From Anaerocolumna chitinilytica (GTDB lineage: Bacteria; Bacillota; Clostridia; Lachnospirales; Lachnospiraceae), in contig NZ_AP023368.1 in NCBI RefSeq assembly GCF_014218355.1, positions 5,147,501 through 5,211,500 on the forward strand: DNA of 64,000 nt, given 5' to 3'. The notes beneath the pieces are model-generated. The model worked only from the letters and a program-made list of their open reading frames with translations. It was not told where the DNA came from and did not search any database. Below, piece by piece: positions 1 to 64,000 of the stretch. Positions within the stretch are counted from its first letter, which is position 1. The number at the start of each line of letters is the position of its first letter. The position numbers and the translations under genes are program-made.

Positions 1-483
1 ATAGGACTGTCTTAGCAGGATAATACTGAATACTTTAACAGAACCAGGTAAGATAACTCCTACCAGGGTGTTCAGCAAATGAACTTTACTGATTATTAAG
101 TAGTTGATAATCATACCTGCCGCAGCCGGGATAATCATGGAAGAAATCAATGCTCCCATAATGAATTTTTTCCCTTTAAACTCCATACAGGCCAAGGGAT
201 AAGCACATAACGCTGCAAAAATTACGTCCATTGCGATAGAGCTGATGGTAATTACCAAGGTATTTCCTATGTATTTTGGTACGGAGAGAAATTCAAATAC
301 ACCGGTATAATTAGAAAGAGTTGGATTCGATACAAAAAAATTCAAATCATATATGTTCTGACCGGTTTTAAAGGAAGTTGAAAGCATCCATAAGAAAGGG
401 CCTGCACAGATGCAGGATATTATTATAAGTCCGATATATGTAAATATCTTATCTACTAGTTTTTTTTTCTTCTTAGTCGGCAT
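1..483 (-). CDS. Sugar ABC transporter permease, MalG-type (3' end outside window)
   Basis: Inner-membrane permease of a carbohydrate importer (binding-protein-dependent, CUT1 class). The visible 161 residues start MPTKKKKK, then a first membrane segment (IFTYIGLIIIS) and further hydrophobic segments; the C-terminal part with the expected EAA loop lies off the window. The start is the ATG at 481-483, preceded by AGGAGGAGG at good spacing. It overlaps the last 11 bases of the upstream permease gene, so the two are translationally coupled and probably form the transmembrane heterodimer. No ATPase gene is visible; in this class a shared ATPase is often encoded elsewhere. Substrate is inferred only from the GH20-like gene at the head of the operon. 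Confidence 0.88.
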   Translation of the reverse strand, partial: MPTKKKKKLVDKIFTYIGLIIISCICAGPFLWMLSTSFKTGQNIYDLNFFVSNPTLSNYTGVFEFLSVPKYIGNTLVITISSIAMDVIFAALCAYPLACMEFKGKKFIMGALISSMIIPAAAGMIINYLIISKVHLLNTLVGVILPGSVKVFSIILLRQSY

Positions 484-1357
484 AAGTCATACCTCCTCCT
501 TTTTTACCATATACAAAAACGATAATACTTAGAAGTGAAGTGATAACTGCCTGAACAGCACCAATAGCAGCGGAATAGCCGAATTCAAAGTCAGTAAATG
601 CTTTCGTGTAGGAGTAGTAATTCATAACCAAAGTGGCATTGTAAGGTTCGCCTTTGGTTAATACATATACAACATCAAAAACACCGACTGCCGATATCAC
701 TGAGTTAAGAGAACAGAACCAAATATATGGCTTTAACATAGGCATTTTAATTCTAATCAAGGTCTGAAACTTATTTGCTCCGTCGACAATAGCTGCTTCC
801 TCCAGTTCCGTCGGTACCGACTGAAGACCTGCCAAATAAAGCATCATAAAATAGCCAAGCCCCTGCCATATGGTGATAAACATAATACACAGCATCGCTG
901 TCTTTCCATCGGCTAGAAAGCCTAAAGGATTTTTTATGATACCCGCATCTACTAATACAGTATTAATCACACCGTTAGGATCAAATAAAAATCCCCAGAT
1001 AATAGATACTGCAACCATTGAAGTAATTACCGGTATATATATCAAAGTACGGAATATTGCCATTCCCTTTAATTTTCTATTTACAAGTAAAGCTAAAAGT
1101 ATGGATAAAATTTGTATAACAGGCACTACTGCAACAAATACAATTGAGTTTTTAATCGATATCCAGAATTCCGGATCACTAAATGCACGTTTAAAATTAT
1201 CCAAGCCAATAAACTTGGTTTTTCCCAATACAGAATAGTCATAAAACATTAATGGTAGACTTCCGATAATCGGAACGAAAACAAAGACAACTATCATGAA
1301 AAGTGCCGGTGCCATAAATAAATATGCTTTTATAGTTTGCCTGGTCTTTACTTTCAT
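473..1357 (-). CDS. Sugar ABC transporter permease, MalF/UgpA-type
   Basis: Membrane permease of a carbohydrate importer, 294 residues, the usual length for this family. Six hydrophobic segments can be read. Near residues 190-215 is the EAA loop (ELEEAAIVDGA, then a KMPMLKP ending) that contacts the ATPase. It lies 87 bp downstream of the solute-binding lipoprotein gene and overlaps the next permease by 11 bp, so all are one operon read on the minus strand. The start follows a GGGAGG-type ribosome site. Confidence 0.92.
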   Translation of the reverse strand: MKVKTRQTIKAYLFMAPALFMIVVFVFVPIIGSLPLMFYDYSVLGKTKFIGLDNFKRAFSDPEFWISIKNSIVFVAVVPVIQILSILLALLVNRKLKGMAIFRTLIYIPVITSMVAVSIIWGFLFDPNGVINTVLVDAGIIKNPLGFLADGKTAMLCIMFITIWQGLGYFMMLYLAGLQSVPTELEEAAIVDGANKFQTLIRIKMPMLKPYIWFCSLNSVISAVGVFDVVYVLTKGEPYNATLVMNYYSYTKAFTDFEFGYSAAIGAVQAVITSLLSIIVFVYGKKGGGMTYAD

Positions 1358-1444
1358 AAATACCTCCCTTTATATTGGGAGTATTCCCGTAGCAATTCCG
1401 GGAATACTCCTGCACCCCTAAACCCGAGATACTTCAATTTTGCA

Positions 1445-2767
1445 TTATTTCTGCAAAATTGCATTAACAGCCTTTTCCTGTTGATTCAGCGCAGTCTGAA
1501 TATCTCCGTCGCTGGTAATAACCGCTTGATATACCTTATTAACAGCATCCTGAATATCTCCCTGACCTTCTATTCCCAAAGAATAATCCATGGATTTCTT
1601 ACTTACATCCACTGACATCTTTCTAGCAATACCTTCCAATGTGGTGGTATCAGAAACGAAATAATCATTTGCTATGGCAGTTGTTGTGGAAGGAAATATT
1701 GCAACTTCCTTGCAAAAAGCCAGCTGGCTCGCATCATTTGTAATATAGGCAGCAAATTTGATTGCTTCCTGGTGGTTTTTACTTGCTTCCGGTACAACAA
1801 GATTCATAAGTGCGTTCTGGCTTAAACCGGTTTTTCCTGTGAGAGGTCCTGCAACCCCAATGTTCTTATAAACATCCGGTGCTTCATCTTTGATTCTTGA
1901 TAAAGTGGAACCGGTAGAGCTGATGATTGCTAATTTACCTGTCTCAAATAACTTTAATTCATTATCCCACTTGCCCCAGTTGGTCTTAGGCAGATAGTCG
2001 GCATCTGTCATTGCTTTGTAGTTCTGTAACAGGGTTACAGTATCAGGTGTATTAAAAGCGGCTTTGGTCTTATCATCACTTAAAATAGGGATGCCTTCCT
2101 GGAATAACATGTTGAAGAATTCGGAAGGATTAAAAAGGTAAGCACCGGTAGCATCTTTCATCTTCTTTGCCATGTCAAAGGAAGCCTGATAGTTGGAAGG
2201 TATTTCTGTTATACCGGCTTTTTTAAATAATTCTTTGTTGTAGAACATGATACTCGGTGATGCATACCAAGGGAATGCATATACGGAATCACCGATTTTA
2301 GCAGAGTCATATAAGCTTTCAACATAAATACTCTTCTGATCCTCTGTTGCTTCTTTGTTCAGATCAGTCAGAGCACCTTTTCCTGCAAGGGTTAAAGCCA
2401 TCTGTGTATTTAAGTTAACCACATCCGGGGAGGTGCCGCCGGCAGCAGCTGTTACTAATTTCTCCTGAATGGCGTCATAAGGTAAATCAGTCCAGTTAAC
2501 AGTTACATTTGGATTTTCTTTTTCATACTCTTTAATTAAGCCGTTAAAGAAATCTGTAAATGTCGGCTGAAGTGAAATCGTCCAGAATTCGATTGTGACC
2601 GGTTTTGCTGCTTCCGTAGGTTCTGTTGTAGCCTTTGTCTGATCCTCGGTCTGATTTCCTGTCTGGTTTCCTGCTGAAGCTTCCTTATTTGCCTTATTGC
2701 TTCCGCAGCCATACAGCATAGTAAGTGATAGAACAAATACCAGACATAAGCTAATTACTTTTTTCAT
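1445..2767 (-). CDS. Extracellular sugar-binding lipoprotein of ABC importer
   Basis: Solute-binding protein (family 1 type) tethered outside the membrane, delivering an oligosaccharide to the two permeases encoded downstream. I place the start at the ATG at 2767, which follows AGGAGG with proper spacing. It gives a lipoprotein signal: MKK, a hydrophobic stretch, then lipobox LYGC with the lipidated cysteine at residue 21. The longer frame to 2866 has no ribosome site and would bury the signal peptide. After the cysteine is a Thr/Glu/Gln-rich linker of about 25 residues, then a typical binding-protein body of about 390 residues. Ligand is not deducible from sequence; the GH20-like neighbour suggests hexosamine-containing oligosaccharides. 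Confidence 0.92.
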   Translation of the reverse strand: MKKVISLCLVFVLSLTMLYGCGSNKANKEASAGNQTGNQTEDQTKATTEPTEAAKPVTIEFWTISLQPTFTDFFNGLIKEYEKENPNVTVNWTDLPYDAIQEKLVTAAAGGTSPDVVNLNTQMALTLAGKGALTDLNKEATEDQKSIYVESLYDSAKIGDSVYAFPWYASPSIMFYNKELFKKAGITEIPSNYQASFDMAKKMKDATGAYLFNPSEFFNMLFQEGIPILSDDKTKAAFNTPDTVTLLQNYKAMTDADYLPKTNWGKWDNELKLFETGKLAIISSTGSTLSRIKDEAPDVYKNIGVAGPLTGKTGLSQNALMNLVVPEASKNHQEAIKFAAYITNDASQLAFCKEVAIFPSTTTAIANDYFVSDTTTLEGIARKMSVDVSKKSMDYSLGIEGQGDIQDAVNKVYQAVITSDGDIQTALNQQEKAVNAILQK

Positions 2768-2829
2768 AATAATTATCCTCCTAAATTTTAAAATATTTAT
2801 AACAAGCAATTCCTCTGCTCCGTTATCCT

Positions 2830-4704
2830 CTAACCCATATCTCCGGGTGAAACAATTTTGTTCCACAAATTATAATTGATTTTGTTGATATCATCTTCCT
2901 CATAGTAATGGAATGCTTTTCTTTTTACTTCCAGCTCTTCTATTCTTTCTTTTTCACCGGAAACATAAGCTTTCAACTGCCTCTTAACATATTCCAGACG
3001 CTTCTGTAAACCTCCTATGCGAATACACTGTACCTCGAACCCAAAGGGTTTATTCTCTCTCTCCCACTGCGCCTCAAAAGCCTGATAGAACTCCTCTAGT
3101 GCGTTTAAAGTCGCAGGAAGCTCTACTCCTTCAATTCTGGATAGCTCCTGCCTATCTCCTTTATCATAGAAAGTCTTAATACGGTACCCCAAATCCGCTT
3201 TATATTGCAGTACCGAACAAAGCTTTGACTGGGTATCAAAGAGGTATCCATAATTTTTATTACTGCTTAATTTTTTCAGCTGTAATGCGGCATTTTGGTA
3301 GAATTCCGATATACCCTCAAAGATAACCGTATCGAAGGCACCCAGTAATACATCATTGTAAAGCAGATACTTGCTGGCATTATTATGTATAGTTGTATCT
3401 TCGGAAAAAAGATTCGCTGCTTCTATCTGCATAAATTCATCAAATGTCATTCCCGTAAGTAATTTGAATTTAGATGGTTCAAAGCTTCCCGTATAATTAA
3501 ATTCTGCATCCGCATAAAGAGCCGGAAGGATGGAAAAGCTGCTTGCTTCTCCTCCGTTGTCCCCCCAGGCGGTAATAACAACAGATTTGATACCGTTCTC
3601 CTTACAAGCCTTCATAGCGGCTTTTCCAATTTCAAGACTGTAAGCATTATGAGGTGCAAAGCCCGTCCATTTCCAGGCCCCTCCTGCAAAACCAACCCGG
3701 TCCGCTATCTTTAGATGGTTCTTTAGCATTCTGTCATAGCGTTCCCTGTCACAGGAGTAATAGTCCCAATACACAATCTCCACATCCTGGGGTATATTTA
3801 AGGGAGCTGCTATGGAATCTTCTTTCACATAATATTCTCCGCCGTAAGCCAAACGGAAAAACATATCGCTCCACATCTGCACCTGCAATCCGTATTTTCT
3901 GCAAATAGCCAGAACGCGGTTCAAATGCTCTTCCATAATTTTAAACCGGTCGGAATAACCATGCTTATCCAGATACTTTCCAAGTCCCACCATGTGAGCT
4001 TCATCCATACCGATATTAATCTTCCGGCTGTTTAAATTCTCTGAAACAGCTTTGACTAGATTCTCTATCAACTGGTAGGTTCTTTCTTCTCCTGCCAGAA
4101 GAATATCATTTGTATCGATAATCTTTTGGTACTCCTCATACCTGGTAATCTGGTTCACATGAGCCAGCGTTTGTATATATGCCCTGATTTCTATATCAAA
4201 AATTGCCGCATATTCATCGATTTCTTTCAGCTCCGCGGCAGTCATAGGACCGCGCATGTAGCCCCAATAGGGCTCTTCCGGTATCTCTATGGTATCTTCC
4301 ATATACAGACCTACGAAATTATAGCCCATAAGAGCAACCGCCCGGATGAACAGTTTCGTCTTTTCCAGATTCATAACCGCATTTCTTGAAAAGTCCAGCA
4401 TGATACCAAATTCATCAAAAGAGGATTTTTCCCTATGCCGCCAGTTATCTTCCCCTTCCTTTTTACAGAGTATCAAAAGTGCTCTGCAAAAATCAGACTT
4501 TTTATGATATTTAATTACAACTTCGGAAACATTCTTTGTGATTAAGCAACCTTTTTCTTCCCATTCCTCGGCAGTCAGGCTGATGCCCTTTTCATCTGAA
4601 CAGACATTTACGATGTCCTTTACTTCCTTTAGTATATCCTGAATCTCTTTCCTGCACCCACTGTAATTCAATATCAATCTTCTTCGCCTCTTTCCCTGTT
4701 CCAT
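2830..4704 (-). CDS. GH20-like glycoside hydrolase (probable beta-N-acetylhexosaminidase)
   Basis: Cytoplasmic (no signal peptide) 624-residue glycosidase. The Asp-Glu pair expected of GH20 (D234, E235) sits in NIGMDEAHMVG after a beta-alpha barrel strand. LDFSRNA, LYMEDT, WSDMFFR and WGDNGG follow the order of TIM-barrel strands in this family, and a helical C-terminal region follows. It leads the importer operon and would cleave imported oligosaccharides; the RpiR/ROK pair now beyond the island is functionally consistent. The ATG at 4704 abuts its AAAGGAG site with almost no spacer, and the promoter's -10 box is only about 18 bp upstream, so a downstream TTG near residue 10 is a possible true start. 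Substrate is inferred. Confidence 0.8.
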   Translation of the reverse strand: MEQGKRRRRLILNYSGCRKEIQDILKEVKDIVNVCSDEKGISLTAEEWEEKGCLITKNVSEVVIKYHKKSDFCRALLILCKKEGEDNWRHREKSSFDEFGIMLDFSRNAVMNLEKTKLFIRAVALMGYNFVGLYMEDTIEIPEEPYWGYMRGPMTAAELKEIDEYAAIFDIEIRAYIQTLAHVNQITRYEEYQKIIDTNDILLAGEERTYQLIENLVKAVSENLNSRKINIGMDEAHMVGLGKYLDKHGYSDRFKIMEEHLNRVLAICRKYGLQVQMWSDMFFRLAYGGEYYVKEDSIAAPLNIPQDVEIVYWDYYSCDRERYDRMLKNHLKIADRVGFAGGAWKWTGFAPHNAYSLEIGKAAMKACKENGIKSVVITAWGDNGGEASSFSILPALYADAEFNYTGSFEPSKFKLLTGMTFDEFMQIEAANLFSEDTTIHNNASKYLLYNDVLLGAFDTVIFEGISEFYQNAALQLKKLSSNKNYGYLFDTQSKLCSVLQYKADLGYRIKTFYDKGDRQELSRIEGVELPATLNALEEFYQAFEAQWERENKPFGFEVQCIRIGGLQKRLEYVKRQLKAYVSGEKERIEELEVKRKAFHYYEEDDINKINYNLWNKIVSPGDMG

Positions 4705-4721
4705 CTCCTTTGTTAGTCTAC

Positions 4722-4770
4722 ATTATAACAAGAAAACAATCAGTTTCAATACTTTCGGGTCATATTGAAA
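4722..4770 (-). promoter_or_regulatory. Promoter and inverted repeat upstream of the GH20-like operon
   Basis: Read on the minus strand: a -35-like TTGAAA (4744-4749), 16 bp, then TATAAT (4722-4727) preceded by a TG extension. The -35 overlaps an inverted repeat TTTCAATA / TATTGAAA (4744-4751 and 4763-4770) that could be an operator, for instance of the RpiR regulator at 38.3 kb. The predicted 5' leader is very short. Confidence 0.6.
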
Positions 4771-4816
4771 GTAGTTACATGATTTTTTTCATCGGATAAT
4801 TTTATGAAAGTAAAAT

Positions 4817-4824
4817 CAATTTTC
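4817..4824. repeat. Left copy of 8-bp target-site duplication (CAATTTTC)
   Basis: CAATTTTC lies immediately outside the IS66-type end GTTACTGTTCA at 4825. The identical octamer lies immediately outside the opposite end at 38126-38133. Eight-base duplications are characteristic of IS66-family insertion. The two copies bracket the entire AT-rich island. Confidence 0.85.
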
Positions 4825-5074
4825 GTTACTGTTCAGAGGTGACTCGAACTAAAAAAACCGATGGTGTAGACTGATTTCAGTCAAAGCCATCGGTTTTATC
4901 TTAACCAAAGGTTCTGGATATTCTATCGAATACATTCTGCTCTTCATTTCTGCGCATCATAACCAGCATACTCATGCATTGACAGAGGTAATCGATACTC
5001 GCTTGACTCCGGAATGACATGGCCTACACCTGTTTTCGTTTATAGCCTCTTTGAAGCCTTTCGGCTTCATTATT
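4825..5074 (-). mobile_element. IS66-family remnant (transposase C-terminus and right end)
   Basis: Minus-strand translation from 5074 gives NNEAERLQRGYKRKQ, an internal stop, then a region ending SRTFG at the stop 4901-4903: the C-terminus of an IS66 TnpC transposase. The same sequence, slightly diverged, is found at 36447-36620. The element end GTTACTGTTCAGAGGTGAC at 4825 matches the one at 36370. Everything upstream of the NNEAE motif is missing. Confidence 0.85.
4851..4897 (-). terminator. Intrinsic terminator of the left IS66 remnant
   Basis: Stem AAACCGATGG (4855-4864) pairs with CCATCGGTTT (4887-4896); on the minus strand the 3' arm is followed by a run of T. It lies just after the transposase stop and may shield the GH20-like operon from read-through out of the island. 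Confidence 0.8.
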
Positions 5075-5099
5075 TGAGTTATGCAATTATTATCATAAC

Positions 5100-5368
5100 T
5101 CAAACAATGCAGCGGAAAACGCTATTCGTCCATTTACTGTCGGGCGAAAAACTGGCTGTTTATAGATACCCCCAAAGGAGCAAATGCATCCGCTGCTGTA
5201 TATAGTATCGCTGAGACCGCAAAAGCCAATGGTCTCAATGAATATACTTACTTAGAGTATTTATTACTTTACATGTCAGACACTGATTGGGAAAAACATC
5301 CAGAATTACTTGATGGTCTAATGCCGTGGTCATCGGATGTACAAAGTGAATGTGAATGTAAAAGGTAA
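5100..5368 (+). pseudogene. Second IS66-type transposase fragment (C-terminus only)
   Basis: Plus-strand frame reads SNNAAENAIRPF, then a VGRKNWLF-type core, a YLEYLLLYM segment and the stop at 5366-5368. This is the C-terminal tail of a different IS66 subfamily from the minus-strand remnant beside it. No start or catalytic N-terminal part remains. It begins at the same NN-A/E-AE motif at which the opposite-strand fragment begins, with a palindromic 25-bp spacer between them. Confidence 0.82.
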
Positions 5369-5372
5369 TTCT

Positions 5373-5399
5373 CAGGATCGGTTATTATAACTGATCCTG
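5373..5399 (+). terminator. Hairpin after the plus-strand IS66 fragment
   Basis: CAGGATCGGTTA pairs with TAACTGATCCTG (5373-5384 and 5388-5399, one mismatch), followed by a short T-rich stretch. It sits 5 bp after the fragment's stop codon and is probably its original terminator. Confidence 0.6.
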
Positions 5400-5730
5400 T
5401 TTCGATTTAAAAGGCATTATCTTATTAAGAGCTTACTATCAATGGAAAAAGTACTCGCAATATACTCAATGAACTGGTCAACAGCAAAAATATCCCTACT
5501 AAATTTTCCCAATTAGATTTCTGAAAATTTATAAGCCTCACCTGAACAAATCCTTGAAGATCTAAATGGTATTCTTACCACTTTGCTAAAACGGATGATG
5601 AAAGAACTTCTGCTTCACATGGATGAACTTTATCAAATATGGTAGTATTTTTGCACTATTATAGTACATATAAAAGTAGCTTTATACAAAATCATTTATA
5701 GTACATTCGAATCACCATAAATAATTCGGT
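5400..5730. other. AT-rich gap at the 3' end of the biosynthetic cluster
   Basis: About 330 bp between the IS66 fragment and the stop of the FkbH-like gene. A short plus-strand reading near 5535-5643 gives helical residues ending LYQIW and stop, which may be further transposon debris. I recognise no gene or strong terminator here. Confidence 0.4.
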
Positions 5731-7338
5731 CTAAATAAATTTAAAAGTATTATTTAATAATTCAAATACGGCAGCATTTTTACTTGTATTTTTAAAGAAA
5801 AAATTATCTATAAGATATTTGCTAACAATAAAATTTATCATTTTGTTTTCAATATTTCTACCTAGTGCTCTACATGATAAGCAATATAAATCTAGTATAT
5901 ATTTTGATTCATATTCTTTAATTCCAATAGCACCTACAACTCCTAGGTCCCCGAATTTGTCCGAAACACGAACACAATATAAATAATATCCATCTCCATC
6001 TAGTAATTGCTTTAATTCTGATACATTATATCTTTTACCATTTGTTAATTTATTTGTCCGTTGAGATAACTCAGCTATTCGAAAAAAGTTATTTGTTATT
6101 TTATCAAATGAAATATGCATATTTAGTTCTTCTAAATACTCAGTATATGAAGTGTATTTATTTAACATTTCTTGACGCAATTCATTCATTTTATAAGTTT
6201 GATTGCGTTTCTCAACATCACTAATATTTACAGTTATAGATAAATTAAAAAGACTTAGGTTATCATATATATTATTTATATCAAATACGATAGTTCTCAA
6301 TTCTGGTATAATTTTTTTAACTGCTTCAATTTCAAAATTTGAATCATCAATAAATACCATACTATCAAAATCAATATTTAAAATTTTTGATATTTTTTTT
6401 ATATTATCAACTTTATTATCCCAGTTTACCTGAAAACAAGCTATATGTTTTTCTTTTAAAATCATTTCTTCATGATTATTAAATATATATTTTATGTCTT
6501 GTAAATCATTTTTACTACAAACAGTAAGGATTACACCTAATTCATAAAGTGTATATAAAAAGCTCTGAAATTCTTTATAAAACTTTCCTTCGATACCGCC
6601 TAGTTTTACATTTTCAATACCATCTTCGCTTATAATTCCTTTCCACAGTACATTATCACAGTCCAAAACTAAGCATTTCTTATTTATCCCCTTAAAAATA
6701 CAATATTGTTTTTTAATTTCTTTTGCTACTTCAGCTAAAAGAATTTCACTGTACGGAGATAACCATCTATATTTACCACTAAAATTATAAGCATTACCGA
6801 TCCCAACTATAGCTATTAATCTTTTTAGGTCTATGAGTATTGATTGCTTACTAATAATATCCCTTACTCTAGAATTAATTTCGTCAATTTCATCTACATT
6901 GTATAATTTACTAATGACATTTCCTATACAAACGTTAAGCTTATTAAAATAATTTTCAAAACTAACCCAAATTATTTGAGCATTTGTTAATTTACAAAGA
7001 TTCATATTTGTTACTTCTACTAACTCCAAAATATTACTAGATAATTCACCAGTCTTTAAACTTTTATAAATCGAGCTAAAATAAAATAATTCTTCATAAT
7101 TAAGCCACACTATGCAGATATTTGATTGATTTATTTGGGTTTTATTTGTTTCTTCCATATAATCTTGAAATTTAATATAATTTACTTTTGAATAATATCC
7201 TTCTTCGTTAAATTTCTTTAATAAATAAACATTTAAATAGGGAGCGACTGTAATGTTAGAAATTACCGTAATACTTACACATTTTAAATTATTCTTATCT
7301 AAAGTTTTTAAACTGTCTAACAAATTTCTAAATTTCAT
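5731..7338 (-). CDS. FkbH-type HAD protein (putative glyceryl-ACP-forming enzyme)
   Basis: 535 residues. The N-terminal third resembles the SGNH-like domain that precedes HAD domains in FkbH proteins. The HAD-IIIC core has motif I DCDNVLW (D226, D228), motif II around CSKND (274-278) and motif IV FIDDS (D331, D332). A GNAT-like C-terminal domain follows (RIAELSQRTNK to KFGDLGVVG). In studied pathways FkbH proteins take 1,3-bisphosphoglycerate, dephosphorylate it and load a glyceryl group on an acyl carrier protein. A free carrier protein is encoded 240 bp upstream. This is the last gene of the cluster. It is AT-rich throughout. Family call is firm; the exact substrate is inferred. Confidence 0.87.
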   Translation of the reverse strand: MKFRNLLDSLKTLDKNNLKCVSITVISNITVAPYLNVYLLKKFNEEGYYSKVNYIKFQDYMEETNKTQINQSNICIVWLNYEELFYFSSIYKSLKTGELSSNILELVEVTNMNLCKLTNAQIIWVSFENYFNKLNVCIGNVISKLYNVDEIDEINSRVRDIISKQSILIDLKRLIAIVGIGNAYNFSGKYRWLSPYSEILLAEVAKEIKKQYCIFKGINKKCLVLDCDNVLWKGIISEDGIENVKLGGIEGKFYKEFQSFLYTLYELGVILTVCSKNDLQDIKYIFNNHEEMILKEKHIACFQVNWDNKVDNIKKISKILNIDFDSMVFIDDSNFEIEAVKKIIPELRTIVFDINNIYDNLSLFNLSITVNISDVEKRNQTYKMNELRQEMLNKYTSYTEYLEELNMHISFDKITNNFFRIAELSQRTNKLTNGKRYNVSELKQLLDGDGYYLYCVRVSDKFGDLGVVGAIGIKEYESKYILDLYCLSCRALGRNIENKMINFIVSKYLIDNFFFKNTSKNAAVFELLNNTFKFI

Positions 7339-7376
7339 ATATTAACCCTTCCCTGCTAATTATTTCAAATAAGTAT

Positions 7377-7517
7377 TCATTCGATTAGAGCGTCTTTACT
7401 AAATATATTCTCAAAAAAAGTGTATATGGTACCCAACTTTAAAGACTTCCCCACTATCTTTTGTTTATTAATACAGTTTGAGTGTTCGAAATTAATGTTT
7501 TTATTATTTTCATCCAT
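7377..7517 (-). CDS. Possible 46-residue small ORF between ACP and FkbH genes
   Basis: An open frame begins MDENNKNINF and ends KDALIE, in the otherwise empty 240 bp between the carrier protein and FkbH genes. It has no good ribosome site. No signal, Cys pattern or leader-core layout typical of a modified peptide is evident, and I do not recognise it. It may be chance or a remnant. Confidence 0.2.
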   Translation of the reverse strand: MDENNKNINFEHSNCINKQKIVGKSLKLGTIYTFFENIFSKDALIE

Positions 7518-7579
7518 CTTATAAAATTAGCATAAAGACTTCATTATTGTAATTTTTACACATAAAAACAGTATAATTT

Positions 7580-7825
7580 TTAATTATTATTAAGCATTAC
7601 TAATAACTCTGCAATTTTATGTACTGTATTTAATTCACTTAATAGCAAGTTTTCATCTGGAATTTCTATACAAAATTCTTCTTCTAATGATATAATAATA
7701 GAAATAAATGCTATTGAATCAATTCCAAGTTCTTCAAATGACATTTCTAAGGATTCTTCTGTAATTTTAGTATCTTCTGTTACCTCATTTACTATGTCAA
7801 TAATTTTTATAATAATATCATTCAT
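7580..7825 (-). CDS. Stand-alone acyl carrier protein
   Basis: 81 residues, acidic, predicted four-helix bundle. The phosphopantetheine attachment serine lies in ELGIDSIAF. The start at 7825 (MNDIIIK) follows TGGAGAAT; the longer frame to 7852 has no ribosome site. Not a fatty-acid-synthase context: no fab genes are nearby. With the FkbH-like protein (5.7 kb) and the BtrH-like putative acyltransferase (10 kb), it would be the shuttle carrying a glyceryl or similar acyl unit. An IS21 remnant now separates it from the gene upstream. Confidence 0.88.
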   Translation of the reverse strand: MNDIIIKIIDIVNEVTEDTKITEESLEMSFEELGIDSIAFISIIISLEEEFCIEIPDENLLLSELNTVHKIAELLVMLNNN

Positions 7826-7999
7826 ATTAATTCTCCAATAATTTATTTTCATTGCTTTATTATTAATTTTTTAACCTAATTTTACTTAGCTTTTGAATAT
7901 TCCTGTACTAATTGATCCATCTGACCAGTAATTGAGGTACACCCTTCCGGTAGGCAGATTGATCTTGAAATAGTGTACTTTGATATCTTTAAGCCCATG

Positions 8000-9844
8000 T
8001 CACTCTCGCATAGATAAGAGATCATCAATCATCACTTCGTAAGAATTGTGTATGATTCGGTCAATGATGGCTTCACATACAGTTGCATCGCTTTCGTTGC
8101 CATTGTGTGTATACCATTCGCTTGGTTCAAATTGTGTGCAGAAGATAATAGAGTCCTTTACACTTCTGGATTCAATAATCTCCAGTAGTTCTCGTTCCTG
8201 ATCACTTGCCAATGGTGTGAGGAGAAATTCATCTATGATCAGAAGATTCACTTTCTAATAAGATTTAATGACTTTCTCAAAAGTACCCTCTCCATGAGCA
8301 ACCGTCAGTTTGTTTAGAGTATCCGGCAACCGCGCATAGCTTACTTTTATAAAGTTTTTACATGCTGCAATACCTAAGGCACAAGCAATGTAAGTTTTCC
8401 ATTTCCAGAGGCTCCTTTCAGAATGATGTGATGGCTGTCTGCGATATATCGGCAGGTTGAAAACTCAAGCATCTGGGGTTTGTCCAGATTTCTGTCAGCG
8501 TGATATTTAATGTCTTCTACACAGGCATTGGGATAGCAAAATCCTGCATCATGGATTATTTTTTGAAGTTTGGTACTTTTACGTTTATCGTGTGTACCTC
8601 CAACACTTTCTGCCCATTCAAGGAAAGAATCTGTACTGTATTCAAGATACTTCCTATGATTTTCAGGCATGTGCTCCGGTAGATAACATGGAGCTAAAGA
8701 ATAAATCTTTCAAACATGTGATGCGATACGGTTGTTATGAAAGAAGACTTCTATACAATTATCTATAGTACGAATATCAACTTTCTTACCAATAAATTCA
8801 TAAGAACCAGAATACTTACAATCCCCGACAGTTGTGAGATAATCAGGTTGTATGGTGGCAGTTGACCAGAGGGCCGTTTCATTTGGGGAAGCAGGTAACA
8901 GCATGAGGAATTCTTTTTCTTATTCAACAAATGCGGTAAGCCTGCTCCCTTTGCTTTTTTGAAATGGTTTTGTATTAAATTCTTCTAGTTTTTCAATAAT
9001 CGCTTTTTTAAGATCTTCTAATGAGAAGAATTTACGGTTACGAAGAGCAGCAAGAATCCATGTCTCTATCACTTTTTACTGTTCCTTCAGCAGTAGGCTT
9101 GTCTTTCGGTTTTATAGGCCTTGCTGGAATAATGGCTGCCCCATAATGTTCAGCCATTTCATAATAAGAACGGTTCAAAATAAGTTCCGTTCGAGTATTC
9201 TTGATTACACCGGTTTTTAGGTTATCAAGAACTAAAATACGCGTAACAACCCCCAAAGTGGGTATAAGCATGTACACGTGCTGTGATCCAATGGTTGGAT
9301 TTCATGTCAGGAAATGTTCCAGCATATCTATACATACTGCATGGAAGACAAGCTACAAACACATAGGCATTTACATTGCAGCCAGCAGCAACATCAAAAA
9401 CAGATAAAGTATTTCCAACCCAATCGACCTCCATGATCTTTCCAGGCTTACGATTGATACGAAGAGTAGCCTTCTTAGCTGCAGCAAATGCGTGATACTT
9501 CTCATTGAATTGTGCATGCTGGTAAGGAATCGTGTTCTCCAATTCACATTTGGTACAGTATTCTGCCCAAAGAAGTGATAGCGTTACGCCTGTTTTGGCA
9601 AGTTCCTTATACACGTACTCATAATCAGGATGTTTTCTTCTTTCTCTTGTGGCACGATCAGGATAAAATAGTATTTCAATATCCCTGTTTGTCAGTGCCT
9701 CTGGAATTGGCCAGTCTAGGTTATGCGTTTCTGTAAATTTTAAAACGTCAGAAACTGTGTTACGTGAGCAACTGATACTGTTAGCAATACCTGCGTTGCT
9801 AAATTCAGACTATGTAGTCTGATGATTTCTTGATAATCAACCAT
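8000..9844 (-). mobile_element. IS21-family remnant, istA and istB broken and fused
   Basis: The minus strand starts at the ATG at 9844 after AGGAGG with MVDYQEIIRLHS, an IstA N-terminus. It continues through several frameshifts: integrase-core pieces near 9600-9230 and 9277-9038, and the IstA C-terminus near 8900-8710 ending RIASHV. IstA-like EHMPENHRKY runs straight into IstB-like sequence near 8600, so an internal deletion fused the two genes. IstB follows with Walker A GASGNGK (frameshifted near 8380), an in-frame TAG near 8256, and Walker B-like LLIIDE down to 8000. The element splits the carrier-protein gene from the BtrH-like gene. Exact ends were not resolved. Confidence 0.85.
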
Positions 9845-10001
9845 GGTTATCGACCTCCTATAATGAATTTACACACAAATCATGTGTATTTACTCATTAT
9901 GGGCATTGCACTGAGCAGTAGAAACACCTGCTTTAATTTATTGGAAATGGGTGCTCTGATTTATCAGAAAGCACGCACTATTCAATCAGAATATACATTA
10001 T

Positions 10002-11126
10002 TCAAAGATTGCTATTTATTTCATTAATTAGTATATTCATGCTCTTGATCTCGTTTTGTTGTAATATGTTGATGTATTCCTCAAGAGATTTTTTTGATTT
10101 ATTTATATTTTTCGAGATAATTAATTTTAGTGCAACTGATAATATAATTCTTGCTAGCTTTAAGTTATTTTCAAATAAATCAATGATAATTGTATGAGAA
10201 GGTATAAATTCTTTATCTATTAAATATTTAACTCGATTAAGCATTAACTTTTTGTGTTCATATAACAAATGATAAGTTCGTATATCAAGTTCATCAGCAT
10301 CTTTAATAAATAATAAGTTATTTAATAAATTCTCATAAAACCCTATGTTATAATACTGTAATTTACAATTATAATAAAAACTAAAATGTTTAGAAAAATG
10401 TTTAGCCATATTTTCTGAGTTATTGGATATATTTTTTTTATTTGAATTATAACTATTAACATAAAATAACAATTCTTCTAATGTATATTGAATATTGAAT
10501 TGATAACTTGGTGCTTCAACTCTTTTTATAAAAGTAATATTTTGTTGATTTTCATTGTTTACAGACACACAAGTTACTTGAATATTATATGATTTCAAAA
10601 AATCCTCAAAAAAAATTTCTTCCGATATATATCTTCCATTATCCAAATTATCCCTTGCATAAAAAATTCTTTTTTCTAAATCATATCCATATATTAATGT
10701 CAGATGAGGGTTATGCTTATATTGATAACAAGGTGACTTGGGCAAGTAATACCAATCTAAATATAATGATATATATAATCCTTGATTTATAGCTTGTATT
10801 ATTGTTTCTATTATATTATAATTATTTTTGTTCTTTAAAAATTCTTGATCTATATGTAAATATTTCAACGTAGGAGCCGGCATATTATTAGAATATCTCC
10901 CCAATTCCAAATGTTCTCGATATGAACTAATGCTTCCTATATAATCGTAAACTTCACCTTTATGAGTCATATATTTATAATATTCTATAGAATAAATCTG
11001 TATGAAACTGCTATAAATCCAATCCCAACTTTTAGGATTATTTAAATCAATCACCGAAAACATAACGCCAAATTCTGGATAAGTAGTTAAGATAGGATTT
11101 TCATTAATCTCAAGTATTTTTTTCAT
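10002..11126 (-). CDS. BtrH/C39-like protein, putative acyl-ACP-dependent acyltransferase
   Basis: 374 residues from the ATG at 11126, preceded by a run of eight G that serves as ribosome site. The middle (about residues 130-190) reads LYLDWYYLP, then KHNPHLTLIYGYD and FYARDNLDNG. This is the pattern of the papain/C39-like BtrH N-terminal family, in which a His in the HxPH stretch and the YGYD strand are conserved. In butirosin biosynthesis BtrH transfers an acyl group from a carrier protein onto an amino group. The N-terminal cysteine expected in catalytic members is not obvious (TYPEFGVMFS at the usual place), so it may use another residue or act non-catalytically. The C-terminal half is helical and unrecognised. 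Confidence 0.5.
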   Translation of the reverse strand: MKKILEINENPILTTYPEFGVMFSVIDLNNPKSWDWIYSSFIQIYSIEYYKYMTHKGEVYDYIGSISSYREHLELGRYSNNMPAPTLKYLHIDQEFLKNKNNYNIIETIIQAINQGLYISLYLDWYYLPKSPCYQYKHNPHLTLIYGYDLEKRIFYARDNLDNGRYISEEIFFEDFLKSYNIQVTCVSVNNENQQNITFIKRVEAPSYQFNIQYTLEELLFYVNSYNSNKKNISNNSENMAKHFSKHFSFYYNCKLQYYNIGFYENLLNNLLFIKDADELDIRTYHLLYEHKKLMLNRVKYLIDKEFIPSHTIIIDLFENNLKLARIILSVALKLIISKNINKSKKSLEEYINILQQNEIKSMNILINEINSNL

Positions 11127-11258
11127 ATCCCCCCCCAATTTTCTATTTAATATTAATTACACAAAATGAGCACTAAAGATAAAGGTTTATATATCAAGCC
11201 TATATAATAAACCTTAAACGAAAGAATTTATAAAATTCTCACAATTATTTCAATTGAA

Positions 11259-12515
11259 TCATTCCATCTGCTCGTCATCCAAATCACTTATATAAATATC
11301 TCTGGTATATAATTTTTCCCAAACATCCTCTAACTCTTTAGAATATCTATTAGCTACAATCAAGTTAGACATTGATTTAAATTTGACAAGATTATTTATT
11401 ACCTTATTTCCATGAAACATTTTATCTTTACATTCTGGTTCATAAATTACAATATCTACTTGCCTCTCTATACTCTCAATAATATCAATGACACTACTTT
11501 CGCGAAAGTTGTCAGAATTTGCTTTCATAATCAATCTATAAAAACCTATCACTGGTTTAGCATTCCCAAAATCTTTATCTTTACTATTTATTGAAAAATG
11601 AGATAGTTTAAGGATTTTTTCTGAAATAAACTTTTTTCTGGTATAATTTGATTGTACAATTGCTTTAATTAAATTCTCTGGGACTCCATCGTAATTTGCA
11701 AGAAGCTGTTTCGTATCTTTCGGTAGGCAATATCCTCCATATCCAAAACTTGGATTATTATAATGTTCACCAATTCTAGGATCCAGACCCATTCCTCTAA
11801 TAATCTGTTTTGTATTCAAATTTTTCATTTCGGCATATGTATCTAGTTCATTGTAAAATGACACTCTAAGTGCAAGATATGTATTTGCAAAAAGTTTAAT
11901 AGCTTCGGCTTCAGATGGATTTACATAAAGTATAGGAATATTTTTTTTAATGGTACAATATTTATATATTTTAGTAAAATTATACGCATTCTCTTTTAAA
12001 TTACTATCTATCCAGCACCCCCCCATTATAATACGACTTGGGTAAAGATTATCATAAAGGGCATGTCCTTCTCTTAAAAATTCCGGAGAAAAAATGATAT
12101 TATTACTGTTAAATCTTTTACATATAGACTCAGTATACCCAATTGGAACAGTAGATTTAATTATAATGGTAGCCTCTGGATTAGTTTTTATAACTAAATC
12201 AATCACTTTTTCTATAGAAGTTGTATCAAAACAATTCAGCTCTGAACTAAAATTCGTTGGGGTAGCAATAATTACATAATCTACATCCTTATAAGCTACT
12301 ATAGAATCCTTAGTAGCTACAAGATTTAATGTATGATTTTCAAGGTACTGCTCTATTTCGTAATCAACTATTGGTGATTTTCTTTGATTAATCATATTTA
12401 CTTTAGATTCATTAATATCAACAGCTATAACTTTATGATATTGTGCCAATAATATAGCATTTGCTAGTCCTACATAACCAATTCCAGCAACTGCAATTTT
12501 ATACTCATTTTTCAT
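11259..12515 (-). CDS. UDP-glucose 6-dehydrogenase family protein
   Basis: 418-residue NAD-dependent nucleotide-sugar dehydrogenase that oxidises the C6 alcohol of a UDP-sugar to the uronate. Seen: N-terminal Rossmann GIGYVGLANA, the SPEFLREG catalytic strand, a central dimerisation helix region, catalytic cysteine C263 in GYGGYCLPKD, and a C-terminal Rossmann domain. Length and motifs fit short bacterial Ugd enzymes. The start at 12515 follows GGAGTG. Inside the cluster it would supply UDP-glucuronate or a related acid sugar; the neighbouring oxidoreductase and aminotransferases could act on the product. Whether the substrate is UDP-glucose or UDP-GlcNAc cannot be read from the sequence. Confidence 0.9.
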   Translation of the reverse strand: MKNEYKIAVAGIGYVGLANAILLAQYHKVIAVDINESKVNMINQRKSPIVDYEIEQYLENHTLNLVATKDSIVAYKDVDYVIIATPTNFSSELNCFDTTSIEKVIDLVIKTNPEATIIIKSTVPIGYTESICKRFNSNNIIFSPEFLREGHALYDNLYPSRIIMGGCWIDSNLKENAYNFTKIYKYCTIKKNIPILYVNPSEAEAIKLFANTYLALRVSFYNELDTYAEMKNLNTKQIIRGMGLDPRIGEHYNNPSFGYGGYCLPKDTKQLLANYDGVPENLIKAIVQSNYTRKKFISEKILKLSHFSINSKDKDFGNAKPVIGFYRLIMKANSDNFRESSVIDIIESIERQVDIVIYEPECKDKMFHGNKVINNLVKFKSMSNLIVANRYSKELEDVWEKLYTRDIYISDLDDEQME

Positions 12516-12716
12516 CTATTCACACTCCTAAAATTATGAAAAAACTAATACTTAAAAACGGTGGAAATTATTTTCTATCTTATTTATTAATATGAGAAAT
12601 AGTAACCTACTTATATTATAATTACAGGTATTACAAATTTTGATTTTAATATTAGATACTTTTTCTACTTTTGATGAGTATTAATATAATTTTCTAATAT
12701 ATTCTTTATATGCTTT

Positions 12717-13737
12717 TCATTTTATTGTTTGCAAAAATGTATTGTAATTACCCTTTACCTCTTGTAACCCACCTTCATTCAAATATAAAATATGATCTGC
12801 TAACTTATTTATCAAATATCGGTCATGAGATATAATAAATAATGTTCCTTTAAAATTGTTTAAAATAATTTCCAGAGCCTCTCTGGAAATTATATCTAAG
12901 TGATTGGAAGGTTCATCAAGAAGTAAAAAATTAGCGTTTGATAGCATTAATAGCATTAATTGAATTCTTGTTTTTTCACCACCACTTAGTTTATTTATTT
13001 GTTTGTAAACTGAATCTCCTCTAAATTGAATATTTGCTAATACTTTTCGAACTTCTGTCTGAGACATCAATGGCTATCCTATCTCTTATTTCATTTACAA
13101 TAAATTTTGTTGAATTTAAACCAGATAGAATCTGGCTATAATATCCTAGTTTAACACCTGGTCCAAAATGAAACTCTCCACTATTAGGTGTAAACTCATT
13201 TACTAATATTTTAAAGAAACTTGTCTTCCCACAACCATTTGGTCCAATTAAAAAAACATGTTCTCCACCTCTTATTTCTATATTAATATTTTTAGTAATA
13301 GGAGCTTGACTAAAAGAAAAACATAAATCTGCTACCAATAAGTGCTCGACTACTTAAATTTTCACTTGGTAATAATTTTTCTCTGGTTTAACTAAAGCAT
13401 TTTCCAATCTTTTAATCATTTTCGTCTTACTCTCAGCCATTCTAATATTTTTTCTCCCTTCTCTTTGTTGTTTTTACTTTTAGTATCCCATTTCAAGAGT
13501 TCTGGTAGTTACTTTATCTAAGAAATAACTCTCATGTGATATTACCAAAATAGTGCCATCATAATTAATCAAAAAGTTTTCCAGCCATTCCAAATCATTT
13601 ATATCTAAATGATTTGTAGGCTCGTCCAATAACAATATATGGGTTTTCTTACCGATAATTTTGCTTATTGTATTTTTGATTTTTGGCAAATAAGGCCATA
13701 TAGTTTCCTCTCTATAAAATATATATTTGCAATACAT
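12717..13737 (-). pseudogene. Decayed ABC-F ATPase gene (possible former self-resistance gene)
   Basis: Three minus-strand pieces belong to one ABC-F protein. 13737-13480 has LLLDEPTNHLD and the HES switch of the first ATPase domain. 13338-13021 has the second Walker A (GPNGCGKTS). 13070-12717 has the second signature LSGGEKTR, LLLDEPSNHLD and SHD. Frameshifts lie near 13480-13340 and 13060, and the first Walker A region is missing. The linker is recognisable but interrupted by stops. ABC-F proteins of this class protect ribosomes from antibiotics or act in translation. Its place inside a biosynthetic cluster suggests lost self-protection, but a housekeeping ABC-F fragment carried along is possible. 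Confidence 0.82.
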
Positions 13738-13740
13738 ATT

Positions 13741-14841
13741 TTAAGAATTTACTAATTCATTAATTTCAGAAAAATCTATTTTCACTTCACTTCCTTGTTC
13801 AGCGGATTTTATTATATTATCTATTATTACTTGATTATATAACATTTCATATGAAGGAATAGGTGAGGAATCTGAGTTTCGTATTGCTTCTACTACTGCT
13901 TTAATTTTTTTATAACTCAATCGAACATTATCCTTCACACACATTGGTACTTCAACCTCGATTTGTTGTCCTTCTTTATCTTTATATATTTTTAATGGAC
14001 CACTTATTGAACCGTTCCAGCATTTTGTGGATGGAATTCTTAATCCGCCTTTTGTACCAAGAATTATTGTATCTCCCATTGAATCCATATGCATTGCCCA
14101 AGAAATTCTAAAATCTATAACAATATCACCTTCTAAGCGTATAAATGCTGCCGAGAAATCCTCAACATTAAATCGTAGTGCATCATTGAGATTATTATAT
14201 ATCTTATTAGTTCCAAAATAACTAGATTTAAACCCTGAAACAGTCAAAGGTTTTGGATAATTAATGGCATGAAGTACCATATCCAAGGGATAACAGCCAA
14301 GATCTCCCGTCACACCTATACCTGCTGTTTTTTTATCAATGAATGTACCATTTGGTATATCTCTACGACAACCACCACCAGTTTGAATGTAATATACTTT
14401 TCCCAACTCGCCTGATTCTATTACTTTCTTAATCATTTTCATGTTTTCATCAAAACGCGGTTGCATTCCAACAGCAAATAATTTTCCAGATTTTTTCTCT
14501 GCTTTTATAATATCTATTGCTTCGTTTGTAGTAACGCACATAGGTTTTTCAAGTAATACATTGAGTTTTTTATTCAATGCATAAATTGCGCATTCAGCAT
14601 GCTGGGTATTATATGTACATATACAAACAAGATCGATCTTTACTTCGTCAATCATTTTCTTATAGTCTTCATAAAGTTTAACATAATTAAGATTGTACTT
14701 ATTAACTAAGTTTTTAGCTTTTTGAAAACAAATATCCGCTGCTGAAACAATTTCAACATTTTCCATTTGTATTAAATTCCTAATATATGACTCGGCAATA
14801 CCACCCATCCCAATAATGCCCACTTTAACTAAATTGTACAT
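13741..14841 (-). CDS. Gfo/Idh/MocA-family oxidoreductase
   Basis: 366-residue NAD(P)-dependent sugar or cyclitol dehydrogenase. The N-terminal Rossmann fold starts VGIIGMGGIAESY, the EKP motif is in LLEKPM (characteristic of the family), and the C-terminal alpha/beta domain contains the GDLGCYPLD helix with substrate contacts. The start at 14841 follows GAGGAG; the longer frame to 14931 is unsupported. It could oxidise myo-inositol to an inosose (feeding the DegT aminotransferases) or make a 3-keto nucleotide sugar from the Ugd product; the sequence does not separate these. It is followed at once by the ABC-F pseudogene. Confidence 0.9.
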   Translation of the reverse strand: MYNLVKVGIIGMGGIAESYIRNLIQMENVEIVSAADICFQKAKNLVNKYNLNYVKLYEDYKKMIDEVKIDLVCICTYNTQHAECAIYALNKKLNVLLEKPMCVTTNEAIDIIKAEKKSGKLFAVGMQPRFDENMKMIKKVIESGELGKVYYIQTGGGCRRDIPNGTFIDKKTAGIGVTGDLGCYPLDMVLHAINYPKPLTVSGFKSSYFGTNKIYNNLNDALRFNVEDFSAAFIRLEGDIVIDFRISWAMHMDSMGDTIILGTKGGLRIPSTKCWNGSISGPLKIYKDKEGQQIEVEVPMCVKDNVRLSYKKIKAVVEAIRNSDSSPIPSYEMLYNQVIIDNIIKSAEQGSEVKIDFSEINELVNS

Positions 14842-14869
14842 CTCTATCTCTCCTCGTATAATATTTTTT

Positions 14870-14888
14870 AAGATACATAATGTATCTT
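14870..14888. promoter_or_regulatory. Perfect 19-bp palindrome upstream of the Gfo/Idh gene
   Basis: AAGATACAT, A, ATGTATCTT lies about 30 bp upstream of the start codon. It could be an operator or a small RNA hairpin. No regulator gene is present in the cluster. Confidence 0.45.
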
Positions 14889-14939
14889 TATAACTTAATA
14901 AATTTTGTTCAATATGCTTAGTTAAGCCCATGATATAAT

Positions 14940-15206
14940 TGTTTTAGTGTCAATCAGGTAATAGTTCTTTTTTCTCCTGTTGAACCAGTAATGATTGCTT
15001 CATAATAAGTCTGTTCCCCTGACATGGAAGTTAGCTTCAAACCGGCTGGTTGTTTGCTTAAGTACATGGACGACCATCTGGCAGTGTGGTTTCGCATCTG
15101 TCCATCTTAAGCTGGATTCTTATATGCGAGGGTGTCGATACTCCATGATCATGGGGTTTACCAAGCGATTGAACACTCAAATTTTATTACAAAAGAAGGT
15201 GATTTT
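14940..15206 (+). other. Non-coding left end of an IS110-type element
   Basis: About 270 bp of less AT-rich sequence than its surroundings precedes the IS110 transposase start. IS110 elements carry a long non-coding end there that encodes the structured bridge RNA. Several self-complementary stretches are visible (around 15030-15150), but I cannot fold it reliably. Coding content is absent. Confidence 0.4.
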
Positions 15207-15815
15207 ATGAACCCACTTTACGTTGGAATTGATGTAAGCAGCAAATCCAATGTCGTTTATCTTATGCTGCTTAATGGTAACAAACACAGTAGCTTTTCAG
15301 TTGCTAACTCACAGGATGGTTCTGTTCAGTTGGTAAAAAGACTGCTCTGCTTTAAATTCTCAATCCCTTAACACCGCCTCATAGGTCTCGAATCAGCATC
15401 TGTCTATGGTGACAATCTCGTGTTTTTCTAAGGGAAGATGCTTCTCTTGCATTCTTTAACAGAAAGATTCATGTCCTCAAATCCCAAGCAGGTCCAAAAG
15501 TTTAAAGATGCTTATAATGACCTGCCAAAGAATGATTATGTGGACTCTTATGACATTGCTGACTGCCTGCGTTTTGGAAGAATCAGCAAAGAGGTATAAA
15601 TAGGAGATTATCACTACAAAGCTCTACAGAACCTTACAAGAGCACGATACTTTGCCGTCTGCAACCTCATCAAAGAAAAGCAGCAGTTTATGAATGTGTT
15701 GTTCAAGAAGTATTCAACCATGACACAGGAGATGTTATTTTCAGATACCTTCAGTACTACCGCCCTTGCTGTCTACGATTATTTGAATCTGCAGAAGCAT
15801 GATTTCCATATATAG
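15207..15815 (+). pseudogene. IS110-family transposase, truncated and frameshifted
   Basis: Starts MNPLYVGIDVSSKS (the first Asp of the DEDD catalytic domain) after GAAGGTG. After a frameshift near 15355 it continues with GLESASVYGDN, FNRKIHVL, DAYNDLPKNDYVDSYDIADCLRFG (the remaining acidic residues) and an RNLTRARYFAV-type segment, ending at 15815. The C-terminal serine domain is missing. Orientation is opposite to the biosynthetic genes, so it is an insertion into the cluster. Confidence 0.85.
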
Positions 15816-16242
15816 AGAAATTCCACTGTTATAATATATTTCACATATCATATATTCCATAAAATATCCCTTATTATGATAAAAAACTTTTTTGATATCA
15901 TCCACTTCATTTTACTAATGCGTTTTTTGTTCTACTTAAAACATTGTTGAATTGCCTTGGTAAGCAAACTATTTTTAGTTTGTTGTATTCTTTGAATACC
16001 CTATGGTAATTGGAGCACCGATCCAGTAGCAAGATCTACTTCGCAAACTCATGTACTAGTTTGACTTTAGTCTTATCTCTTGTAAAATTATTTTATCATG
16101 GCTAGTAAAGGCTCCGTTAAAGCTGCTATCATTAGCAAAGCGATCCCCTATCTAAGTAAGGAACAATAAAGCAAATTTATGGTTGTTACTGTTAAGCTCC
16201 ATGTTCAAATATGCCCCATCTCGTTTTAATATACTCATTTAC
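15816..16242. other. AT-rich gap with no recognised gene
   Basis: About 430 bp between the IS110 remnant and the stop of the nucleotidyltransferase-fold gene. Short open stretches exist on both strands but none has a start with a ribosome site. I see no convincing hairpin terminator. Confidence 0.4.
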
Positions 16243-17274
16243 TTATAATTTTTTATACCACTCATTATCAATGGTACTAGTAATGATTTCACTATCACTA
16301 GGTTTTAATTTATCCATTACATAATCAATACCGAGATCCCCGAAAACACTCCGCACAGTATACAATGTATTAAAGATTTGAACTTCTATTTTTGCGTTAT
16401 TAATTATATCTACAAACTTATTCCAATTAATATCGAATAAATATTTTATAATATATTCTCTTATATCACACAACTTAAGCATACAAAAATTTTCTTGGTC
16501 TTTTATTTTTACTTCATATATTGTATCTTTATAAAAATGATAGCAGAGTTGTATGATTTCATATTCATATTCTAAACATTTTATAAATAGACCATTACCA
16601 ATTTCTTGTGTAATTGTATGATTAATTAATTCCTCAGTACTAATTTGTGGCTTATATTCTCCACCCTCAAAAATAGTTGTATTTATATCTATATAGATAC
16701 GGTTAAAGGGGGATATGTATCCTGTATTAGAAAATTTTATATATTCATATTCTTGATGGGAAAAAAGGCTCCAACTTAGTTTACTTTTTCGATCCGCTTC
16801 TTCGATTTCGTTATCTTCATTAACATACCCTTGAATAAAACCACATTTTAATAATATTTCATTTACTGTACTAACATTTTTTCTTTCTATTAAGATGTCT
16901 ATGTCAATGAAATCTCTATATATAATATTTTCCCTTTTATACAATTTATCAATTATACTAAATCCTTTTAAAATTACATAAGGTATATTATTATTGTTTA
17001 AATACTCAATTATAATTTTTAGGTTGTTTATATATTCATTATACTTGTTCTGCAAATAACATAATTGAATTCCCCATTTTTCTCCTACTTTATATTTAAT
17101 TTTGTAAAATCCATGATGTTTTAATAAGTGTAGGAACAGCAAATATTGAACCTTATGCTTTTCCATTAATGAAGCTAACTCATCATCTCGTAAATCGAAG
17201 TTTGTTAATTTTTCAAAATCTTCATTACTAATATCTGTGCAGCTAACTAATTGCAATATTAACTTATCTAACAT
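16243..17274 (-). CDS. Nucleotidyltransferase-fold protein (PF14907-like, NTP_transf_5)
   Basis: 343 residues from the ATG at 17274, which follows GATGAGG; an ATG at 17289 is also in frame. The pattern YVILKGFSIID followed by YRDFIDIDILI is that of the minimal nucleotidyltransferase fold: a GxS-like turn, then the DxD acidic pair that binds metal. Members of this family recur in natural-product and polysaccharide clusters, with little biochemistry known to me. It starts 25 bp after the radical-SAM stop, so the two are likely translated together. It may adenylylate a small molecule; no more can be said. Confidence 0.7.
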   Translation of the reverse strand: MLDKLILQLVSCTDISNEDFEKLTNFDLRDDELASLMEKHKVQYLLFLHLLKHHGFYKIKYKVGEKWGIQLCYLQNKYNEYINNLKIIIEYLNNNNIPYVILKGFSIIDKLYKRENIIYRDFIDIDILIERKNVSTVNEILLKCGFIQGYVNEDNEIEEADRKSKLSWSLFSHQEYEYIKFSNTGYISPFNRIYIDINTTIFEGGEYKPQISTEELINHTITQEIGNGLFIKCLEYEYEIIQLCYHFYKDTIYEVKIKDQENFCMLKLCDIREYIIKYLFDINWNKFVDIINNAKIEVQIFNTLYTVRSVFGDLGIDYVMDKLKPSDSEIITSTIDNEWYKKL

Positions 17275-17298
17275 ACTATACCTCATCATTAATTTTGT

Positions 17299-18318
17299 TT
17301 ATCTAATTTCATTCAAAATCATCTCTCTTAAATCTTCATTATTAGTTATTTTTAATTTATTAATGATATTTTGATTTGAAAATAAATTGGAAGGATCACA
17401 TCCTATACAAGTTTTAGTTGCAACTTTCGTGAAAGCAATACGTTTTTCAACATATTTAGGTTCATTCCAAATCTTATCTATTCCCTTCTCAATTATTTTT
17501 GATAATAACAAATCATTTTGTCGATGTATAAGACAATTGCAGGGAATAGCTGTGTTATTTATAGCATCAATATAAATAACACAGAGTGGGTAAAAGCATA
17601 TATTATCAAAATCATAATTAATTTTTTTACAGAAAATATTCGTACAATTAGTCCTTAATTTTATTTTTGTTTCAGCTAATCTTTTTTGTAAAGTATTTGC
17701 AATTCCTTCATATTCTATAATTTCTTTTGCTGATAATTCCAGATCTTTATTATCTTTAATTTGAATTAGTGACCATGAATTTACACCTAATTTTTTTAAC
17801 AATGGTATAAAATCCAATAAGCTTTTAAAAGTTTTATTTGATATAACTGTATTAATAGATATATCTATTTTATAAATACTGGCATTATTATATTGATTAA
17901 TCAAATTTAGCCCTAAAGTTGCATTTTCAAACATTTTATCTTTACCACGAAGTTCATTATGTATCTCTACATATGGAGAATCCAGTGAACAAATAATTTT
18001 ATCCAATCCTGCTTCTTCGTATTGTTTTGCTAATAAAGGCAAAGTTAACCCATTTGTAATTAAGCTTGTTTTCAAGCCCAATGATTTAATATATTTAATC
18101 ATTGGAATTATATCTTTATGAATTGTTGGTTCTCCCCCTGTTAATCTAATTTCCTTTACACCGATTTGTACTAAATCATTTACTATTTTTTTAAAGTTAT
18201 CAAAAGTAACTACATTCTTATTTTTACTTCTTGCAAATTTACACATCATACAACCAGCGTTACATGATTCCAATATTCTAATATAAGCTAAAACTGGTGA
18301 TTGAGCTAATTTATCCAT
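17299..18318 (-). CDS. Radical SAM enzyme with SPASM-like C-terminal cysteines
   Basis: 339 residues. The [4Fe-4S] site is CX3CX2C (C19, C23, C26) in ESCNAGCMMC, and the SAM site is GGEPT (61-65). C-terminal cysteines (CFYPLC, PCNC, CIGCD) suggest one or more auxiliary clusters as in SPASM/twitch proteins. In aminoglycoside pathways twitch and SPASM radical-SAM enzymes act as dehydrogenases (BtrN) or epimerases (NeoN); others modify peptides. No precursor peptide is seen here, so a small-molecule substrate is favoured, but this is inference. It follows the exporter gene by 27 bp and starts after AAAGGAGG. Confidence 0.88.
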   Translation of the reverse strand: MDKLAQSPVLAYIRILESCNAGCMMCKFARSKNKNVVTFDNFKKIVNDLVQIGVKEIRLTGGEPTIHKDIIPMIKYIKSLGLKTSLITNGLTLPLLAKQYEEAGLDKIICSLDSPYVEIHNELRGKDKMFENATLGLNLINQYNNASIYKIDISINTVISNKTFKSLLDFIPLLKKLGVNSWSLIQIKDNKDLELSAKEIIEYEGIANTLQKRLAETKIKLRTNCTNIFCKKINYDFDNICFYPLCVIYIDAINNTAIPCNCLIHRQNDLLLSKIIEKGIDKIWNEPKYVEKRIAFTKVATKTCIGCDPSNLFSNQNIINKLKITNNEDLREMILNEIR

Positions 18319-18345
18319 CCTTTGGTTTCCTCCTTTGAAATATGC

Positions 18346-20130
18346 TCACCTATTATACCAAGCAGCCTGTGATTTATACATTTCAGTATATAATCCATTA
18401 TTTGCCATAAGTTCTTCGTGAGTTCCATCCTCAATTATTCTTCCTTTATCTAATACAAGGATTCGATCAGCTATTTTAGCTGATCCAAGTCTATGAGTCA
18501 CTATAATTCCGGTTTTATTTTGCATAATATTTTTAAACTTTTTATACAAATCATTTTCAAGGATTGGATCAATTGCTGATGTTGGTTCATCCAAAACTAT
18601 TAATTCATATTTTCGGAAAAATCCTCTTGCTATAGCAAGTTTTTGCCATTGTCCACCACTTAACTCAATACCACCAAATTCATTACCAATAATTCTATCT
18701 TGGTTTTCTATAATAAATTCTTCCTCAAATTGTGAATTTATGATTGCTTCATTGAACTTTTTATCATCGTCTATATTTTTACAATCACTAATAGCAACAT
18801 TTTCTTTTAAAGTTAACTTATACTTTCCAAAATCCTGAAATACTGCTGATATGTTACTATAAACATTACGTTTATTAACGCCATTTATTGGAATACCATC
18901 ATATAAGACTTCGCCCGATCCTCTATAAAGTCCACATATTAATTTAACTAATGTTGTTTTACCAGCTCCATTTACTCCAACAATAGCTATTTTTTCTCCT
19001 CTTTTAATCTTTAAGTTTATATTGTTAATAACAGGAATGTTACTTGATGGGTATGAATAAGACACATTTTTTAATTCAATTTCTTTATTTAGCGTAATTT
19101 TATTATCATTACCTATTTTATTATCAATATTATCAATGAACTCAAAATAATTTCTTGATTGAGGTGCACTTTTTATTGCATTTCCTATAATATAAAATGT
19201 ACCATAAATATAGAAGTATAGATCATCAATAGCTACTAAAACAGATGCAAAAGCACCAACTGATATTTGTTGAGTAAATAAATAGTATGCTGCTAAAATG
19301 AAACAACTACCAATACTAAAAAATGAAAATATAGCTAACGTAACATCGATATTAAAAATTCTTTTTGAAGTCTTTTTTTCATTTTTATTTAGTTCAATGA
19401 TACTTTCTTTAAAAAGGTTAGCAAAATATCCTAGAGCACCTAATATTCTTGTTTCTTTTAAATATTCTTTTCCATTCATGCATGAACTAAAATACTTCAT
19501 TTTACGTAAATTAATAATATTGGCATTTTGAAGTTTATAATAATGTTTTCCTTTTAATATAAAAGACAGAATTATTGGAATACATATTAATGCAACTATT
19601 ATTAATAATTGCGGATTTAATACAAGCAAATAACTGAAATACCCTGCTAATGTAAAAATTTGGTATATTATTCCACTCATTATATAAAATTGTGTTTTTG
19701 TTGTTGTATCAATAGCATTTCTTGCTTTTAATATGTTTTTATACAATTCTACGTCTTCAAATTTATCCAATGCAATATTAGCTAGTTTACTATTCAGATT
19801 TTTAGTCATAGCTGCTTCACAATCAACATAAGCATATGAAACTAATAGATCATCAAATCCATCTAAGTAGTGAATTACTATTTTTAGCAAAATATAAGTA
19901 ATTACAAAGATTATAAATATGTGAATTGAAATATTATTTAACGAATATTGATAAGCTTGCTCAAAAATATTTTGTTGGATAATGAGTAAAAAAGGTTGAA
20001 TTAAACCTGCTATTATATTCATTAATAGAAATATGCAAAAATATCTTGGGTTTACCTTAACGAAAATACCTATAGTTTTGATAAGAATGTTAAAAAAATT
20101 ATATTGCTTTTTCTTTTTAGTAATACTCAT
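18346..20130 (-). CDS. Half-size ABC exporter (membrane domain fused to ATPase), subunit 2
   Basis: 594 residues: six membrane segments in about residues 15-310, then an ATPase with Walker A GVNGAGKTT, signature LSGGQWQK, Walker B LIVLDEPTSAIDP and the H-loop THRLGS. The SGGQWQK form of the signature is typical of lantibiotic and other natural-product exporters. Its start overlaps the last 14 bp of the preceding ABC gene, so the pair is translationally coupled and probably a heterodimer. Product export or self-protection is the likely job. Confidence 0.9.
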   Translation of the reverse strand: MSITKKKKQYNFFNILIKTIGIFVKVNPRYFCIFLLMNIIAGLIQPFLLIIQQNIFEQAYQYSLNNISIHIFIIFVITYILLKIVIHYLDGFDDLLVSYAYVDCEAAMTKNLNSKLANIALDKFEDVELYKNILKARNAIDTTTKTQFYIMSGIIYQIFTLAGYFSYLLVLNPQLLIIVALICIPIILSFILKGKHYYKLQNANIINLRKMKYFSSCMNGKEYLKETRILGALGYFANLFKESIIELNKNEKKTSKRIFNIDVTLAIFSFFSIGSCFILAAYYLFTQQISVGAFASVLVAIDDLYFYIYGTFYIIGNAIKSAPQSRNYFEFIDNIDNKIGNDNKITLNKEIELKNVSYSYPSSNIPVINNINLKIKRGEKIAIVGVNGAGKTTLVKLICGLYRGSGEVLYDGIPINGVNKRNVYSNISAVFQDFGKYKLTLKENVAISDCKNIDDDKKFNEAIINSQFEEEFIIENQDRIIGNEFGGIELSGGQWQKLAIARGFFRKYELIVLDEPTSAIDPILENDLYKKFKNIMQNKTGIIVTHRLGSAKIADRILVLDKGRIIEDGTHEELMANNGLYTEMYKSQAAWYNR

Positions 20131-21928
20131 TCATATTATACTCCTCGCTATACCATTTTTTCTGAGTCTCAAACATTTTCGAATAAAGTCTATCCATTTT
20201 TATTAATTCTTCATGATTCCCCATTTCTTCAACGGTACAATTATTAATTACAACAATTTTATCTGCTAATGATGTCGAAGCTAATCTATGGGTTATAAAT
20301 ATCGTAGTTTGCTTTTTGGATAATGCTGCGTATTCTCTATATAATTTACTTTCAGAGATTGGATCTAATGATGCTGTTGGTTCGTCTAATATTTTTACAG
20401 GTGCGGATGACATAAAAGACCTAGAATATGCTATTTTTTGCCATTGCCCACCGCTTATATCAATACCGCCTTCATATATCTTACCTAAAACAGTATCAAA
20501 CTTGTTATCTAATTTGGATACGAATTCATTACTTCCACCCATATTGGAGGCTTCAAAAATTTTAATATCATTATTAAATTTATTCATATTCCCTATTGCA
20601 ATGTTATCTCGTATAGATACGTAATATTTTGCAAAATCTTGAAACACTACTGAAAAAAAACCATTAATTTCACTTTGTTTCATTTTATTTATTGATATAT
20701 TATTAATTAATACATCTCCAGCATCAACTTTATACAAGCCCAATAATATTTTTATTAATGTTGATTTTCCAGCACCATTATATCCTACTATTGCATAATG
20801 TAATCCAGAATGTATTGTTAAATTGAAATCTTTTAAAATATATTCTTCACTTCCAGGATATTTAAAATATACATTTTTAAATTCAATAGTTTCAAATGAC
20901 CTAGGTTCTATTTTATTTTCAAATACATCTGGTGTTTCTTCCATTTGATAAAAACTATTTATCTCGGAAAAAAATAATTTATCTTTAGTTAACTGCTTAA
21001 TAGTACCTATTATATCTTTACTAATATAGTTATTCATATATAATAAGGTAGCGGAAGCTGATATATAAAAGCCAATTGTTATAACCTTTTGTTTAAGTGG
21101 TATTAAAAGTAAAAAGAATACTAAACCAATAAATATATTAGATGCTACACCACTAGTAGTAATAATTGTTTGTACTTTTAATTGAGTATCCAAAAGTTTC
21201 TTCTTATAAAATCTCAAATTATATTCCCACTGTTTATTTATATAATCAACAAATCCAAAAAGTTCCCTTTCATGAGCATTTTCACGTTCTAATGGAATGC
21301 CTGCTAAGTAATCACAATAACGTTTTATCTCAGAAATATCTTTTGTTGAACTATATTCTTTTTTTCCACCATTATAAGCCAGATAATATGACGGTAAAGC
21401 TACTAATAATAAACAAATACATATCCACCAGTCTACCATACTAATAATTATAATCGTACCTGTAATACTGACAAAACCAGCTACAAGAGTAAAAATACTC
21501 TGGTAATATTCTAAAATCCTTTTTTCAGGTTCATTTAATACTCTATCAATAAGATTACTTGCTTTACTATTTTCTATGTATTCATATTTAATTCTTGACT
21601 TTTTGGAATTCATATCAAATGTTAGATTTTCACGTAATTTTCTTTCTATTTTATTATTTAGCAATTCTTTTATTGGTGTATTTATAAAATAATAGAAGTA
21701 AATACATAAAATAGGAATTATATATGATACCATTTGTTTAAACCCTGAATTGGTATTATATGAATTAATAGCACCATCAATGAAATTTTGCTTAAATAAT
21801 AGGCTCAGTGGATTAATGAATCCACTTAATATTATTATTAACCCCCATAATACAAAATCAAAAAAATTTAGCTTACATTTATAGGCAAGTAAAGTAAACA
21901 AATTATACTTAAGTGGTGCCTTTTTCAT
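20117..21928 (-). CDS. Half-size ABC exporter, subunit 1
   Basis: 603 residues, with the same architecture as its partner: six membrane segments, then Walker A GYNGAGKST, signature ISGGQWQK, Walker B VKILDEPTASLDP and THRLAS. The start at 21928 follows CGAGGA; the sequence TATTATACGAGG just upstream also occurs before the Gfo/Idh gene. It is the first gene downstream of an IS110 insertion that separates it from the PHP gene. Together the two halves would export the cluster's product. Confidence 0.9.
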   Translation of the reverse strand: MKKAPLKYNLFTLLAYKCKLNFFDFVLWGLIIILSGFINPLSLLFKQNFIDGAINSYNTNSGFKQMVSYIIPILCIYFYYFINTPIKELLNNKIERKLRENLTFDMNSKKSRIKYEYIENSKASNLIDRVLNEPEKRILEYYQSIFTLVAGFVSITGTIIIISMVDWWICICLLLVALPSYYLAYNGGKKEYSSTKDISEIKRYCDYLAGIPLERENAHERELFGFVDYINKQWEYNLRFYKKKLLDTQLKVQTIITTSGVASNIFIGLVFFLLLIPLKQKVITIGFYISASATLLYMNNYISKDIIGTIKQLTKDKLFFSEINSFYQMEETPDVFENKIEPRSFETIEFKNVYFKYPGSEEYILKDFNLTIHSGLHYAIVGYNGAGKSTLIKILLGLYKVDAGDVLINNISINKMKQSEINGFFSVVFQDFAKYYVSIRDNIAIGNMNKFNNDIKIFEASNMGGSNEFVSKLDNKFDTVLGKIYEGGIDISGGQWQKIAYSRSFMSSAPVKILDEPTASLDPISESKLYREYAALSKKQTTIFITHRLASTSLADKIVVINNCTVEEMGNHEELIKMDRLYSKMFETQKKWYSEEYNMNEYY

Positions 21929-21948
21929 ATTGATTTTCCTCGTATAAT

Positions 21949-21982
21949 AAGTTTCGTAGCTAGCAGCTAGCCCATGAAACTT
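21949..21982. repeat. Hairpin at the IS110/ABC gene boundary
   Basis: AAGTTTC and GAAACTT enclose a second short stem CTAG/CTAG, with a T run on the plus-strand side. It lies 20 bp upstream of the ABC start. It may belong to the end of the inserted IS110 element. Confidence 0.45.
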
Positions 21983-22198
21983 ATTTTTGCTCAGTTAATA
22001 GTTACTTTTAATAGGAGTATCCTAATGCTAAAATACCCTTAATAGGTAATTAGCAAAGGTTAGTTCTTATTTTCCATGCAAAGCATTATACTATTGCCTC
22101 TGGATGAATGCTAATTATGCGAGGTTTCATTCAGTACTTTTGATTAGTATATCCCTATTCTAATTTCCTCATTTTCTTATTCCAAAGGCGGTAATATC

Positions 22199-23389
22199 GT
22201 GAAGAAATCAGATTACTTATCTACTTTATTTATGGGTATCGATGTATCTGCTCGTGAAAATGTTGTCTGTGTTTTACTTTGAACAGAAGAAGCATCATTA
22301 ATTTGCCGTTCCAAATGCCCAGTCCGGCGTGGAGGAGATTGCCGACAAACTTTTCAATCTTCTGTCTGACAACATTTTTAACCGTGTTATAATTGCCATT
22401 GAATCTACTTCCTTTTATGGTATATATATATTGCTAACTTTCTTCCAGTGTTTTTTGGGCTGCATACATTACTTATGTTTATTGCCTAAATCTAAAGAGA
22501 GTTGACAACTACAGAAAATCTTTCATTGGCTTGGGAAAGAAAGATCCCATTGATGCTTTTGTAATTGCTGACTTTACTCGTGTAAGGTGCATTACGCACG
22601 AACCATGGCGCGGCTCACAGTATCTGGCCTTGCAAAGACTTAAAAAAGACATCGTCTGAATCTGGTGGAGTGTCTGGCTCGTGAAAGACTTATATGCTCT
22701 CCACTGTATTTCTTAAGTTCAGCGAGTTTGTAATGCTTAGAAAGGCTGACTATCCATGATTTTATATGCAATAAAGGTAAAATCGTTTTTCATACCGAGA
22801 AGAAGTCATTTCTTTTCTTCAGGCAGCTGCCTGCAATTCTTACCCATTAGAGAAATGCCTGTATTAATCATAAACCATTGCAGGAGCATCTCTTTTTTAA
22901 CTGTTTAAAAGCTTTTGAGCAGGAAATCCAATCCATTGATAGAGCAATCGAAAAAAACAGTAAATGGATTAAATATTTGCGAATACCCGTGCTTATTGTC
23001 CACTCCTGGAATCGGTCCTGTATATGCTACGAGTATTCTGTTTGAGATTGGAAGCATTAAAGCTTTTCCTAATCATGATGCTCTTACTAAATATGCAGGC
23101 ATTGTCTGGATAGAAAACCAGTCAGGTATTTTGAATCCGAAGATACAAGGATGAGTAAAGCACGCAATAAATTTTTCCGTTACTATCTGGTTGAAGCAAC
23201 AGGAAATGTAATAATCATCTTCTTGCATACAAAGCTTTCTACCAGAAGAAATATGATGAAGTAAAAATCTCATCAGCATAAAAGAGCACTCGTACTTACA
23301 TCATGGAAATTTATCCGTTTGGTTTTTGGATTGTTAGCTAAAACCAACTTTTTGTTTCACGGGGAGTAGAAAGTACTCCTGCTTTATAA
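22199..23389 (+). pseudogene. Second IS110-family transposase, multiply frameshifted
   Basis: Plus strand from a GTG start after AAGGCGG: MKKSDYLSTLFMGIDVSA is the first DEDD motif. Later pieces include KKDPIDAFVIADFTR, then STPGIGPVYATSI and FEIGSIKAFPNHDALTKYAGI, the IS110 C-terminal (transposase_20) region. The tail MSKARNKFFRYYLVEA runs to a stop at 23387-23389. Numerous frame breaks. It interrupts the cluster between the PHP gene and the exporters, opposite to the cluster's direction. Confidence 0.87.
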
Positions 23390-23538
23390 GCTCATTTTAA
23401 CATTTACTTTTTTACTAAAATATAAAGGTTTATTAAGTGAACTCTTCTTTCAACAATTCCATGAAAATCTTTTAAATTACTATCTTGACATTTCATCAGA
23501 TTGCTGACTTTCATAACTTAGATTATAAATATAGCATG

Positions 23539-24354
23539 TTATATATAATTACATATACATAAAGAATTCTTATTAATATCTTCAGATAAATTTTGAGCAA
23601 TTTGAGTATACTCATTTTTTCTTCCATGAAAATCACTACCTTGAGTTATAAATAACTTATTAGTTTGTGCTATATCTATTAATATATTTTTGAATTGTTC
23701 TGAATGACTTGGATGATAGCACTCTATGCCTTTGATGCCAGCTGCAATTAACAGTTCTAATATTTTTATTTTTTCTATTTCAGTTTTATCTGCTCTACCG
23801 AGATGAGCTATGATTGGATATCCTGAAGCATTTCTAATAATATTTAAAGCCTCATACGTACTAATAAATGGTTTTATATGAAAACAATAATAATTTTCAT
23901 AATAGAAATTATAAAATGTTTGATTAGAATTTGGATATTTATGTTTTATTAGTGCTTCCATGTTGTCATATGACATATTTTTGCTTATTTCTTGTATTTC
24001 TAATGGAATATTTAATATCTGCAATTTTTTATATATACTGCATACTCCTTGTATTTTTTTTTCTTTCACAATATTTAAGTATTGTCTAAAATCCTTATTT
24101 TTAACGTCAATACCATAGCCCAAAATATGCAATTCTAAATCATTTTCCCATAATGTACTTATCTCAATACCTGGAATCAATCTAAAAGAGCCATCAATGA
24201 TATCCTTTACTTGCAGATATCCATCAACTGAATCATGATCAGTAATTGAGGCTATCTTTATATCATTCTCTTTCATTAAATTTACAATCTCATTAGGTTT
24301 AAGAAAACCATCTGAAATATCTGTATGTATATGCAAATCTATACATTCTTTCAT
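23539..24354 (-). CDS. PHP-domain phosphoesterase
   Basis: 271 residues from the ATG at 24354, placing the metal-binding DLHIHTD near the start as in other PHP proteins; an in-frame ATG at 24390 overlaps the upstream gene. Motifs in order: DLHIHTDISDG, ITDHDSVDGY, a PGIEIS strand, IIAHLGR and GSDFHGR. These supply the His/Asp set for a trinuclear metal site. Known relatives remove phosphates from nucleotides or small molecules. In this cluster it may dephosphorylate a biosynthetic intermediate made by the kinase or the nucleotidyltransferase-fold protein. Confidence 0.82.
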   Translation of the reverse strand: MKECIDLHIHTDISDGFLKPNEIVNLMKENDIKIASITDHDSVDGYLQVKDIIDGSFRLIPGIEISTLWENDLELHILGYGIDVKNKDFRQYLNIVKEKKIQGVCSIYKKLQILNIPLEIQEISKNMSYDNMEALIKHKYPNSNQTFYNFYYENYYCFHIKPFISTYEALNIIRNASGYPIIAHLGRADKTEIEKIKILELLIAAGIKGIECYHPSHSEQFKNILIDIAQTNKLFITQGSDFHGRKNEYTQIAQNLSEDINKNSLCICNYI

Positions 24355-24376
24355 AAGATCACCCAATTCTTGGATA

Positions 24377-25495
24377 TTAATTATTTTCATTAATTATATT
24401 ACAAATATTTTCTATCCCATCAGTTCCAATCATATTTATAAATTTTTTTTCAAATTCTAGTATTAATTCTCTATTTTCTTTTCTCTTGATTTGTATGAAA
24501 AGTTTATCGCATAACATATAAATACTTTGCTTATTTTGAAAAAATTCCTTTAATTTTTTTGAAATATAGTTAACTGCATCTTCTTCTGTAATATTATTTG
24601 CAATATAAAAATCCTCTATAATATAAGGCAAGTTTAGGAGTTCAAATGGATAGCCAGAATTCTCAAGACCCTTTAAAATTAAATATTGACTATAATTTTG
24701 AGGAGGCAAAAATATTGTTGGAATTCCCAATGTATATGCTTCGAGTAGAGTAGTCAAACCTGGTGTAGTTATTAAGATATCACACTCACAAATTGATTTA
24801 AGAAACTCTTTATGACTTTTAGAATGAAATTTCCACGCTTCGTTTTTTATATTTTCTGATAACTTATTTGATATCCTTTCACTACAGATAACATCTACTA
24901 ATTCGTAATCCTCCCATAATGGTTTATACGAATATAAGAACTCTGTCATTTTAAATGGATATGTGATATTTTCTATGGGTGTATAAATATTTTCTACTCC
25001 ACCATAGTGGATGACTACTTTTGATGAAAATTGTTTTTTTAGGTCAAGTGTATTAACAATGCTACCTACAAAATATGGATTTTTTATGTTGAATTTAGAT
25101 AATCTTTCTTTTGCATTAAAAGTATTTTGAATAAAATAATTATCAACATCTATTAATTCCTTATTTACATCAAAATAAGAATCATCCCACATCCAAAATA
25201 AAGAATCAACATAACCGATTTTTTTACCTTGAACTACTTTAACAAAATCTGGATTCATTGAAGTTAAAATATAATCAAAATTATCTGCTAGATTTTTCAG
25301 ATGATTTCTATCCTCTTCTTCTCTAACATCAATATAAACAACTTCACATATTTCTTCTCTTTTTATATACTCATATGCAATACCACAGCCACAAAAAACA
25401 CATTTATTTCCTTCTTCAATTAACTTTAGAGCAATACTAAAAATTTTTGATACTGGCCCATATCCAAATGGTACTGCATTTAAAAGAATTTTCAT
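24377..25495 (-). CDS. GT-B-fold glycosyltransferase
   Basis: 372 residues. The N-terminal strand-glycine loop is NAVPFGYGPVSK (acceptor domain). The C-terminal sugar-nucleotide domain contains ITTPGLTTLLEAYTLGIPTIFLPP, the nucleotide-binding signature of GT1/GT28-like transferases. No membrane segment. It would transfer a sugar from a nucleotide-sugar onto the cluster's scaffold. The start follows TAGGAGGG. It overlaps the upstream end of the PHP reading frame by a few codons, so it is co-translated. The donor sugar is unknown; UDP-uronate from the Ugd homologue is one possibility. Confidence 0.78.
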   Translation of the reverse strand: MKILLNAVPFGYGPVSKIFSIALKLIEEGNKCVFCGCGIAYEYIKREEICEVVYIDVREEEDRNHLKNLADNFDYILTSMNPDFVKVVQGKKIGYVDSLFWMWDDSYFDVNKELIDVDNYFIQNTFNAKERLSKFNIKNPYFVGSIVNTLDLKKQFSSKVVIHYGGVENIYTPIENITYPFKMTEFLYSYKPLWEDYELVDVICSERISNKLSENIKNEAWKFHSKSHKEFLKSICECDILITTPGLTTLLEAYTLGIPTIFLPPQNYSQYLILKGLENSGYPFELLNLPYIIEDFYIANNITEEDAVNYISKKLKEFFQNKQSIYMLCDKLFIQIKRKENRELILEFEKKFINMIGTDGIENICNIINENN

Positions 25496-25518
25496 TTAGC
25501 CCTCCTAGAAATAGATTT

Positions 25519-25977
25519 TCAAGTTAATAAACCTCTTTCAAATTGTTTTATTTCGTCCAACATAATATTAGGTACGTTTTCCATTTTTTTTCGATCATAT
25601 GTTACATATTTAATTTTTGTAATTTTATGTAATCCTTGTATCATAGGTGAATAGTCAAACTCCTTATTAATAAAAAGTATAATTGGTTTATTATTGGAAG
25701 CTGCCCAGCCTAATTCAACATGTACGCCTCCAGACTTTTCTGGAAATGCAACTACCAGATCTGTATTGCACATTTCTTTATAATCAAGTGATGTAGCTGT
25801 ATCCGCATTCATTAGATTCTCACCATAAGCTTCACGATTATGTGCAGAAAACACACAATATTTGTTATCTCCAAGAATCTTTATACAATTCATAAGAAAT
25901 TCTTTTTCGTTTTTATTTACTAATCCTGACTCGATATTAATTAATTCAGTAAATGGGTATGCCAAGAAAATTTTCAT
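25519..25977 (-). CDS. Nucleoside 2-deoxyribosyltransferase-like N-glycosidase
   Basis: 152 residues from the ATG of MKIFLAYPF; a TTG-started extension to 26025 is possible and contains the only ribosome-like GAGGAG. IFLAYPF is the family's first strand. CNTDLVVAFPEKSGGVHVELGWA carries the acidic strand and the catalytic Glu (in VELGWA) of the 2-deoxyribosyltransferase/DNPH1 fold. Relatives in nucleoside-antibiotic clusters (MilB, BlsM) hydrolyse CMP derivatives to free the base. In this cluster it could release a base or ribose-5-phosphate, or form an N-glycoside. Confidence 0.72.
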   Translation of the reverse strand: MKIFLAYPFTELINIESGLVNKNEKEFLMNCIKILGDNKYCVFSAHNREAYGENLMNADTATSLDYKEMCNTDLVVAFPEKSGGVHVELGWAASNNKPIILFINKEFDYSPMIQGLHKITKIKYVTYDRKKMENVPNIMLDEIKQFERGLLT

Positions 25978-26101
25978 ATTATATACATATGTATTAACAA
26001 AAGTTAACCATACTTCTCCTCTCAATAAATTATCATTCTTTCAAAAACACTCTTTCGCTATTTTGCATCTATACTGTAATCGGTTAATAAAATCAAAAGT
26101 A

Positions 26102-27328
26102 CTAATTCTCATACTTTGATTTTAATGTTGTAATATTTTTCTTAATATCACGCAAAGCTTCTGCAAATTTATCCATCCACTCTTCCGGACCTAAGAAAAA
26201 CTTATGACCTAATACAACCGATTTAGTAGATAATAATTCTGCCTCTGGGCATCCATCATTTTTGTACTCACAAGGATTATTTAATAATGTAGGTCTCATG
26301 TATACGGGTTCCGTATGACCTTCCCATAGATGTATACCTTCAGCATTAATTATATCAAAGAAATTTTCTCTTGAGAGTCCACACATATTCTTATCATTAT
26401 AAATGAATGGATAATAGAAAAAACCAAGTTTATTACACTGTTCTGGCAATTTCATAGGTATAATAGCACCATCTTCATCTAATAAACTAAGAAGTTTTTT
26501 TACATTTTCTTCTCTGTGCTTAAGTTGTTCTTCAAGTCGATCAAACTGTGCTAATAAAATACTTCCTTGCCACTCAGATAACCTCATATTTAAACTCATT
26601 TGGAGTTTTTTTATATTTGGTGCTCCAACAACACTTTCAAAATTATGAAATGCAAATAATTCTCCTGCTATATCATCATTTTGAGCGATAACCGCTCCAC
26701 CTTCACCAGCAGTCAAAATCTTACCTTGTTGAAAACTGAAGCAACCTACATCTCCTAATGTTCCTACATGATTTCCTCTCCACATAGTTCCTACTGCTTG
26801 TGCACAATCTTCAATAAGAAATAAATTATGCTTTTTACATACTTCATTAATCCCATCCATGTCTGCTGGAAAACCAGCTAAATGTACTACAACCACACCC
26901 TTGGTTCTACTAGTTACTCTCGCTTCACAGCATTTTGGGTCCATATTAATATAATTAGGGCTGACATCCACAAAAACAGGAACTGCACCTAATGTCGCAA
27001 TTGGAGTAACTGTTCCTATAAATGTTGCTGATGATACTAAAATTTCATCCCCTGGTCTTACCCCTAACGCTTTCATCGCTAATAATAAAGCTAATGTTCC
27101 ATTAGATACTGTAATTACATTATGTCCACCAGTAAAATTAGCAAATTTTCGTTCGAATCTTCCAGTTGTACTATCATTCCAATTATCATAACCCAAACGG
27201 CACCAAGTTCCAGAGTTCAATGTCTGATTTAAGTTACTTAAATCAGACTGATTCCACACCGGCCACATAGAATTAATTTCTTTTTTGTTCAGTTTTGGTT
27301 CTCCTCCAAGTACTGCTAGTTTACTCAT
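26102..27328 (-). CDS. DegT/DnrJ/EryC1/StrS aminotransferase (first of two)
   Basis: 408-residue PLP-dependent sugar or cyclitol aminotransferase. Seen: SNGTLALLLA near residue 75 (phosphate contact), LIEDCAQA with the PLP-binding Asp174, and Schiff-base lysine K203 in FSFQQGKILTAGEGG. This QxGK form resembles the AHBA-synthase and inosose-aminotransferase branch more than the 4-aminosugar branch. Usual length. It lies 3 bp from the GT2 gene upstream. With the Gfo/Idh enzyme it could convert a keto-cyclitol or keto-sugar to the amine using glutamine or glutamate. Confidence 0.9.
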   Translation of the reverse strand: MSKLAVLGGEPKLNKKEINSMWPVWNQSDLSNLNQTLNSGTWCRLGYDNWNDSTTGRFERKFANFTGGHNVITVSNGTLALLLAMKALGVRPGDEILVSSATFIGTVTPIATLGAVPVFVDVSPNYINMDPKCCEARVTSRTKGVVVVHLAGFPADMDGINEVCKKHNLFLIEDCAQAVGTMWRGNHVGTLGDVGCFSFQQGKILTAGEGGAVIAQNDDIAGELFAFHNFESVVGAPNIKKLQMSLNMRLSEWQGSILLAQFDRLEEQLKHREENVKKLLSLLDEDGAIIPMKLPEQCNKLGFFYYPFIYNDKNMCGLSRENFFDIINAEGIHLWEGHTEPVYMRPTLLNNPCEYKNDGCPEAELLSTKSVVLGHKFFLGPEEWMDKFAEALRDIKKNITTLKSKYEN

Positions 27329-27330
27329 AT

Positions 27331-28809
27331 TTATAACTCCAATCTCTTTTCACTATAATTTTTCCATGTAACTCTTTTTTTCGTATTTACTAACTCATCT
27401 CCAGGGAACTCCCTCATATTCATACATCGATAACTATTCAACTTCTGCTTATAATTATTAATATTATGTATTTTTAATCTATCTCCGTCTATACTAACAT
27501 CTGCATCTTGAAATCCAAGAAAGCTAAGAACTGTTTTATATTGCTTTAATGCATCTTCTTCAATTTTTCGCATTTCCATTGTGAACTTCCAATCTTTTTC
27601 TAAAACTTCTTCAAATAAATTTACGTTTTCTTTATTAATTCTTGAACAAAATACAGCTTCTTTTAAAATATCCTGTTCCGTTACATTCTTATAAATCTTT
27701 TCATATTCAGTATTGAAAAAATTATTATATGAATTTTTTCTACTATACGGGTCAATATTCCGAGCGACATTTAATGTCCATCGACGGGCAGATCCTTCAG
27801 ATCTTGTCCATATTGCGCCTATTGTAGCCACTTGCGGTATAAACTCATCATTTACATACCTTCCTCTAATACACGATATTTTTTCTCCAATATCAACATC
27901 TTCACCAACAAAACGTTCAGGAGTATATCCCCCAATTTGAGAATAGATTTCTGCAGTGAATGCAGTATTCCAACCGCCAGTTACAATACGATTCCAATTA
28001 TAATTATAATTTCTATTTTGATCTGGCCACAGTGAACGACGTGCTAAGTAAGCTTCAGTAAAATTCCAAGATCTACGCATAGTTATTAATAAATCATTCT
28101 GGCTCAATACCCATGGGCATCTATCTTGCTGTCCTCTAATTGCATCTAACTCATGATTTCTATCCAAAGTATCTATACATATTTTTATTTGATATGAATC
28201 CATCCATACAGTATCAGCATCTTCTGGTGCTAAATATAAAGGCTCACTATATTCTTTCCGTTGTATTGCACGTAATAATGTGGAGTCGGCTAAAAATCGT
28301 CTTGTCATAGTTAATGGATATTGTTCATCTCTAGTATATATCTTTGTGATAAAATGAAAATTTTCGCTTCGTGGAAAATTACTTTTTTTCCATAAATTAA
28401 AAATCTCTTCTGAATCATCCATAATTTCATCTTCATAATAATTATTTATAATTACCACTTCATATTTTTCATGTGATAATAGTTGATAATTATTCAAGTG
28501 TTGATTCAATAAAAGATTTAAAATTATTGGTAATGTATTAACCTCATAACGAGCAGGAATTAACACTGATAATCTACACTCACTATTCATAATAGGTAGT
28601 TGCTTAGCTATTTCTTCAACAGTTTTTTTATAATTTTCGCATAAGCTATCTAAATATTGTGTTATTCGCTCTTTTTCACGCTTAATATTTCTAGCCGGAA
28701 GAATATTGTCCAATTGGACTAATTTTCCATTGCAATTATTGATATAACTTTCAAATTTTAATTCTTTGACTTTTAATAAATCTAAATGCTGTTCTAGTGT
28801 GACTGGCAT
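27331..28809 (-). CDS. GT2-type (GT-A fold) glycosyltransferase
   Basis: 492 residues from the ATG at 28809 after AAGGAGGTG; a longer frame to 28830 overlaps that site. An N-terminal helical segment (1-90) precedes the GT-A domain: LSVLIPARYEVNTL, VVIINNYYED, then EDADTVWMD, a DxD-like divalent-metal site. GGWNTAFTAEIY and VGEDVDIGEKI resemble the acceptor-side ED motif of GT2 enzymes. No membrane helices, so it probably acts in the cytoplasm on a soluble acceptor. It lies 3 bp upstream of the aminotransferase gene. Confidence 0.75.
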   Translation of the reverse strand: MPVTLEQHLDLLKVKELKFESYINNCNGKLVQLDNILPARNIKREKERITQYLDSLCENYKKTVEEIAKQLPIMNSECRLSVLIPARYEVNTLPIILNLLLNQHLNNYQLLSHEKYEVVIINNYYEDEIMDDSEEIFNLWKKSNFPRSENFHFITKIYTRDEQYPLTMTRRFLADSTLLRAIQRKEYSEPLYLAPEDADTVWMDSYQIKICIDTLDRNHELDAIRGQQDRCPWVLSQNDLLITMRRSWNFTEAYLARRSLWPDQNRNYNYNWNRIVTGGWNTAFTAEIYSQIGGYTPERFVGEDVDIGEKISCIRGRYVNDEFIPQVATIGAIWTRSEGSARRWTLNVARNIDPYSRKNSYNNFFNTEYEKIYKNVTEQDILKEAVFCSRINKENVNLFEEVLEKDWKFTMEMRKIEEDALKQYKTVLSFLGFQDADVSIDGDRLKIHNINNYKQKLNSYRCMNMREFPGDELVNTKKRVTWKNYSEKRLEL

Positions 28810-28917
28810 ATAATTCACCTCCTTCTGCAATCCTTTCTTTATATATATAATTAAATACTACATAATCAAAAGTTTTAAAAAAAATATAAGCAATCCCAGT
28901 AACAGGGGAAAAACCAG

Positions 28918-29121
28918 ATGATAGTCAAATCCATTGAGGTATTTGTTATGTATTTCCACATTGCAATGGGTCTGCTTCATTTGATATCCATTTTTCCCAA
29001 GGATATTAAGACAAAAACAATTCGCTTTCTACGAACACCGTTGAAAGCTATCGTGTCTGAGGTAACAGCAATATATTATTTAAGTAGCTTATTTTTTTCG
29101 CATTATAGCAAAAAAGCCTAA
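28918..29121 (+). pseudogene. Short probable transposase C-terminal remnant
   Basis: The plus-strand frame reads SIEVFVMYFHIAMGLLH and IRFLRTPLKAIVSEV, a pattern I associate with the C-terminus of DDE transposases; it ends at 29121. It lacks catalytic residues and lies in the 400-bp gap between the two aminotransferase blocks, opposite to the cluster genes. The family could not be fixed. Confidence 0.4.
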
Positions 29122-29213
29122 GTTAAGCATAATACGATTTATAATAGACAAACAGGATATTCCTGATATTTCAGAAGATTACCAAAACTTTTTGACTATC
29201 AGTAAATATGAAA

Positions 29214-30473
29214 TCATTTAAAAATTAGAGGTTCAATCTTTTGATTATTTTTTTCTAAATATTTATATACTTTTAAAATACCTTTAGCAGAAACATAAGC
29301 ATCGTCTACTGTCATCGAAGGGCCAGTTTCCAAATCAACAGTTCTTGGTATTTCTACATCAGCTACTGGTAAACTATCTGGCCATTCTGTAAATAGCTCT
29401 TGTCTCATACTACACTTATAGGGGCAGATTTCATTATTATATGCATTTTTATTTTTCAGCCATTCTATTTGATGTAATAAATCATGTGGGGGTTTAATAC
29501 TAATGTTTTCTGCTTCAACAGCATAGATAAACCAGTCTCTATAAGCAGTAAGTTCATATGGTAACTTCAATGCTTTTCTGAAATATATATGTCTTATATT
29601 GTCTGGAACAATTCCAACATCAATTCCACAATCACTCAATACTTCTTCATAGACATGTGCAACATTTCTTCTTCTCATAATTTCGTTTTCAATATCTTCA
29701 ATGCCTTGTATACCTAAAGTAGATTCAAATTCTGACATCATATACCCAAATCCCATGCGCTTATGTGTTGACCAGCCATTTTCTTTACCTTTATTTACAA
29801 CTTGGCGACAAATATCAGCAATAACATCATCATTGGTAATTACCATTCCTCCTTCTCCAACAGTAAGTATTTTACGTGGTGCTGCGAAACTAAAACATGC
29901 AACTGATCCAAATGTACCTACTTTGTTTCCATTAAGCATAGCTCCATGTGCCTGCCCACAATCTTCAATAACAACAAGATTATGGTCTTTCGCTACTTGA
30001 CATATTGCCTCCATATCAGTTGGATAACCATACAGATGTACAGCAATAATTGCTTTTGTTCGTGGACCAATACGTTTTTTCAAATCATTTATATCAATGT
30101 TTAAACTATTTTTTTCAATATCACATACAACAGGTATTGCATTCTGCAATAAAATAGCTGAAGCTGCCGTAACAAAACTTGTTGTTGGTAAAATCACTTC
30201 ATCTCCTGGTCCAATACCAGCAGCAATTACTGCTGTATGTAATGCTGCTGTACCAGAGTTCACTGCTATAGCATGTTTCACATTATTCCATTCTGCAAAC
30301 TTTTCCTCGAATTCATGTGTAGCTTTACCACCATACCAATCTGAATACTGACCAGCATTTAACATATCGATAATTTTTGTTTTTGTTTTCTCATTTGCTA
30401 CTGTTCTAGGAACTATACGTTGTTCTCTACTCTTATTTCCACCATAAAAAGCTAAAACTTCATTTTTGTCCAT
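29214..30473 (-). CDS. DegT/DnrJ/EryC1/StrS aminotransferase (second)
   Basis: 419 residues. VNSGTAALHTA near residue 72, VIEDCGQAHG with the PLP-binding Asp171, and lysine K201 in FSFAAPRKILTVGEGG. The N-terminal GGNKSREQRIVPR and the C-terminal tail are typical of cyclitol/AHBA-like members. It clearly differs from the first aminotransferase (limited identity by eye), so the pathway probably installs two amino groups or aminates two substrates. The start follows AGGAGGATAATG. It is 31 bp downstream of the propeller gene. Confidence 0.9.
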   Translation of the reverse strand: MDKNEVLAFYGGNKSREQRIVPRTVANEKTKTKIIDMLNAGQYSDWYGGKATHEFEEKFAEWNNVKHAIAVNSGTAALHTAVIAAGIGPGDEVILPTTSFVTAASAILLQNAIPVVCDIEKNSLNIDINDLKKRIGPRTKAIIAVHLYGYPTDMEAICQVAKDHNLVVIEDCGQAHGAMLNGNKVGTFGSVACFSFAAPRKILTVGEGGMVITNDDVIADICRQVVNKGKENGWSTHKRMGFGYMMSEFESTLGIQGIEDIENEIMRRRNVAHVYEEVLSDCGIDVGIVPDNIRHIYFRKALKLPYELTAYRDWFIYAVEAENISIKPPHDLLHQIEWLKNKNAYNNEICPYKCSMRQELFTEWPDSLPVADVEIPRTVDLETGPSMTVDDAYVSAKGILKVYKYLEKNNQKIEPLIFK

Positions 30474-30504
30474 ATCATTATCCTCCTAAATATTTATATT
30501 AAAT

Positions 30505-32292
30505 TTATATTACTATCTCAATTACAACTAATCTATGTGCTGAATAATCCGATATAACATAACTATTTTCACTGTTTTTAACAATAAATCGTGGATCATG
30601 AAACGAAGATATTGGATTTACATAACCATCATTAGAAGATGATTCTTGATAAATTGGAAATAACAAATTTTTATTTTTATCGTAAACTATAAGGTTATAG
30701 TCCATCCTAAATATATCTGAATAGACAGTAATTGTTTCTGTATCACATATAGCTTTAGGACATGAAAATTTTATTGTCATATTCTCTTTATCAGTAAGTT
30801 CAGTAATACGTCCTAGGACTGTTCCACTTCTAAATTCAAGAATCCATATACCAATACTATCAACCACTGTTAATGTATTATCTTTATTCATACTTACCTG
30901 ATGCGGATCTCTAAATTTTATTCCATTAGAATCTTGATTTACTAACCAATGTATACTCCCAGAATAATCAATTTCTGCTACATATGCAGATTCACTATCA
31001 ACTATTATCAATGTATTATGACTCGTTACATAAATATCGTGAACATCTAGCAATTTTATGGTACATCCATTGCGGTTAATTATATTACTTATCTCGTAAA
31101 GAGTTTTTCCTAATCTATCTACAACTAGAATTCTATTGTTTAGTGAATCTGCAATTATTATATCTTCATTGTTTCCCATTCTAGCACATCGAGGCCAGTA
31201 TAATTTAGCATTAAATACAGCATCTTTATCACCATATGACCAATAAATTTTGTTATTAGCATCAATTTCAATCACTCTATTATTATTCGTATCTGCCACT
31301 AACCACTTGTTATCATCTGTCTTTTCAATTGAACGAGGAAAGGATAGAAATCTTCGGGGAACTTCTTTTTGTCCTATATACCAAATGACCTCTCCTGTTT
31401 TGCTAACACAAATCACTCTATTATTACCCGTATCTGCTACAATTAAATTTTCGTTAGGAAGACTTACTATTACAGCAGGACAACAAAAAGGTCCTATCAT
31501 AGCTCTTTCCTCATCTAAAATTGGTAATATGCTTCCTATTAGCTGTCCCTCTTGATTTAATTCTAATATTCTATTATTTCTTGTATCAGATATTAATACT
31601 GTATTTCTTGATGAGCATCTTGCACATAATGGACCCGACAAATATCCGAAGTTCGAACCAGGCCTTCCTCTATTTCCATAACTCCAAACAATATTTTTAT
31701 CCATGTCTACACATAATACCTGATGTAATATAGTATCTGTTATAATAATTTCTTTCCCCTGTAGTACATCGATGTAAGTAGCTTCACCTAAAATCTCTTT
31801 ACCAGGACGCCACTGCCATATAACTTTGTCCTTATGCAAAATTACAATACCCGCTGATAAATATTCACCATCAATAACGGATTCTTGATCAGCTATTATT
31901 ACATAGTCTTTATACGTAATAGCCATGCTCGGCCAATGAACCTCATTTATTTTATTAGAATCAAACAATTTCTTTATTATTTTTCCTGTGTCATCAATAC
32001 AAAGAATTTCTCTAGGATGATTACCACAAACAATTAGAAACTCATTATTTCCCATTTTATGAGCTGATTTTATACGGTTTGTATCACATTTCATATTAAT
32101 GAAAGGAAATCTTGTTAGTTTCTGTTCTTGAATGTCAAAAATCCAATTTTGACTTTTACCATCGTCAATTATAATAAGCTTGTTATTATATATTTCAATA
32201 TATACAGGCTTATCTATAGGACTTATTTTCATTTTTTTAATTCTTTCGATACCTATTTCCTTAATAATTCTGCAGCATTTTACATCTTTCAT
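30505..32292 (-). CDS. NHL/ASST-like beta-propeller protein
   Basis: 595 residues, cytoplasmic (no signal peptide). Repeating units of about 45-55 residues contain the NHL-type phrase (IIADSLNNRILVVDRLGK, VVADTGNNRVICVSKTG, VISDTRNNRILELNQEG), each followed by aromatic IxW(S/R)YG strands. At least five repeats are plain, enough for a full propeller. Such folds usually bind proteins or small ligands; arylsulfotransferases and some lyases share the fold, but I see no catalytic His set. A propeller gene is unusual in an antibiotic-like cluster and its role is unknown. Confidence 0.72.
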   Translation of the reverse strand: MKDVKCCRIIKEIGIERIKKMKISPIDKPVYIEIYNNKLIIIDDGKSQNWIFDIQEQKLTRFPFINMKCDTNRIKSAHKMGNNEFLIVCGNHPREILCIDDTGKIIKKLFDSNKINEVHWPSMAITYKDYVIIADQESVIDGEYLSAGIVILHKDKVIWQWRPGKEILGEATYIDVLQGKEIIITDTILHQVLCVDMDKNIVWSYGNRGRPGSNFGYLSGPLCARCSSRNTVLISDTRNNRILELNQEGQLIGSILPILDEERAMIGPFCCPAVIVSLPNENLIVADTGNNRVICVSKTGEVIWYIGQKEVPRRFLSFPRSIEKTDDNKWLVADTNNNRVIEIDANNKIYWSYGDKDAVFNAKLYWPRCARMGNNEDIIIADSLNNRILVVDRLGKTLYEISNIINRNGCTIKLLDVHDIYVTSHNTLIIVDSESAYVAEIDYSGSIHWLVNQDSNGIKFRDPHQVSMNKDNTLTVVDSIGIWILEFRSGTVLGRITELTDKENMTIKFSCPKAICDTETITVYSDIFRMDYNLIVYDKNKNLLFPIYQESSSNDGYVNPISSFHDPRFIVKNSENSYVISDYSAHRLVVIEIVI

Positions 32293-32319
32293 TAATTTTT
32301 ATACCCTTCGTCAAAAAAA

Positions 32320-33312
32320 TTATATACTATTACTTAATATCTCCTGCCATTTCAGATCTTTTATCAAATTCTTATAAACTTTATATGAATAACAATTCTC
32401 TACAGGATATAACCTATCAGGATGCCGAATAATTGATCTAGTGACATATTCACAAACATCGGCAAGTTGAAATAATAATACAAAATCACCAATCATTTTT
32501 TTTTCAGTATTACTAAGGGGACGATATAAATTATAAGTTTGTATTATCTTCGTAGCTCTATCTAAATTAATTTCCATGTTATTCTCATCCATAGCCCAGT
32601 TATGAATTAATGACGCTATATCATTTATTAAATATGTAATATGTGATTCATCAAAATCTAATAATATTATGTTTTTAGTCATTTCATTGAATAGTACATT
32701 CGTATTATTTGCATCATGATGAATTACTCCTGTAATTAAATTTTTATTATTTTTTTCTAAACTTTTTTTAAAACTATAAATAAAATTATCTATATTTATT
32801 AATAATTCATTATATTTCGAGTCTACTATTTTTGTTTTATCAATCTTATAAATAGCTTTTATTCTATCCATATCATTTCGAGATCGATATACTTCAGAAG
32901 AAAAATTTATAGCTGTATTATGTAAATTAGCTATAAGCTGAGTAACTAGTAAAGCATCTTCTAATGATTCATTATTCATATGATTACCTTCTTCAAATGT
33001 AAATAGAGCAGCTTTTATACCACAGAATATGCAATACAAACCGTTGTTTACACTATTTATAATTGATGCTGTATTAAACCCTTTATTAATTAAATAATTT
33101 ATTAATTCTAATTCAAAATCAATTTCTTTATCAGTCGTATAGTTATAACATCTAAGTACATAACTATATTTATCTGAAACTATTTTTATATTTAAATTAT
33201 CCTCGCCTTCACTTAACTCTTCTGTTTCAATGTATTGAGCTGAAATTCCATAATAATCAAGTAAAACATTTCTAATATCTTTTAAATCCCATGTAATTTT
33301 AATATGGCTCAT
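32320..33312 (-). CDS. APH-family small-molecule kinase
   Basis: 330 residues with the aminoglycoside-phosphotransferase/homoserine-kinase-II fold. N-lobe YVLRCYN with the ATP-contact strand; catalytic loop HHDANNTN (D200, N205); metal site LLDFDES (D219). The start follows AAGGAGTGAG. It is the first gene of the cluster as transcribed. Either a biosynthetic kinase (phosphorylating an aminocyclitol or sugar) or a self-resistance phosphotransferase; the sequence alone does not decide. With the ABC-F gene dead, this and the exporters are the only remaining candidate self-protection functions. Confidence 0.82.
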   Translation of the reverse strand: MSHIKITWDLKDIRNVLLDYYGISAQYIETEELSEGEDNLNIKIVSDKYSYVLRCYNYTTDKEIDFELELINYLINKGFNTASIINSVNNGLYCIFCGIKAALFTFEEGNHMNNESLEDALLVTQLIANLHNTAINFSSEVYRSRNDMDRIKAIYKIDKTKIVDSKYNELLINIDNFIYSFKKSLEKNNKNLITGVIHHDANNTNVLFNEMTKNIILLDFDESHITYLINDIASLIHNWAMDENNMEINLDRATKIIQTYNLYRPLSNTEKKMIGDFVLLFQLADVCEYVTRSIIRHPDRLYPVENCYSYKVYKNLIKDLKWQEILSNSI

Positions 33313-33869
33313 CTTCTCTCACTCCTTAAAATTATAATCGATATTATTGCTATTAAGCTAAGTAAATAATAAAAATAAAAATATTTATGAAAGTAGAAAT
33401 GTTTTAATCTAAATAGTATCGAGCCATAAATAAATTGATTATTTCACACCAAGGATACCATCTACAACACATTTTGATACCATCAATTTACACCAATGAT
33501 ACCAGAGCGTAACACTTTATTCCATTATCCTCTTAATGATTACCCACGGATGCTTGCTATATCAGTCAAGGACATGGCCACGAATTGGTACGAAGCATCC
33601 TTTTTATGGATATAGCAAACTTCTGTAAAATCCACCACAAAAGGAAGATGGATTCATTGTGCGTACAGGTGGGTCCTCAACTGCGTATCAGTGGAGCCTG
33701 GTACGCGAAATAATCAATAAATTTATGCGTTTTGGTATATTATGTAATTATAGTGGTAAATTATAGCAATTGTTTTTTACTTTTACAATAATAAATAAAC
33801 ATTCAGAATGTACTTTCATGTTATCTTATTAATCATACTAATTTAGAAAGTAGAATCATTATAAAAGTT
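33313..33869. other. Upstream region of the cluster with short GATACCA repeats
   Basis: About 560 bp without a gene. The part nearest the kinase is extremely AT-rich and must hold the cluster's promoter, but I cannot pick one box set confidently. At 33455-33500 the word GATACCA recurs three times with about 20-bp spacing, reminiscent of the repeated terminal sites of IS21-type elements; 33500-33720 may be further transposon debris. Confidence 0.4.
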
Positions 33870-34483
33870 TTAAATATCCCATATCGAAAGAATGTTGCAT
33901 AAAATATCCGCAAGCTCTTCTGATATAAAAATCCGGCGGCTCTTTGGGCCTTTCGATTGCATAACATCTATATATCTTTTATTAAGGTGGATATTTTTAC
34001 AGCTCAAGGTCTGCACTTCCTTACAACGCAGTCCACAGCAATAAAGGGCCTGTACACGGTGGGGAGGACTAGATGCCTCCCCCTATAGTGCATATCTTCA
34101 GTTATGTTATCACACGCTTCAAAGAAGGAAGATACCTCCTCTGCCGTGAAAAATACGGCTGGACAGGAGTTGGTAACGGCACCTTCTTTGCGGGGATTAT
34201 GTATACGTTAGATTATCCCCTACCATAAAGATACCTTCCAAACTCACGTATAACAGCGACCGCATTATATAAGCTGCCGGGTGAGCCTGCGTATCTATTA
34301 TATATCCATGAAAGCTTCTACAGTCCTTTTGGAAGGGACAGATTCATGCGGGCTTAAGCATCCTGAAAATGCCACATACCACTTTAGGTGATATTCCCCT
34401 CCTGTGTAAATACAACCGTTGCTCCGTTTATAAGCTAGGAACTCTTTCACCTGCCGGCTTAGATTTTTATTCTCCATCCTCAT
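33870..34483 (-). pseudogene. Tyrosine recombinase (phage-integrase family), broken
   Basis: The minus strand starts at 34483 with MRMENKNLSRQVKEFLAYKR, a SAM-like N-terminal core-binding domain. After stops and frameshifts it continues with FFTAEEVSSFF, YCCGLRCKEVQTL (the first catalytic Arg region) and GPKSRRIFIS, ending at 33870. The distal His-x-x-Arg and Tyr box is missing. It sits directly downstream of another broken recombinase, as in tandem recombinase operons of Tn554-like or three-recombinase elements. Confidence 0.72.
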
Positions 34484-34489
34484 ACACCC

Positions 34490-35560
34490 CGCTTTCTGAC
34501 CGGAGCACTGTTGAAGCGGCGTTGTGTCGGGTAAAAAGACTTCCGGTCATTCTGCCTTCTTTACGGATATCCGCCTTCGCTTCCACCAGCATCGGAATAT
34601 ACCATACCGCACCCGTCCCTTCCAGTTTTTCATATGGTGCCAGGCTCCTTAAGAATAGGTACTCTGAATCATTGTCGGGACGTTCGTTCAGAATCTGCAA
34701 TAGCATTACCATATGAATTCCTAAGAGGGATATTCAGTGGCTGTTTCGTTTTATCCTGAATAATACTGATGATATCCTTGTCCCAGTAAATATCTGTCAG
34801 TTTCAGCTCACAGACATTGATACCTCGCAGCCCGGTCTCCATAAGCAGCTTAGATATGGCTATATCCCTTTCGGATAAGGAATCTGAGGATAGGGTATTA
34901 TTAATGGCTATGAGTTCCTGTTCATTATAAACTTCAATGATCTTTCTCTCGTTAGGGAGGCGTGATGGCAGTTCCAGTAGTAACTGATTTGTATGGTCGT
35001 GAGCAGACAGAAACTGTCGGAAACCAGACAATTTACTGGTAATAGTAGTTGGTTTGAAATAGTCGTTCCGATAGATAGACATAATAAATTTAGTGACATC
35101 ATTGGTCTTGATATCGCCAAGGTCAGTGTATCCTTTCTCCTGGCAGAAAATGAGAAAATAGAAACTATGCGTTTATATCTGCAGATAGTGTTATCATTCA
35201 GGCCTTTTTAGTCAACTGATGTAAAAAATCTTCAAGTAGTAAACAGAATTCTGGCTCATCTACCGGCGCTGAAATATCTCCCTGCTTTTTTGGGGAACAG
35301 TCTTAAACCCCACTTTCCATAACAGATGTCAACAAGTTTATACATCTGCTATAGGTTCGCATCTTCAGGATATTTGATTTCCCGGATTCCGGATTTATGG
35401 CTTCATTCAGGAAGCTGTTGAATAATTCCTCTGATGGGTAGACTGTGCCCATTCCTTTCGCTATGTGCAATAAATGTTTGAAGCGGATACGGTAATTCTT
35501 GATGGTTCTTTGGCTGTATTTTTTTTGTTCCAGCGTCTCCAGAATTATCTAAATCAACTC
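34490..35560 (-). pseudogene. Second tyrosine recombinase, broken by frameshifts
   Basis: The minus strand from about 35560 reads LEQKKYSQRTIKNYRIRFKH (N-terminal core-binding domain), then CRYKRIVSIFSHFL and TTITSKLSGFRQFL. The catalytic domain then starts: LMETGLRGINVCELKLTDIYW (Arg I). ILNERP and SLFTRHNAAS (the H-x-x-R-like box, altered) follow. Frameshifts occur near 35290, 35140 and 34700. Adjacent to the other recombinase remnant at 33870-34483. Confidence 0.75.
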
Positions 35561-35657
35561 TACAAGTCTCATTTCATCATACATTATCATTGGTTTCTTT
35601 ACTTTTTTGAATTAAGCATGGAGGATTATGCAGAAAAAAGTAATGGAAGGATAAAAC

Positions 35658-35717
35658 TATGCCGATATTTTTCTGGGAATCCGCACAGATACGGAATATC
35701 CCCAAAATATCGGCATA
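35658..35717. repeat. Imperfect 60-bp hairpin
   Basis: TATGCCGATATTTT pairs with AAATATCGGCATA, and inside it GGGAATCCG pairs with CGGAATATCCC. It lies between the recombinase remnants and an IS256 remnant, and could be a recombination site or the end of a mobile element. Confidence 0.55.
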
Positions 35718-35742
35718 AATCGTGTTACGCTGAAATCGGTAT

Positions 35743-35955
35743 AATACTACGAATATCATTGAGGGGCTGAACCGTCAGTTTCGAAAAGTTACAAAGACAA
35801 AAAGTTCTTTTACAAATGACACATCCCTTGAAAAAATGCTGTACTTTGCGTCCATGAATGTGATAAAAAAATGGACACAATGCTACCGGAATTGAGATAT
35901 GGTATTAAGCCAACTTGGACTCCTGTTTAATGACCGACTGGCTCAGTACCTATAA
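35743..35955 (+). pseudogene. IS256-family (mutator) transposase C-terminal remnant
   Basis: Plus strand: NIIEGLNRQFRKVTKTKSSF, then SLEKMLYFASMNVIKKW, an in-frame TGA at 35893-35895 where a Trp is expected, then LLFNDRLAQYL and the stop at 35953-35955. This is the last 70 residues of an IS256 transposase. The catalytic part is gone. Confidence 0.82.
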
Positions 35956-35964
35956 ACAGAAAAA

Positions 35965-36009
35965 GTAACCGGCGTAAGGTTCAATAATCTGAACCTATGC
36001 ACCGGTAAC
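35965..36009 (+). terminator. Strong hairpin after the IS256 remnant
   Basis: GTAACCGGCGTAAGGTTCA pairs with TGAACCTATGCACCGGTAAC around a 6-base loop, 10 bp after the stop codon. It is a long, GC-containing stem, probably the element's 3' structure; the T run is weak. Confidence 0.55.
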
Positions 36010-36369
36010 CATAATTCCGTCGGTATTATAATTATTGACGTGTAACTCATATTTATTCCAGAGGTCGGGTGTGGGCAGCGCCTATATTTACTTGATGTGC
36101 CTGAAAATAAATAAACATGAATAATTAACCATTAAATGGATAACCTATAAATGAACATATAGTTGGACATAGGATACATATTTTATACTTACCAAGAAGC
36201 AGATTTTTGTTATCTAATCTTAGCTTCGGACACAATATTTTTTACGCTCTCATAAATTTTATTTGATCATACAACATACAACTATTTTTATTTGCTGATA
36301 AATAGCCACTTTTTCGCTGGATTTTTGGAATGTTATCCACATTAGCATGGTATAGTCTTCTCTATTTCT
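36010..36369. other. Gap without a recognised gene, left of the right-hand IS66
   Basis: About 360 bp between the IS256 hairpin and the inner end of the IS66 copy. No open frame with a start signal and no clear repeat was seen. Confidence 0.4.
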
Positions 36370-38125
36370 GTTACTGTTCAGAGGTGACCTTGAACTAAAA
36401 AAGCCGAAGGTGAAGACTGATTTCAGTCAAAGCCATCGGTTTTATCTTATCCAAAGGTTATGGATACTCTATCTAATACATTCTGCTCTTCATTTCTGCG
36501 AATCATAACCAACATGCTCATGCATTGACAGAGATAATCAATACTCGCTTGACTCCGGAATGACATGGCCTGCGCCTGTTTTCGTTTATAGCCTCTTAGA
36601 AGCCTTTCGGCTTCATTATTGGTTGTGGGAATTCTGTAATCGCATACTGCAATCTGTTTCAGGTGGAAGATTATTTCGATAATGAATCATTTTCCGTATT
36701 AGTGAATGTATCTGTTTATTCCATGTGCGGTCAGACTCATTACCCATGCTGTCTTTGCGATAACGTAAGACATGTGCAAGACACTCCTGATGATCGCTGC
36801 CATAGTTGAAAAAAGTGCTTTCATGATCATAAAACAGAGTTCCTTGGTATTCTTCAACCACAGCAGATTTTACTCCTTCGTGCCCTTTTTTCTCACGGGC
36901 AAAGTACATGACTTTCCCGTCTGGTGTTGCAAATACATATACACTTTTCCCATTCACCTTTGCATTGGTGCAGTCGGTATGCATGACCTGCGACAGCAGC
37001 ATATCTGCAAACATTGTTTTTCATTCCTGTTCTGATTTTGGGTAAACTCTTTACTGATTTTATTTATCATGCCTTTTGATATGTTAAGCTGTCCGCCTGT
37101 TAGGTCAGACAAAAATATCAATAGAAGTACAGCATTCATTATTAAACAGGAACAAAAAAGCTTAGATACTTCCCTCATAATTCGCGTCATCCACAACTCC
37201 GGCAGGGAATAGTCTCGGTTATTTTGTTCTCTCAATTTCAAATTCTTCCCCTTTTCTTTTTCCAATTCTGTTTCTAAGTTATATAGTTTATGTCTCTTTC
37301 TGTTACTTTATTTCATAAATCAGCTAACTGTCGCTCTGTGCTTAATGCTCTCTTTTCCAGCTGTTTATTTACTTTTTGGAAATGCTCAGTTTGTGTTCGA
37401 ATTCCTTCTGGATTTTTTCAAAAATTTCAAACCACTGATTGCGGACCGTGATAGTCTCCCTATGGACAATTGATAGTTCTTCCTCTAATCTCTTGATGAT
37501 ACGTTCTAAATTACGGAGTTCTTTCAGGTATTCTTCCTGCATTTTGATATACTTATCGCCAGACTTTAAGGCTCTCACTACTGTGATGGCTGTTTTTAGA
37601 CGATATTCAAGAGTGGTGATGTATTCAAAGGAAGTATTTCATTCGATTAGCTTTTCTGACACGCTTTTAAAATTTTTTCCATTAATCTTGTTAATTCGGA
37701 CACCTGATCTTCCGATTTTTTATTGTTTGATAAGTTCTTGTTGTATTTTATTCTCTTTTTCAAGGCCTAAAATCACCTTATCTCGAATATCGAAATTATT
37801 ATTAAACTTTTGGGTCGTAAATCGTCCTCGCTTTCTGACAAAAGTATATCATAAATCCTTGTAAAATGCGAATTTGCGGTTGTTTCAGTATTGGCAATTT
37901 GATGGTGGATAATGTCATTATACATGAATAAAAAATGAAAAAAAGTGTCTGAATCCATCAAATATTCGAGTGATTAAACCTTGGATGTGGATAAATTCCA
38001 TCAAAAAGAAATGAGGAAGATAACCATAAACCCAATTATCTTCCTCAAGCTTGTTATCCACAAAATATAAAAAATTAAATTTCGTCACATTTCATAATGA
38101 ATTAATGTGGAGAGTGAACAGTAAC
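36370..38125 (-). mobile_element. IS66-family element with broken transposase (right boundary of the island)
   Basis: 1.76 kb between GTTACTGTTCA (36370-36380) and TGAACAGTAAC (38115-38125). The transposase reads on the minus strand from about 37961 to the stop at 36447-36449. A coiled-coil N-terminal part (near 37578-37369) is followed by NISKGMINKISKEF, MHTDCTNAKVNGKSVYVFATPDG and YDHESTFFNYGSDHQECLAHVLRY (TnpC catalytic core). A deletion/frameshift near 36640 then joins the TTNNEAERLLRGYKRKQAQA tail. There are several further frame breaks near 37020, 37300 and 37700. The first bases outside the inner end (CTATTTCT) do not match those outside the outer end. Confidence 0.85.
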
Positions 38126-38133
38126 CAATTTTC
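38126..38133. repeat. Right copy of 8-bp target-site duplication (CAATTTTC)
   Basis: Identical to 4817-4824 and immediately outside the outer IS66 end. Joining the two flanks through one copy recreates a continuous intergenic region between the RpiR and GH20-like genes. Confidence 0.85.
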
Positions 38134-38164
38134 AGAAATAGGCATAATTCATATTGTCGGTGTC

Positions 38165-38193
38165 TTGTAGAGATGCATTATTTCGGATATAAT
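38165..38193 (+). promoter_or_regulatory. Probable promoter of the RpiR gene
   Basis: TTGTAG (38165-38170), a 17-bp spacer and TATAAT (38188-38193). It lies about 100 bp upstream of the start codon. Confidence 0.55.
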
Positions 38194-38211
38194 CAGATAT
38201 AAGTTAGGCAG

Positions 38212-38233
38212 TTTTGCAAGTGAACTTGCAAAA
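38212..38233. promoter_or_regulatory. Palindrome between promoter and RpiR start (candidate operator)
   Basis: TTTTGCAAG, TGAA, CTTGCAAAA: perfect 9-bp arms just downstream of the predicted -10. The position suits autoregulation by the RpiR protein. Confidence 0.55.
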
Positions 38234-38289
38234 TACACGGGTATTTTACGATAGAAAGTTACTTTCAAATAGAAGGATGCCAAAGAATT

Positions 38290-39123
38290 ATGAAATATAC
38301 TCTCAAAAAAGTAAAACAGAACATTCTAAAAATTTATGATGAACTGACACCTGTTGAAAAAAGCGTAGCGGATTTTTTCCTGAGCAATTCAAAAGTAATT
38401 GATTTCAATTCCAGAAATATCTCCAAGCTTTTATATGTTTCGGAAGCAACCTTATCCCGTTTTGCCAAAAAATGCAGCTATAAAGGATTCCGGGAGTTTA
38501 TTTTTGATTATAAGAAAGACCTGTCTGTCAGTGTGCAGGAAAAAGATTTCAGCGCTTTGGCAATGCGGGTTCATGATAATTACCTGAAATTATTCGATGA
38601 AAGCTATGAACTGCTAGATGAACCCCAGATGAAACGCATTGCTAACCTGGTCAACCAGTGTAAAAGAGTCTGTGTGTATGGAATGGGAAGCTCCGGCTTT
38701 GTGGCCAATGAGTTCAGACTCCGCTTTATGCGGACCGGGCTGTATGTGGAGGCCATTACGGATTCTCAGATGATACAAATGAATTCTGCCCTGGTGGATG
38801 AAGAAAACCTGGTGATTGCCATATCTTTAAGCGGGAAAACAAAGGAAATCCTTGCAAGCATCCGTCTGGCAAAAAAACGGAATGCAAAGGTTGTGCTGAT
38901 AACTGCCAATAAGAATGTGAAAGAAAGTGAATATTGTGACGAAGTGCTCTATGTTGCTATGTCCAAGGATTTGGACAGCGGTACAATGATTTCACCTCAA
39001 TTTCCTATATTGGTTATGATAGACGTCTTCTATACCTATTATTTTGAAAATGACTCCTTTTTCAAAGCCCAAAAGCACAAGGAGACCCTATCCGCATTAA
39101 ACGTGACCCAAAATGAAAAATAG
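38290..39123 (+). CDS. RpiR/MurR-family transcriptional regulator
   Basis: 277 residues: N-terminal helix-turn-helix of the RpiR type (residues 1-77, NISKLLYVSEATLSRFAKK) and a C-terminal SIS sugar-phosphate-binding domain (about 105-245; VYGMGSSGFVA, ISLSGKTKEIL). The family senses phosphorylated, often amino, sugars. It converges with the ROK kinase gene (11-bp gap) and would be divergent from the GH20/importer operon if the 33-kb island were removed, the classical layout for a regulator and its target. An SD-like AAGGATG precedes the start. Confidence 0.9.
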   Translation: MKYTLKKVKQNILKIYDELTPVEKSVADFFLSNSKVIDFNSRNISKLLYVSEATLSRFAKKCSYKGFREFIFDYKKDLSVSVQEKDFSALAMRVHDNYLKLFDESYELLDEPQMKRIANLVNQCKRVCVYGMGSSGFVANEFRLRFMRTGLYVEAITDSQMIQMNSALVDEENLVIAISLSGKTKEILASIRLAKKRNAKVVLITANKNVKESEYCDEVLYVAMSKDLDSGTMISPQFPILVMIDVFYTYYFENDSFFKAQKHKETLSALNVTQNEK

Positions 39124-39133
39124 GACCGATTCT

Positions 39134-40084
39134 TTAAGCTTTCCCATGCTTTATGCAATAATAAACTGCTCCGATCATACCCGCGGCATTCCCAAGTGTT
39201 GCAGCTTCAATTACCACTGTTTTTGCATAGGTGGGCATAATACGGCTCAATACCTTAATCCGTAAAGGCTCTATAAACTTTTCCTGTTGTGCGCTCACAC
39301 CCCCGCCTATTAATACTACCTTGGGACTGAATATATGTATAATGCTGGCAAGTCCGTCCGCAACATAGCCAATCCATTTATCAAGAATTTCATCCAGATA
39401 GCTGTCTCTGCCCGCTACTTCGAAAATTGTATAGCCGTTTATATCACAGCTATTCATCAGGCCGCTTTTCAATCTTCCCGCTTTCTGCGCTTGATTCACC
39501 ATTCTTACCAGTGCAGTTGTAGAAGCATATTGTTCATAGCAGCCTCTGTTGCCGCAGCTGCATCTTTTTCCGTTATTGTGGATGGTAAAATGTCCTATTT
39601 CTCCGGCACCTCCGGCAGTTCCGCATAGAATTTCTGCATTTGCGATAATTCCGCCACCAACACCTGTCCCAATGGTAACAACGACAGCATCCTGGGCATC
39701 TTTTACCCCACCAATCCACTGTTCTGCCAACGCTGCACAGTTAGCATCATTCATAACAGTGACAGGCCCGGGATATACCTTTTTGATGCATTCCCGTATA
39801 TTGCAGCCTTCCCAGTTTTTGATATGTCCGGCTGCTCCGGCTACCTTTCCTTCCTTTGTATCTATCTGTCCGGTTGCCGACACACCGATTCCGCGTATCC
39901 GATTGTTATCCAGCCTATTTTCCTGCATGAACTCAGATAATTTAGTAATCACCGTATCAATGATAGGAGTATCATAGCCATCAAAAGCCACATCATAGGC
40001 TGAGGATTTACCCACTGCTCCATGTTCATCCACAATTCCTATTTTAACCTGTGTTCCTCCGATATCTATTCCTATATAATTCAT
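39134..40084 (-). CDS. ROK-family sugar kinase
   Basis: 316 residues. N-terminal phosphate loop GIDIGGTQVKIG, catalytic Asp in MNDANCAA, and the ROK zinc motif GH followed by CSCGNRGCYEQYAS. Cytosolic. Phosphorylates a hexose or N-acetylhexosamine; amino-sugar use fits the GH20-like operon and RpiR regulator but is not shown by sequence. The start follows AAAGGAGG. Converges on the RpiR gene with no room for a terminator between the stops. Confidence 0.9.
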   Translation of the reverse strand: MNYIGIDIGGTQVKIGIVDEHGAVGKSSAYDVAFDGYDTPIIDTVITKLSEFMQENRLDNNRIRGIGVSATGQIDTKEGKVAGAAGHIKNWEGCNIRECIKKVYPGPVTVMNDANCAALAEQWIGGVKDAQDAVVVTIGTGVGGGIIANAEILCGTAGGAGEIGHFTIHNNGKRCSCGNRGCYEQYASTTALVRMVNQAQKAGRLKSGLMNSCDINGYTIFEVAGRDSYLDEILDKWIGYVADGLASIIHIFSPKVVLIGGGVSAQQEKFIEPLRIKVLSRIMPTYAKTVVIEAATLGNAAGMIGAVYYCIKHGKA

Positions 40085-40227
40085 GATAGTAACCTCCTTT
40101 AAATTCAGCTTCCAGCCTCTGCTTATTTGGTATTCAAAATCAACTGTATTAAGTTTTGACCTATATCAGACGTACAAATTACATGAAAACCTGATTCTAT
40201 TATATCTCAAAGAGAAAAAACTAAAAT

Positions 40228-40814
40228 TCAACTAATATCAGAAAGAATTCCTTTCCTTCTGATCCAGTCAGCTAATTGCTCCGCCATTTTTTCAGTCTTA
40301 TTAATGATGGGTGACCAACTGCTCCTTCCCCGTCTTCCGCCTCCTGCTGCGAAAAGGCCATATGAAAAATAAGTTCGTCCTGCTCTTCTTTTTGCATTGT
40401 TTCAACCGCTGCCTCAATTTCAGGTCAACAGGTCCGTTAAGGCATTGGAGGTACAGGTAATCGGCTTGTTTTTATGAGTACTTCTTATAAATACCTTAAA
40501 AATTCCAGATAAGTTGTCTGAAAAGCCTTCGTTTTATCACTTTCCCACAAGGGATACCGTAGTCTTCCGCCTTTCAGATTAACCCGCCGGCAGGGATTAT
40601 TCATATCATCCGCATAAACGCCAACCCATGCCTAGTAATCTTCATTTCCACCTTCCGATTCCAACTCCGCTTCAAGCAGCCTGCCTTCAAATTCAAATTC
40701 CAGAAAGCTTGCCCCATGTAATAAATAAAGAGCATTGTCACGGTATAGTGTACGGCCTGATAATCGGATGCTTAATTCTTCCGGAAAATACTCTTTTTTT
40801 ATTCGTTCACTCAT
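40228..40814 (-). pseudogene. CE2/SGNH-type carbohydrate esterase, degenerate
   Basis: The frame from 40814 (MSERIKKEYFPEE) reads a jelly-roll-like N-terminal domain (RLSGRTLYRDNALYLLHGASFLEFEFEG) and stops at 40632. Sequence continues past the stop (AWVGVYADDMNNP, RRVNLKGGRLRYPLWE). After a collapsed middle, the far end reads GHPSLI, then a shifted KMAEQLADWI tail. GHPS is where the catalytic His of SGNH/CE2 acetyl esterases lies. The serine nucleophile region is lost. Dead remnant of a deacetylase. Confidence 0.55.
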
Positions 40815-40834
40815 GGCCAGATTCCTCTCTTCCT

Positions 40835-41352
40835 CTAACGGTGATTCATATCCAAATCCAAAAGAAGCTCACTGTCCATTTTCTGTTCCCGTATTCTTGT
40901 ACATGCATAATCAATTTTCTTATACTGGGTATGGTGCCACATAAAACGGTCATTGGTCCCTTCCTTTGTCCATGTATATTCTCCTTCGGGTGAGTACAGT
41001 TTTGCATCCTCTATAAGAATATTGTTTAAATAGATATCCCCATTGGTATTATATAGCGTGATTTCTTCCCAATTATCGGCGGAATCTTCACCCCTTCTAT
41101 CCTTTTTGATATCATCGGGAAAATCAATGGAATAGTCCTGATACATACTAAGGTTACTGCTGTCCTTCTTCGCATACATTCCTTCAAATTCTGCTGTATC
41201 AACAATTTTTTCATTCTCTGTTATATCCGATTTTTGAATAAACCACATAGGCAGGACCGTCATTGTCTCTACCGTCCGCTGTTGGTGAATTCAAGATTTG
41301 TTATTGGTTTCTCCAGGGAATCAGCAATATGCATTACATCTTTTCCATTCAT
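40835..41352 (-). pseudogene. Unrecognised gene split by a frameshift
   Basis: From an ATG at 41352 the minus strand reads MNGKDVMHIADSLEKPITNL and stops after 28 codons near 41268. The next frame overlaps it (from 41263) and continues through 142 codons to 40835 with many charged and aromatic residues (WTKEGTNDRFMWHH). One single-base shift would join them into about 170 residues. I do not recognise the family. It is tail to head with the dead esterase, suggesting one decaying operon. Confidence 0.45.
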
Positions 41353-41620
41353 ATTTATTATCCTCGATATTGTATGTTGTTTTGTTGCAGTTATTATATC
41401 TCCTGTTGTCTTCCTTTTCAATATTCTCAGCTCTTTCTGAAATTACTTTCCATTTTATAAGCCACCTGGATTTTTCTTTCTGTTTTCAAACATAATGCCG
41501 ATGGATCGACCACCGGAATAGGTGGCGGCTTACTATCAGATAATTCCCATTACTTTGTATTCTTTCCAAAAAATATTTCTAATAAAAACAGTTTTTATTT
41601 ACTATTTCCAAAATTTGCAC

Positions 41621-41649
41621 TTTATTCTATTTAATTTCTACTGTATAAT
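41621..41649 (+). promoter_or_regulatory. Possible promoter of the GH16 gene
   Basis: A good TATAAT at 41644-41649; the -35 is weak (TTTATT at 17 bp, or TTGCAC at 23 bp). The next 100 bp hold a terminator-like hairpin before the start codon. Confidence 0.45.
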
Positions 41650-41668
41650 ATTGGTAACAGAGCAACAG

Positions 41669-41701
41669 GGTGCAGGCAGAATAACATGCCTGCACCTTTT
41701 T
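41669..41701 (+). terminator. Leader terminator hairpin ahead of the GH16 gene
   Basis: GGTGCAGGCA pairs perfectly with TGCCTGCACC (41669-41678 and 41687-41696), followed by TTTTT. It lies between the probable promoter and the GH16 start, and no plus-strand gene lies upstream. It therefore looks like an attenuator rather than the end of another transcript. Confidence 0.75.
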
Positions 41702-41752
41702 ACTAGGTTGGAGTTTACAATTCACTATCAATATTAATAAGGAGGGTATTTT

Positions 41753-44700
41753 ATGCAGCATTTTCAAAGGAAACACAAGGGGTTGAAACAAAAACTGCTA
41801 AGTATTATTCTAGCAGTGGCAATGATTGCCTTAGGGTCATATCTGCCGGTTATAGGGACTACGGGGAAAGTTCAGGCAGCGCAGACAGTGATTACATCTA
41901 TGGCATATTTTTCAGCATCAGACGGTCCGGTTATCTCACACTCCGGCGTAGGACAAGCAAGTTATGGTTTTGTTATGCCTGTTTTTAACGGTGGTGCCGC
42001 AACCTGGCAGGATGTGGCTTCCGACCTGAAGGTCAATGTAAAGGTGAACGGAAACTGGGTCGATATCGACAGCACGGATTTTGTTTACAACCAGAACTGG
42101 GGAAACTGGAGTGATGGGGGCTTTAACGGTTATTGGTTCACCGTGTCAAAGACTACCTATATTCAGCTTGCTTCCCGCCAGAATGGTATAACACTGAATT
42201 ATACTTTGGAATTTACCAGCATACCAAAGGCTACGATTACTTCCATGGCCTTTACCCAAGGGCCTGCTATCACTGCCGATGCAACGGGAGGCTGCGGCTT
42301 TACCTATCCAATCTTTAATGGTTCTGCTTCCGTTCCTTATGCCGCCGTCGCAGAGGATTTAAGACTCTTTGTAAAACCGGTCAACAGCAGTGAGTGGACA
42401 AGCATTGATAACAATGCAGCCAGCGGCTGGATTTATGACAGTAACTTTGGACAGTTTACCGATGGCGGCGGTGGGTATTGGTTTATCGTAAACCAATCCA
42501 TAAATGTGAAATTGGTTTCCGCTTCCTCCGGTGCTTCTCTTATCTATACCATTAATTACAATACTCCTGTAAGAAATACTTATCAGCTTACCGCTTATGA
42601 CGCTACACAGTATACGGCCGGTGAGACCGGTGCCATTGGCGTTCCCTTGCCTAAGATTGACGGTGGTGCACCGGTAAAATCAGAGCTTGATAACTTTGTA
42701 TATGAAATCAAAATGAACGGTGTATGGGTAGACCTTGGGGACTATAGCAAGAGCGGCTTCCGCTATCAGTCAAATGGCTATAACAGCCTATCCGATGCCA
42801 ACCAATGGGGATATTTTGCCGATCATATTTACGGCCTGTGGTTTCAGCCAATTCAGGTCAATATGGACATTCGTATCGGCTATCCTTTAAATGGCCAAAA
42901 GGGCGGTGCCATCGGCAGTAACTATATTTACTATACTTTTATTGGTAACCCTAATGCACCTCGTCCCGATGTATCAGACCTTGGCAATATCCCCCTTGGT
43001 ACTACGGACAATCCAGCTATCAGTGGTTTAAACCTTATCTGGCATGATGAATTCAGCAGTTCTTCTCTCGATACCAGTAAATGGTCTTATAATACCGGCT
43101 ATTATATGAGTGATGACCCTAACAGCTGGGGCTGGGGAAATAATGAGTTGGAATATTATACGGACAGTACTAAGAACATCTACCTTTCAGATGGGAAATT
43201 AAATATCACCGCTTACAATGAACCCAAGTCCTTCCCACAGGACCCTGCCCGCTATGCAACTTATTCCTCCGGTAAGATTACCACAAAGAACTCTTTCTCC
43301 TTCCAGGGCGGAAGAATTGATTTCAGAGCAAAACTTCCTACCGGAAACGGTATCTGGCCAGCCCTTTGGATGCTGCCTTTAGAAGACCGTTACGGTGCAT
43401 GGGCTGCCTCCGGTGAAGTAGATGTTATGGAAGCAAAGGGAAGAATCCCCGGTGTCACCAGCGGTGCTCTGCACTTTGGTGGTCAATGGCCAGCCAACCG
43501 TTACATTAGTGGTGAATATGCATTTCCAAGCGGTCAGACCTTTCAGAATGACTTCCATGTATATAGTGTTGTATGGGAAAATGATAATTTTAAATGGTAT
43601 GTGGACGGAAAATGCTTCTTAAAGGTTACAAAAGACCAATGGTATTCAGTAGGTGCCCCTAATAATACAGACGCACCTTTTGATCAGCCGTTCTATGTAA
43701 TTATGAATCTTGCCATCGGCGGTAATTTCGACGGCGGTCTGGCACCAAGTGCAGGTGATATCCCTGCTACTATGCAGGTAGACTATGTACGTGTATATAA
43801 AGAAGCAAACGGTGAAAACCCCGGTACTGTTCCTGTAACCGGAATATCACTGGATAAGAGCAGTGCTTCTCTCTTACCCGGAAGTACACTTACTCTTACC
43901 CCCACCGTTACTCCTAACAATGCTACCAACAAGGCTGTTACCTGGTCCACCGGCAACGCATCTGTTGCAACAGTAGCAGGCGGTATTGTTACTGCAGTAG
44001 CTCCCGGAAATACGGTTATAACCGCCAAAACAGCAGACGGCAGTTACCAGGCTTCCTGTACGGTTACCGTTACAAATCCGCCGCCAACTACTGTTACAAT
44101 CGGAGATGCCGTCAAAGGCCTTAAGAAGACCGGAGACAATCTGGTATTCTATGTAAACGGTGCAACCTTTGCAGACCTGCATTATATCAAAAACAACGGA
44201 GGCCAGATAAATGTTGCCATGACTTCCGACGGAAAAGGTAACTTTACCTATCCTCTGAATTCTCTGGCTAACGGTGATACGATTAAATATTTCTTTACTT
44301 ACAACCCCGGCGGCGGAGCCCTTGATACCCAGTGGCTTACCTATATTCATGGAGTAACCCAGGGAACAGATGGTGGTACTGCTTCCTCCAATGTTGCACA
44401 GGGTAAATCCCTCCTTTGCTCCGGGTCAGAAAGCGATGCTTTCCCAGTATCCTATCTTACAGACAATAACACCGCCACCAGATGGGCTTCTAACTTTGCA
44501 GATGATGCCTGGTTCATACTGGACCTCGGAAGCAGCTGCAAAATAAGCCAGTTAATACTAAACTGGGAGGCTTCTTATGGAAAAAGATATGAAATCCTTA
44601 CCTCTACGGATGGTGTGAATTATAACAGCCTGTTAAACCAGTCAAATGGTACAGGCGGAATCGAAACCTACAACGTAACTCCGGTGAATGCCCGGTATGT

Positions 44701-44779
44701 GAAATTCAGAGGAATTGAAAGAGCCCTGCCTTACGGTTACTCTCTATGGGAGTTCCAGGTTATGGGTACAGTGAATTGA
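41753..44779 (+). CDS. Secreted modular GH16 beta-1,3-glucanase (laminarinase-type)
   Basis: 1008 residues. Signal peptide 1-43 (cut after VQAA). Three related repeats of about 110 residues (47-159, 162-270, 277-400), each with a YGF/VPxxNGG-like start and a GYWF strand, of no family I can name. GH16 catalytic domain about 425-683 with E555, D557 and E560 in GEVDVMEAKG. Bacterial Ig-like domain 690-773. CBM56-like domain 780-868 (beta-1,3-glucan binding). F5/8 type C (CBM32-like) domain 878-1007. Expected to hydrolyse beta-1,3-glucan outside the cell; no sortase or S-layer anchor is seen. The start follows AAGGAGGG. Expression may be attenuated by the upstream hairpin. Confidence 0.9.
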   Translation: MQHFQRKHKGLKQKLLSIILAVAMIALGSYLPVIGTTGKVQAAQTVITSMAYFSASDGPVISHSGVGQASYGFVMPVFNGGAATWQDVASDLKVNVKVNGNWVDIDSTDFVYNQNWGNWSDGGFNGYWFTVSKTTYIQLASRQNGITLNYTLEFTSIPKATITSMAFTQGPAITADATGGCGFTYPIFNGSASVPYAAVAEDLRLFVKPVNSSEWTSIDNNAASGWIYDSNFGQFTDGGGGYWFIVNQSINVKLVSASSGASLIYTINYNTPVRNTYQLTAYDATQYTAGETGAIGVPLPKIDGGAPVKSELDNFVYEIKMNGVWVDLGDYSKSGFRYQSNGYNSLSDANQWGYFADHIYGLWFQPIQVNMDIRIGYPLNGQKGGAIGSNYIYYTFIGNPNAPRPDVSDLGNIPLGTTDNPAISGLNLIWHDEFSSSSLDTSKWSYNTGYYMSDDPNSWGWGNNELEYYTDSTKNIYLSDGKLNITAYNEPKSFPQDPARYATYSSGKITTKNSFSFQGGRIDFRAKLPTGNGIWPALWMLPLEDRYGAWAASGEVDVMEAKGRIPGVTSGALHFGGQWPANRYISGEYAFPSGQTFQNDFHVYSVVWENDNFKWYVDGKCFLKVTKDQWYSVGAPNNTDAPFDQPFYVIMNLAIGGNFDGGLAPSAGDIPATMQVDYVRVYKEANGENPGTVPVTGISLDKSSASLLPGSTLTLTPTVTPNNATNKAVTWSTGNASVATVAGGIVTAVAPGNTVITAKTADGSYQASCTVTVTNPPPTTVTIGDAVKGLKKTGDNLVFYVNGATFADLHYIKNNGGQINVAMTSDGKGNFTYPLNSLANGDTIKYFFTYNPGGGALDTQWLTYIHGVTQGTDGGTASSNVAQGKSLLCSGSESDAFPVSYLTDNNTATRWASNFADDAWFILDLGSSCKISQLILNWEASYGKRYEILTSTDGVNYNSLLNQSNGTGGIETYNVTPVNARYVKFRGIERALPYGYSLWEFQVMGTVN

Positions 44780-44860
44780 TTTGCATGCCTGATTATAATA
44801 AGTAGCTTTATCAATAAAATTTTACTAACTGTTAGTGATACCTGATTTAACGGTACCAAA

Positions 44861-44920
44861 AGGGACTGCAGCAGAATAAACTCCGTTTAGCTTACTTTGC
44901 GACAGTCCCTATATTTTCTT
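44861..44920 (+). terminator. Terminator of the GH16 gene
   Basis: AGGGACTG (44861-44868) pairs with CAGTCCCT (44903-44910) around a 34-base loop, followed by a T-rich tract. Reading the same stem from the minus side has no T run. Confidence 0.5.
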
Positions 44921-44986
44921 TCTTCCCAGATAAACTCAGCGGTTAATCTCTATCTCAGGGCCTTACAGGTATTAAAAAGATGTGTT

Positions 44987-45313
44987 TTATCTGGGAGGAT
45001 CACAGACTTTACAAGGCTCATAGCCTTCTGCTTTTGCTTCTTTAAGGGTAATCTTAATCTTACTCTGTCTTAGATATCTGCATGATGAGATATGATACTT
45101 CTTCCCTGTTCTGGTTATGTATACATAAGTGGCGGAACTTTTTTTCTTGATAGATTTCTTAGATAGTACTATGGAAGCATGGTTGTTTGAACTGATAGTA
45201 CTGATAGTGTTGCTATTGCTGCTTTGGTTATGTACTGCCGGAGTGAAATTCACATGATAAACCGGAGAAACTATTAATACTGACATAATAATTATTGATA
45301 GAATTCTTTTCAT
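44987..45313 (-). CDS. Small secreted Cys/His-motif protein
   Basis: 108 residues: signal peptide (about 1-25), a Ser/Asn-rich spacer, and a C-terminal motif VYITRTGKKYHISSCRYL, KEAKAEGYEPCKVCDPP. The H-x3-C and C-x2-C set looks like a small zinc site of the kind found at the end of secreted nucleases and other clostridial exported proteins. Function unknown. Divergent from the 45.5-kb gene. Confidence 0.7.
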   Translation of the reverse strand: MKRILSIIIMSVLIVSPVYHVNFTPAVHNQSSNSNTISTISSNNHASIVLSKKSIKKKSSATYVYITRTGKKYHISSCRYLRQSKIKITLKEAKAEGYEPCKVCDPPR

Positions 45314-45490
45314 AAAACCGCCATACCCTTTCTAATCGTATTGTATAATTTATACAATTATCTTATCATTTATAGCATAGCAAGAATTTTCTGTCAATTT
45401 TAAGTCAATATCTGTAAGTTACTATTTACTATTATCATAGTCAGTGATAGAATACACTCATAAAAGATTTTTGATTAACAGAGTCATTCT

Positions 45491-46030
45491 ATGAAAGTAA
45501 AGGAAAAAATTCTCATGAGACAACTGCCTTTCTATCGAAAACTAATTATCTTTACATCCATTATTCTGATTCTCACAATAACGATAGTTACCCTCATCAT
45601 AGTGAATAGAAACAACAATACTCAAGATGCAATAGCAAAGGAGGTTCTTACTATCACTTTCGGTCTGACCAGACAGGATTGTGAGGGTATAAAAGATGCT
45701 CTGAACCAAAGTTCAGATAGTAACAACGTGCTTCCAGATTACTTGCATACAAAGTATAATACCCAATTGACCGGTAATGGCTACGAGGCATTGATGAATA
45801 ACCGGATACCAACCAGAATTGCGGGAGAAGTTCAAGGAGAAGCTTCCGACCTTAAGGTTTCTTCTGTGAAGCTGAAATCGCTAGATGCTGATGCAGGAAC
45901 CATACGATATCAGTATATCCTGAAAGCCGAGACCAAAAGCAGCCCTCCCAAGGTATTTACTTTCAGCGGAAATATTCTCTTAATAAAAGATGCCGGTCAA
46001 TGGAAAGTGGATGGTATATCCTTAAAGTAG
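45491..46030 (+). CDS. Membrane-anchored hypothetical protein
   Basis: 179 residues: one N-terminal membrane segment (residues 19-38, IIFTSIILILTITIVTLIIV) and an extracellular alpha/beta domain resembling SnoaL/NTF2-like small folds (ending QWKVDGISLK, as in many such domains). An ATG at 45515 follows a better ribosome site (AAAGGA) and may be the true start. Forty-two bp from the next gene, so probably co-transcribed. No family name assigned. Confidence 0.65.
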   Translation: MKVKEKILMRQLPFYRKLIIFTSIILILTITIVTLIIVNRNNNTQDAIAKEVLTITFGLTRQDCEGIKDALNQSSDSNNVLPDYLHTKYNTQLTGNGYEALMNNRIPTRIAGEVQGEASDLKVSSVKLKSLDADAGTIRYQYILKAETKSSPPKVFTFSGNILLIKDAGQWKVDGISLK

Positions 46031-46071
46031 CATTTAATTATTTTAGAACTAATAAGTATAGGAGATTAAAC

Positions 46072-46737
46072 ATGAATCGTATTTCCCTGAAGAAAAAACT
46101 TTTTATACTTCTTCCATTACTTGTCCTGATTATACTAGTGGGCACCAGGGTCTATACTGTACAATCCAAACCAGATGATTCTTCCAATAGCTTTGACTTT
46201 TTCACCTTTGGTAAGTTATTAGGGGATAACAGCAGAAATAATGACACCTCAGGGGCTAATTCTCTTTACGCTAAGGGAAAGCATATACAGATAACAGAGA
46301 AGGAATATAATCTGCATGTGAAAGTTTATGAGCTCAAACATTCCAAGGACCCGGAAAAGGAGGCTTTACAGGACTTGCTGGAATCAAAGGTCCTTTATTA
46401 TCATGCTGTAAAAGAAGGTTATTCGGTTTCGGATTCAGAAATTAATGATACTATAAAAGAGCTAAAAGACTCCATGAAAACCGCCGCCAATGCAGACGAT
46501 ATGATAGCTTTTATGAAAGGCTTTGGCTCGGAGGATAATTATTGGGTATATATACGGGATACAATGAAAAGCAGTTCCGTCACAAACAAATACCTGGATG
46601 ACTTAAAAGCAGAATATGCGAAGAAAACTCATTATACCGGTGAAGATACCGCTGACTTTCAGAATAAATGGAAGAACTATAAAGCAGATTTGATTTCTGA
46701 ATATATTAAAAAAGAAAAACTTCACTACAAAAAATAA
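46072..46737 (+). CDS. Membrane-anchored SurA/PrsA-N-like protein
   Basis: 221 residues from the ATG at 46072 after AGGAG. N-terminal anchor (KKKLFILLPLLVLIILVG), then a helical domain with a SurA_N-like pattern (ITEKEYNLHVKVYE, LQDLLESKVLYYHAVKEGYSVSDSEIND). No PPIase domain follows, so it is a chaperone-like module or a relative used for another purpose. Likely co-transcribed with the gene before. Confidence 0.65.
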   Translation: MNRISLKKKLFILLPLLVLIILVGTRVYTVQSKPDDSSNSFDFFTFGKLLGDNSRNNDTSGANSLYAKGKHIQITEKEYNLHVKVYELKHSKDPEKEALQDLLESKVLYYHAVKEGYSVSDSEINDTIKELKDSMKTAANADDMIAFMKGFGSEDNYWVYIRDTMKSSSVTNKYLDDLKAEYAKKTHYTGEDTADFQNKWKNYKADLISEYIKKEKLHYKK

Positions 46738-46772
46738 CCAAATTATCGCTTAAGAAAAGCGCTTTAATAAAA

Positions 46773-46868
46773 AACCTGGGGGACATAACTTACGCTAATA
46801 CACAGTTTACGGCAAATCCTCTTGTTTGTCCTAATCAGTGTGAAAAGCAAGTCATGCTCCCCAGGGTT
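46773..46868. repeat. 96-bp imperfect inverted repeat between convergent genes
   Basis: AACCTGGGGGACATAACTT pairs with AAGTCATGCTCCCCAGGGTT (46849-46868), with weaker pairing further in. It may be a shared terminator or a small palindromic element like those at 52.6 and 54.1 kb, but the sequence is different. Confidence 0.55.
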
Positions 46869-46920
46869 ATTTCTCATTCGTCTCTAAATTTCATTTACCA
46901 ATGGAAGATATCATTTCCCT

Positions 46921-48075
46921 TTACCAAAGAAAGATATCATTTCCTTTTAGCTTAAAGATCGCTTCCATAAAGAAATAATCTGCATAGATAATATTCATAT
47001 GCTTATTGGTATGATAAGCCTCAGAGCAGTTCTGTATCATACAATCGCAGCTCTTTGTCCAATCACACCGCTTTTCATCCAGTGCCTTTAACATCTTTAA
47101 GGCAGCATTTAAGTATAAGTCTTTTTCTCTCTCTCCTACTGCTTTTGATATCTCAATCAAGCCACAGGCAGCAATTGCCGCTGCACAGGAATCTTCCCAG
47201 GAATCATCTGCCGGCTGTCTGAAATCAATAGGAATCAAACCGTTCTCCGGAATATTTGCAATAAAATAATGTGCTATTCTCTTGGCAGTATTCAGATAAT
47301 CCTCTTTTTGGGTGTGCAGATAGCTTAAGGCAAAGCCATAGAGTCCCCAAGCCTGCCCTCTGGTCCAGGAGGAACCGTCTTCATAACCCTGTCCGCCATA
47401 GATTCTCACCTTTTCACCGGTTTCAGAATTAAACTCTACAATATGCTCACAAGAGCCGTCCGGTCTTACAAAGTTTTTCATGGCAGTATCTGCATGAAGC
47501 ATAGCAACATGGCGGAATCTGGGGTCTCCAGTTTCTTCAGACGCCCAATATAAAAGCGGTACATTCATCATGCAGTCAATAATTGCCCAACCGGTATTAT
47601 CTCCGCCGTTGCCCCAATCATTCCAGGCACGGATGAAATTACCAACCGGATTAAAGCGCCCTGCTAAAAGCCCTGCTGCAAATAATCCTCGCTTTTTAGC
47701 CTCCTCTTCCTTTGTCAGTCTATAATCGGCAACGGATGTTAACAACCACATAAAACCTACATCATGATGCAGTCCATAAAAATCAGCAAAGCACTGGTCT
47801 AACTTCTTTTCTGAAATTCGCGCTATTTCTGCATATTTTTCCTCTCCTGTCTCATGGTACATAAGCCAAAGCATTCCGCCCCAAAAACCGTTAGTCCACC
47901 AGTTCAAACCTTCTGATATACGGTAGGGTTTGTCGCTGTCATCATAGCTGTCATGAGTCCCGTTCACTGTGGTATAGGGAATCTTATCCTTAGACTTCTC
48001 ACTGACCCAATCCATTTTTTCTCTAATTTTTTCTGTTACTTCCTCAACCCACTTCTTATCTTTCTCTGTAAGCAT
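46921..48075 (-). CDS. GH88 unsaturated glucuronyl hydrolase
   Basis: 384 residues, cytoplasmic. Removes the unsaturated uronic acid left on oligosaccharides by polysaccharide lyases. Conserved catalytic aspartates D105 in HHDVGF and D167 in WAIIDCMMN have the spacing of the Bacillus enzyme pair (D88/D149). SSWTRGQAWGLYGF is the alpha6/alpha6-barrel substrate loop. Usual length. Start after CAGGAGG. Divergent from the AraC regulator, which probably controls it. The sulfatase at 54-56 kb suggests sulfated uronate-containing glycans, such as glycosaminoglycans or ulvan-like material, as possible substrates. Confidence 0.92.
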   Translation of the reverse strand: MLTEKDKKWVEEVTEKIREKMDWVSEKSKDKIPYTTVNGTHDSYDDSDKPYRISEGLNWWTNGFWGGMLWLMYHETGEEKYAEIARISEKKLDQCFADFYGLHHDVGFMWLLTSVADYRLTKEEEAKKRGLFAAGLLAGRFNPVGNFIRAWNDWGNGGDNTGWAIIDCMMNVPLLYWASEETGDPRFRHVAMLHADTAMKNFVRPDGSCEHIVEFNSETGEKVRIYGGQGYEDGSSWTRGQAWGLYGFALSYLHTQKEDYLNTAKRIAHYFIANIPENGLIPIDFRQPADDSWEDSCAAAIAACGLIEISKAVGEREKDLYLNAALKMLKALDEKRCDWTKSCDCMIQNCSEAYHTNKHMNIIYADYFFMEAIFKLKGNDIFLW

Positions 48076-48251
48076 TGTAACCTCCTGTTATATGTCTTTC
48101 CAGCTCTTTCAGAAGCTTATTTTTCATGTATACGGTCCTTCACAAAATCACTTTCTTGCTATCATTTATCATAATCTCTTTTCATTATCCGAACAATGCT
48201 TTATAATATTATCAACATACTTTTTCTGCTATTTTAACAGGAGGATATCAC

Positions 48252-49043
48252 TTGATTACTGTAACAAACTGCGGACATGATTCAAGACATAAAACAAAAT
48301 TTTGTATGCTTCGAAAGAGCGGTGTGCCAAATTATATCCTGCTCCTGGTAAAGACCGATGCTTTTTTTGAATTTGATGGAAAGTTAATCCCCACCGCTCC
48401 GAATATGGCAATTCTTTTTGATAGAAATACTTATACTCATTATGAAAGCGCAGGGGATTTCTACAATGATGACTGGATTCATTTTGACTTCATTGATGAA
48501 CCCTTATTTCTTGATGCTCTGCATATCCCTTTTAACCAGCCAATCTATCTGCCCCATATGAATTCCCTGTCTAATTATGTACGTCTATTGGTAAAGGAGT
48601 GCCACTCCGAGTCCTTCCACCAAGAACAGATGAAAGATTGCCTCATGCGTCTTCTGCTCTATAATCTGGATTCCCTTATTATCAGTCATCCTTCCGGCAG
48701 TAAGAACGACCGTTATTATCCAATTATAAATGCTCTGCGGATGAATATACACAATACCCCCCACAGAAACTGGACGGTGGATATGATGGCGGAATCTGTT
48801 CATATAAGCCCCTCCTACTTCCAGCATCTTTACAAGGAATTTTTTCATATTTCCTGTATGCAGGAAGTAATCCTGGCTCGGATTGAACGGGCGAAGTTCT
48901 ATCTTTCCACCACCGATATCCCGGTAAAAGTACTGTCTGACCTTTGCGGTTATGAGAGTGACTTGCACTTTATTAGGCAATTTAAGAAAAAGGAAGGTCT
49001 TACACCAACACAATACAGGCTGCTTTATAAAGCTTCAAAGTAA
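48252..49043 (+). CDS. AraC-family transcriptional regulator (TTG start)
   Basis: 263 residues: an N-terminal cupin-like sugar-binding domain (about 1-150) and a C-terminal double HTH (165-260; MMAESVHISPSYFQHLYKE, then LSDLCGYESDLHFIRQFKKKEG). The start is TTG at 48252, chosen because AGGAGG lies 9 bp upstream and no ATG is near. It reads away from the GH88 gene across 176 bp, so it probably activates that gene. Followed by a bidirectional terminator. Confidence 0.88.
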   Translation: MITVTNCGHDSRHKTKFCMLRKSGVPNYILLLVKTDAFFEFDGKLIPTAPNMAILFDRNTYTHYESAGDFYNDDWIHFDFIDEPLFLDALHIPFNQPIYLPHMNSLSNYVRLLVKECHSESFHQEQMKDCLMRLLLYNLDSLIISHPSGSKNDRYYPIINALRMNIHNTPHRNWTVDMMAESVHISPSYFQHLYKEFFHISCMQEVILARIERAKFYLSTTDIPVKVLSDLCGYESDLHFIRQFKKKEGLTPTQYRLLYKASK

Positions 49044-49053
49044 TCACTCCAAT

Positions 49054-49096
49054 CAAAAAAAGTTCCGCCGCAGCTTTGCTGCAGGCAGAACCTTTT
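49054..49096. terminator. Bidirectional terminator between AraC and exporter genes
   Basis: GTTCCGCCGCAGC (49062-49074) pairs with GCTGCAGGCAGAAC (49078-49091); an A run before and a T run after serve both strands. It ends the plus-strand regulator and the minus-strand permease operon. Confidence 0.8.
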
Positions 49097-49110
49097 AACA
49101 ACATTACCTA

Positions 49111-50274
49111 TCACCCATTTTGTGCCAGGGTTCTTGATTTTGATAAATAAATCGCAGCTATAAAAAAGATAATTGCAAAGGAAAGTTCAATCCCTAGGTT
49201 GCGAAGTATAAGATGATACTCTTTTGCCGTATTGGTAAAAGTATCGATAGCCGAATTATTCATAACATACCAGTAGGTGGGCAGTACCTTTGAAAATCGC
49301 ACCACACTTTTGCTCATGTATTCAAGAGGTACAAAGATACCACCAAGAAAGCTTAATCCAAGGCTGATAACATTAGCCGCCATATTCAGCGCATTCAGAT
49401 TCTTTACCAGAAAACTTACCATATAGATAAGACTCATGGCTACAAGCAGGAATACCAGACTGTTAATAATAAACAGAGCACCTCTTCCCGTTAAGATATC
49501 TCCATGATATAAAACCAATGACAGCAGGATAAAAAGAGACCAGCAGATAAGGCTTAATACTCCGCATGCCAACAGCAGGATACTGTTCTTTTTTAACTCG
49601 GTTATGGAGGAACATTTGATTCTCCAGTTTAAGTCTTTCTTTCGAAAAGTAATCAGAATACCGCCCATTCCGCTCATTAACATACCAATAAGTACATAGG
49701 GGATAAATAAGTAAAAATAATAAGCATTACTTTTCTCAACATTGCTTCCCGCGGCTTTTACCATATTAACCTCTGCGGTAATCTGAGAAGCTTTTAACGT
49801 ATTTTGCACTGCTTCTTCATCGGAAAAGCCTGCTACCACATAGGTACTCAATTCCGAAAGATACTGGCTTATCTTATTGTCAAGAAGCCTTCCGGCAATG
49901 CTTTGAGGTACTTTGACATTCTCTACCACAGCTTCATAATTTCCGGTTTTGATACCATTGGCAAAACCCTCTTTAATTATCAATACATACTCCACATTCC
50001 GAAAGAACAGCTCATCAGATATGGTTTCTTTATCATCTTTTATTTCCACCATATTCTGGGTACTGCTTAGATAATCATAAAGACCTTTACTGAGTGTGGA
50101 ATGATCTCTGTCCAGTACGGCAATATCCACTTTGGTGTCCTTATATGCAGCCTCGGTCTGGGACTTCCCATTGCCGGACATCATAAGCGCCAATACCAAA
50201 AAGATACCAAAATAAATAATAAGACTGACAGAACGCATCTTTAGTGTTTTAAAAAATGCCAGGAATATTTGCAT
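49111..50274 (-). CDS. ABC-2 type exporter permease (second of operon)
   Basis: 387 residues: one N-terminal membrane segment, a large extracytoplasmic domain (about 35-170), then five or more membrane segments in the C-terminal half. This is the YhgE/NatB-like ABC-2 layout. It overlaps the first permease by 26 bp, so the two are translationally coupled. With the ATPase at 51.5 kb it forms a three-gene exporter; the substrate is unknown. Confidence 0.82.
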   Translation of the reverse strand: MQIFLAFFKTLKMRSVSLIIYFGIFLVLALMMSGNGKSQTEAAYKDTKVDIAVLDRDHSTLSKGLYDYLSSTQNMVEIKDDKETISDELFFRNVEYVLIIKEGFANGIKTGNYEAVVENVKVPQSIAGRLLDNKISQYLSELSTYVVAGFSDEEAVQNTLKASQITAEVNMVKAAGSNVEKSNAYYFYLFIPYVLIGMLMSGMGGILITFRKKDLNWRIKCSSITELKKNSILLLACGVLSLICWSLFILLSLVLYHGDILTGRGALFIINSLVFLLVAMSLIYMVSFLVKNLNALNMAANVISLGLSFLGGIFVPLEYMSKSVVRFSKVLPTYWYVMNNSAIDTFTNTAKEYHLILRNLGIELSFAIIFFIAAIYLSKSRTLAQNG

Positions 50275-51400
50275 AACGGGTCCTCCTTAACATGAAATAG
50301 GTTCCAACTAAAAGCAGTGCAGCTATGACGCCCATTATAGCAATATCACTGTAAAATCTGTCAAAGCTCTCGTACATATTGAGAGAATACAGACAGTCCG
50401 TAATCAGTGCGGCAGGATTAATCCTGTTAAATAGCGGGAAATGATGCTCAACGATATCTTTCATATTGTTAAACATCAGACCGCTGAAGAAGGAAAGTGC
50501 CAGGGAAAGGACACTGATTATGGCATCCTTTAGATGACTTGGAATCTTACTGATTGCTCCTACGAAAGTTCCGAAGGATACTCCGATAACAGAACCCAGT
50601 AATCCGGTTACCAGGATGTATGGAATCCGTGTGCCAAAATCTATTCCCAAGATCACTATCAGATAAAAGAACAGCAGCAGAACGGAGGAAAAATTAACAA
50701 GCACACCACCGATATAATCCGCCAGGATAGCTTTGAACTTATGAGTGGGGGCAATGCCTCTTCTGGCACCGATTACCGAAAGATTAGCCTGTATGTCTTC
50801 CACACATACGGTACCAATAAAAGAGCCGTATAAACAAGTCATAGCAATCAACGCATAAAAGTACTGGGACAGATTGTTCATCTTCGTATTAGAAAAGGAT
50901 ATTTCGTTGTTAAATTGGATGTTTTTTGACAGGACACTGATAGCAGCTTCCATCTTCTCCGGATGTGTGCTTCCTATCTGCTCATAGATGGTTTTATCCT
51001 TCAGGTATTGCTCCAGAAAGGATTTGATAATTGTCTGATTAACTCCCTCACCGGTAACTGTAAGGGAAAGTTTAGGTGACGCATATAGAATACCGTCTAC
51101 TTTACCATCGTTTAAGAGCTCCTTTGCATTACCATCCTCCGTCTTCGTCAGCTTAAACAATTGGTCTTCTCCTTCTTTACTTAAGCCGTCTAATATCTGT
51201 TCAAAAGAAGTATCGGTATTTCCCTCTGCTACAAAGGCTACCGGCACCGGGGAGAAGCTGAATTCATCCTCCTTTAGCATATTGCCAAAAGACAGGTTAA
51301 AAAAAGTACCTAGAACAATAGGAAAAGCATATATCCAGAATATCAGGCTCTTTCCCCTTATAAGACTTTTCAATCTATATTTAAGTAAGTGTAAAAACAT
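50249..51400 (-). CDS. ABC-2 type exporter permease (first of operon)
   Basis: 383 residues with the same plan as its neighbour: N-terminal anchor, outer domain, then C-terminal membrane bundle ending in FMLRRTRYANI. The start follows AAAGAGGGA. The two permeases are probably a heterodimer. Confidence 0.82.
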   Translation of the reverse strand: MFLHLLKYRLKSLIRGKSLIFWIYAFPIVLGTFFNLSFGNMLKEDEFSFSPVPVAFVAEGNTDTSFEQILDGLSKEGEDQLFKLTKTEDGNAKELLNDGKVDGILYASPKLSLTVTGEGVNQTIIKSFLEQYLKDKTIYEQIGSTHPEKMEAAISVLSKNIQFNNEISFSNTKMNNLSQYFYALIAMTCLYGSFIGTVCVEDIQANLSVIGARRGIAPTHKFKAILADYIGGVLVNFSSVLLLFFYLIVILGIDFGTRIPYILVTGLLGSVIGVSFGTFVGAISKIPSHLKDAIISVLSLALSFFSGLMFNNMKDIVEHHFPLFNRINPAALITDCLYSLNMYESFDRFYSDIAIMGVIAALLLVGTYFMLRRTRYANIPGIF

Positions 51401-51465
51401 AGCAGTCCCTCTTTCCTTTCTAATTTATACCGCGTTACTTCCAACTCTCCTCAAGATTATGCCGA

Positions 51466-51516
51466 GGATTTCACAGGCATAATCCTGTGTTTGAATTATG
51501 TTTTTCATAATTCAAA
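51466..51516 (-). promoter_or_regulatory. Intercistronic stem-loops after the ATPase gene
   Basis: TTTGAATTATG pairs with CATAATTCAAA (51490-51500, 51506-51516) right at the ATPase stop, next to a second stem AGGATT/AATCCT. On the minus strand these could stabilise the ATPase message or reduce read-through to the permeases. Confidence 0.5.
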
Positions 51517-52458
51517 CTAATCTCTCAGCTCTTTGCCGGTGATTTCAAGAAATACATCATTTAATGTGGGCATTTCGGAATTCACGCGTCCGAAGGAGAT
51601 TCCCCTATCCTGCAAATAGTTCATTACATGAATCAGGTTGTGATTACCCCCGTCACATTTTACTGTAAGACGCTCCTCTGCATAAACTGCGGAATATACA
51701 TGTTTTAAATTCTTGATATTCTCCACATCTTCTTCAGAAATAGCACGGATATCAATATAGATAGTTTCATTATTCTTAATCATGCGTTTAAGTTCATCTG
51801 CGGTTCCTTCTGCTATGTTCCTGCCTTTATCCATGATAACTATACGGGAGCAGATTTCCTCTACTTCTTCCATGTAGTGGGAGGTGTAAATGATGGTTGC
51901 ACCTTGCTTGTTCAGCTCCATAATTCCTTCCAGAATCTTATTGCGGCTCTGGGGGTCTACTGCAACCGTAGGTTCATCTAAGATGATAAGTTTGGGCTTA
52001 TGGGCTATACCACAGGCAATATTTAATCTTCTGAGAAGCCCTCCTGAAAGCTTTTTCGGATAATATTTTTTGAACTCGCCAAGCTCTACAAATTGTATAG
52101 CTTCTTCTACGTATTTTTTTCTCTTTTCTTTATCCTCTATGTAGAGTCCGCAGAAAAAATCAATATTCTCATAGACAGTAAGCGTGTCAAATACTGCAAC
52201 GTTCTGAAAGATTACTCCCATGTTTTTCTTTAGAGAATAACTCTCCGGCTTCATCTTCTCACCAAACACTTCAATTTTTCCTTCTTCAAAACTAAGCAAC
52301 GACAGAAGACAATTTATTGTAGTGGTTTTACCGGAGCCGTTAGGCCCTAGAAGTCCTAACACTTCTCCTTCTTTTATCTGCAGGTTAAAATGGTCAACTG
52401 CAGTCAGGTTTTTATATTGCTTTACCAAATTCTCAATCTTTACGACTGTTTCGCTCAT
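51517..52458 (-). CDS. ABC exporter ATPase
   Basis: 313 residues from the ATG at 52458 after GGGAGG; a longer frame to 52491 has no ribosome site. Walker A GPNGSGKTT, signature LSGGLLRR, Walker B LIILDEPTVAVDP, and the H-loop SHYMEEV: the drug/NatA-type ABC-2 ATPase class. A C-terminal domain of about 80 residues follows. Similar by eye to the ATPase at 60.8 kb. Confidence 0.9.
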   Translation of the reverse strand: MSETVVKIENLVKQYKNLTAVDHFNLQIKEGEVLGLLGPNGSGKTTTINCLLSLLSFEEGKIEVFGEKMKPESYSLKKNMGVIFQNVAVFDTLTVYENIDFFCGLYIEDKEKRKKYVEEAIQFVELGEFKKYYPKKLSGGLLRRLNIACGIAHKPKLIILDEPTVAVDPQSRNKILEGIMELNKQGATIIYTSHYMEEVEEICSRIVIMDKGRNIAEGTADELKRMIKNNETIYIDIRAISEEDVENIKNLKHVYSAVYAEERLTVKCDGGNHNLIHVMNYLQDRGISFGRVNSEMPTLNDVFLEITGKELRD

Positions 52459-52617
52459 TACTTTTTCCTCCCGGAATTTATTGGTACTCATTGGTATTTA
52501 TATTAACAGCTATGAATCTGGAAGAAAAGTGCATAATGTAAAGAGTTCATATGACAATTGTCATGAAATATGGTGGGGGGGGTTTTGGGAAATGTGGGGG
52601 TAAAAGACAGGCTGTGG

Positions 52618-52903
52618 TTTGCCTGATAGAATCAATTGGTAAGTAGTGAAACCTCAAGTGTCTGGAAAGGGTCTGACAGCTCCGATTCTAAGGCTGGAAT
52701 TCACTAAGAGAGTTCACTTATGGTGATTAACAGGTTAAAAAAGTGCAAACTCCTCGCTTTGCTCGTCAGACAAGCACTTTTTTAACCTATCACCATATAT
52801 GAACTCTCTAAGTGAATTTACCCAACCTTCAATCAGTCACTGTCAGACCCTTTCCAGACACTTGAGGTTGCATTTAGGTTGTGGATTGATTTTATCAGGC
52901 AAA
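52618..52903. repeat. 286-bp long imperfect palindrome (giant hairpin)
   Basis: Outer arms TTTGCCTGATAGAATCAAT and ATTGATTTTATCAGGCAAA. Then a perfect 30-bp block 52650-52679 with 52840-52869. Then inner arms 52700-52745 with 52774-52816, ending in GTGC/GCAC around a short loop. No coding content. It lies between the sulfatase-maturase stop and the exporter ATPase start. A palindromic miniature element or an extended terminator. Confidence 0.85.
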
Positions 52904-52930
52904 TGGAAGCTTGTTGGGGTCCCTTTTGCG

Positions 52931-54055
52931 CTATATGTGGCTTTCTTGATAAATTTTTGCAACATGTATTAATTTTTTATATTCTATTTCAAAAAATTGA
53001 AAGAAGCTTTTGCAAAAATAATTATCGTAAGCTCCGCTTTGCTCGTTAAAATCCCGGTTTCTCTGGCAGCCGCCCCGGCATAAGAAATGATAAGGGCACT
53101 CTTTGCAGGCTTTGCTGATTTTTTGCGAGGTTTCTATAAAGCGGATGGTTTCTCGGTTTCGGTCTATGATGTCCAGTTGGTCTTGATTGAAGTTACCGAT
53201 ACGGTACTTGTCCAACATATAAAAATCACAAGGATATACGCTTCCGTCAGCTTCTGCTACATATTGGAGACCGCAGACTCCGCTTTGGTCACAGGCTTCT
53301 GGATATAGTCCCATCAGAATACCGATGTAGTTCTCGAACTGGCGGATATAGGGCTGTCTCCCTTTTAAGCAGTCCTCATACCACAGGTCGAATAAACGTA
53401 TTAAGAAACTGCCGTATTCTTCTGGACTTAAGGCATATTCGTTCTGTCCATGTTTTTCTTCCAGTGGGTCAAGGCAAGCGATGTACTGCTGGTAATTCCA
53501 GTTGTTTTTTTTGTATTTCATATAGATTTCTTCTATGTTGGCAGCTGTTTTTCTATTTACAACAGTTAAGATATTATAATCGACCTGATACCGCTCCAGT
53601 TGGCGAATGCCATCTAATACCTTATCATAGGTACCCTCTCCAAGCTTATTGTGCCTGTAAGCATTATGGATTTCCCTGGTTCCATCTACTGATACCCCAA
53701 GAAGAAAGTTATTTTCCTTAAAGAAACGGCACCAGTCTTCATTCAGGGAATAGCCATTGGTCTGGAGAGCATTGTTTATGGGGAGGTTATTTTTGTTGTA
53801 TTTCTTCTGGTAATAGATTGCCTTTTCAAAGAATTCCAAACCGCTTAGAGTTGGCTCTCCTCCCTGGTAGGCATAGCTTATTCCTCCCTCGGCTCTTGGT
53901 AGTGTCCTTCGTAGGATGTTCTTTAAGGTTTCTTCTGTCATAAAGCCAAGTGAGCTTTTGTCTCTCTTCTCCATCTCATCGCAATAGAAACAGTAGTCAC
54001 AGCTCATATTGCAGAGTCCGGAAGAAGGTTTTAGCAATATACTTAGGGGGGGCAT
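52931..54055 (-). CDS. Anaerobic sulfatase-maturating enzyme (radical SAM, SPASM)
   Basis: 374 residues. MPPLSILLKPSS is the characteristic anSME start. C15, C19 and C22 bind the radical-SAM cluster (GLCNMSCDYC), GGEPTL binds SAM, and two C-terminal cysteine groups (CDQSGVCGL, CDFY, CKECPYHFLCRGGC) hold the auxiliary clusters. It oxidises the active-site Cys of a sulfatase to formylglycine without oxygen. The cognate sulfatase gene lies just upstream, with a long palindrome between them. The start follows AGGAG. Confidence 0.93.
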   Translation of the reverse strand: MPPLSILLKPSSGLCNMSCDYCFYCDEMEKRDKSSLGFMTEETLKNILRRTLPRAEGGISYAYQGGEPTLSGLEFFEKAIYYQKKYNKNNLPINNALQTNGYSLNEDWCRFFKENNFLLGVSVDGTREIHNAYRHNKLGEGTYDKVLDGIRQLERYQVDYNILTVVNRKTAANIEEIYMKYKKNNWNYQQYIACLDPLEEKHGQNEYALSPEEYGSFLIRLFDLWYEDCLKGRQPYIRQFENYIGILMGLYPEACDQSGVCGLQYVAEADGSVYPCDFYMLDKYRIGNFNQDQLDIIDRNRETIRFIETSQKISKACKECPYHFLCRGGCQRNRDFNEQSGAYDNYFCKSFFQFFEIEYKKLIHVAKIYQESHI

Positions 54056-54094
54056 TATTATCTCCTATCATAAATGAATTTTTGGCGAACGGAC

Positions 54095-54322
54095 GCTGAC
54101 AGGAAGGTGGTACTTAAGTTTATCCTCGAGAACCTTTACTCCACTAAAACCACAGCAAATGCAACTGACAGTCAAAACAGCGCCAAACTCGCTGTAACTA
54201 TATGGAGGAGGTTGTTTGTCGTGCTCAAACAATGGCGTTGTTTTTCCTAGTTGCATTTTCTGTGGCTTAAGTGTCATAAAGAACCTCTCGAGATTAAACT
54301 TAAGTACCACCTTCCTGTCAGC
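54095..54322. repeat. 228-bp long imperfect palindrome (second giant hairpin)
   Basis: A 28-bp outer arm beginning GCTGACAGGAAGG (54095) pairs with its complement ending at 54322. Pairing continues through CTCGAG and, imperfectly, to AAATGCAACT / AGTTGCATTT (near 54155 and 54250), with a further weak stem inside. A short open frame on this stretch is a by-product of the symmetry. It separates the sulfatase from its maturase. Confidence 0.85.
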
Positions 54323-54398
54323 TGTTTATGTCAAAATTTTTATTAGATTAGTTTACAGTGACCAACTGAATCTAAAAACTAAATATTTTTTCATTATG

Positions 54399-56246
54399 TT
54401 ATGCCTTTGCATAGGCATTCAGTGTAGGTAATACTTTCTTAACTGGCTTCAGCTCTTGCATGGTTTCTGCTTGCTGCTCTATATATTGGTTGAGGTCTTC
54501 AATTCTTATGGTTTTATCGTTCTGATTTTCAATCCGGTTAGAAGCCAGGTAATCCTCAAGGTTTTTTTCCAGTTGTTCTGCCTGTTCTCTGCGGAATAGG
54601 GATGATATGGTATAGAACAGCTCTTTTGCTTCTGGTTGCCATTGATATTGCTCGTAGATACCAGCTGACATTCTTTTTGCTCTTTCTTCTCTTTGTTCCA
54701 ACAGCATGGTAAGGGTGAATTCTCTGTCTTTTGGCAGACCAAATCTCTCGTACTGCTCGGCAGGCGCTTCGCTGCTTTTCAGCAATGTGAGCATGCCGTT
54801 TATTAGCTTTGTTTCCATCTGAGAATCATCTATATTTTGAAGTTGGCTAGGATCTTCTTTTGTATCAAATAATAGGTTTTTAGCAAGGCAAAGGTTAAAG
54901 GGGTTTGATACTCTAAACTGAAGGAGTTTGGCTCCTTTTGTAAAGCCAAAGCCTTCTGAAAGCTCGGCAGTCTGTAACTTCTCAGTGGAGAACATACAGT
55001 TCATGTTGGTGGGCATTAAGGTATATTCATAATAGTCCACGGATTTCTCCGGTGCCCTGAGATAGGTATAGCGCCCGTCACTGGTATTTAAAGTACCGCC
55101 AAAATAACCGTATAGTACCTGTTCGTGAATAACCTCATTTTCGGCGTAGGCTTTCCTTAAGGGTTTTCCCTGCATGTCCTTTGGAATATCAACACCAAAG
55201 AAATCCAGAAGGGTTGCCGGAATATCAATGGTCTGAGCCAGTTTCTCACAGACTCCTGTCAAGTTATTATGGGAAATATTGTTATCATAAGTTGGATTTT
55301 GAAGATATGGGCCATTTTTATAACGAGGGTCATAAATAAAGAAGGGAGTGTTAGCAACCTCGTTATATAAAGGTGCGATATTTTTTGCCCACCATTTATG
55401 TTCTCCCATTAAGAAGCCATGGTCGGTATTAACTATAAGCATGGTATCTTCCCACAGGTTATACTTGTCCATGGCATCAAGCACCAGTCCCAGCTTATCA
55501 TCACACATGGTAACTAAGGCACTGTACTCAGCCTTTATATGGTTTACCATCTCTTCACTTTCCCTTACCGGTCCATAACTTGGCCAATCAAAATGCTTGC
55601 CGCTGTAAGGGTGGGGATATAAATCTCTGTATTCCTGCCCGGCAAAGAAGGGTTCATGAGGGTCAAAGGCCTCTATCTGTAAGAACCAATTGTCACTGTC
55701 TTTATTCGTTTCTATAAATTCCAGGCCCGCTGCAAAGGTTCTGGACTGGGGCATTTCCTTGTTACTGGTCAGATATTTGCGGTTAATCCAGTCCTGCCGC
55801 CAGAGCCTTGGCATATCCTGGGCCTTCTGGTAGTTCTCACAGGGTGGAATAACCGGGTCTTTTACTTCTCCTTTCCAATAATCCCCCTCCTGTCCTCGGA
55901 ATATTTCAAAGGAAGAATAACGGTTATGGTAAGTTGCTCCGCCATCCTCCAGATAATGATAATGATCTGTAACCAGATGGGTATACGTTCCGTGCTCCCT
56001 TAGAATCTGAGGCATGGAATCATCGAAAGGTTCCACCGGTCCCCAGCCTCTATGTAAAAAGTTATACCGTCCGGTATGCAATTCCCGCCTGGCAGGCATA
56101 CAGGGCATACTGCCTACAAAAAAATTATCAAAACGCACTGTTTTCTTCGCCAGACGTTCAAAGTTCGGTGTATGGACAAACTCACAGCCATATGGTGATA
56201 AAAACCCCTTACTAAGACTGTCATACATAACCATGATTGCTTTCAT
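54399..56246 (-). CDS. Cys-type sulfatase
   Basis: 615 residues, no signal peptide. The sulfatase signature C-x-P-x-R is CMPAR, with C49 the formylglycine precursor; the second signature GRY follows. Metal ligands: MYDS near the start and VNTDHG in the alkaline-phosphatase fold. Cys-type and placed beside an anSME gene, so it is matured anaerobically. A cytoplasmic place suggests desulfation of imported sugars or mucin/glycosaminoglycan fragments. Forty-seven bp after the MalT-like regulator gene, which may control it. Confidence 0.9.
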   Translation of the reverse strand: MKAIMVMYDSLSKGFLSPYGCEFVHTPNFERLAKKTVRFDNFFVGSMPCMPARRELHTGRYNFLHRGWGPVEPFDDSMPQILREHGTYTHLVTDHYHYLEDGGATYHNRYSSFEIFRGQEGDYWKGEVKDPVIPPCENYQKAQDMPRLWRQDWINRKYLTSNKEMPQSRTFAAGLEFIETNKDSDNWFLQIEAFDPHEPFFAGQEYRDLYPHPYSGKHFDWPSYGPVRESEEMVNHIKAEYSALVTMCDDKLGLVLDAMDKYNLWEDTMLIVNTDHGFLMGEHKWWAKNIAPLYNEVANTPFFIYDPRYKNGPYLQNPTYDNNISHNNLTGVCEKLAQTIDIPATLLDFFGVDIPKDMQGKPLRKAYAENEVIHEQVLYGYFGGTLNTSDGRYTYLRAPEKSVDYYEYTLMPTNMNCMFSTEKLQTAELSEGFGFTKGAKLLQFRVSNPFNLCLAKNLLFDTKEDPSQLQNIDDSQMETKLINGMLTLLKSSEAPAEQYERFGLPKDREFTLTMLLEQREERAKRMSAGIYEQYQWQPEAKELFYTISSLFRREQAEQLEKNLEDYLASNRIENQNDKTIRIEDLNQYIEQQAETMQELKPVKKVLPTLNAYAKA

Positions 56247-56293
56247 AAACTGCCTCCTCTACATTACCTAAACCCATATAATAATTTGTATCT

Positions 56294-58909
56294 CTATGTT
56301 CTTAACAAGCCTTTCTTTCTCCCTGCTTCTACTGCCAGCATTCTGGAAGATACCTGCAGTTTACTAAAAATGCTTAGTACATGTGTTTTGACCGTAGCCT
56401 GGGAAATACACAGATTCTCTGCAATCTCCCGATTGGTGATACCCTTGGCAAGCTCTGCTAAAACCTCCCTCTCACGCTCAGATAAGAGTTCCGCTGCTTT
56501 TAGTGGTGCCGCCTTTTCCCCGCAGACCTCCAGAACTTCTTTCAGAAACTCTGTCTCTTTGCCTGGAATTGAATCTTTCATTGCTTCTCTTTGTAATAGT
56601 TCCTTTATCAGAGGAAGAAGTATCTTTCTGTCCAGGTAGAAGGGTATCAGTATACGGTCTTCCCAGGCATAATGAATAGCTTCCTTTAGCAGGTTGTCAA
56701 TCTCTCTGCCGCATAAAACCTGATTTTTACTCCCCGACAGGATAACTATCTTTAAGATATCTGCCTCAACTAATCGAATCTTATTCCCATGCATCCTGGA
56801 GAAGGTCATTATCTCCTCCGCCTCTTTACAGGCTTCCTTCACTTCTCCCTGGTTATATAAGATTCTTGCCCTGAGAAGTCTCATAAAAGGCTGTGATTTA
56901 AAATTGGCTGCACTATCAAGCTCCTTTAAATACTCATTGGCTAAGGTCTCTGTCAGTTTTCCTGCACAGGATAGTTCATGCACCAGTCTGCTGAAGCTAA
57001 GCTTACTAAAGGCAGCATACCTCATTATTAAATCTTCCACCGCCAGTGCACCGCCGTCATTATCCCCAGTTAAGAACATCATCTCTGCCAGATGATAATC
57101 TAGGGTTATACTTGCAATATCCGATTGTATGTACCTGGCGTCTATTAGCTCTTTGACCTCTTTCAGGGTTTCCTCTGCTTTTTGAAGTTCCATTCTCTTC
57201 ATATAGACTCCTAAAAGGCCAAAGTGATAATTGATTCCGATTCCTGCCATCAAAGAAAGGCTTTGAAACAGCTCCTTTGACCTGGCATAACAGGAGAGGC
57301 TTTCATTCAGATTCCCTATTTCTTCATTTACTTGTGCCAGTTGGTTATACGCAAAAAATTCCACAAATACATTTGTACCATTGCATATCTGAATTGCCTT
57401 CAAATTGCAGTTACGGGCTTCCTCGTATTGCATTTGTTCTATCATAGCCGCGGAATTCTCAACCAGAATCATTGCCTTTGCAATCTTCCCAAAAGGAAGA
57501 AGCTCAATCTGCCTTGCAGGAAGAGAATAGTATTCCGGAATAATCCCTTCTGTTTGCAGAACGTAACTTTCGGCAAACTTAACAATATGAATAACATCCG
57601 AATCCCCATAATACTCCTTGAACTTGTGATAGAGCATCATGCAGCGTTCCACTCTGACATTCCCAAGATTATACATAAAACACTGGGCAGCAAGGTCCAC
57701 ATCCGTCATCAGCTTGTCAAGAGGTATTCTGTCAAGATAACTCCAGGATTCCATTCTGCCTTCCATCTTCTTAGCCACCAAAAGGATAGCGTCATAATCT
57801 TCTGCTCCATAATACTCATTCATTGCCTCTTCCGGATCCCCAAGATCACTAAAAATATCTCCGGCTTTTTTATGGAATTCAATCTTAAGTTTATCCGGAT
57901 ATTTTTCAAATTGTCCTATCAGATACTCTGAAAGAATATTGTGGTAACGATATATCCCCTTTGCTTCATCAATACAAATAATAAATAAATTCTTTTTTAT
58001 AAGCCCCTCTATCATATGTTCAAAATCAGCTGCTGAAAATTCTTCCATTAACCTGCTGCATAGGGCAGCATTAAAATAGGACAGAACTCCTGTTTTTATA
58101 AGAAAAGTCTTCTCACCTTCCGTTAGAGACTCATATATTTCACGAGTCAGATATTCTGCGGTTATACCGCTGCTGTTTCGTAACAACTGACCCGTTAATT
58201 GTCCTGCTGCTACGGATAATTGAAGGCCTCCAATCCAACCTTCCGCATAGTTATTTAACTCTGTAAGCTCTCTCTCACTAACAGCAAGTTTTAAGGTAGT
58301 TTTAAGAAAAGATATGCCTTCCTCCTGAGACAGCCTCATCTGGTTCCCATCGATGAAAAGCAGTCTTGCAGACATTGCTAGGGGTCCTAAGTACACCGGC
58401 GGCTCTTCTCTGGATAAAAGAAAAAGATGAAAATTAGACGGCATGGATTTTAGAAAAAATTCCAGAGTCTTAACTAACATTTCATCCTTTATATACTGGA
58501 CATCATCCAGAACCATGTAATAATCCGTTTCACCACACAGTCTGTTAATAAGAGCAATCAGTAGACCCTCCATTTGAGTTGCGTCGGAATTGGCCCGGAT
58601 CCTATCCAGTAAACTTTCTTCTTCCCAATAGGAGCTCACTGCCGCAATAAAATACGTCCAAAAGGAATAGACATTGACATTGGAAGAATCCAAAGTCAGC
58701 CAACAGACATTTTTTAAAGAAGTCTCTCGAATAAAAGAGGTTAACAGAGTTGTCTTACCGGTACCGGCTCCGCCGCTGATAAAAATTACGCTCATATCCT
58801 CACAGGCAGAAAGCTTATCAAACAGGCACTTTCGGAGAATATAATTCTTTCTTGGAGCTGGAATTTTCAATTTTGTAGAAAGCAGCAGTGTATCGTTTGG
58901 AAGGCTCAT
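56294..58909 (-). CDS. MalT-like LuxR-family regulator (ATP-dependent)
   Basis: 871 residues: P-loop NTPase (GGAGTGKTT, 46-54; Walker B YYMVLDDV near 160), a winged-helix/TPR-like central region (about 250-790), and a C-terminal LuxR HTH (LSEREREVLAELAKGITNREIAENL, TVKTHVLSIFSKLQV). This is the MalT/STAND activator plan, which needs ATP and an inducer. Encoded just upstream of the sulfatase gene, in the same direction. The start follows AAAGGGG. The inducer is unknown. Confidence 0.88.
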   Translation of the reverse strand: MSLPNDTLLLSTKLKIPAPRKNYILRKCLFDKLSACEDMSVIFISGGAGTGKTTLLTSFIRETSLKNVCWLTLDSSNVNVYSFWTYFIAAVSSYWEEESLLDRIRANSDATQMEGLLIALINRLCGETDYYMVLDDVQYIKDEMLVKTLEFFLKSMPSNFHLFLLSREEPPVYLGPLAMSARLLFIDGNQMRLSQEEGISFLKTTLKLAVSERELTELNNYAEGWIGGLQLSVAAGQLTGQLLRNSSGITAEYLTREIYESLTEGEKTFLIKTGVLSYFNAALCSRLMEEFSAADFEHMIEGLIKKNLFIICIDEAKGIYRYHNILSEYLIGQFEKYPDKLKIEFHKKAGDIFSDLGDPEEAMNEYYGAEDYDAILLVAKKMEGRMESWSYLDRIPLDKLMTDVDLAAQCFMYNLGNVRVERCMMLYHKFKEYYGDSDVIHIVKFAESYVLQTEGIIPEYYSLPARQIELLPFGKIAKAMILVENSAAMIEQMQYEEARNCNLKAIQICNGTNVFVEFFAYNQLAQVNEEIGNLNESLSCYARSKELFQSLSLMAGIGINYHFGLLGVYMKRMELQKAEETLKEVKELIDARYIQSDIASITLDYHLAEMMFLTGDNDGGALAVEDLIMRYAAFSKLSFSRLVHELSCAGKLTETLANEYLKELDSAANFKSQPFMRLLRARILYNQGEVKEACKEAEEIMTFSRMHGNKIRLVEADILKIVILSGSKNQVLCGREIDNLLKEAIHYAWEDRILIPFYLDRKILLPLIKELLQREAMKDSIPGKETEFLKEVLEVCGEKAAPLKAAELLSEREREVLAELAKGITNREIAENLCISQATVKTHVLSIFSKLQVSSRMLAVEAGRKKGLLRT

Positions 58910-59031
58910 GTTAACCCCTTTCGTAACATCTAATCATCAAACCAAGGTTTTAGTCCTAGGTACTAATATCACGTTATTTTATTATTATATTACTCATTAA
59001 CCCCTTTTACAAGCAAGCTCTCAAAATCTGC

Positions 59032-60012
59032 TCAGACCCGTTTGATATACATTTTCTGAAGTTTTATACAGGATATTGCAAAAAGCACTGCTGAAAAAAG
59101 GATAACATAGATAATATAGCCGCAATACGCTACACCTTTCCCCTGCTCCAGATACTCTATAAAGTCCATTATTGCTTTTTGAGGCAGTACTTTTATTATA
59201 TGGTCCAGTATATCATTATTCTTACTAAAGCTGTAAAAGCTGCCGGACAAGGTAGTTGCCAGTACCATGATAGAATTTCCAAGCATAGTAGCATTATCTG
59301 ATTTTTGTATCATTACATATAAGAGCATTGCCAGAGAGACTCCAAAGAATCCGATAACAACGATAAGCCCTGCATATTCTGAGAGTGAGAACCCGATATT
59401 CCTGCCGCTTAATTTTAGAATTACCAGTAAAATATATTCCGGAAACAGCAAAGAAAGGCAATAGGTCACATGAGCCAATAGATAACCCCAGAAAGACGCC
59501 GGTGCTGCAAAGACCTTTTTAATCTGTCCCTGTTCTTTATCATCTGCAAAGACAAACAGGTTGGAAAAGGAAAGCATCATTAAAAACATCATCATAAATC
59601 CAATAATATTAGCTCCTATCCCCCTTTCATAGCCTATCTTCGGCGGTTTTGCCTTTGGATGTGTCAGCAGATATAAAAGCATTTCTTCGTACTTTTGATT
59701 TTTAAGAGTTTTAATCGTATAATTTCCATCGGTTTTAAGGGTTACATAGGCATCATATTTCTGCTCCACAAGTGCGGAATAAGGAGGTTCCTTTTGAGCA
59801 ACGCTAAATTTGAGATATTTAGATTGTTCTCCTAAAACTGTCTTTTCATCTTTTGTTATAAGCACCACCCTTCCCTTTACATGGGGTACTCCCGAGAGAT
59901 AAACAGCCAGCATAGTAGAAGAAAGGGCAATTGCCGTCATAACAACAAGCAGTATTATCCGTGGACGGGTACGCAGATAATTATTTTTTAGTACCGTGAT
60001 AAATGTCTTCAT
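59032..60012 (-). CDS. ABC-2 type exporter permease
   Basis: 326 residues: N-terminal membrane anchor, outer domain (about 40-135), then five membrane segments. Overlaps the preceding permease by 4 bp (ATGA), so coupled. Last gene of a three-gene exporter operon of the same layout as that at 49.1-52.5 kb. The gap to the MalT-like gene (123 bp) probably holds that gene's promoter. Confidence 0.82.
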   Translation of the reverse strand: MKTFITVLKNNYLRTRPRIILLVVMTAIALSSTMLAVYLSGVPHVKGRVVLITKDEKTVLGEQSKYLKFSVAQKEPPYSALVEQKYDAYVTLKTDGNYTIKTLKNQKYEEMLLYLLTHPKAKPPKIGYERGIGANIIGFMMMFLMMLSFSNLFVFADDKEQGQIKKVFAAPASFWGYLLAHVTYCLSLLFPEYILLVILKLSGRNIGFSLSEYAGLIVVIGFFGVSLAMLLYVMIQKSDNATMLGNSIMVLATTLSGSFYSFSKNNDILDHIIKVLPQKAIMDFIEYLEQGKGVAYCGYIIYVILFSAVLFAISCIKLQKMYIKRV

Positions 60013-60749
60013 AGGTAATCCTCCGTTTTAAAGGTCAGACTGCAGCCTGCAACCAGCAATACTGAAAGGAGGATAGCAGCGCTAAACATTGGTAACAGAT
60101 AATGTCTATCGTTATCACAGGCAAGTGTAAAAAAGGCTTCATTCACCCATTTCACTGGTGATAATCTCGACAGGAATGCTACGGTACGCCCCAGCCCCTC
60201 CAGAGAAAAGAAGGTTCCGCCTAACACACATAAAAGGCTGACTGTTGTACTAAGTAAAGTGCTGGTGGCCTCCTCACTGTGAAATATACAGCAAAAAAAG
60301 ATTCCAAGAGCCGCAGCAGCAAACTCCATTGGCGCCATCAACAGTATAAAATACGCCGGATGAACCCCGATACTTACGTGGAGCAGCGGGCACAAAAGGG
60401 CAATGACCAGAATATGAAGCAGATAATCAAATAGGAATGAAGCTAAGATCTTGGAAAAATAAATAGGAAAGCTTCCGACAGGAGAATAAATAATTCTCAG
60501 ATTTGCTTTCTTAATATCTCTCTCCATAAAGCAGTTGGAAGCTGTCATTGCTCCGTTTAATATCCCGAAAACGAGCATGGAAATCAAGTAATACTGGTAA
60601 GAGGTTTTGCTGTTTGCATAATTTCCACTGCCAAGAAAGCCTAAGATTACTATTAATAGGGCTGAAAAACAAGTATTTGCATTTACTAGTACCGGGTTTT
60701 TAAACAAATTAGCAAAATCCAGTTTAAAAATAGTGAAAAAGCGTCTCAT
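60009..60749 (-). CDS. ABC-2 type exporter permease (short)
   Basis: 246 residues, six membrane segments, without the large outer domain of its partner. Eleven bp after the ATPase gene. ABC-2 membrane family. Confidence 0.82.
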   Translation of the reverse strand: MRRFFTIFKLDFANLFKNPVLVNANTCFSALLIVILGFLGSGNYANSKTSYQYYLISMLVFGILNGAMTASNCFMERDIKKANLRIIYSPVGSFPIYFSKILASFLFDYLLHILVIALLCPLLHVSIGVHPAYFILLMAPMEFAAAALGIFFCCIFHSEEATSTLLSTTVSLLCVLGGTFFSLEGLGRTVAFLSRLSPVKWVNEAFFTLACDNDRHYLLPMFSAAILLSVLLVAGCSLTFKTEDYL

Positions 60750-60760
60750 AGTATCCCTCC

Positions 60761-61708
60761 CTAATCCCTTAGCTTTCGGCCGGTAAGCTTTAGAAATACC
60801 GTCTCAAGACTTGTGGCTTCGCTGGTAATGTTCTTTATTTTTTCCCCTTGGTCGCTAAGCAAGGCGATTATGCGGTCAAGGTTTTCTATTCCTTTTAGGG
60901 AAGAAAGCTCCAGTATGTTTTCTTCTATTTTCACGTTTTTCACACCTTCAATGGAGAATAGGTCTTCCGCCTGTATTTTCTTTCTCTCCTCCAGTTCTAT
61001 GGTATAGCGTTTATCATTTCCGATGCTCTCCTTTAGGTCTTCCTTCGTACCTTCCGCGATAATTGCGCCGTAATCCATAATAATTATGCGGGTGGAGATT
61101 GCTTCTACCTCCTCCATGTAATGGGTAGTATAAATTACTGTCATCCCGTTTTCCTGCAGCCTTCTGATAGAGTCAAGAATGTGGTTGCGGCTTTGAGGGT
61201 CTATTCCTACCGTGGGTTCATCCATTATTACCAGTTCCGGTTTATGAGCGATAGCGCAGGCTATGTTAAGGCGCCTCTTCATACCTCCTGAGAAGGTTTT
61301 GACCTTATCCTTTCTCCTGTCAGTAAGCCCTGCAAATGCCAGCGCCTCTTCTACCGCGGTATTCAAAGTTTCACCCTGAAGGCCATAGAGAGAAGCAAAA
61401 AATCTTAAATTGCGCTCTGCACTCAGCTCTTCATAAAGAGCAATGTCCTGGGGAACAATCCCTAATACCTGTTTATAATCTGTTAAGTCCTTCCTCCTGC
61501 GTTTTATCTGTCTCCCTTTAAAGGAAATTTCTCCGCCGTTACTGCTAAGAGAAGCTGTCAATATATTTATAGTGGTACTTTTACCTGCTCCGTTTGGACC
61601 CAGAATGCAGAGTATCTCACCCTTATACACCTCAAAATCAATTCCCTTTAGAACAACCTTCTCTTTATAGCTTTTGGACAGCTTACTGCACTTTAACATT
61701 ACTTCCAT
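60761..61708 (-). CDS. ABC exporter ATPase
   Basis: 315 residues. Walker A GPNGAGKST, signature FSGGMKRR, Walker B LVIMDEPTVGIDP, H-loop THYMEEV, and a C-terminal domain of about 80 residues. Belongs to the same drug/NatA-type class as the ATPase at 51.5 kb. Head of its operon; a terminator lies upstream at 61.8 kb. Confidence 0.9.
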   Translation of the reverse strand: MEVMLKCSKLSKSYKEKVVLKGIDFEVYKGEILCILGPNGAGKSTTINILTASLSSNGGEISFKGRQIKRRRKDLTDYKQVLGIVPQDIALYEELSAERNLRFFASLYGLQGETLNTAVEEALAFAGLTDRRKDKVKTFSGGMKRRLNIACAIAHKPELVIMDEPTVGIDPQSRNHILDSIRRLQENGMTVIYTTHYMEEVEAISTRIIIMDYGAIIAEGTKEDLKESIGNDKRYTIELEERKKIQAEDLFSIEGVKNVKIEENILELSSLKGIENLDRIIALLSDQGEKIKNITSEATSLETVFLKLTGRKLRD

Positions 61709-61796
61709 CGAATCTTATTCCCCTTTCTTTCCTGTGCCTTTGGCTCAGATACTGTATCTGTTAACTGATGCAACTTATCATACTTCAGAAGGGAAT

Positions 61797-61835
61797 AAAA
61801 AAAATCAACCCTTCGGTTGATTTGAAGGGTTGATT
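61797..61835 (-). terminator. Terminator of the E2-like gene
   Basis: AATCAACCCTTC (61803-61814) pairs with GAAGGGTTGATT (61824-61835); read on the minus strand the 3' arm runs into eight T. It separates the acyltransferase gene from the exporter operon. Confidence 0.85.
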
Positions 61836-61875
61836 TTATATTGGGTATTTGGTTGATAGAAGTAAAATAAACCGG

Positions 61876-62733
61876 TTACCAGGTACGCATACTCTTTGGA
61901 TTCTGAAAAATTTCTTCCAAGCGGTTTATAAAGGGTGCCACTTCTCCGAAGTCCAAGGCACGATGATCGAAGGCTATCGTAATGGGAAGTATCTTTCGGA
62001 TACCGATAGCGGACTTCTTATCCTTCATCTGATAAACTCCCGGTTTCTCCTGGAGCACTCCTATTCCGATGACGCAAACCTGTGGCGGAATAACATCCAG
62101 GAGTCCAATTCTCCCCTGGGTTCCCTTAATTGCCGCCCCAAGATTTGATACCGTTATGGTCCCCTGATCTAGCATTTCCCTGTTAAGTATAACTCCCTTA
62201 CTTCTTTGGCTGTTATCACTGTAAAGAACTGCCCCAAGACTGCGACCGATAACTTTTCTTATCTTACCCTTTCGCAGATTCCTTAAACTGTCCTTTAGTC
62301 CGACTCTTAATAGAGAACGCTCCATATCCGATGTTCTGACCTGCTCCATCATCTCTGCTATCTGCTTCTCCATGGCTGCAAGGGGTTTGGTTCCTATGTC
62401 GCGCAGATTAACCGTTATCATCTCTCCGCTTGGGAGCAGCACCGGCATATTGATATTAATCTTTTCTTTTATGGTAATCCGCCCTGACAAAAGAAAGGTA
62501 TTATAACGTATTTCAGCATTCATCTGAGGTGCCGACTTGATTCCTTCCACGATAACCCTCAGCAGAATTGTATTAAAAGATATGTTTGCCAGTTGTTTAA
62601 ATTCTTCATAGAACTTTGTAACATCCGCTTCATAGACATATGACACATGAGGAATATCCTTCCACCCCTCCTGTGTTACACTGGCTATTACTTTCTTTCT
62701 GATATTAAAATAGGTTGTTTTCTCTGCCTTCAT
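61876..62733 (-). CDS. Stand-alone E2-type acyltransferase catalytic domain
   Basis: 285 residues covering only the chloramphenicol-acetyltransferase-fold core of 2-oxoacid dehydrogenase E2 (catalytic His in FDHRALDFG near 262, INMPVLLPSGEM strand, TVSNLGA). There is no lipoyl or E1-binding domain, and no E1/E3 gene is nearby. An extra Phe breaks the usual DHRxxDG motif (DHRALDFG). Substrate unknown; probably an acyl-CoA-dependent transferase, or a former metabolic gene put to other use. The start has no strong ribosome site (AAGGAAAG). Confidence 0.75.
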   Translation of the reverse strand: MKAEKTTYFNIRKKVIASVTQEGWKDIPHVSYVYEADVTKFYEEFKQLANISFNTILLRVIVEGIKSAPQMNAEIRYNTFLLSGRITIKEKININMPVLLPSGEMITVNLRDIGTKPLAAMEKQIAEMMEQVRTSDMERSLLRVGLKDSLRNLRKGKIRKVIGRSLGAVLYSDNSQRSKGVILNREMLDQGTITVSNLGAAIKGTQGRIGLLDVIPPQVCVIGIGVLQEKPGVYQMKDKKSAIGIRKILPITIAFDHRALDFGEVAPFINRLEEIFQNPKSMRTW

Positions 62734-62822
62734 AGAAGACCAGCTTTCCTTGCCTTTCGCATATTATAGATAACATATGCAGTATCAGAAAAAGTGCTGC
62801 TACTATTATTTCTTTCCGGAAA

Positions 62823-63692
62823 CTATTTATTTTCCACAGCTATCCATACCTCCTGGCGGTTCTCCTGTAAATAGCATTCGATTACAGGAAGGTCAGCCAG
62901 TGCATAACCGGAATTGGGGAGCCATTCCGTGTAGAATTGCTTGTAGACTCGCTGTACTGCCTCCGGTAACTCCCCATTTGCTTCAAATACTGCCCAGGTA
63001 GCTGCGGGATACGAGATTTCTTCCATTCCTTCCGGAGGTGAAATAGGTGTACACTCTTCCCCATCTACCCAATTCGTGACTGCAAGGATATACCTCATCT
63101 CTTCTGCATTACCCCATCTGCCTCCCTCTGCAATACCAAGAAACCCCGCCGGTCTATAATCCGGATAGTTTGTCATAAATGAATCCATTACACCATTCTT
63201 CCAGGCAGCTTCCCATATCCCAGGAATAACCTCAAAAGCTTTCTCGGTTTTTACTCGGTACGATATTCCCATCACCCGAAAAGCAGGCCATTGTTCAATT
63301 TGATAATTCATATGATGTTCTCCCTTTATCGTGATTTGAAAGGAGAGCTTTGGACAGGACCGCAGTTGTACGGTTTCATTCCTGACTCTGGACGGCGATA
63401 CTCCATGAAAATTCTTAAACGCCCTGGAAAATGCATCCTGGGATTCATAGCCGTACTTTAAGCCAATATCGATAATCCTGTCCCTGCCGTTTAACAGATC
63501 AAAAGCAGCCACGGTAAGGCGTCTGTTCCTGATATATTCAGCCAACGGCTTGTCTGCAAGATAGGAAAACATCCGCTGATAATTGTAGACGGAACAATCT
63601 GCAAAACCGGCTAATTTCTCATAAGATATTTCCTTGTCCAGATTATCCTCAATATATCTTATAGACTTATTCAATTTCTCAATCCAATCCAC
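62823..63692 (-). CDS. AraC-family regulator with GyrI-like effector domain
   Basis: 289 residues from a GTG start at 63692 after AGGAGGTGAG; a longer ATG frame to 63728 lacks a site. The N-terminal double HTH (residues 8-105; EISYEKLAGFADCSVYNYQRMF, LKYGYESQDAFSRAFKNFHG) is joined to a GyrI-like/AraC_E_bind domain (about 125-288). Such fusions sense hydrophobic drugs. It could control the two exporter systems nearby; this is inference. Confidence 0.86.
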   Translation of the reverse strand: MDWIEKLNKSIRYIEDNLDKEISYEKLAGFADCSVYNYQRMFSYLADKPLAEYIRNRRLTVAAFDLLNGRDRIIDIGLKYGYESQDAFSRAFKNFHGVSPSRVRNETVQLRSCPKLSFQITIKGEHHMNYQIEQWPAFRVMGISYRVKTEKAFEVIPGIWEAAWKNGVMDSFMTNYPDYRPAGFLGIAEGGRWGNAEEMRYILAVTNWVDGEECTPISPPEGMEEISYPAATWAVFEANGELPEAVQRVYKQFYTEWLPNSGYALADLPVIECYLQENRQEVWIAVENK

Positions 63693-63769
63693 GCTCTCAC
63701 CTCCTGACCTTATCATATACAATATCAAATTCTTCTGCCCGGCTTCTTCTGCCGCATATTGCTGGATAG

Positions 63770-64000
63770 TTATATTGTCTCGTAGTGCAGCTCTGCAAAT
63801 TGGTTAACTCTTCTTACACCTAATAATCTTAACCTTGTTTCAAAATCATTCTTCTTAAACAGAGGTATTCCATCTCCTATAATTGTCGGAGCTATCGTAA
63901 TAAACCATTCATCTATCAACCGATTTGCTATAAAGTGCTGTAGCAGCTCACCTCCGCCAACTACCCAGATATCCTTCCCCTCTTTCTGCCTTAGATTCTT
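63770..64000 (-). CDS. DHFR/RibD-C-like reductase (5' end outside window)
   Basis: The last 76 residues are visible: KDIWVVGGGELLQHF is the NADPH-binding GGG motif of the dihydrofolate-reductase/RibD C-terminal family, followed by LIDEWFITIAPTIIGDG. The stop is at 63770-63772. Members of this group are common accessory reductases of unknown substrate. The rest lies beyond base 64000. Confidence 0.82.
   Translation of the reverse strand, partial: KNLRQKEGKDIWVVGGGELLQHFIANRLIDEWFITIAPTIIGDGIPLFKKNDFETRLRLLGVRRVNQFAELHYETI

Follow-up and report, generated by a model that had tools for sequence, protein, structure and literature searches.

The window, which is the whole stretch of 64,000 nucleotides that was analysed, contains a host sugar locus that is interrupted by an island of 33.3 kb. 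To the left of the insertion is a host GH20 gene (2830..4704, minus strand; PF18088, 184.8 bits), which heads a sugar operon, and to the right is a host RpiR-family regulator (38290..39123, plus strand; PF01418 and PF01380). Two GAAAGT boxes are present on the plus strand (4766..4818), the second of which has the insertion at its edge. The spacing of these boxes is 39-40 bp in three genomes, the host and two congeners. A third box, the palindromic GAAAGTTACTTTC (38254..38266, plus strand), lies on the opposite side of the insertion.

Both outer ends of the island carry the mark of an insertion. The target duplication CAATTTTC, which has no strand, was identified as an exact repeat at 4817..4824 (left copy) and 38126..38133 (right copy), and its length is exactly 8 bp. 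The left copy abuts GTTACTGTTCA (4825..4835), and the right copy directly follows the inverted GTTACTGTTCA that ends at 38125. The earlier note had claimed such a duplication immediately outside both outer ends, and the coordinates bear this out. Exact GTTACTGTTCA ends occur in the window only twice in forward and once in reverse orientation. The octamer CAATTTTC is by itself frequent in AT-rich DNA (6 in the window, against a mean of 6.78 in shuffles), and it could be argued that the match is a coincidence and that two IS66 copies arrived independently. However, two positions drawn at random from the window have the same octamer with a probability of 3.55e-5 (about 4e-5 for a given pair of ends), and in two congeners nothing interrupts the locus. 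Coincidence was rejected on that probability and is considered most improbable. The octamer that precedes the inner end of the right IS66 copy (36370), CTATTTCT, agrees with CAATTTTC at 5/8 positions, so that the inner flank is non-matching, as had been reported. Only this inner end can be examined for a duplication, since the left copy has lost its own.

The IS66-type sequences are found at either end of the island, on the minus strand. The left one is a stub of 252 bp (4825..5076) with the outer end GTTACTGTTCA and the 3' end of tnpC, and it retains one end only. The right one (36370..38125, 1756 bp) has two exact ends and a decayed coding region, in which the IS66 transposase domain is present (PF03050, 37.2 bits against a cut-off of 23.1). 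The two have the same orientation and are identical at 235 of 252 aligned positions (93%). Neither possesses a complete set of transposase genes. The right copy contains internal deletions and is missing segments that are present in a 2358-bp relative in another genome of the host's family (G133); judged from its sequence, it is a decayed member of the IS66 family and not a working one. Terminal inverted repeats of 11 bp are exact at the two ends of the right copy and are common to the relative. The relative has the same ends, an exact 8-bp duplication (GCCGGAAT), and a 558-aa transposase-like frame that was assigned by resemblance and not by Pfam. The scar at 4817/38126 is therefore of the right kind for IS66, and the assignment of the ends to this family is supported by both PF03050 and the relative. 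Among six related IS66 loci that were fetched, an exact duplication was found in one; in another (L074) both ends are exact and the flanks agree at 0/8 positions, and the remaining four have no pair of exact ends. Two described members of the family, ISPpa5a and ISPpa7, likewise have an IS66 transposase domain and produce 8-bp duplications (PMC3281130). Their terminal repeats are listed as 22/20 and 35/26, with the columns as interpreted here, whereas the exact terminal repeat in the island is only 11 bp and the copies are decayed.

Between the IS66 copies, the cargo genes that are described here are all on the minus strand. Several of them resemble the core of a cytosine-nucleoside pathway. 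A relative of cytosylglucuronate (CGA) synthase (24377..25495) scores 54.2 bits with TIGR04467, under the equivalog cut-off of 300. It has all 20 columns that are invariant across 20 aligned proteins, a set that includes the protein itself and in which only P0025 bears the name "CGA synthase". Its closest homologue (P0002, 45%) has conflicting source labels, Paenibacillus and Chlamydia abortus, and its own protein cluster consists of one member on one contig. A radical-SAM enzyme (17299..18318) appears to be a relative of BlsE, the cytosylglucuronate decarboxylase. It has the CX3CX2C and GGEP motifs, its best family is TIGR04466 (136.2 bits, below the equivalog cut-off of 400), and its best PDB match is 7vob, a cytosylglucuronate decarboxylase. 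A CMP N-glycosidase of the MilB/BlsM/4jen type (25519..26025) matches 4jen (E=1e-24), 4jem, and 5vto (Blasticidin M, 5e-18), with E values of 1e-24 to 5e-18. We take 4jen to be a bacimethrin enzyme; a bacimethrin pathway was set aside because relatives of CGA synthase and BlsE are within the same gene run. The core also includes a nucleotide-sugar/UDP-glucose dehydrogenase (11259..12515; TIGR03026, 314.3 bits, cut-off 189.8; PF03721), a Gfo/Idh/MocA oxidoreductase (13741..14931; PF01408, 89.1 bits), and two DegT/DnrJ/EryC1 aminotransferases (26102..27328 and 29214..30473; PF01041, 288.8 and 289.7 bits).

Other genes could encode for tailoring and transport. There is an FkbH-domain protein of the HAD-IIIC type (5731..7338; TIGR01686, 234.5 bits, cut-off 146.65), an acyl carrier protein with a DSI serine motif (7580..7852; best score 37.7 bits, under equivalog cut-offs), and a putative BtrH-like acyltransferase (10002..11138) that scores 29.3 bits with PF14399, just below the cut-off of 29.7, and for which a PDB sequence match was not found. 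A GT-A-fold glycosyltransferase-like protein (27331..28830) belongs to no Pfam family. Its AlphaFold model has a pLDDT of 84.8, and Foldseek returned glycosyltransferases (best E 1.7e-6). The query-length TM-scores are about 0.2-0.34 among the matches listed, which indicates a match over one domain. Two ABC exporters (18346..21928) are encoded at 18346-20130 and 20117-21928, each with PF00005. The remaining genes encode for an NTP_transf_5 nucleotidyltransferase-like protein (16243..17289; PF14907, 103.6 bits), a PHP-domain phosphatase-like protein (23539..24390; PF02811, 30.6 bits) related, under cut-offs, to RNase RNM and nucleoside bisphosphate phosphatases, an NHL-repeat protein (30505..32292; PF01436, 63.6 bits), and an APH/homoserine-kinase-like phosphotransferase (32320..33312; PF01636, 62.3 bits). 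An ABC-F-like ATPase remnant in several frames (12720..13740) was recognized by eye, and its piece at 13483-13740 has no Pfam match. The NTP_transf_5 protein was tried as a tracer of the cargo. Matches were found in 6 of 397 family genomes, the host's own included, and the other five are only 23-34% identical and thus too remote to represent the same cluster.

From these genes, the cargo looks able to produce a cytosine-nucleoside antibiotic similar to blasticidin or mildiomycin. In the most likely route, the CMP glycosidase would release cytosine, the dehydrogenase would supply UDP-glucuronate, and the CGA-synthase relative would join the two. The product could then be decarboxylated by the BlsE relative, and its sugar oxidised and aminated by the Gfo/Idh and DegT enzymes. 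An acyl group, perhaps glyceryl, may be added by the FkbH/ACP/BtrH-like proteins, and export is predicted to occur through the two ABC proteins.

The mildiomycin and blasticidin S clusters both contain a CGA synthase and a radical-SAM CGA decarboxylase, and the former also has the nucleotide hydrolase MilB, the DegT aminotransferase MilD, and the acyl carrier protein MilI (PMC11784345, PMC3715490). This type of chemistry is described in those accounts from Streptomyces and Streptoverticillium. The island shares with mildiomycin a CMP glycosidase, DegT aminotransferases, and an acyl carrier protein, and it may resemble both systems in its CGA-synthase and BlsE relatives, which score below equivalog cut-offs. 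As far as the cited accounts describe the two clusters, it differs from them in that its core is joined to FkbH, BtrH-like, GT-A, and NHL proteins, in that the cluster lies inside IS66 ends, and in that the host is probably an anaerobe. Judging from the genes, an FkbH/ACP/BtrH-like set alongside a CGA-type core is unusual. Our literature search found no nucleoside antibiotic biosynthetic gene cluster from anaerobic Clostridia, and absence from print is not claimed. Also related are three Paenibacillus loci (L023-L025) and a locus in a Lachnospiraceae MAG (L026), in which the CGA synthase is 42-43% and the CMP glycosidase 37-47% identical to that of the island. As in the island, all four possess a BlsE relative. 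Unlike the island, L024 adds NRPS, Asn-synthase-like, and methyltransferase genes (10 of its 38 ORFs tested), and in L026 neither DegT nor FkbH is matched at E<=1e-5 within 14 kb. IS110- and rve-type transposase genes are near the CGA core in L026 (10 of 17 ORFs tested).

The GC content inside the island is 0.305, compared to 0.388 and 0.408 outside. The proposed comparison of inside with outside gave a lower value inside, but the interior is not uniform. The cargo genes average 0.27, and their GC3 is 0.174 against 0.411 in the host genes of the window, whereas the seven remnant stretches that were measured are host-like (GC 0.36-0.42). Because of this mosaic, some of the content of the island may have arrived later. 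The remnants are from broken mobile elements of five kinds, IS66 counted. The C-terminal part of another, distinct IS66 transposase (5055..5365, plus strand; PF13817, 35.5 bits, frame 5099-5365) is oriented opposite to the left stub. A broken IS21-type element (7889..9809, minus strand) has IstB (PF01695, 31.5 bits) at 8377-8709 and an istA-like piece at 9228-9809 that was assigned by eye, with no Pfam match. A broken IS110-like element (14995..15812, plus strand) was also recognized by eye, and its piece at 15600-15812 has no Pfam match; a second IS110-type element (22148..23261, plus strand) has PF02371 (43.3 bits) at 22909-23151. Broken tyrosine-recombinase genes (33873..35548, minus strand) contain PF00589 at 34672-35172 and 33873-34082, and this domain was not found in the piece at 34301-34546. 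The tail of a Mutator/IS256-type transposase (35734..35892, plus strand; PF00872, 27.4 bits) is also present. No 8-bp target duplication was found around the IS21 element, and around the second IS110 there are only four scattered octamers, which are taken as chance.

Such debris, host-like in GC where measured, would be expected if the island had grown in place, the cargo being added bit by bit, through several nested insertions and recombinations, after an IS66 insertion. This fits poorly with the 17 open genes of the cargo, all of which are on one strand with a GC3 of 0.12-0.21, and growth in place is considered quite improbable. The single strand and the common low GC3 indicate that the cargo was probably one cluster on arrival. 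Among 40 of 124 and 40 of 143 candidates that were scored in the host's own genome, there is no second strong copy of the DNA between the IS66 copies, the best matches covering 146 bp at 81% and 329 bp at 69%. Searches of other genomes with the IS66 sequence, one of which scored two candidates per genome, did not show a second location of the unit.

The locus was also compared with related genomes. In two congeners (G007 and G010), permease and binding-protein genes are directly beside RpiR and the island is absent; both lack GH20 at this position, and their DNA gave no match to this IS66. In both, the intergenic DNA can be aligned with the left flank as far as the scar, with the last aligned base at 4823 (G007) and 4818 (G010), and in each genome the score was reached by 0 of 500 shuffles. 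The 156 nt to the right of the scar gave no significant alignment with either congener (the score was reached in 25 and 383 of 500 shuffles). The empty site sought by the earlier note is thus seen on its left side, but the right side is unaligned and no same-species site was found. A 26-base exact pattern of the join had 0 matches in the genome contigs, which says little because the collection may omit the window's own species and near genomes. GH20 relatives at E<=1e-100 are present in 22 of 397 family genomes, own included. In the five neighbourhoods examined, from four genomes (L078 and L112 in G002, L109 in G156, L110 in G342, and L111 in G306), no RpiR counterpart adjoins GH20, the GH20 gene of L110 being at a contig end; L078 has an RpiR relative of 28% identity about 8 kb away. 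In contrast to the single-member cluster of the CGA-synthase relative, that of the RpiR protein (98% to the query) comprises 11 members on 8 contigs. None of the relatives was seen to have the cargo beside RpiR or GH20 without IS66 ends, or an empty site joined away from CAATTTTC.

The cargo thus lies between two copies of the same IS with a duplication at the outer ends only, which is the arrangement of a composite transposon. Tn6097 of Paracoccus (17,759 bp, captured with a trap plasmid) is a similar case, with cargo between two copies of the IS1634-family ISPfe2 and 6-bp target duplications at its outer flanks (PMC3281130). Compared to Tn6097 as described there, the island is IS66-type, larger (33.3 kb), biosynthetic in its cargo, and without a complete transposase gene. 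The reading that we favour, with moderate confidence, is that the island is a composite transposon around a 27%-GC nucleoside cluster, now a fossil, given the decay of its two IS66 copies. One IS66-type element would have come to lie on either side of the cluster, as two copies in direct orientation, and the outermost pair of ends would then have been used by the transposase to carry the entire segment into CAATTTTC. This target has boxes on both sides and is located between the GH20/ABC sugar operon and its regulator, RpiR. The duplication would have arisen when the 8-bp stagger was repaired.

We infer that the 33.3 kb travelled as a whole, in a single step. The scar, the ends, and the uninterrupted loci of the congeners speak for this claim of the earlier note, and the mosaic interior speaks against it; integration of a circle into a resident IS66 would leave an identical scar. 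A single IS66 may have inserted first and left the scar, and the cargo may have come later on a circle with a second IS66 copy, by homologous recombination. The IS66 copies are direct and match at 235/252 positions, as this would require, and the mosaic composition, the tyrosine-recombinase remnants, and the identical outer scar are in keeping with it. However, a site with a single IS66 was not found among genomes of other species, and a recognisable piece of this IS66 is present in only 1 of 14 congeners searched (G013, 118 bases of the right end). Arrival on a circle is considered somewhat unlikely. Beyond the composite transposon that we favour, we suggest, tentatively and with less than even confidence, that a complete CGA-type pathway of a new subtype, with FkbH/ACP/BtrH acylation and a GT-A protein, came as one 33-kb IS66 composite transposon.

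As a find, the cargo is of greater interest than the scar. With a readable insertion scar on both sides of an entire antibiotic-type cluster, the case for horizontal arrival can draw on the junction and not on GC content alone. The cluster would place blasticidin/mildiomycin-type chemistry, with unusual tailoring genes, in a probable Lachnospiraceae anaerobe. If it did arrive as one 33-kb composite unit, IS66 would be a means by which antibiotic clusters are carried as a whole in Lachnospiraceae.

The 33.3-kb island is bounded by an exact 8-bp duplication immediately outside both outer IS66 ends, as the earlier note had claimed. The left copy, CAATTTTC at 4817-4824, abuts the IS66 end GTTACTGTTCA, and the right copy, CAATTTTC at 38126-38133, abuts the inverted copy of GTTACTGTTCA. 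Two random positions in the window would carry the same octamer with a probability of 3.55e-5. The scar is genuine and its type fits IS66. At 36370-38125, the right element retains two exact ends together with a PF03050 transposase piece (37.2 bits), the only PF03050 match in the organism's own genome. Compared with a 2358-bp relative, this element lacks several segments. Of the left copy only a 252-bp stub remains, oriented like the right copy and identical to it at 235 of 252 positions.

This IS66 was found in two of 15 genomes of the genus (its own and G013) and in at least eight of 397 genomes of the family, its own included, a lower bound with two candidates scored per genome. Six of the related loci found were fetched. 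The 2358-bp relative (locus L070, genome G133) runs from GTTACTGTTCA to its inverted copy, encodes a 558-aa transposase-like frame and has exact GCCGGAAT octamers on both flanks. Since this relative possesses both features, GTTACTGTTCA ends and an 8-bp duplication fit this IS66 subfamily. The duplication found no support at L074, where two exact ends have flanks matching at 0/8 positions, or at the four fetched loci without any pair of exact ends. The C-terminus of a second IS66 type, with Pfam support, lies at 5055-5365, in the opposite orientation to the left stub. Elsewhere the same genome has a 146-bp stretch related to it (81%; G000:C1:3055687-3055834).

Among the 14 other genomes of the genus, RpiR is matched at 76-77% in two, G007 and G010; the remaining matches are at 26-31%. 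In both congeners the permease and binding-protein genes of the same sugar operon directly adjoin RpiR with divergent transcription and no island, and neither genome gave a DNA match to this IS66. The GH20 gene is absent from their RpiR loci, and G010 has a 25% GH20 relative elsewhere. The island-free site that the earlier note wanted sought in relatives was recovered on one side. To the left of the scar, 120 nt could be aligned with the intergenic regions of G007 (over window 4722-4823) and G010 (4721-4818), with the score reached in 0/500 dinucleotide shuffles for each. However, the 156 nt right of the scar gave no significant alignment in either congener (25/500 and 383/500 shuffles).

A pair of GAAAGT boxes with a spacing of 39-40 bp is common to the window, G007 and G010, and the insertion reaches the edge of the second box. 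Beyond the insertion lies a third box, the palindromic GAAAGTTACTTTC. These are presumably RpiR operator boxes; read as such on both sides, they indicate that the insertion would have split an operator array. The RpiR gene is nevertheless intact, and the GH20 gene keeps a promoter-like TTGAAA-16-TATAAT. The gene after RpiR (39134-40084) is on the minus strand here, but its homologues next to RpiR in the congeners G007 and G010 are on the plus strand, so a local inversion is likely. We take the starts of these homologues to resemble ROK kinases.

The cargo consists of 17 open genes, all on the minus strand, with a mean GC of 0.273 and GC3 of 0.174, against 0.408 and 0.411 for the 16 host genes of the window. 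A difference in GC between inside and outside holds for the cargo but not for the broken mobile elements interspersed among and flanking it, of which seven measured stretches, leaving out a Mutator/IS256-type tail, are host-like (GC 0.36-0.42). The debris with Pfam support includes an IS21-type IstB, one IS110 type, tyrosine recombinases, the Mutator/IS256-type tail and the second IS66 C-terminus. Another IS110-like piece and one IstA-like piece were assigned by eye, without Pfam support. The low GC of the cargo points to a probable origin in a more AT-rich source, while the debris resembles host DNA in composition. Among the candidates scored (40/124 and 40/143), the only matches elsewhere in the genome to the DNA between the IS66 copies are short and diverged: 81% over 146 bp and 69% over 329 bp. 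A by-eye ABC-F-like ATPase remnant occupies several frames at 12720-13740, between the dehydrogenase and Gfo/Idh genes. ABC-F proteins frequently function in ribosome protection.

Given a genuine scar of the type expected, a site that two congeners have without interruption and a foreign-looking cargo, we favour a fossil IS66 composite transposon as the best reading, and a somewhat probable one. A cargo-bearing circle that integrated into a resident IS66 would leave an identical scar, and we regard this as possible though rather unlikely. Entry of the whole 33.3 kb in one event, as proposed earlier, therefore cannot be told from the scar.

The cargo core comprises a CMP N-glycosidase, a nucleotide-sugar dehydrogenase, a cytosylglucuronate (CGA)-synthase relative, a BlsE relative in which CX3CX2C and GGEP motifs are present, and DegT aminotransferases. 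These make up the known core of the blasticidin S and mildiomycin clusters, in which cytosine and UDP-glucuronate give cytosylglucuronate, which is then decarboxylated (PMC3715490, PMC11784345). The closest PDB chains to the glycosidase are CMP N-glycosidase, CMP/hydroxymethyl-CMP hydrolase and Blasticidin M. The CGA-synthase and BlsE proteins score below the NCBIfam equivalog cut-offs, and are thus relatives, not certified family members. A contig scan based on 20 aligned sequences from the 29 listed CGA-synthase homologues, query included, found 35 loci with a CGA-synthase relative. Within up to 10 kb per side, frequently shortened by contig ends, BlsE, DegT and CMP-glycosidase relatives were also present in 19 (E<=1e-5), including Paenibacillus, Anoxybacillus, Mesobacillus and Xenorhabdus, and the CGA-synthase relative stood alone in eight. 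A Lachnospiraceae MAG locus (L026) has BlsE and CMP-glycosidase relatives, with no DegT match at E<=1e-5 in the DNA fetched. IS110-type and rve-type transposase genes lie close to its CGA core (L026:9090-11634).

No match (E<=1e-5) to the FkbH, ACP, BtrH-like, Gfo/Idh, NTP_transf_5, PHP, GT-A, NHL or APH proteins was found in the 35 loci. An APH-family gene identified by Pfam in locus L024 counts against the combination being fully peculiar. In addition, a 16,515-base contig from one and the same source is listed for both the GT-A homologue P0151 and the CGA-synthase homologue P0004, and the two may thus stand together elsewhere. The GT-A protein (27331-28830, 499 aa) has no Pfam family match, and its predicted model (pLDDT 84.8) resembles GT-A glycosyltransferases over one domain. 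Some of its listed homologues belong to actinobacteria, Streptoalloteichus and Lentzea among them. Six of the 28 listed also carry a Gfo/Idh domain, which suggests that the GT-A and Gfo/Idh proteins may form a paired enzyme step. An NHL-repeat protein (30505-32292) within the cluster has a weak ScyF match and no evident role.

The window occupies C1:5147501-5211500 of a 5.62-Mb single-contig genome. Among the best 120 of 508 RpiR homologues, the closest named one is from the Lachnospiraceae species Anaerocolumna xylanovorans (P0054, 72% identity). The host is thus most likely an Anaerocolumna-like Lachnospiraceae, and hence an anaerobe. Clustered at 90% identity, RpiR falls in a cluster (98% to the query) of 11 sequences on eight contigs, whereas the CGA-synthase relative and GT-A protein are known from one contig each. 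Further strains or close sister species thus seem to exist, and probably not all of them have the cargo.
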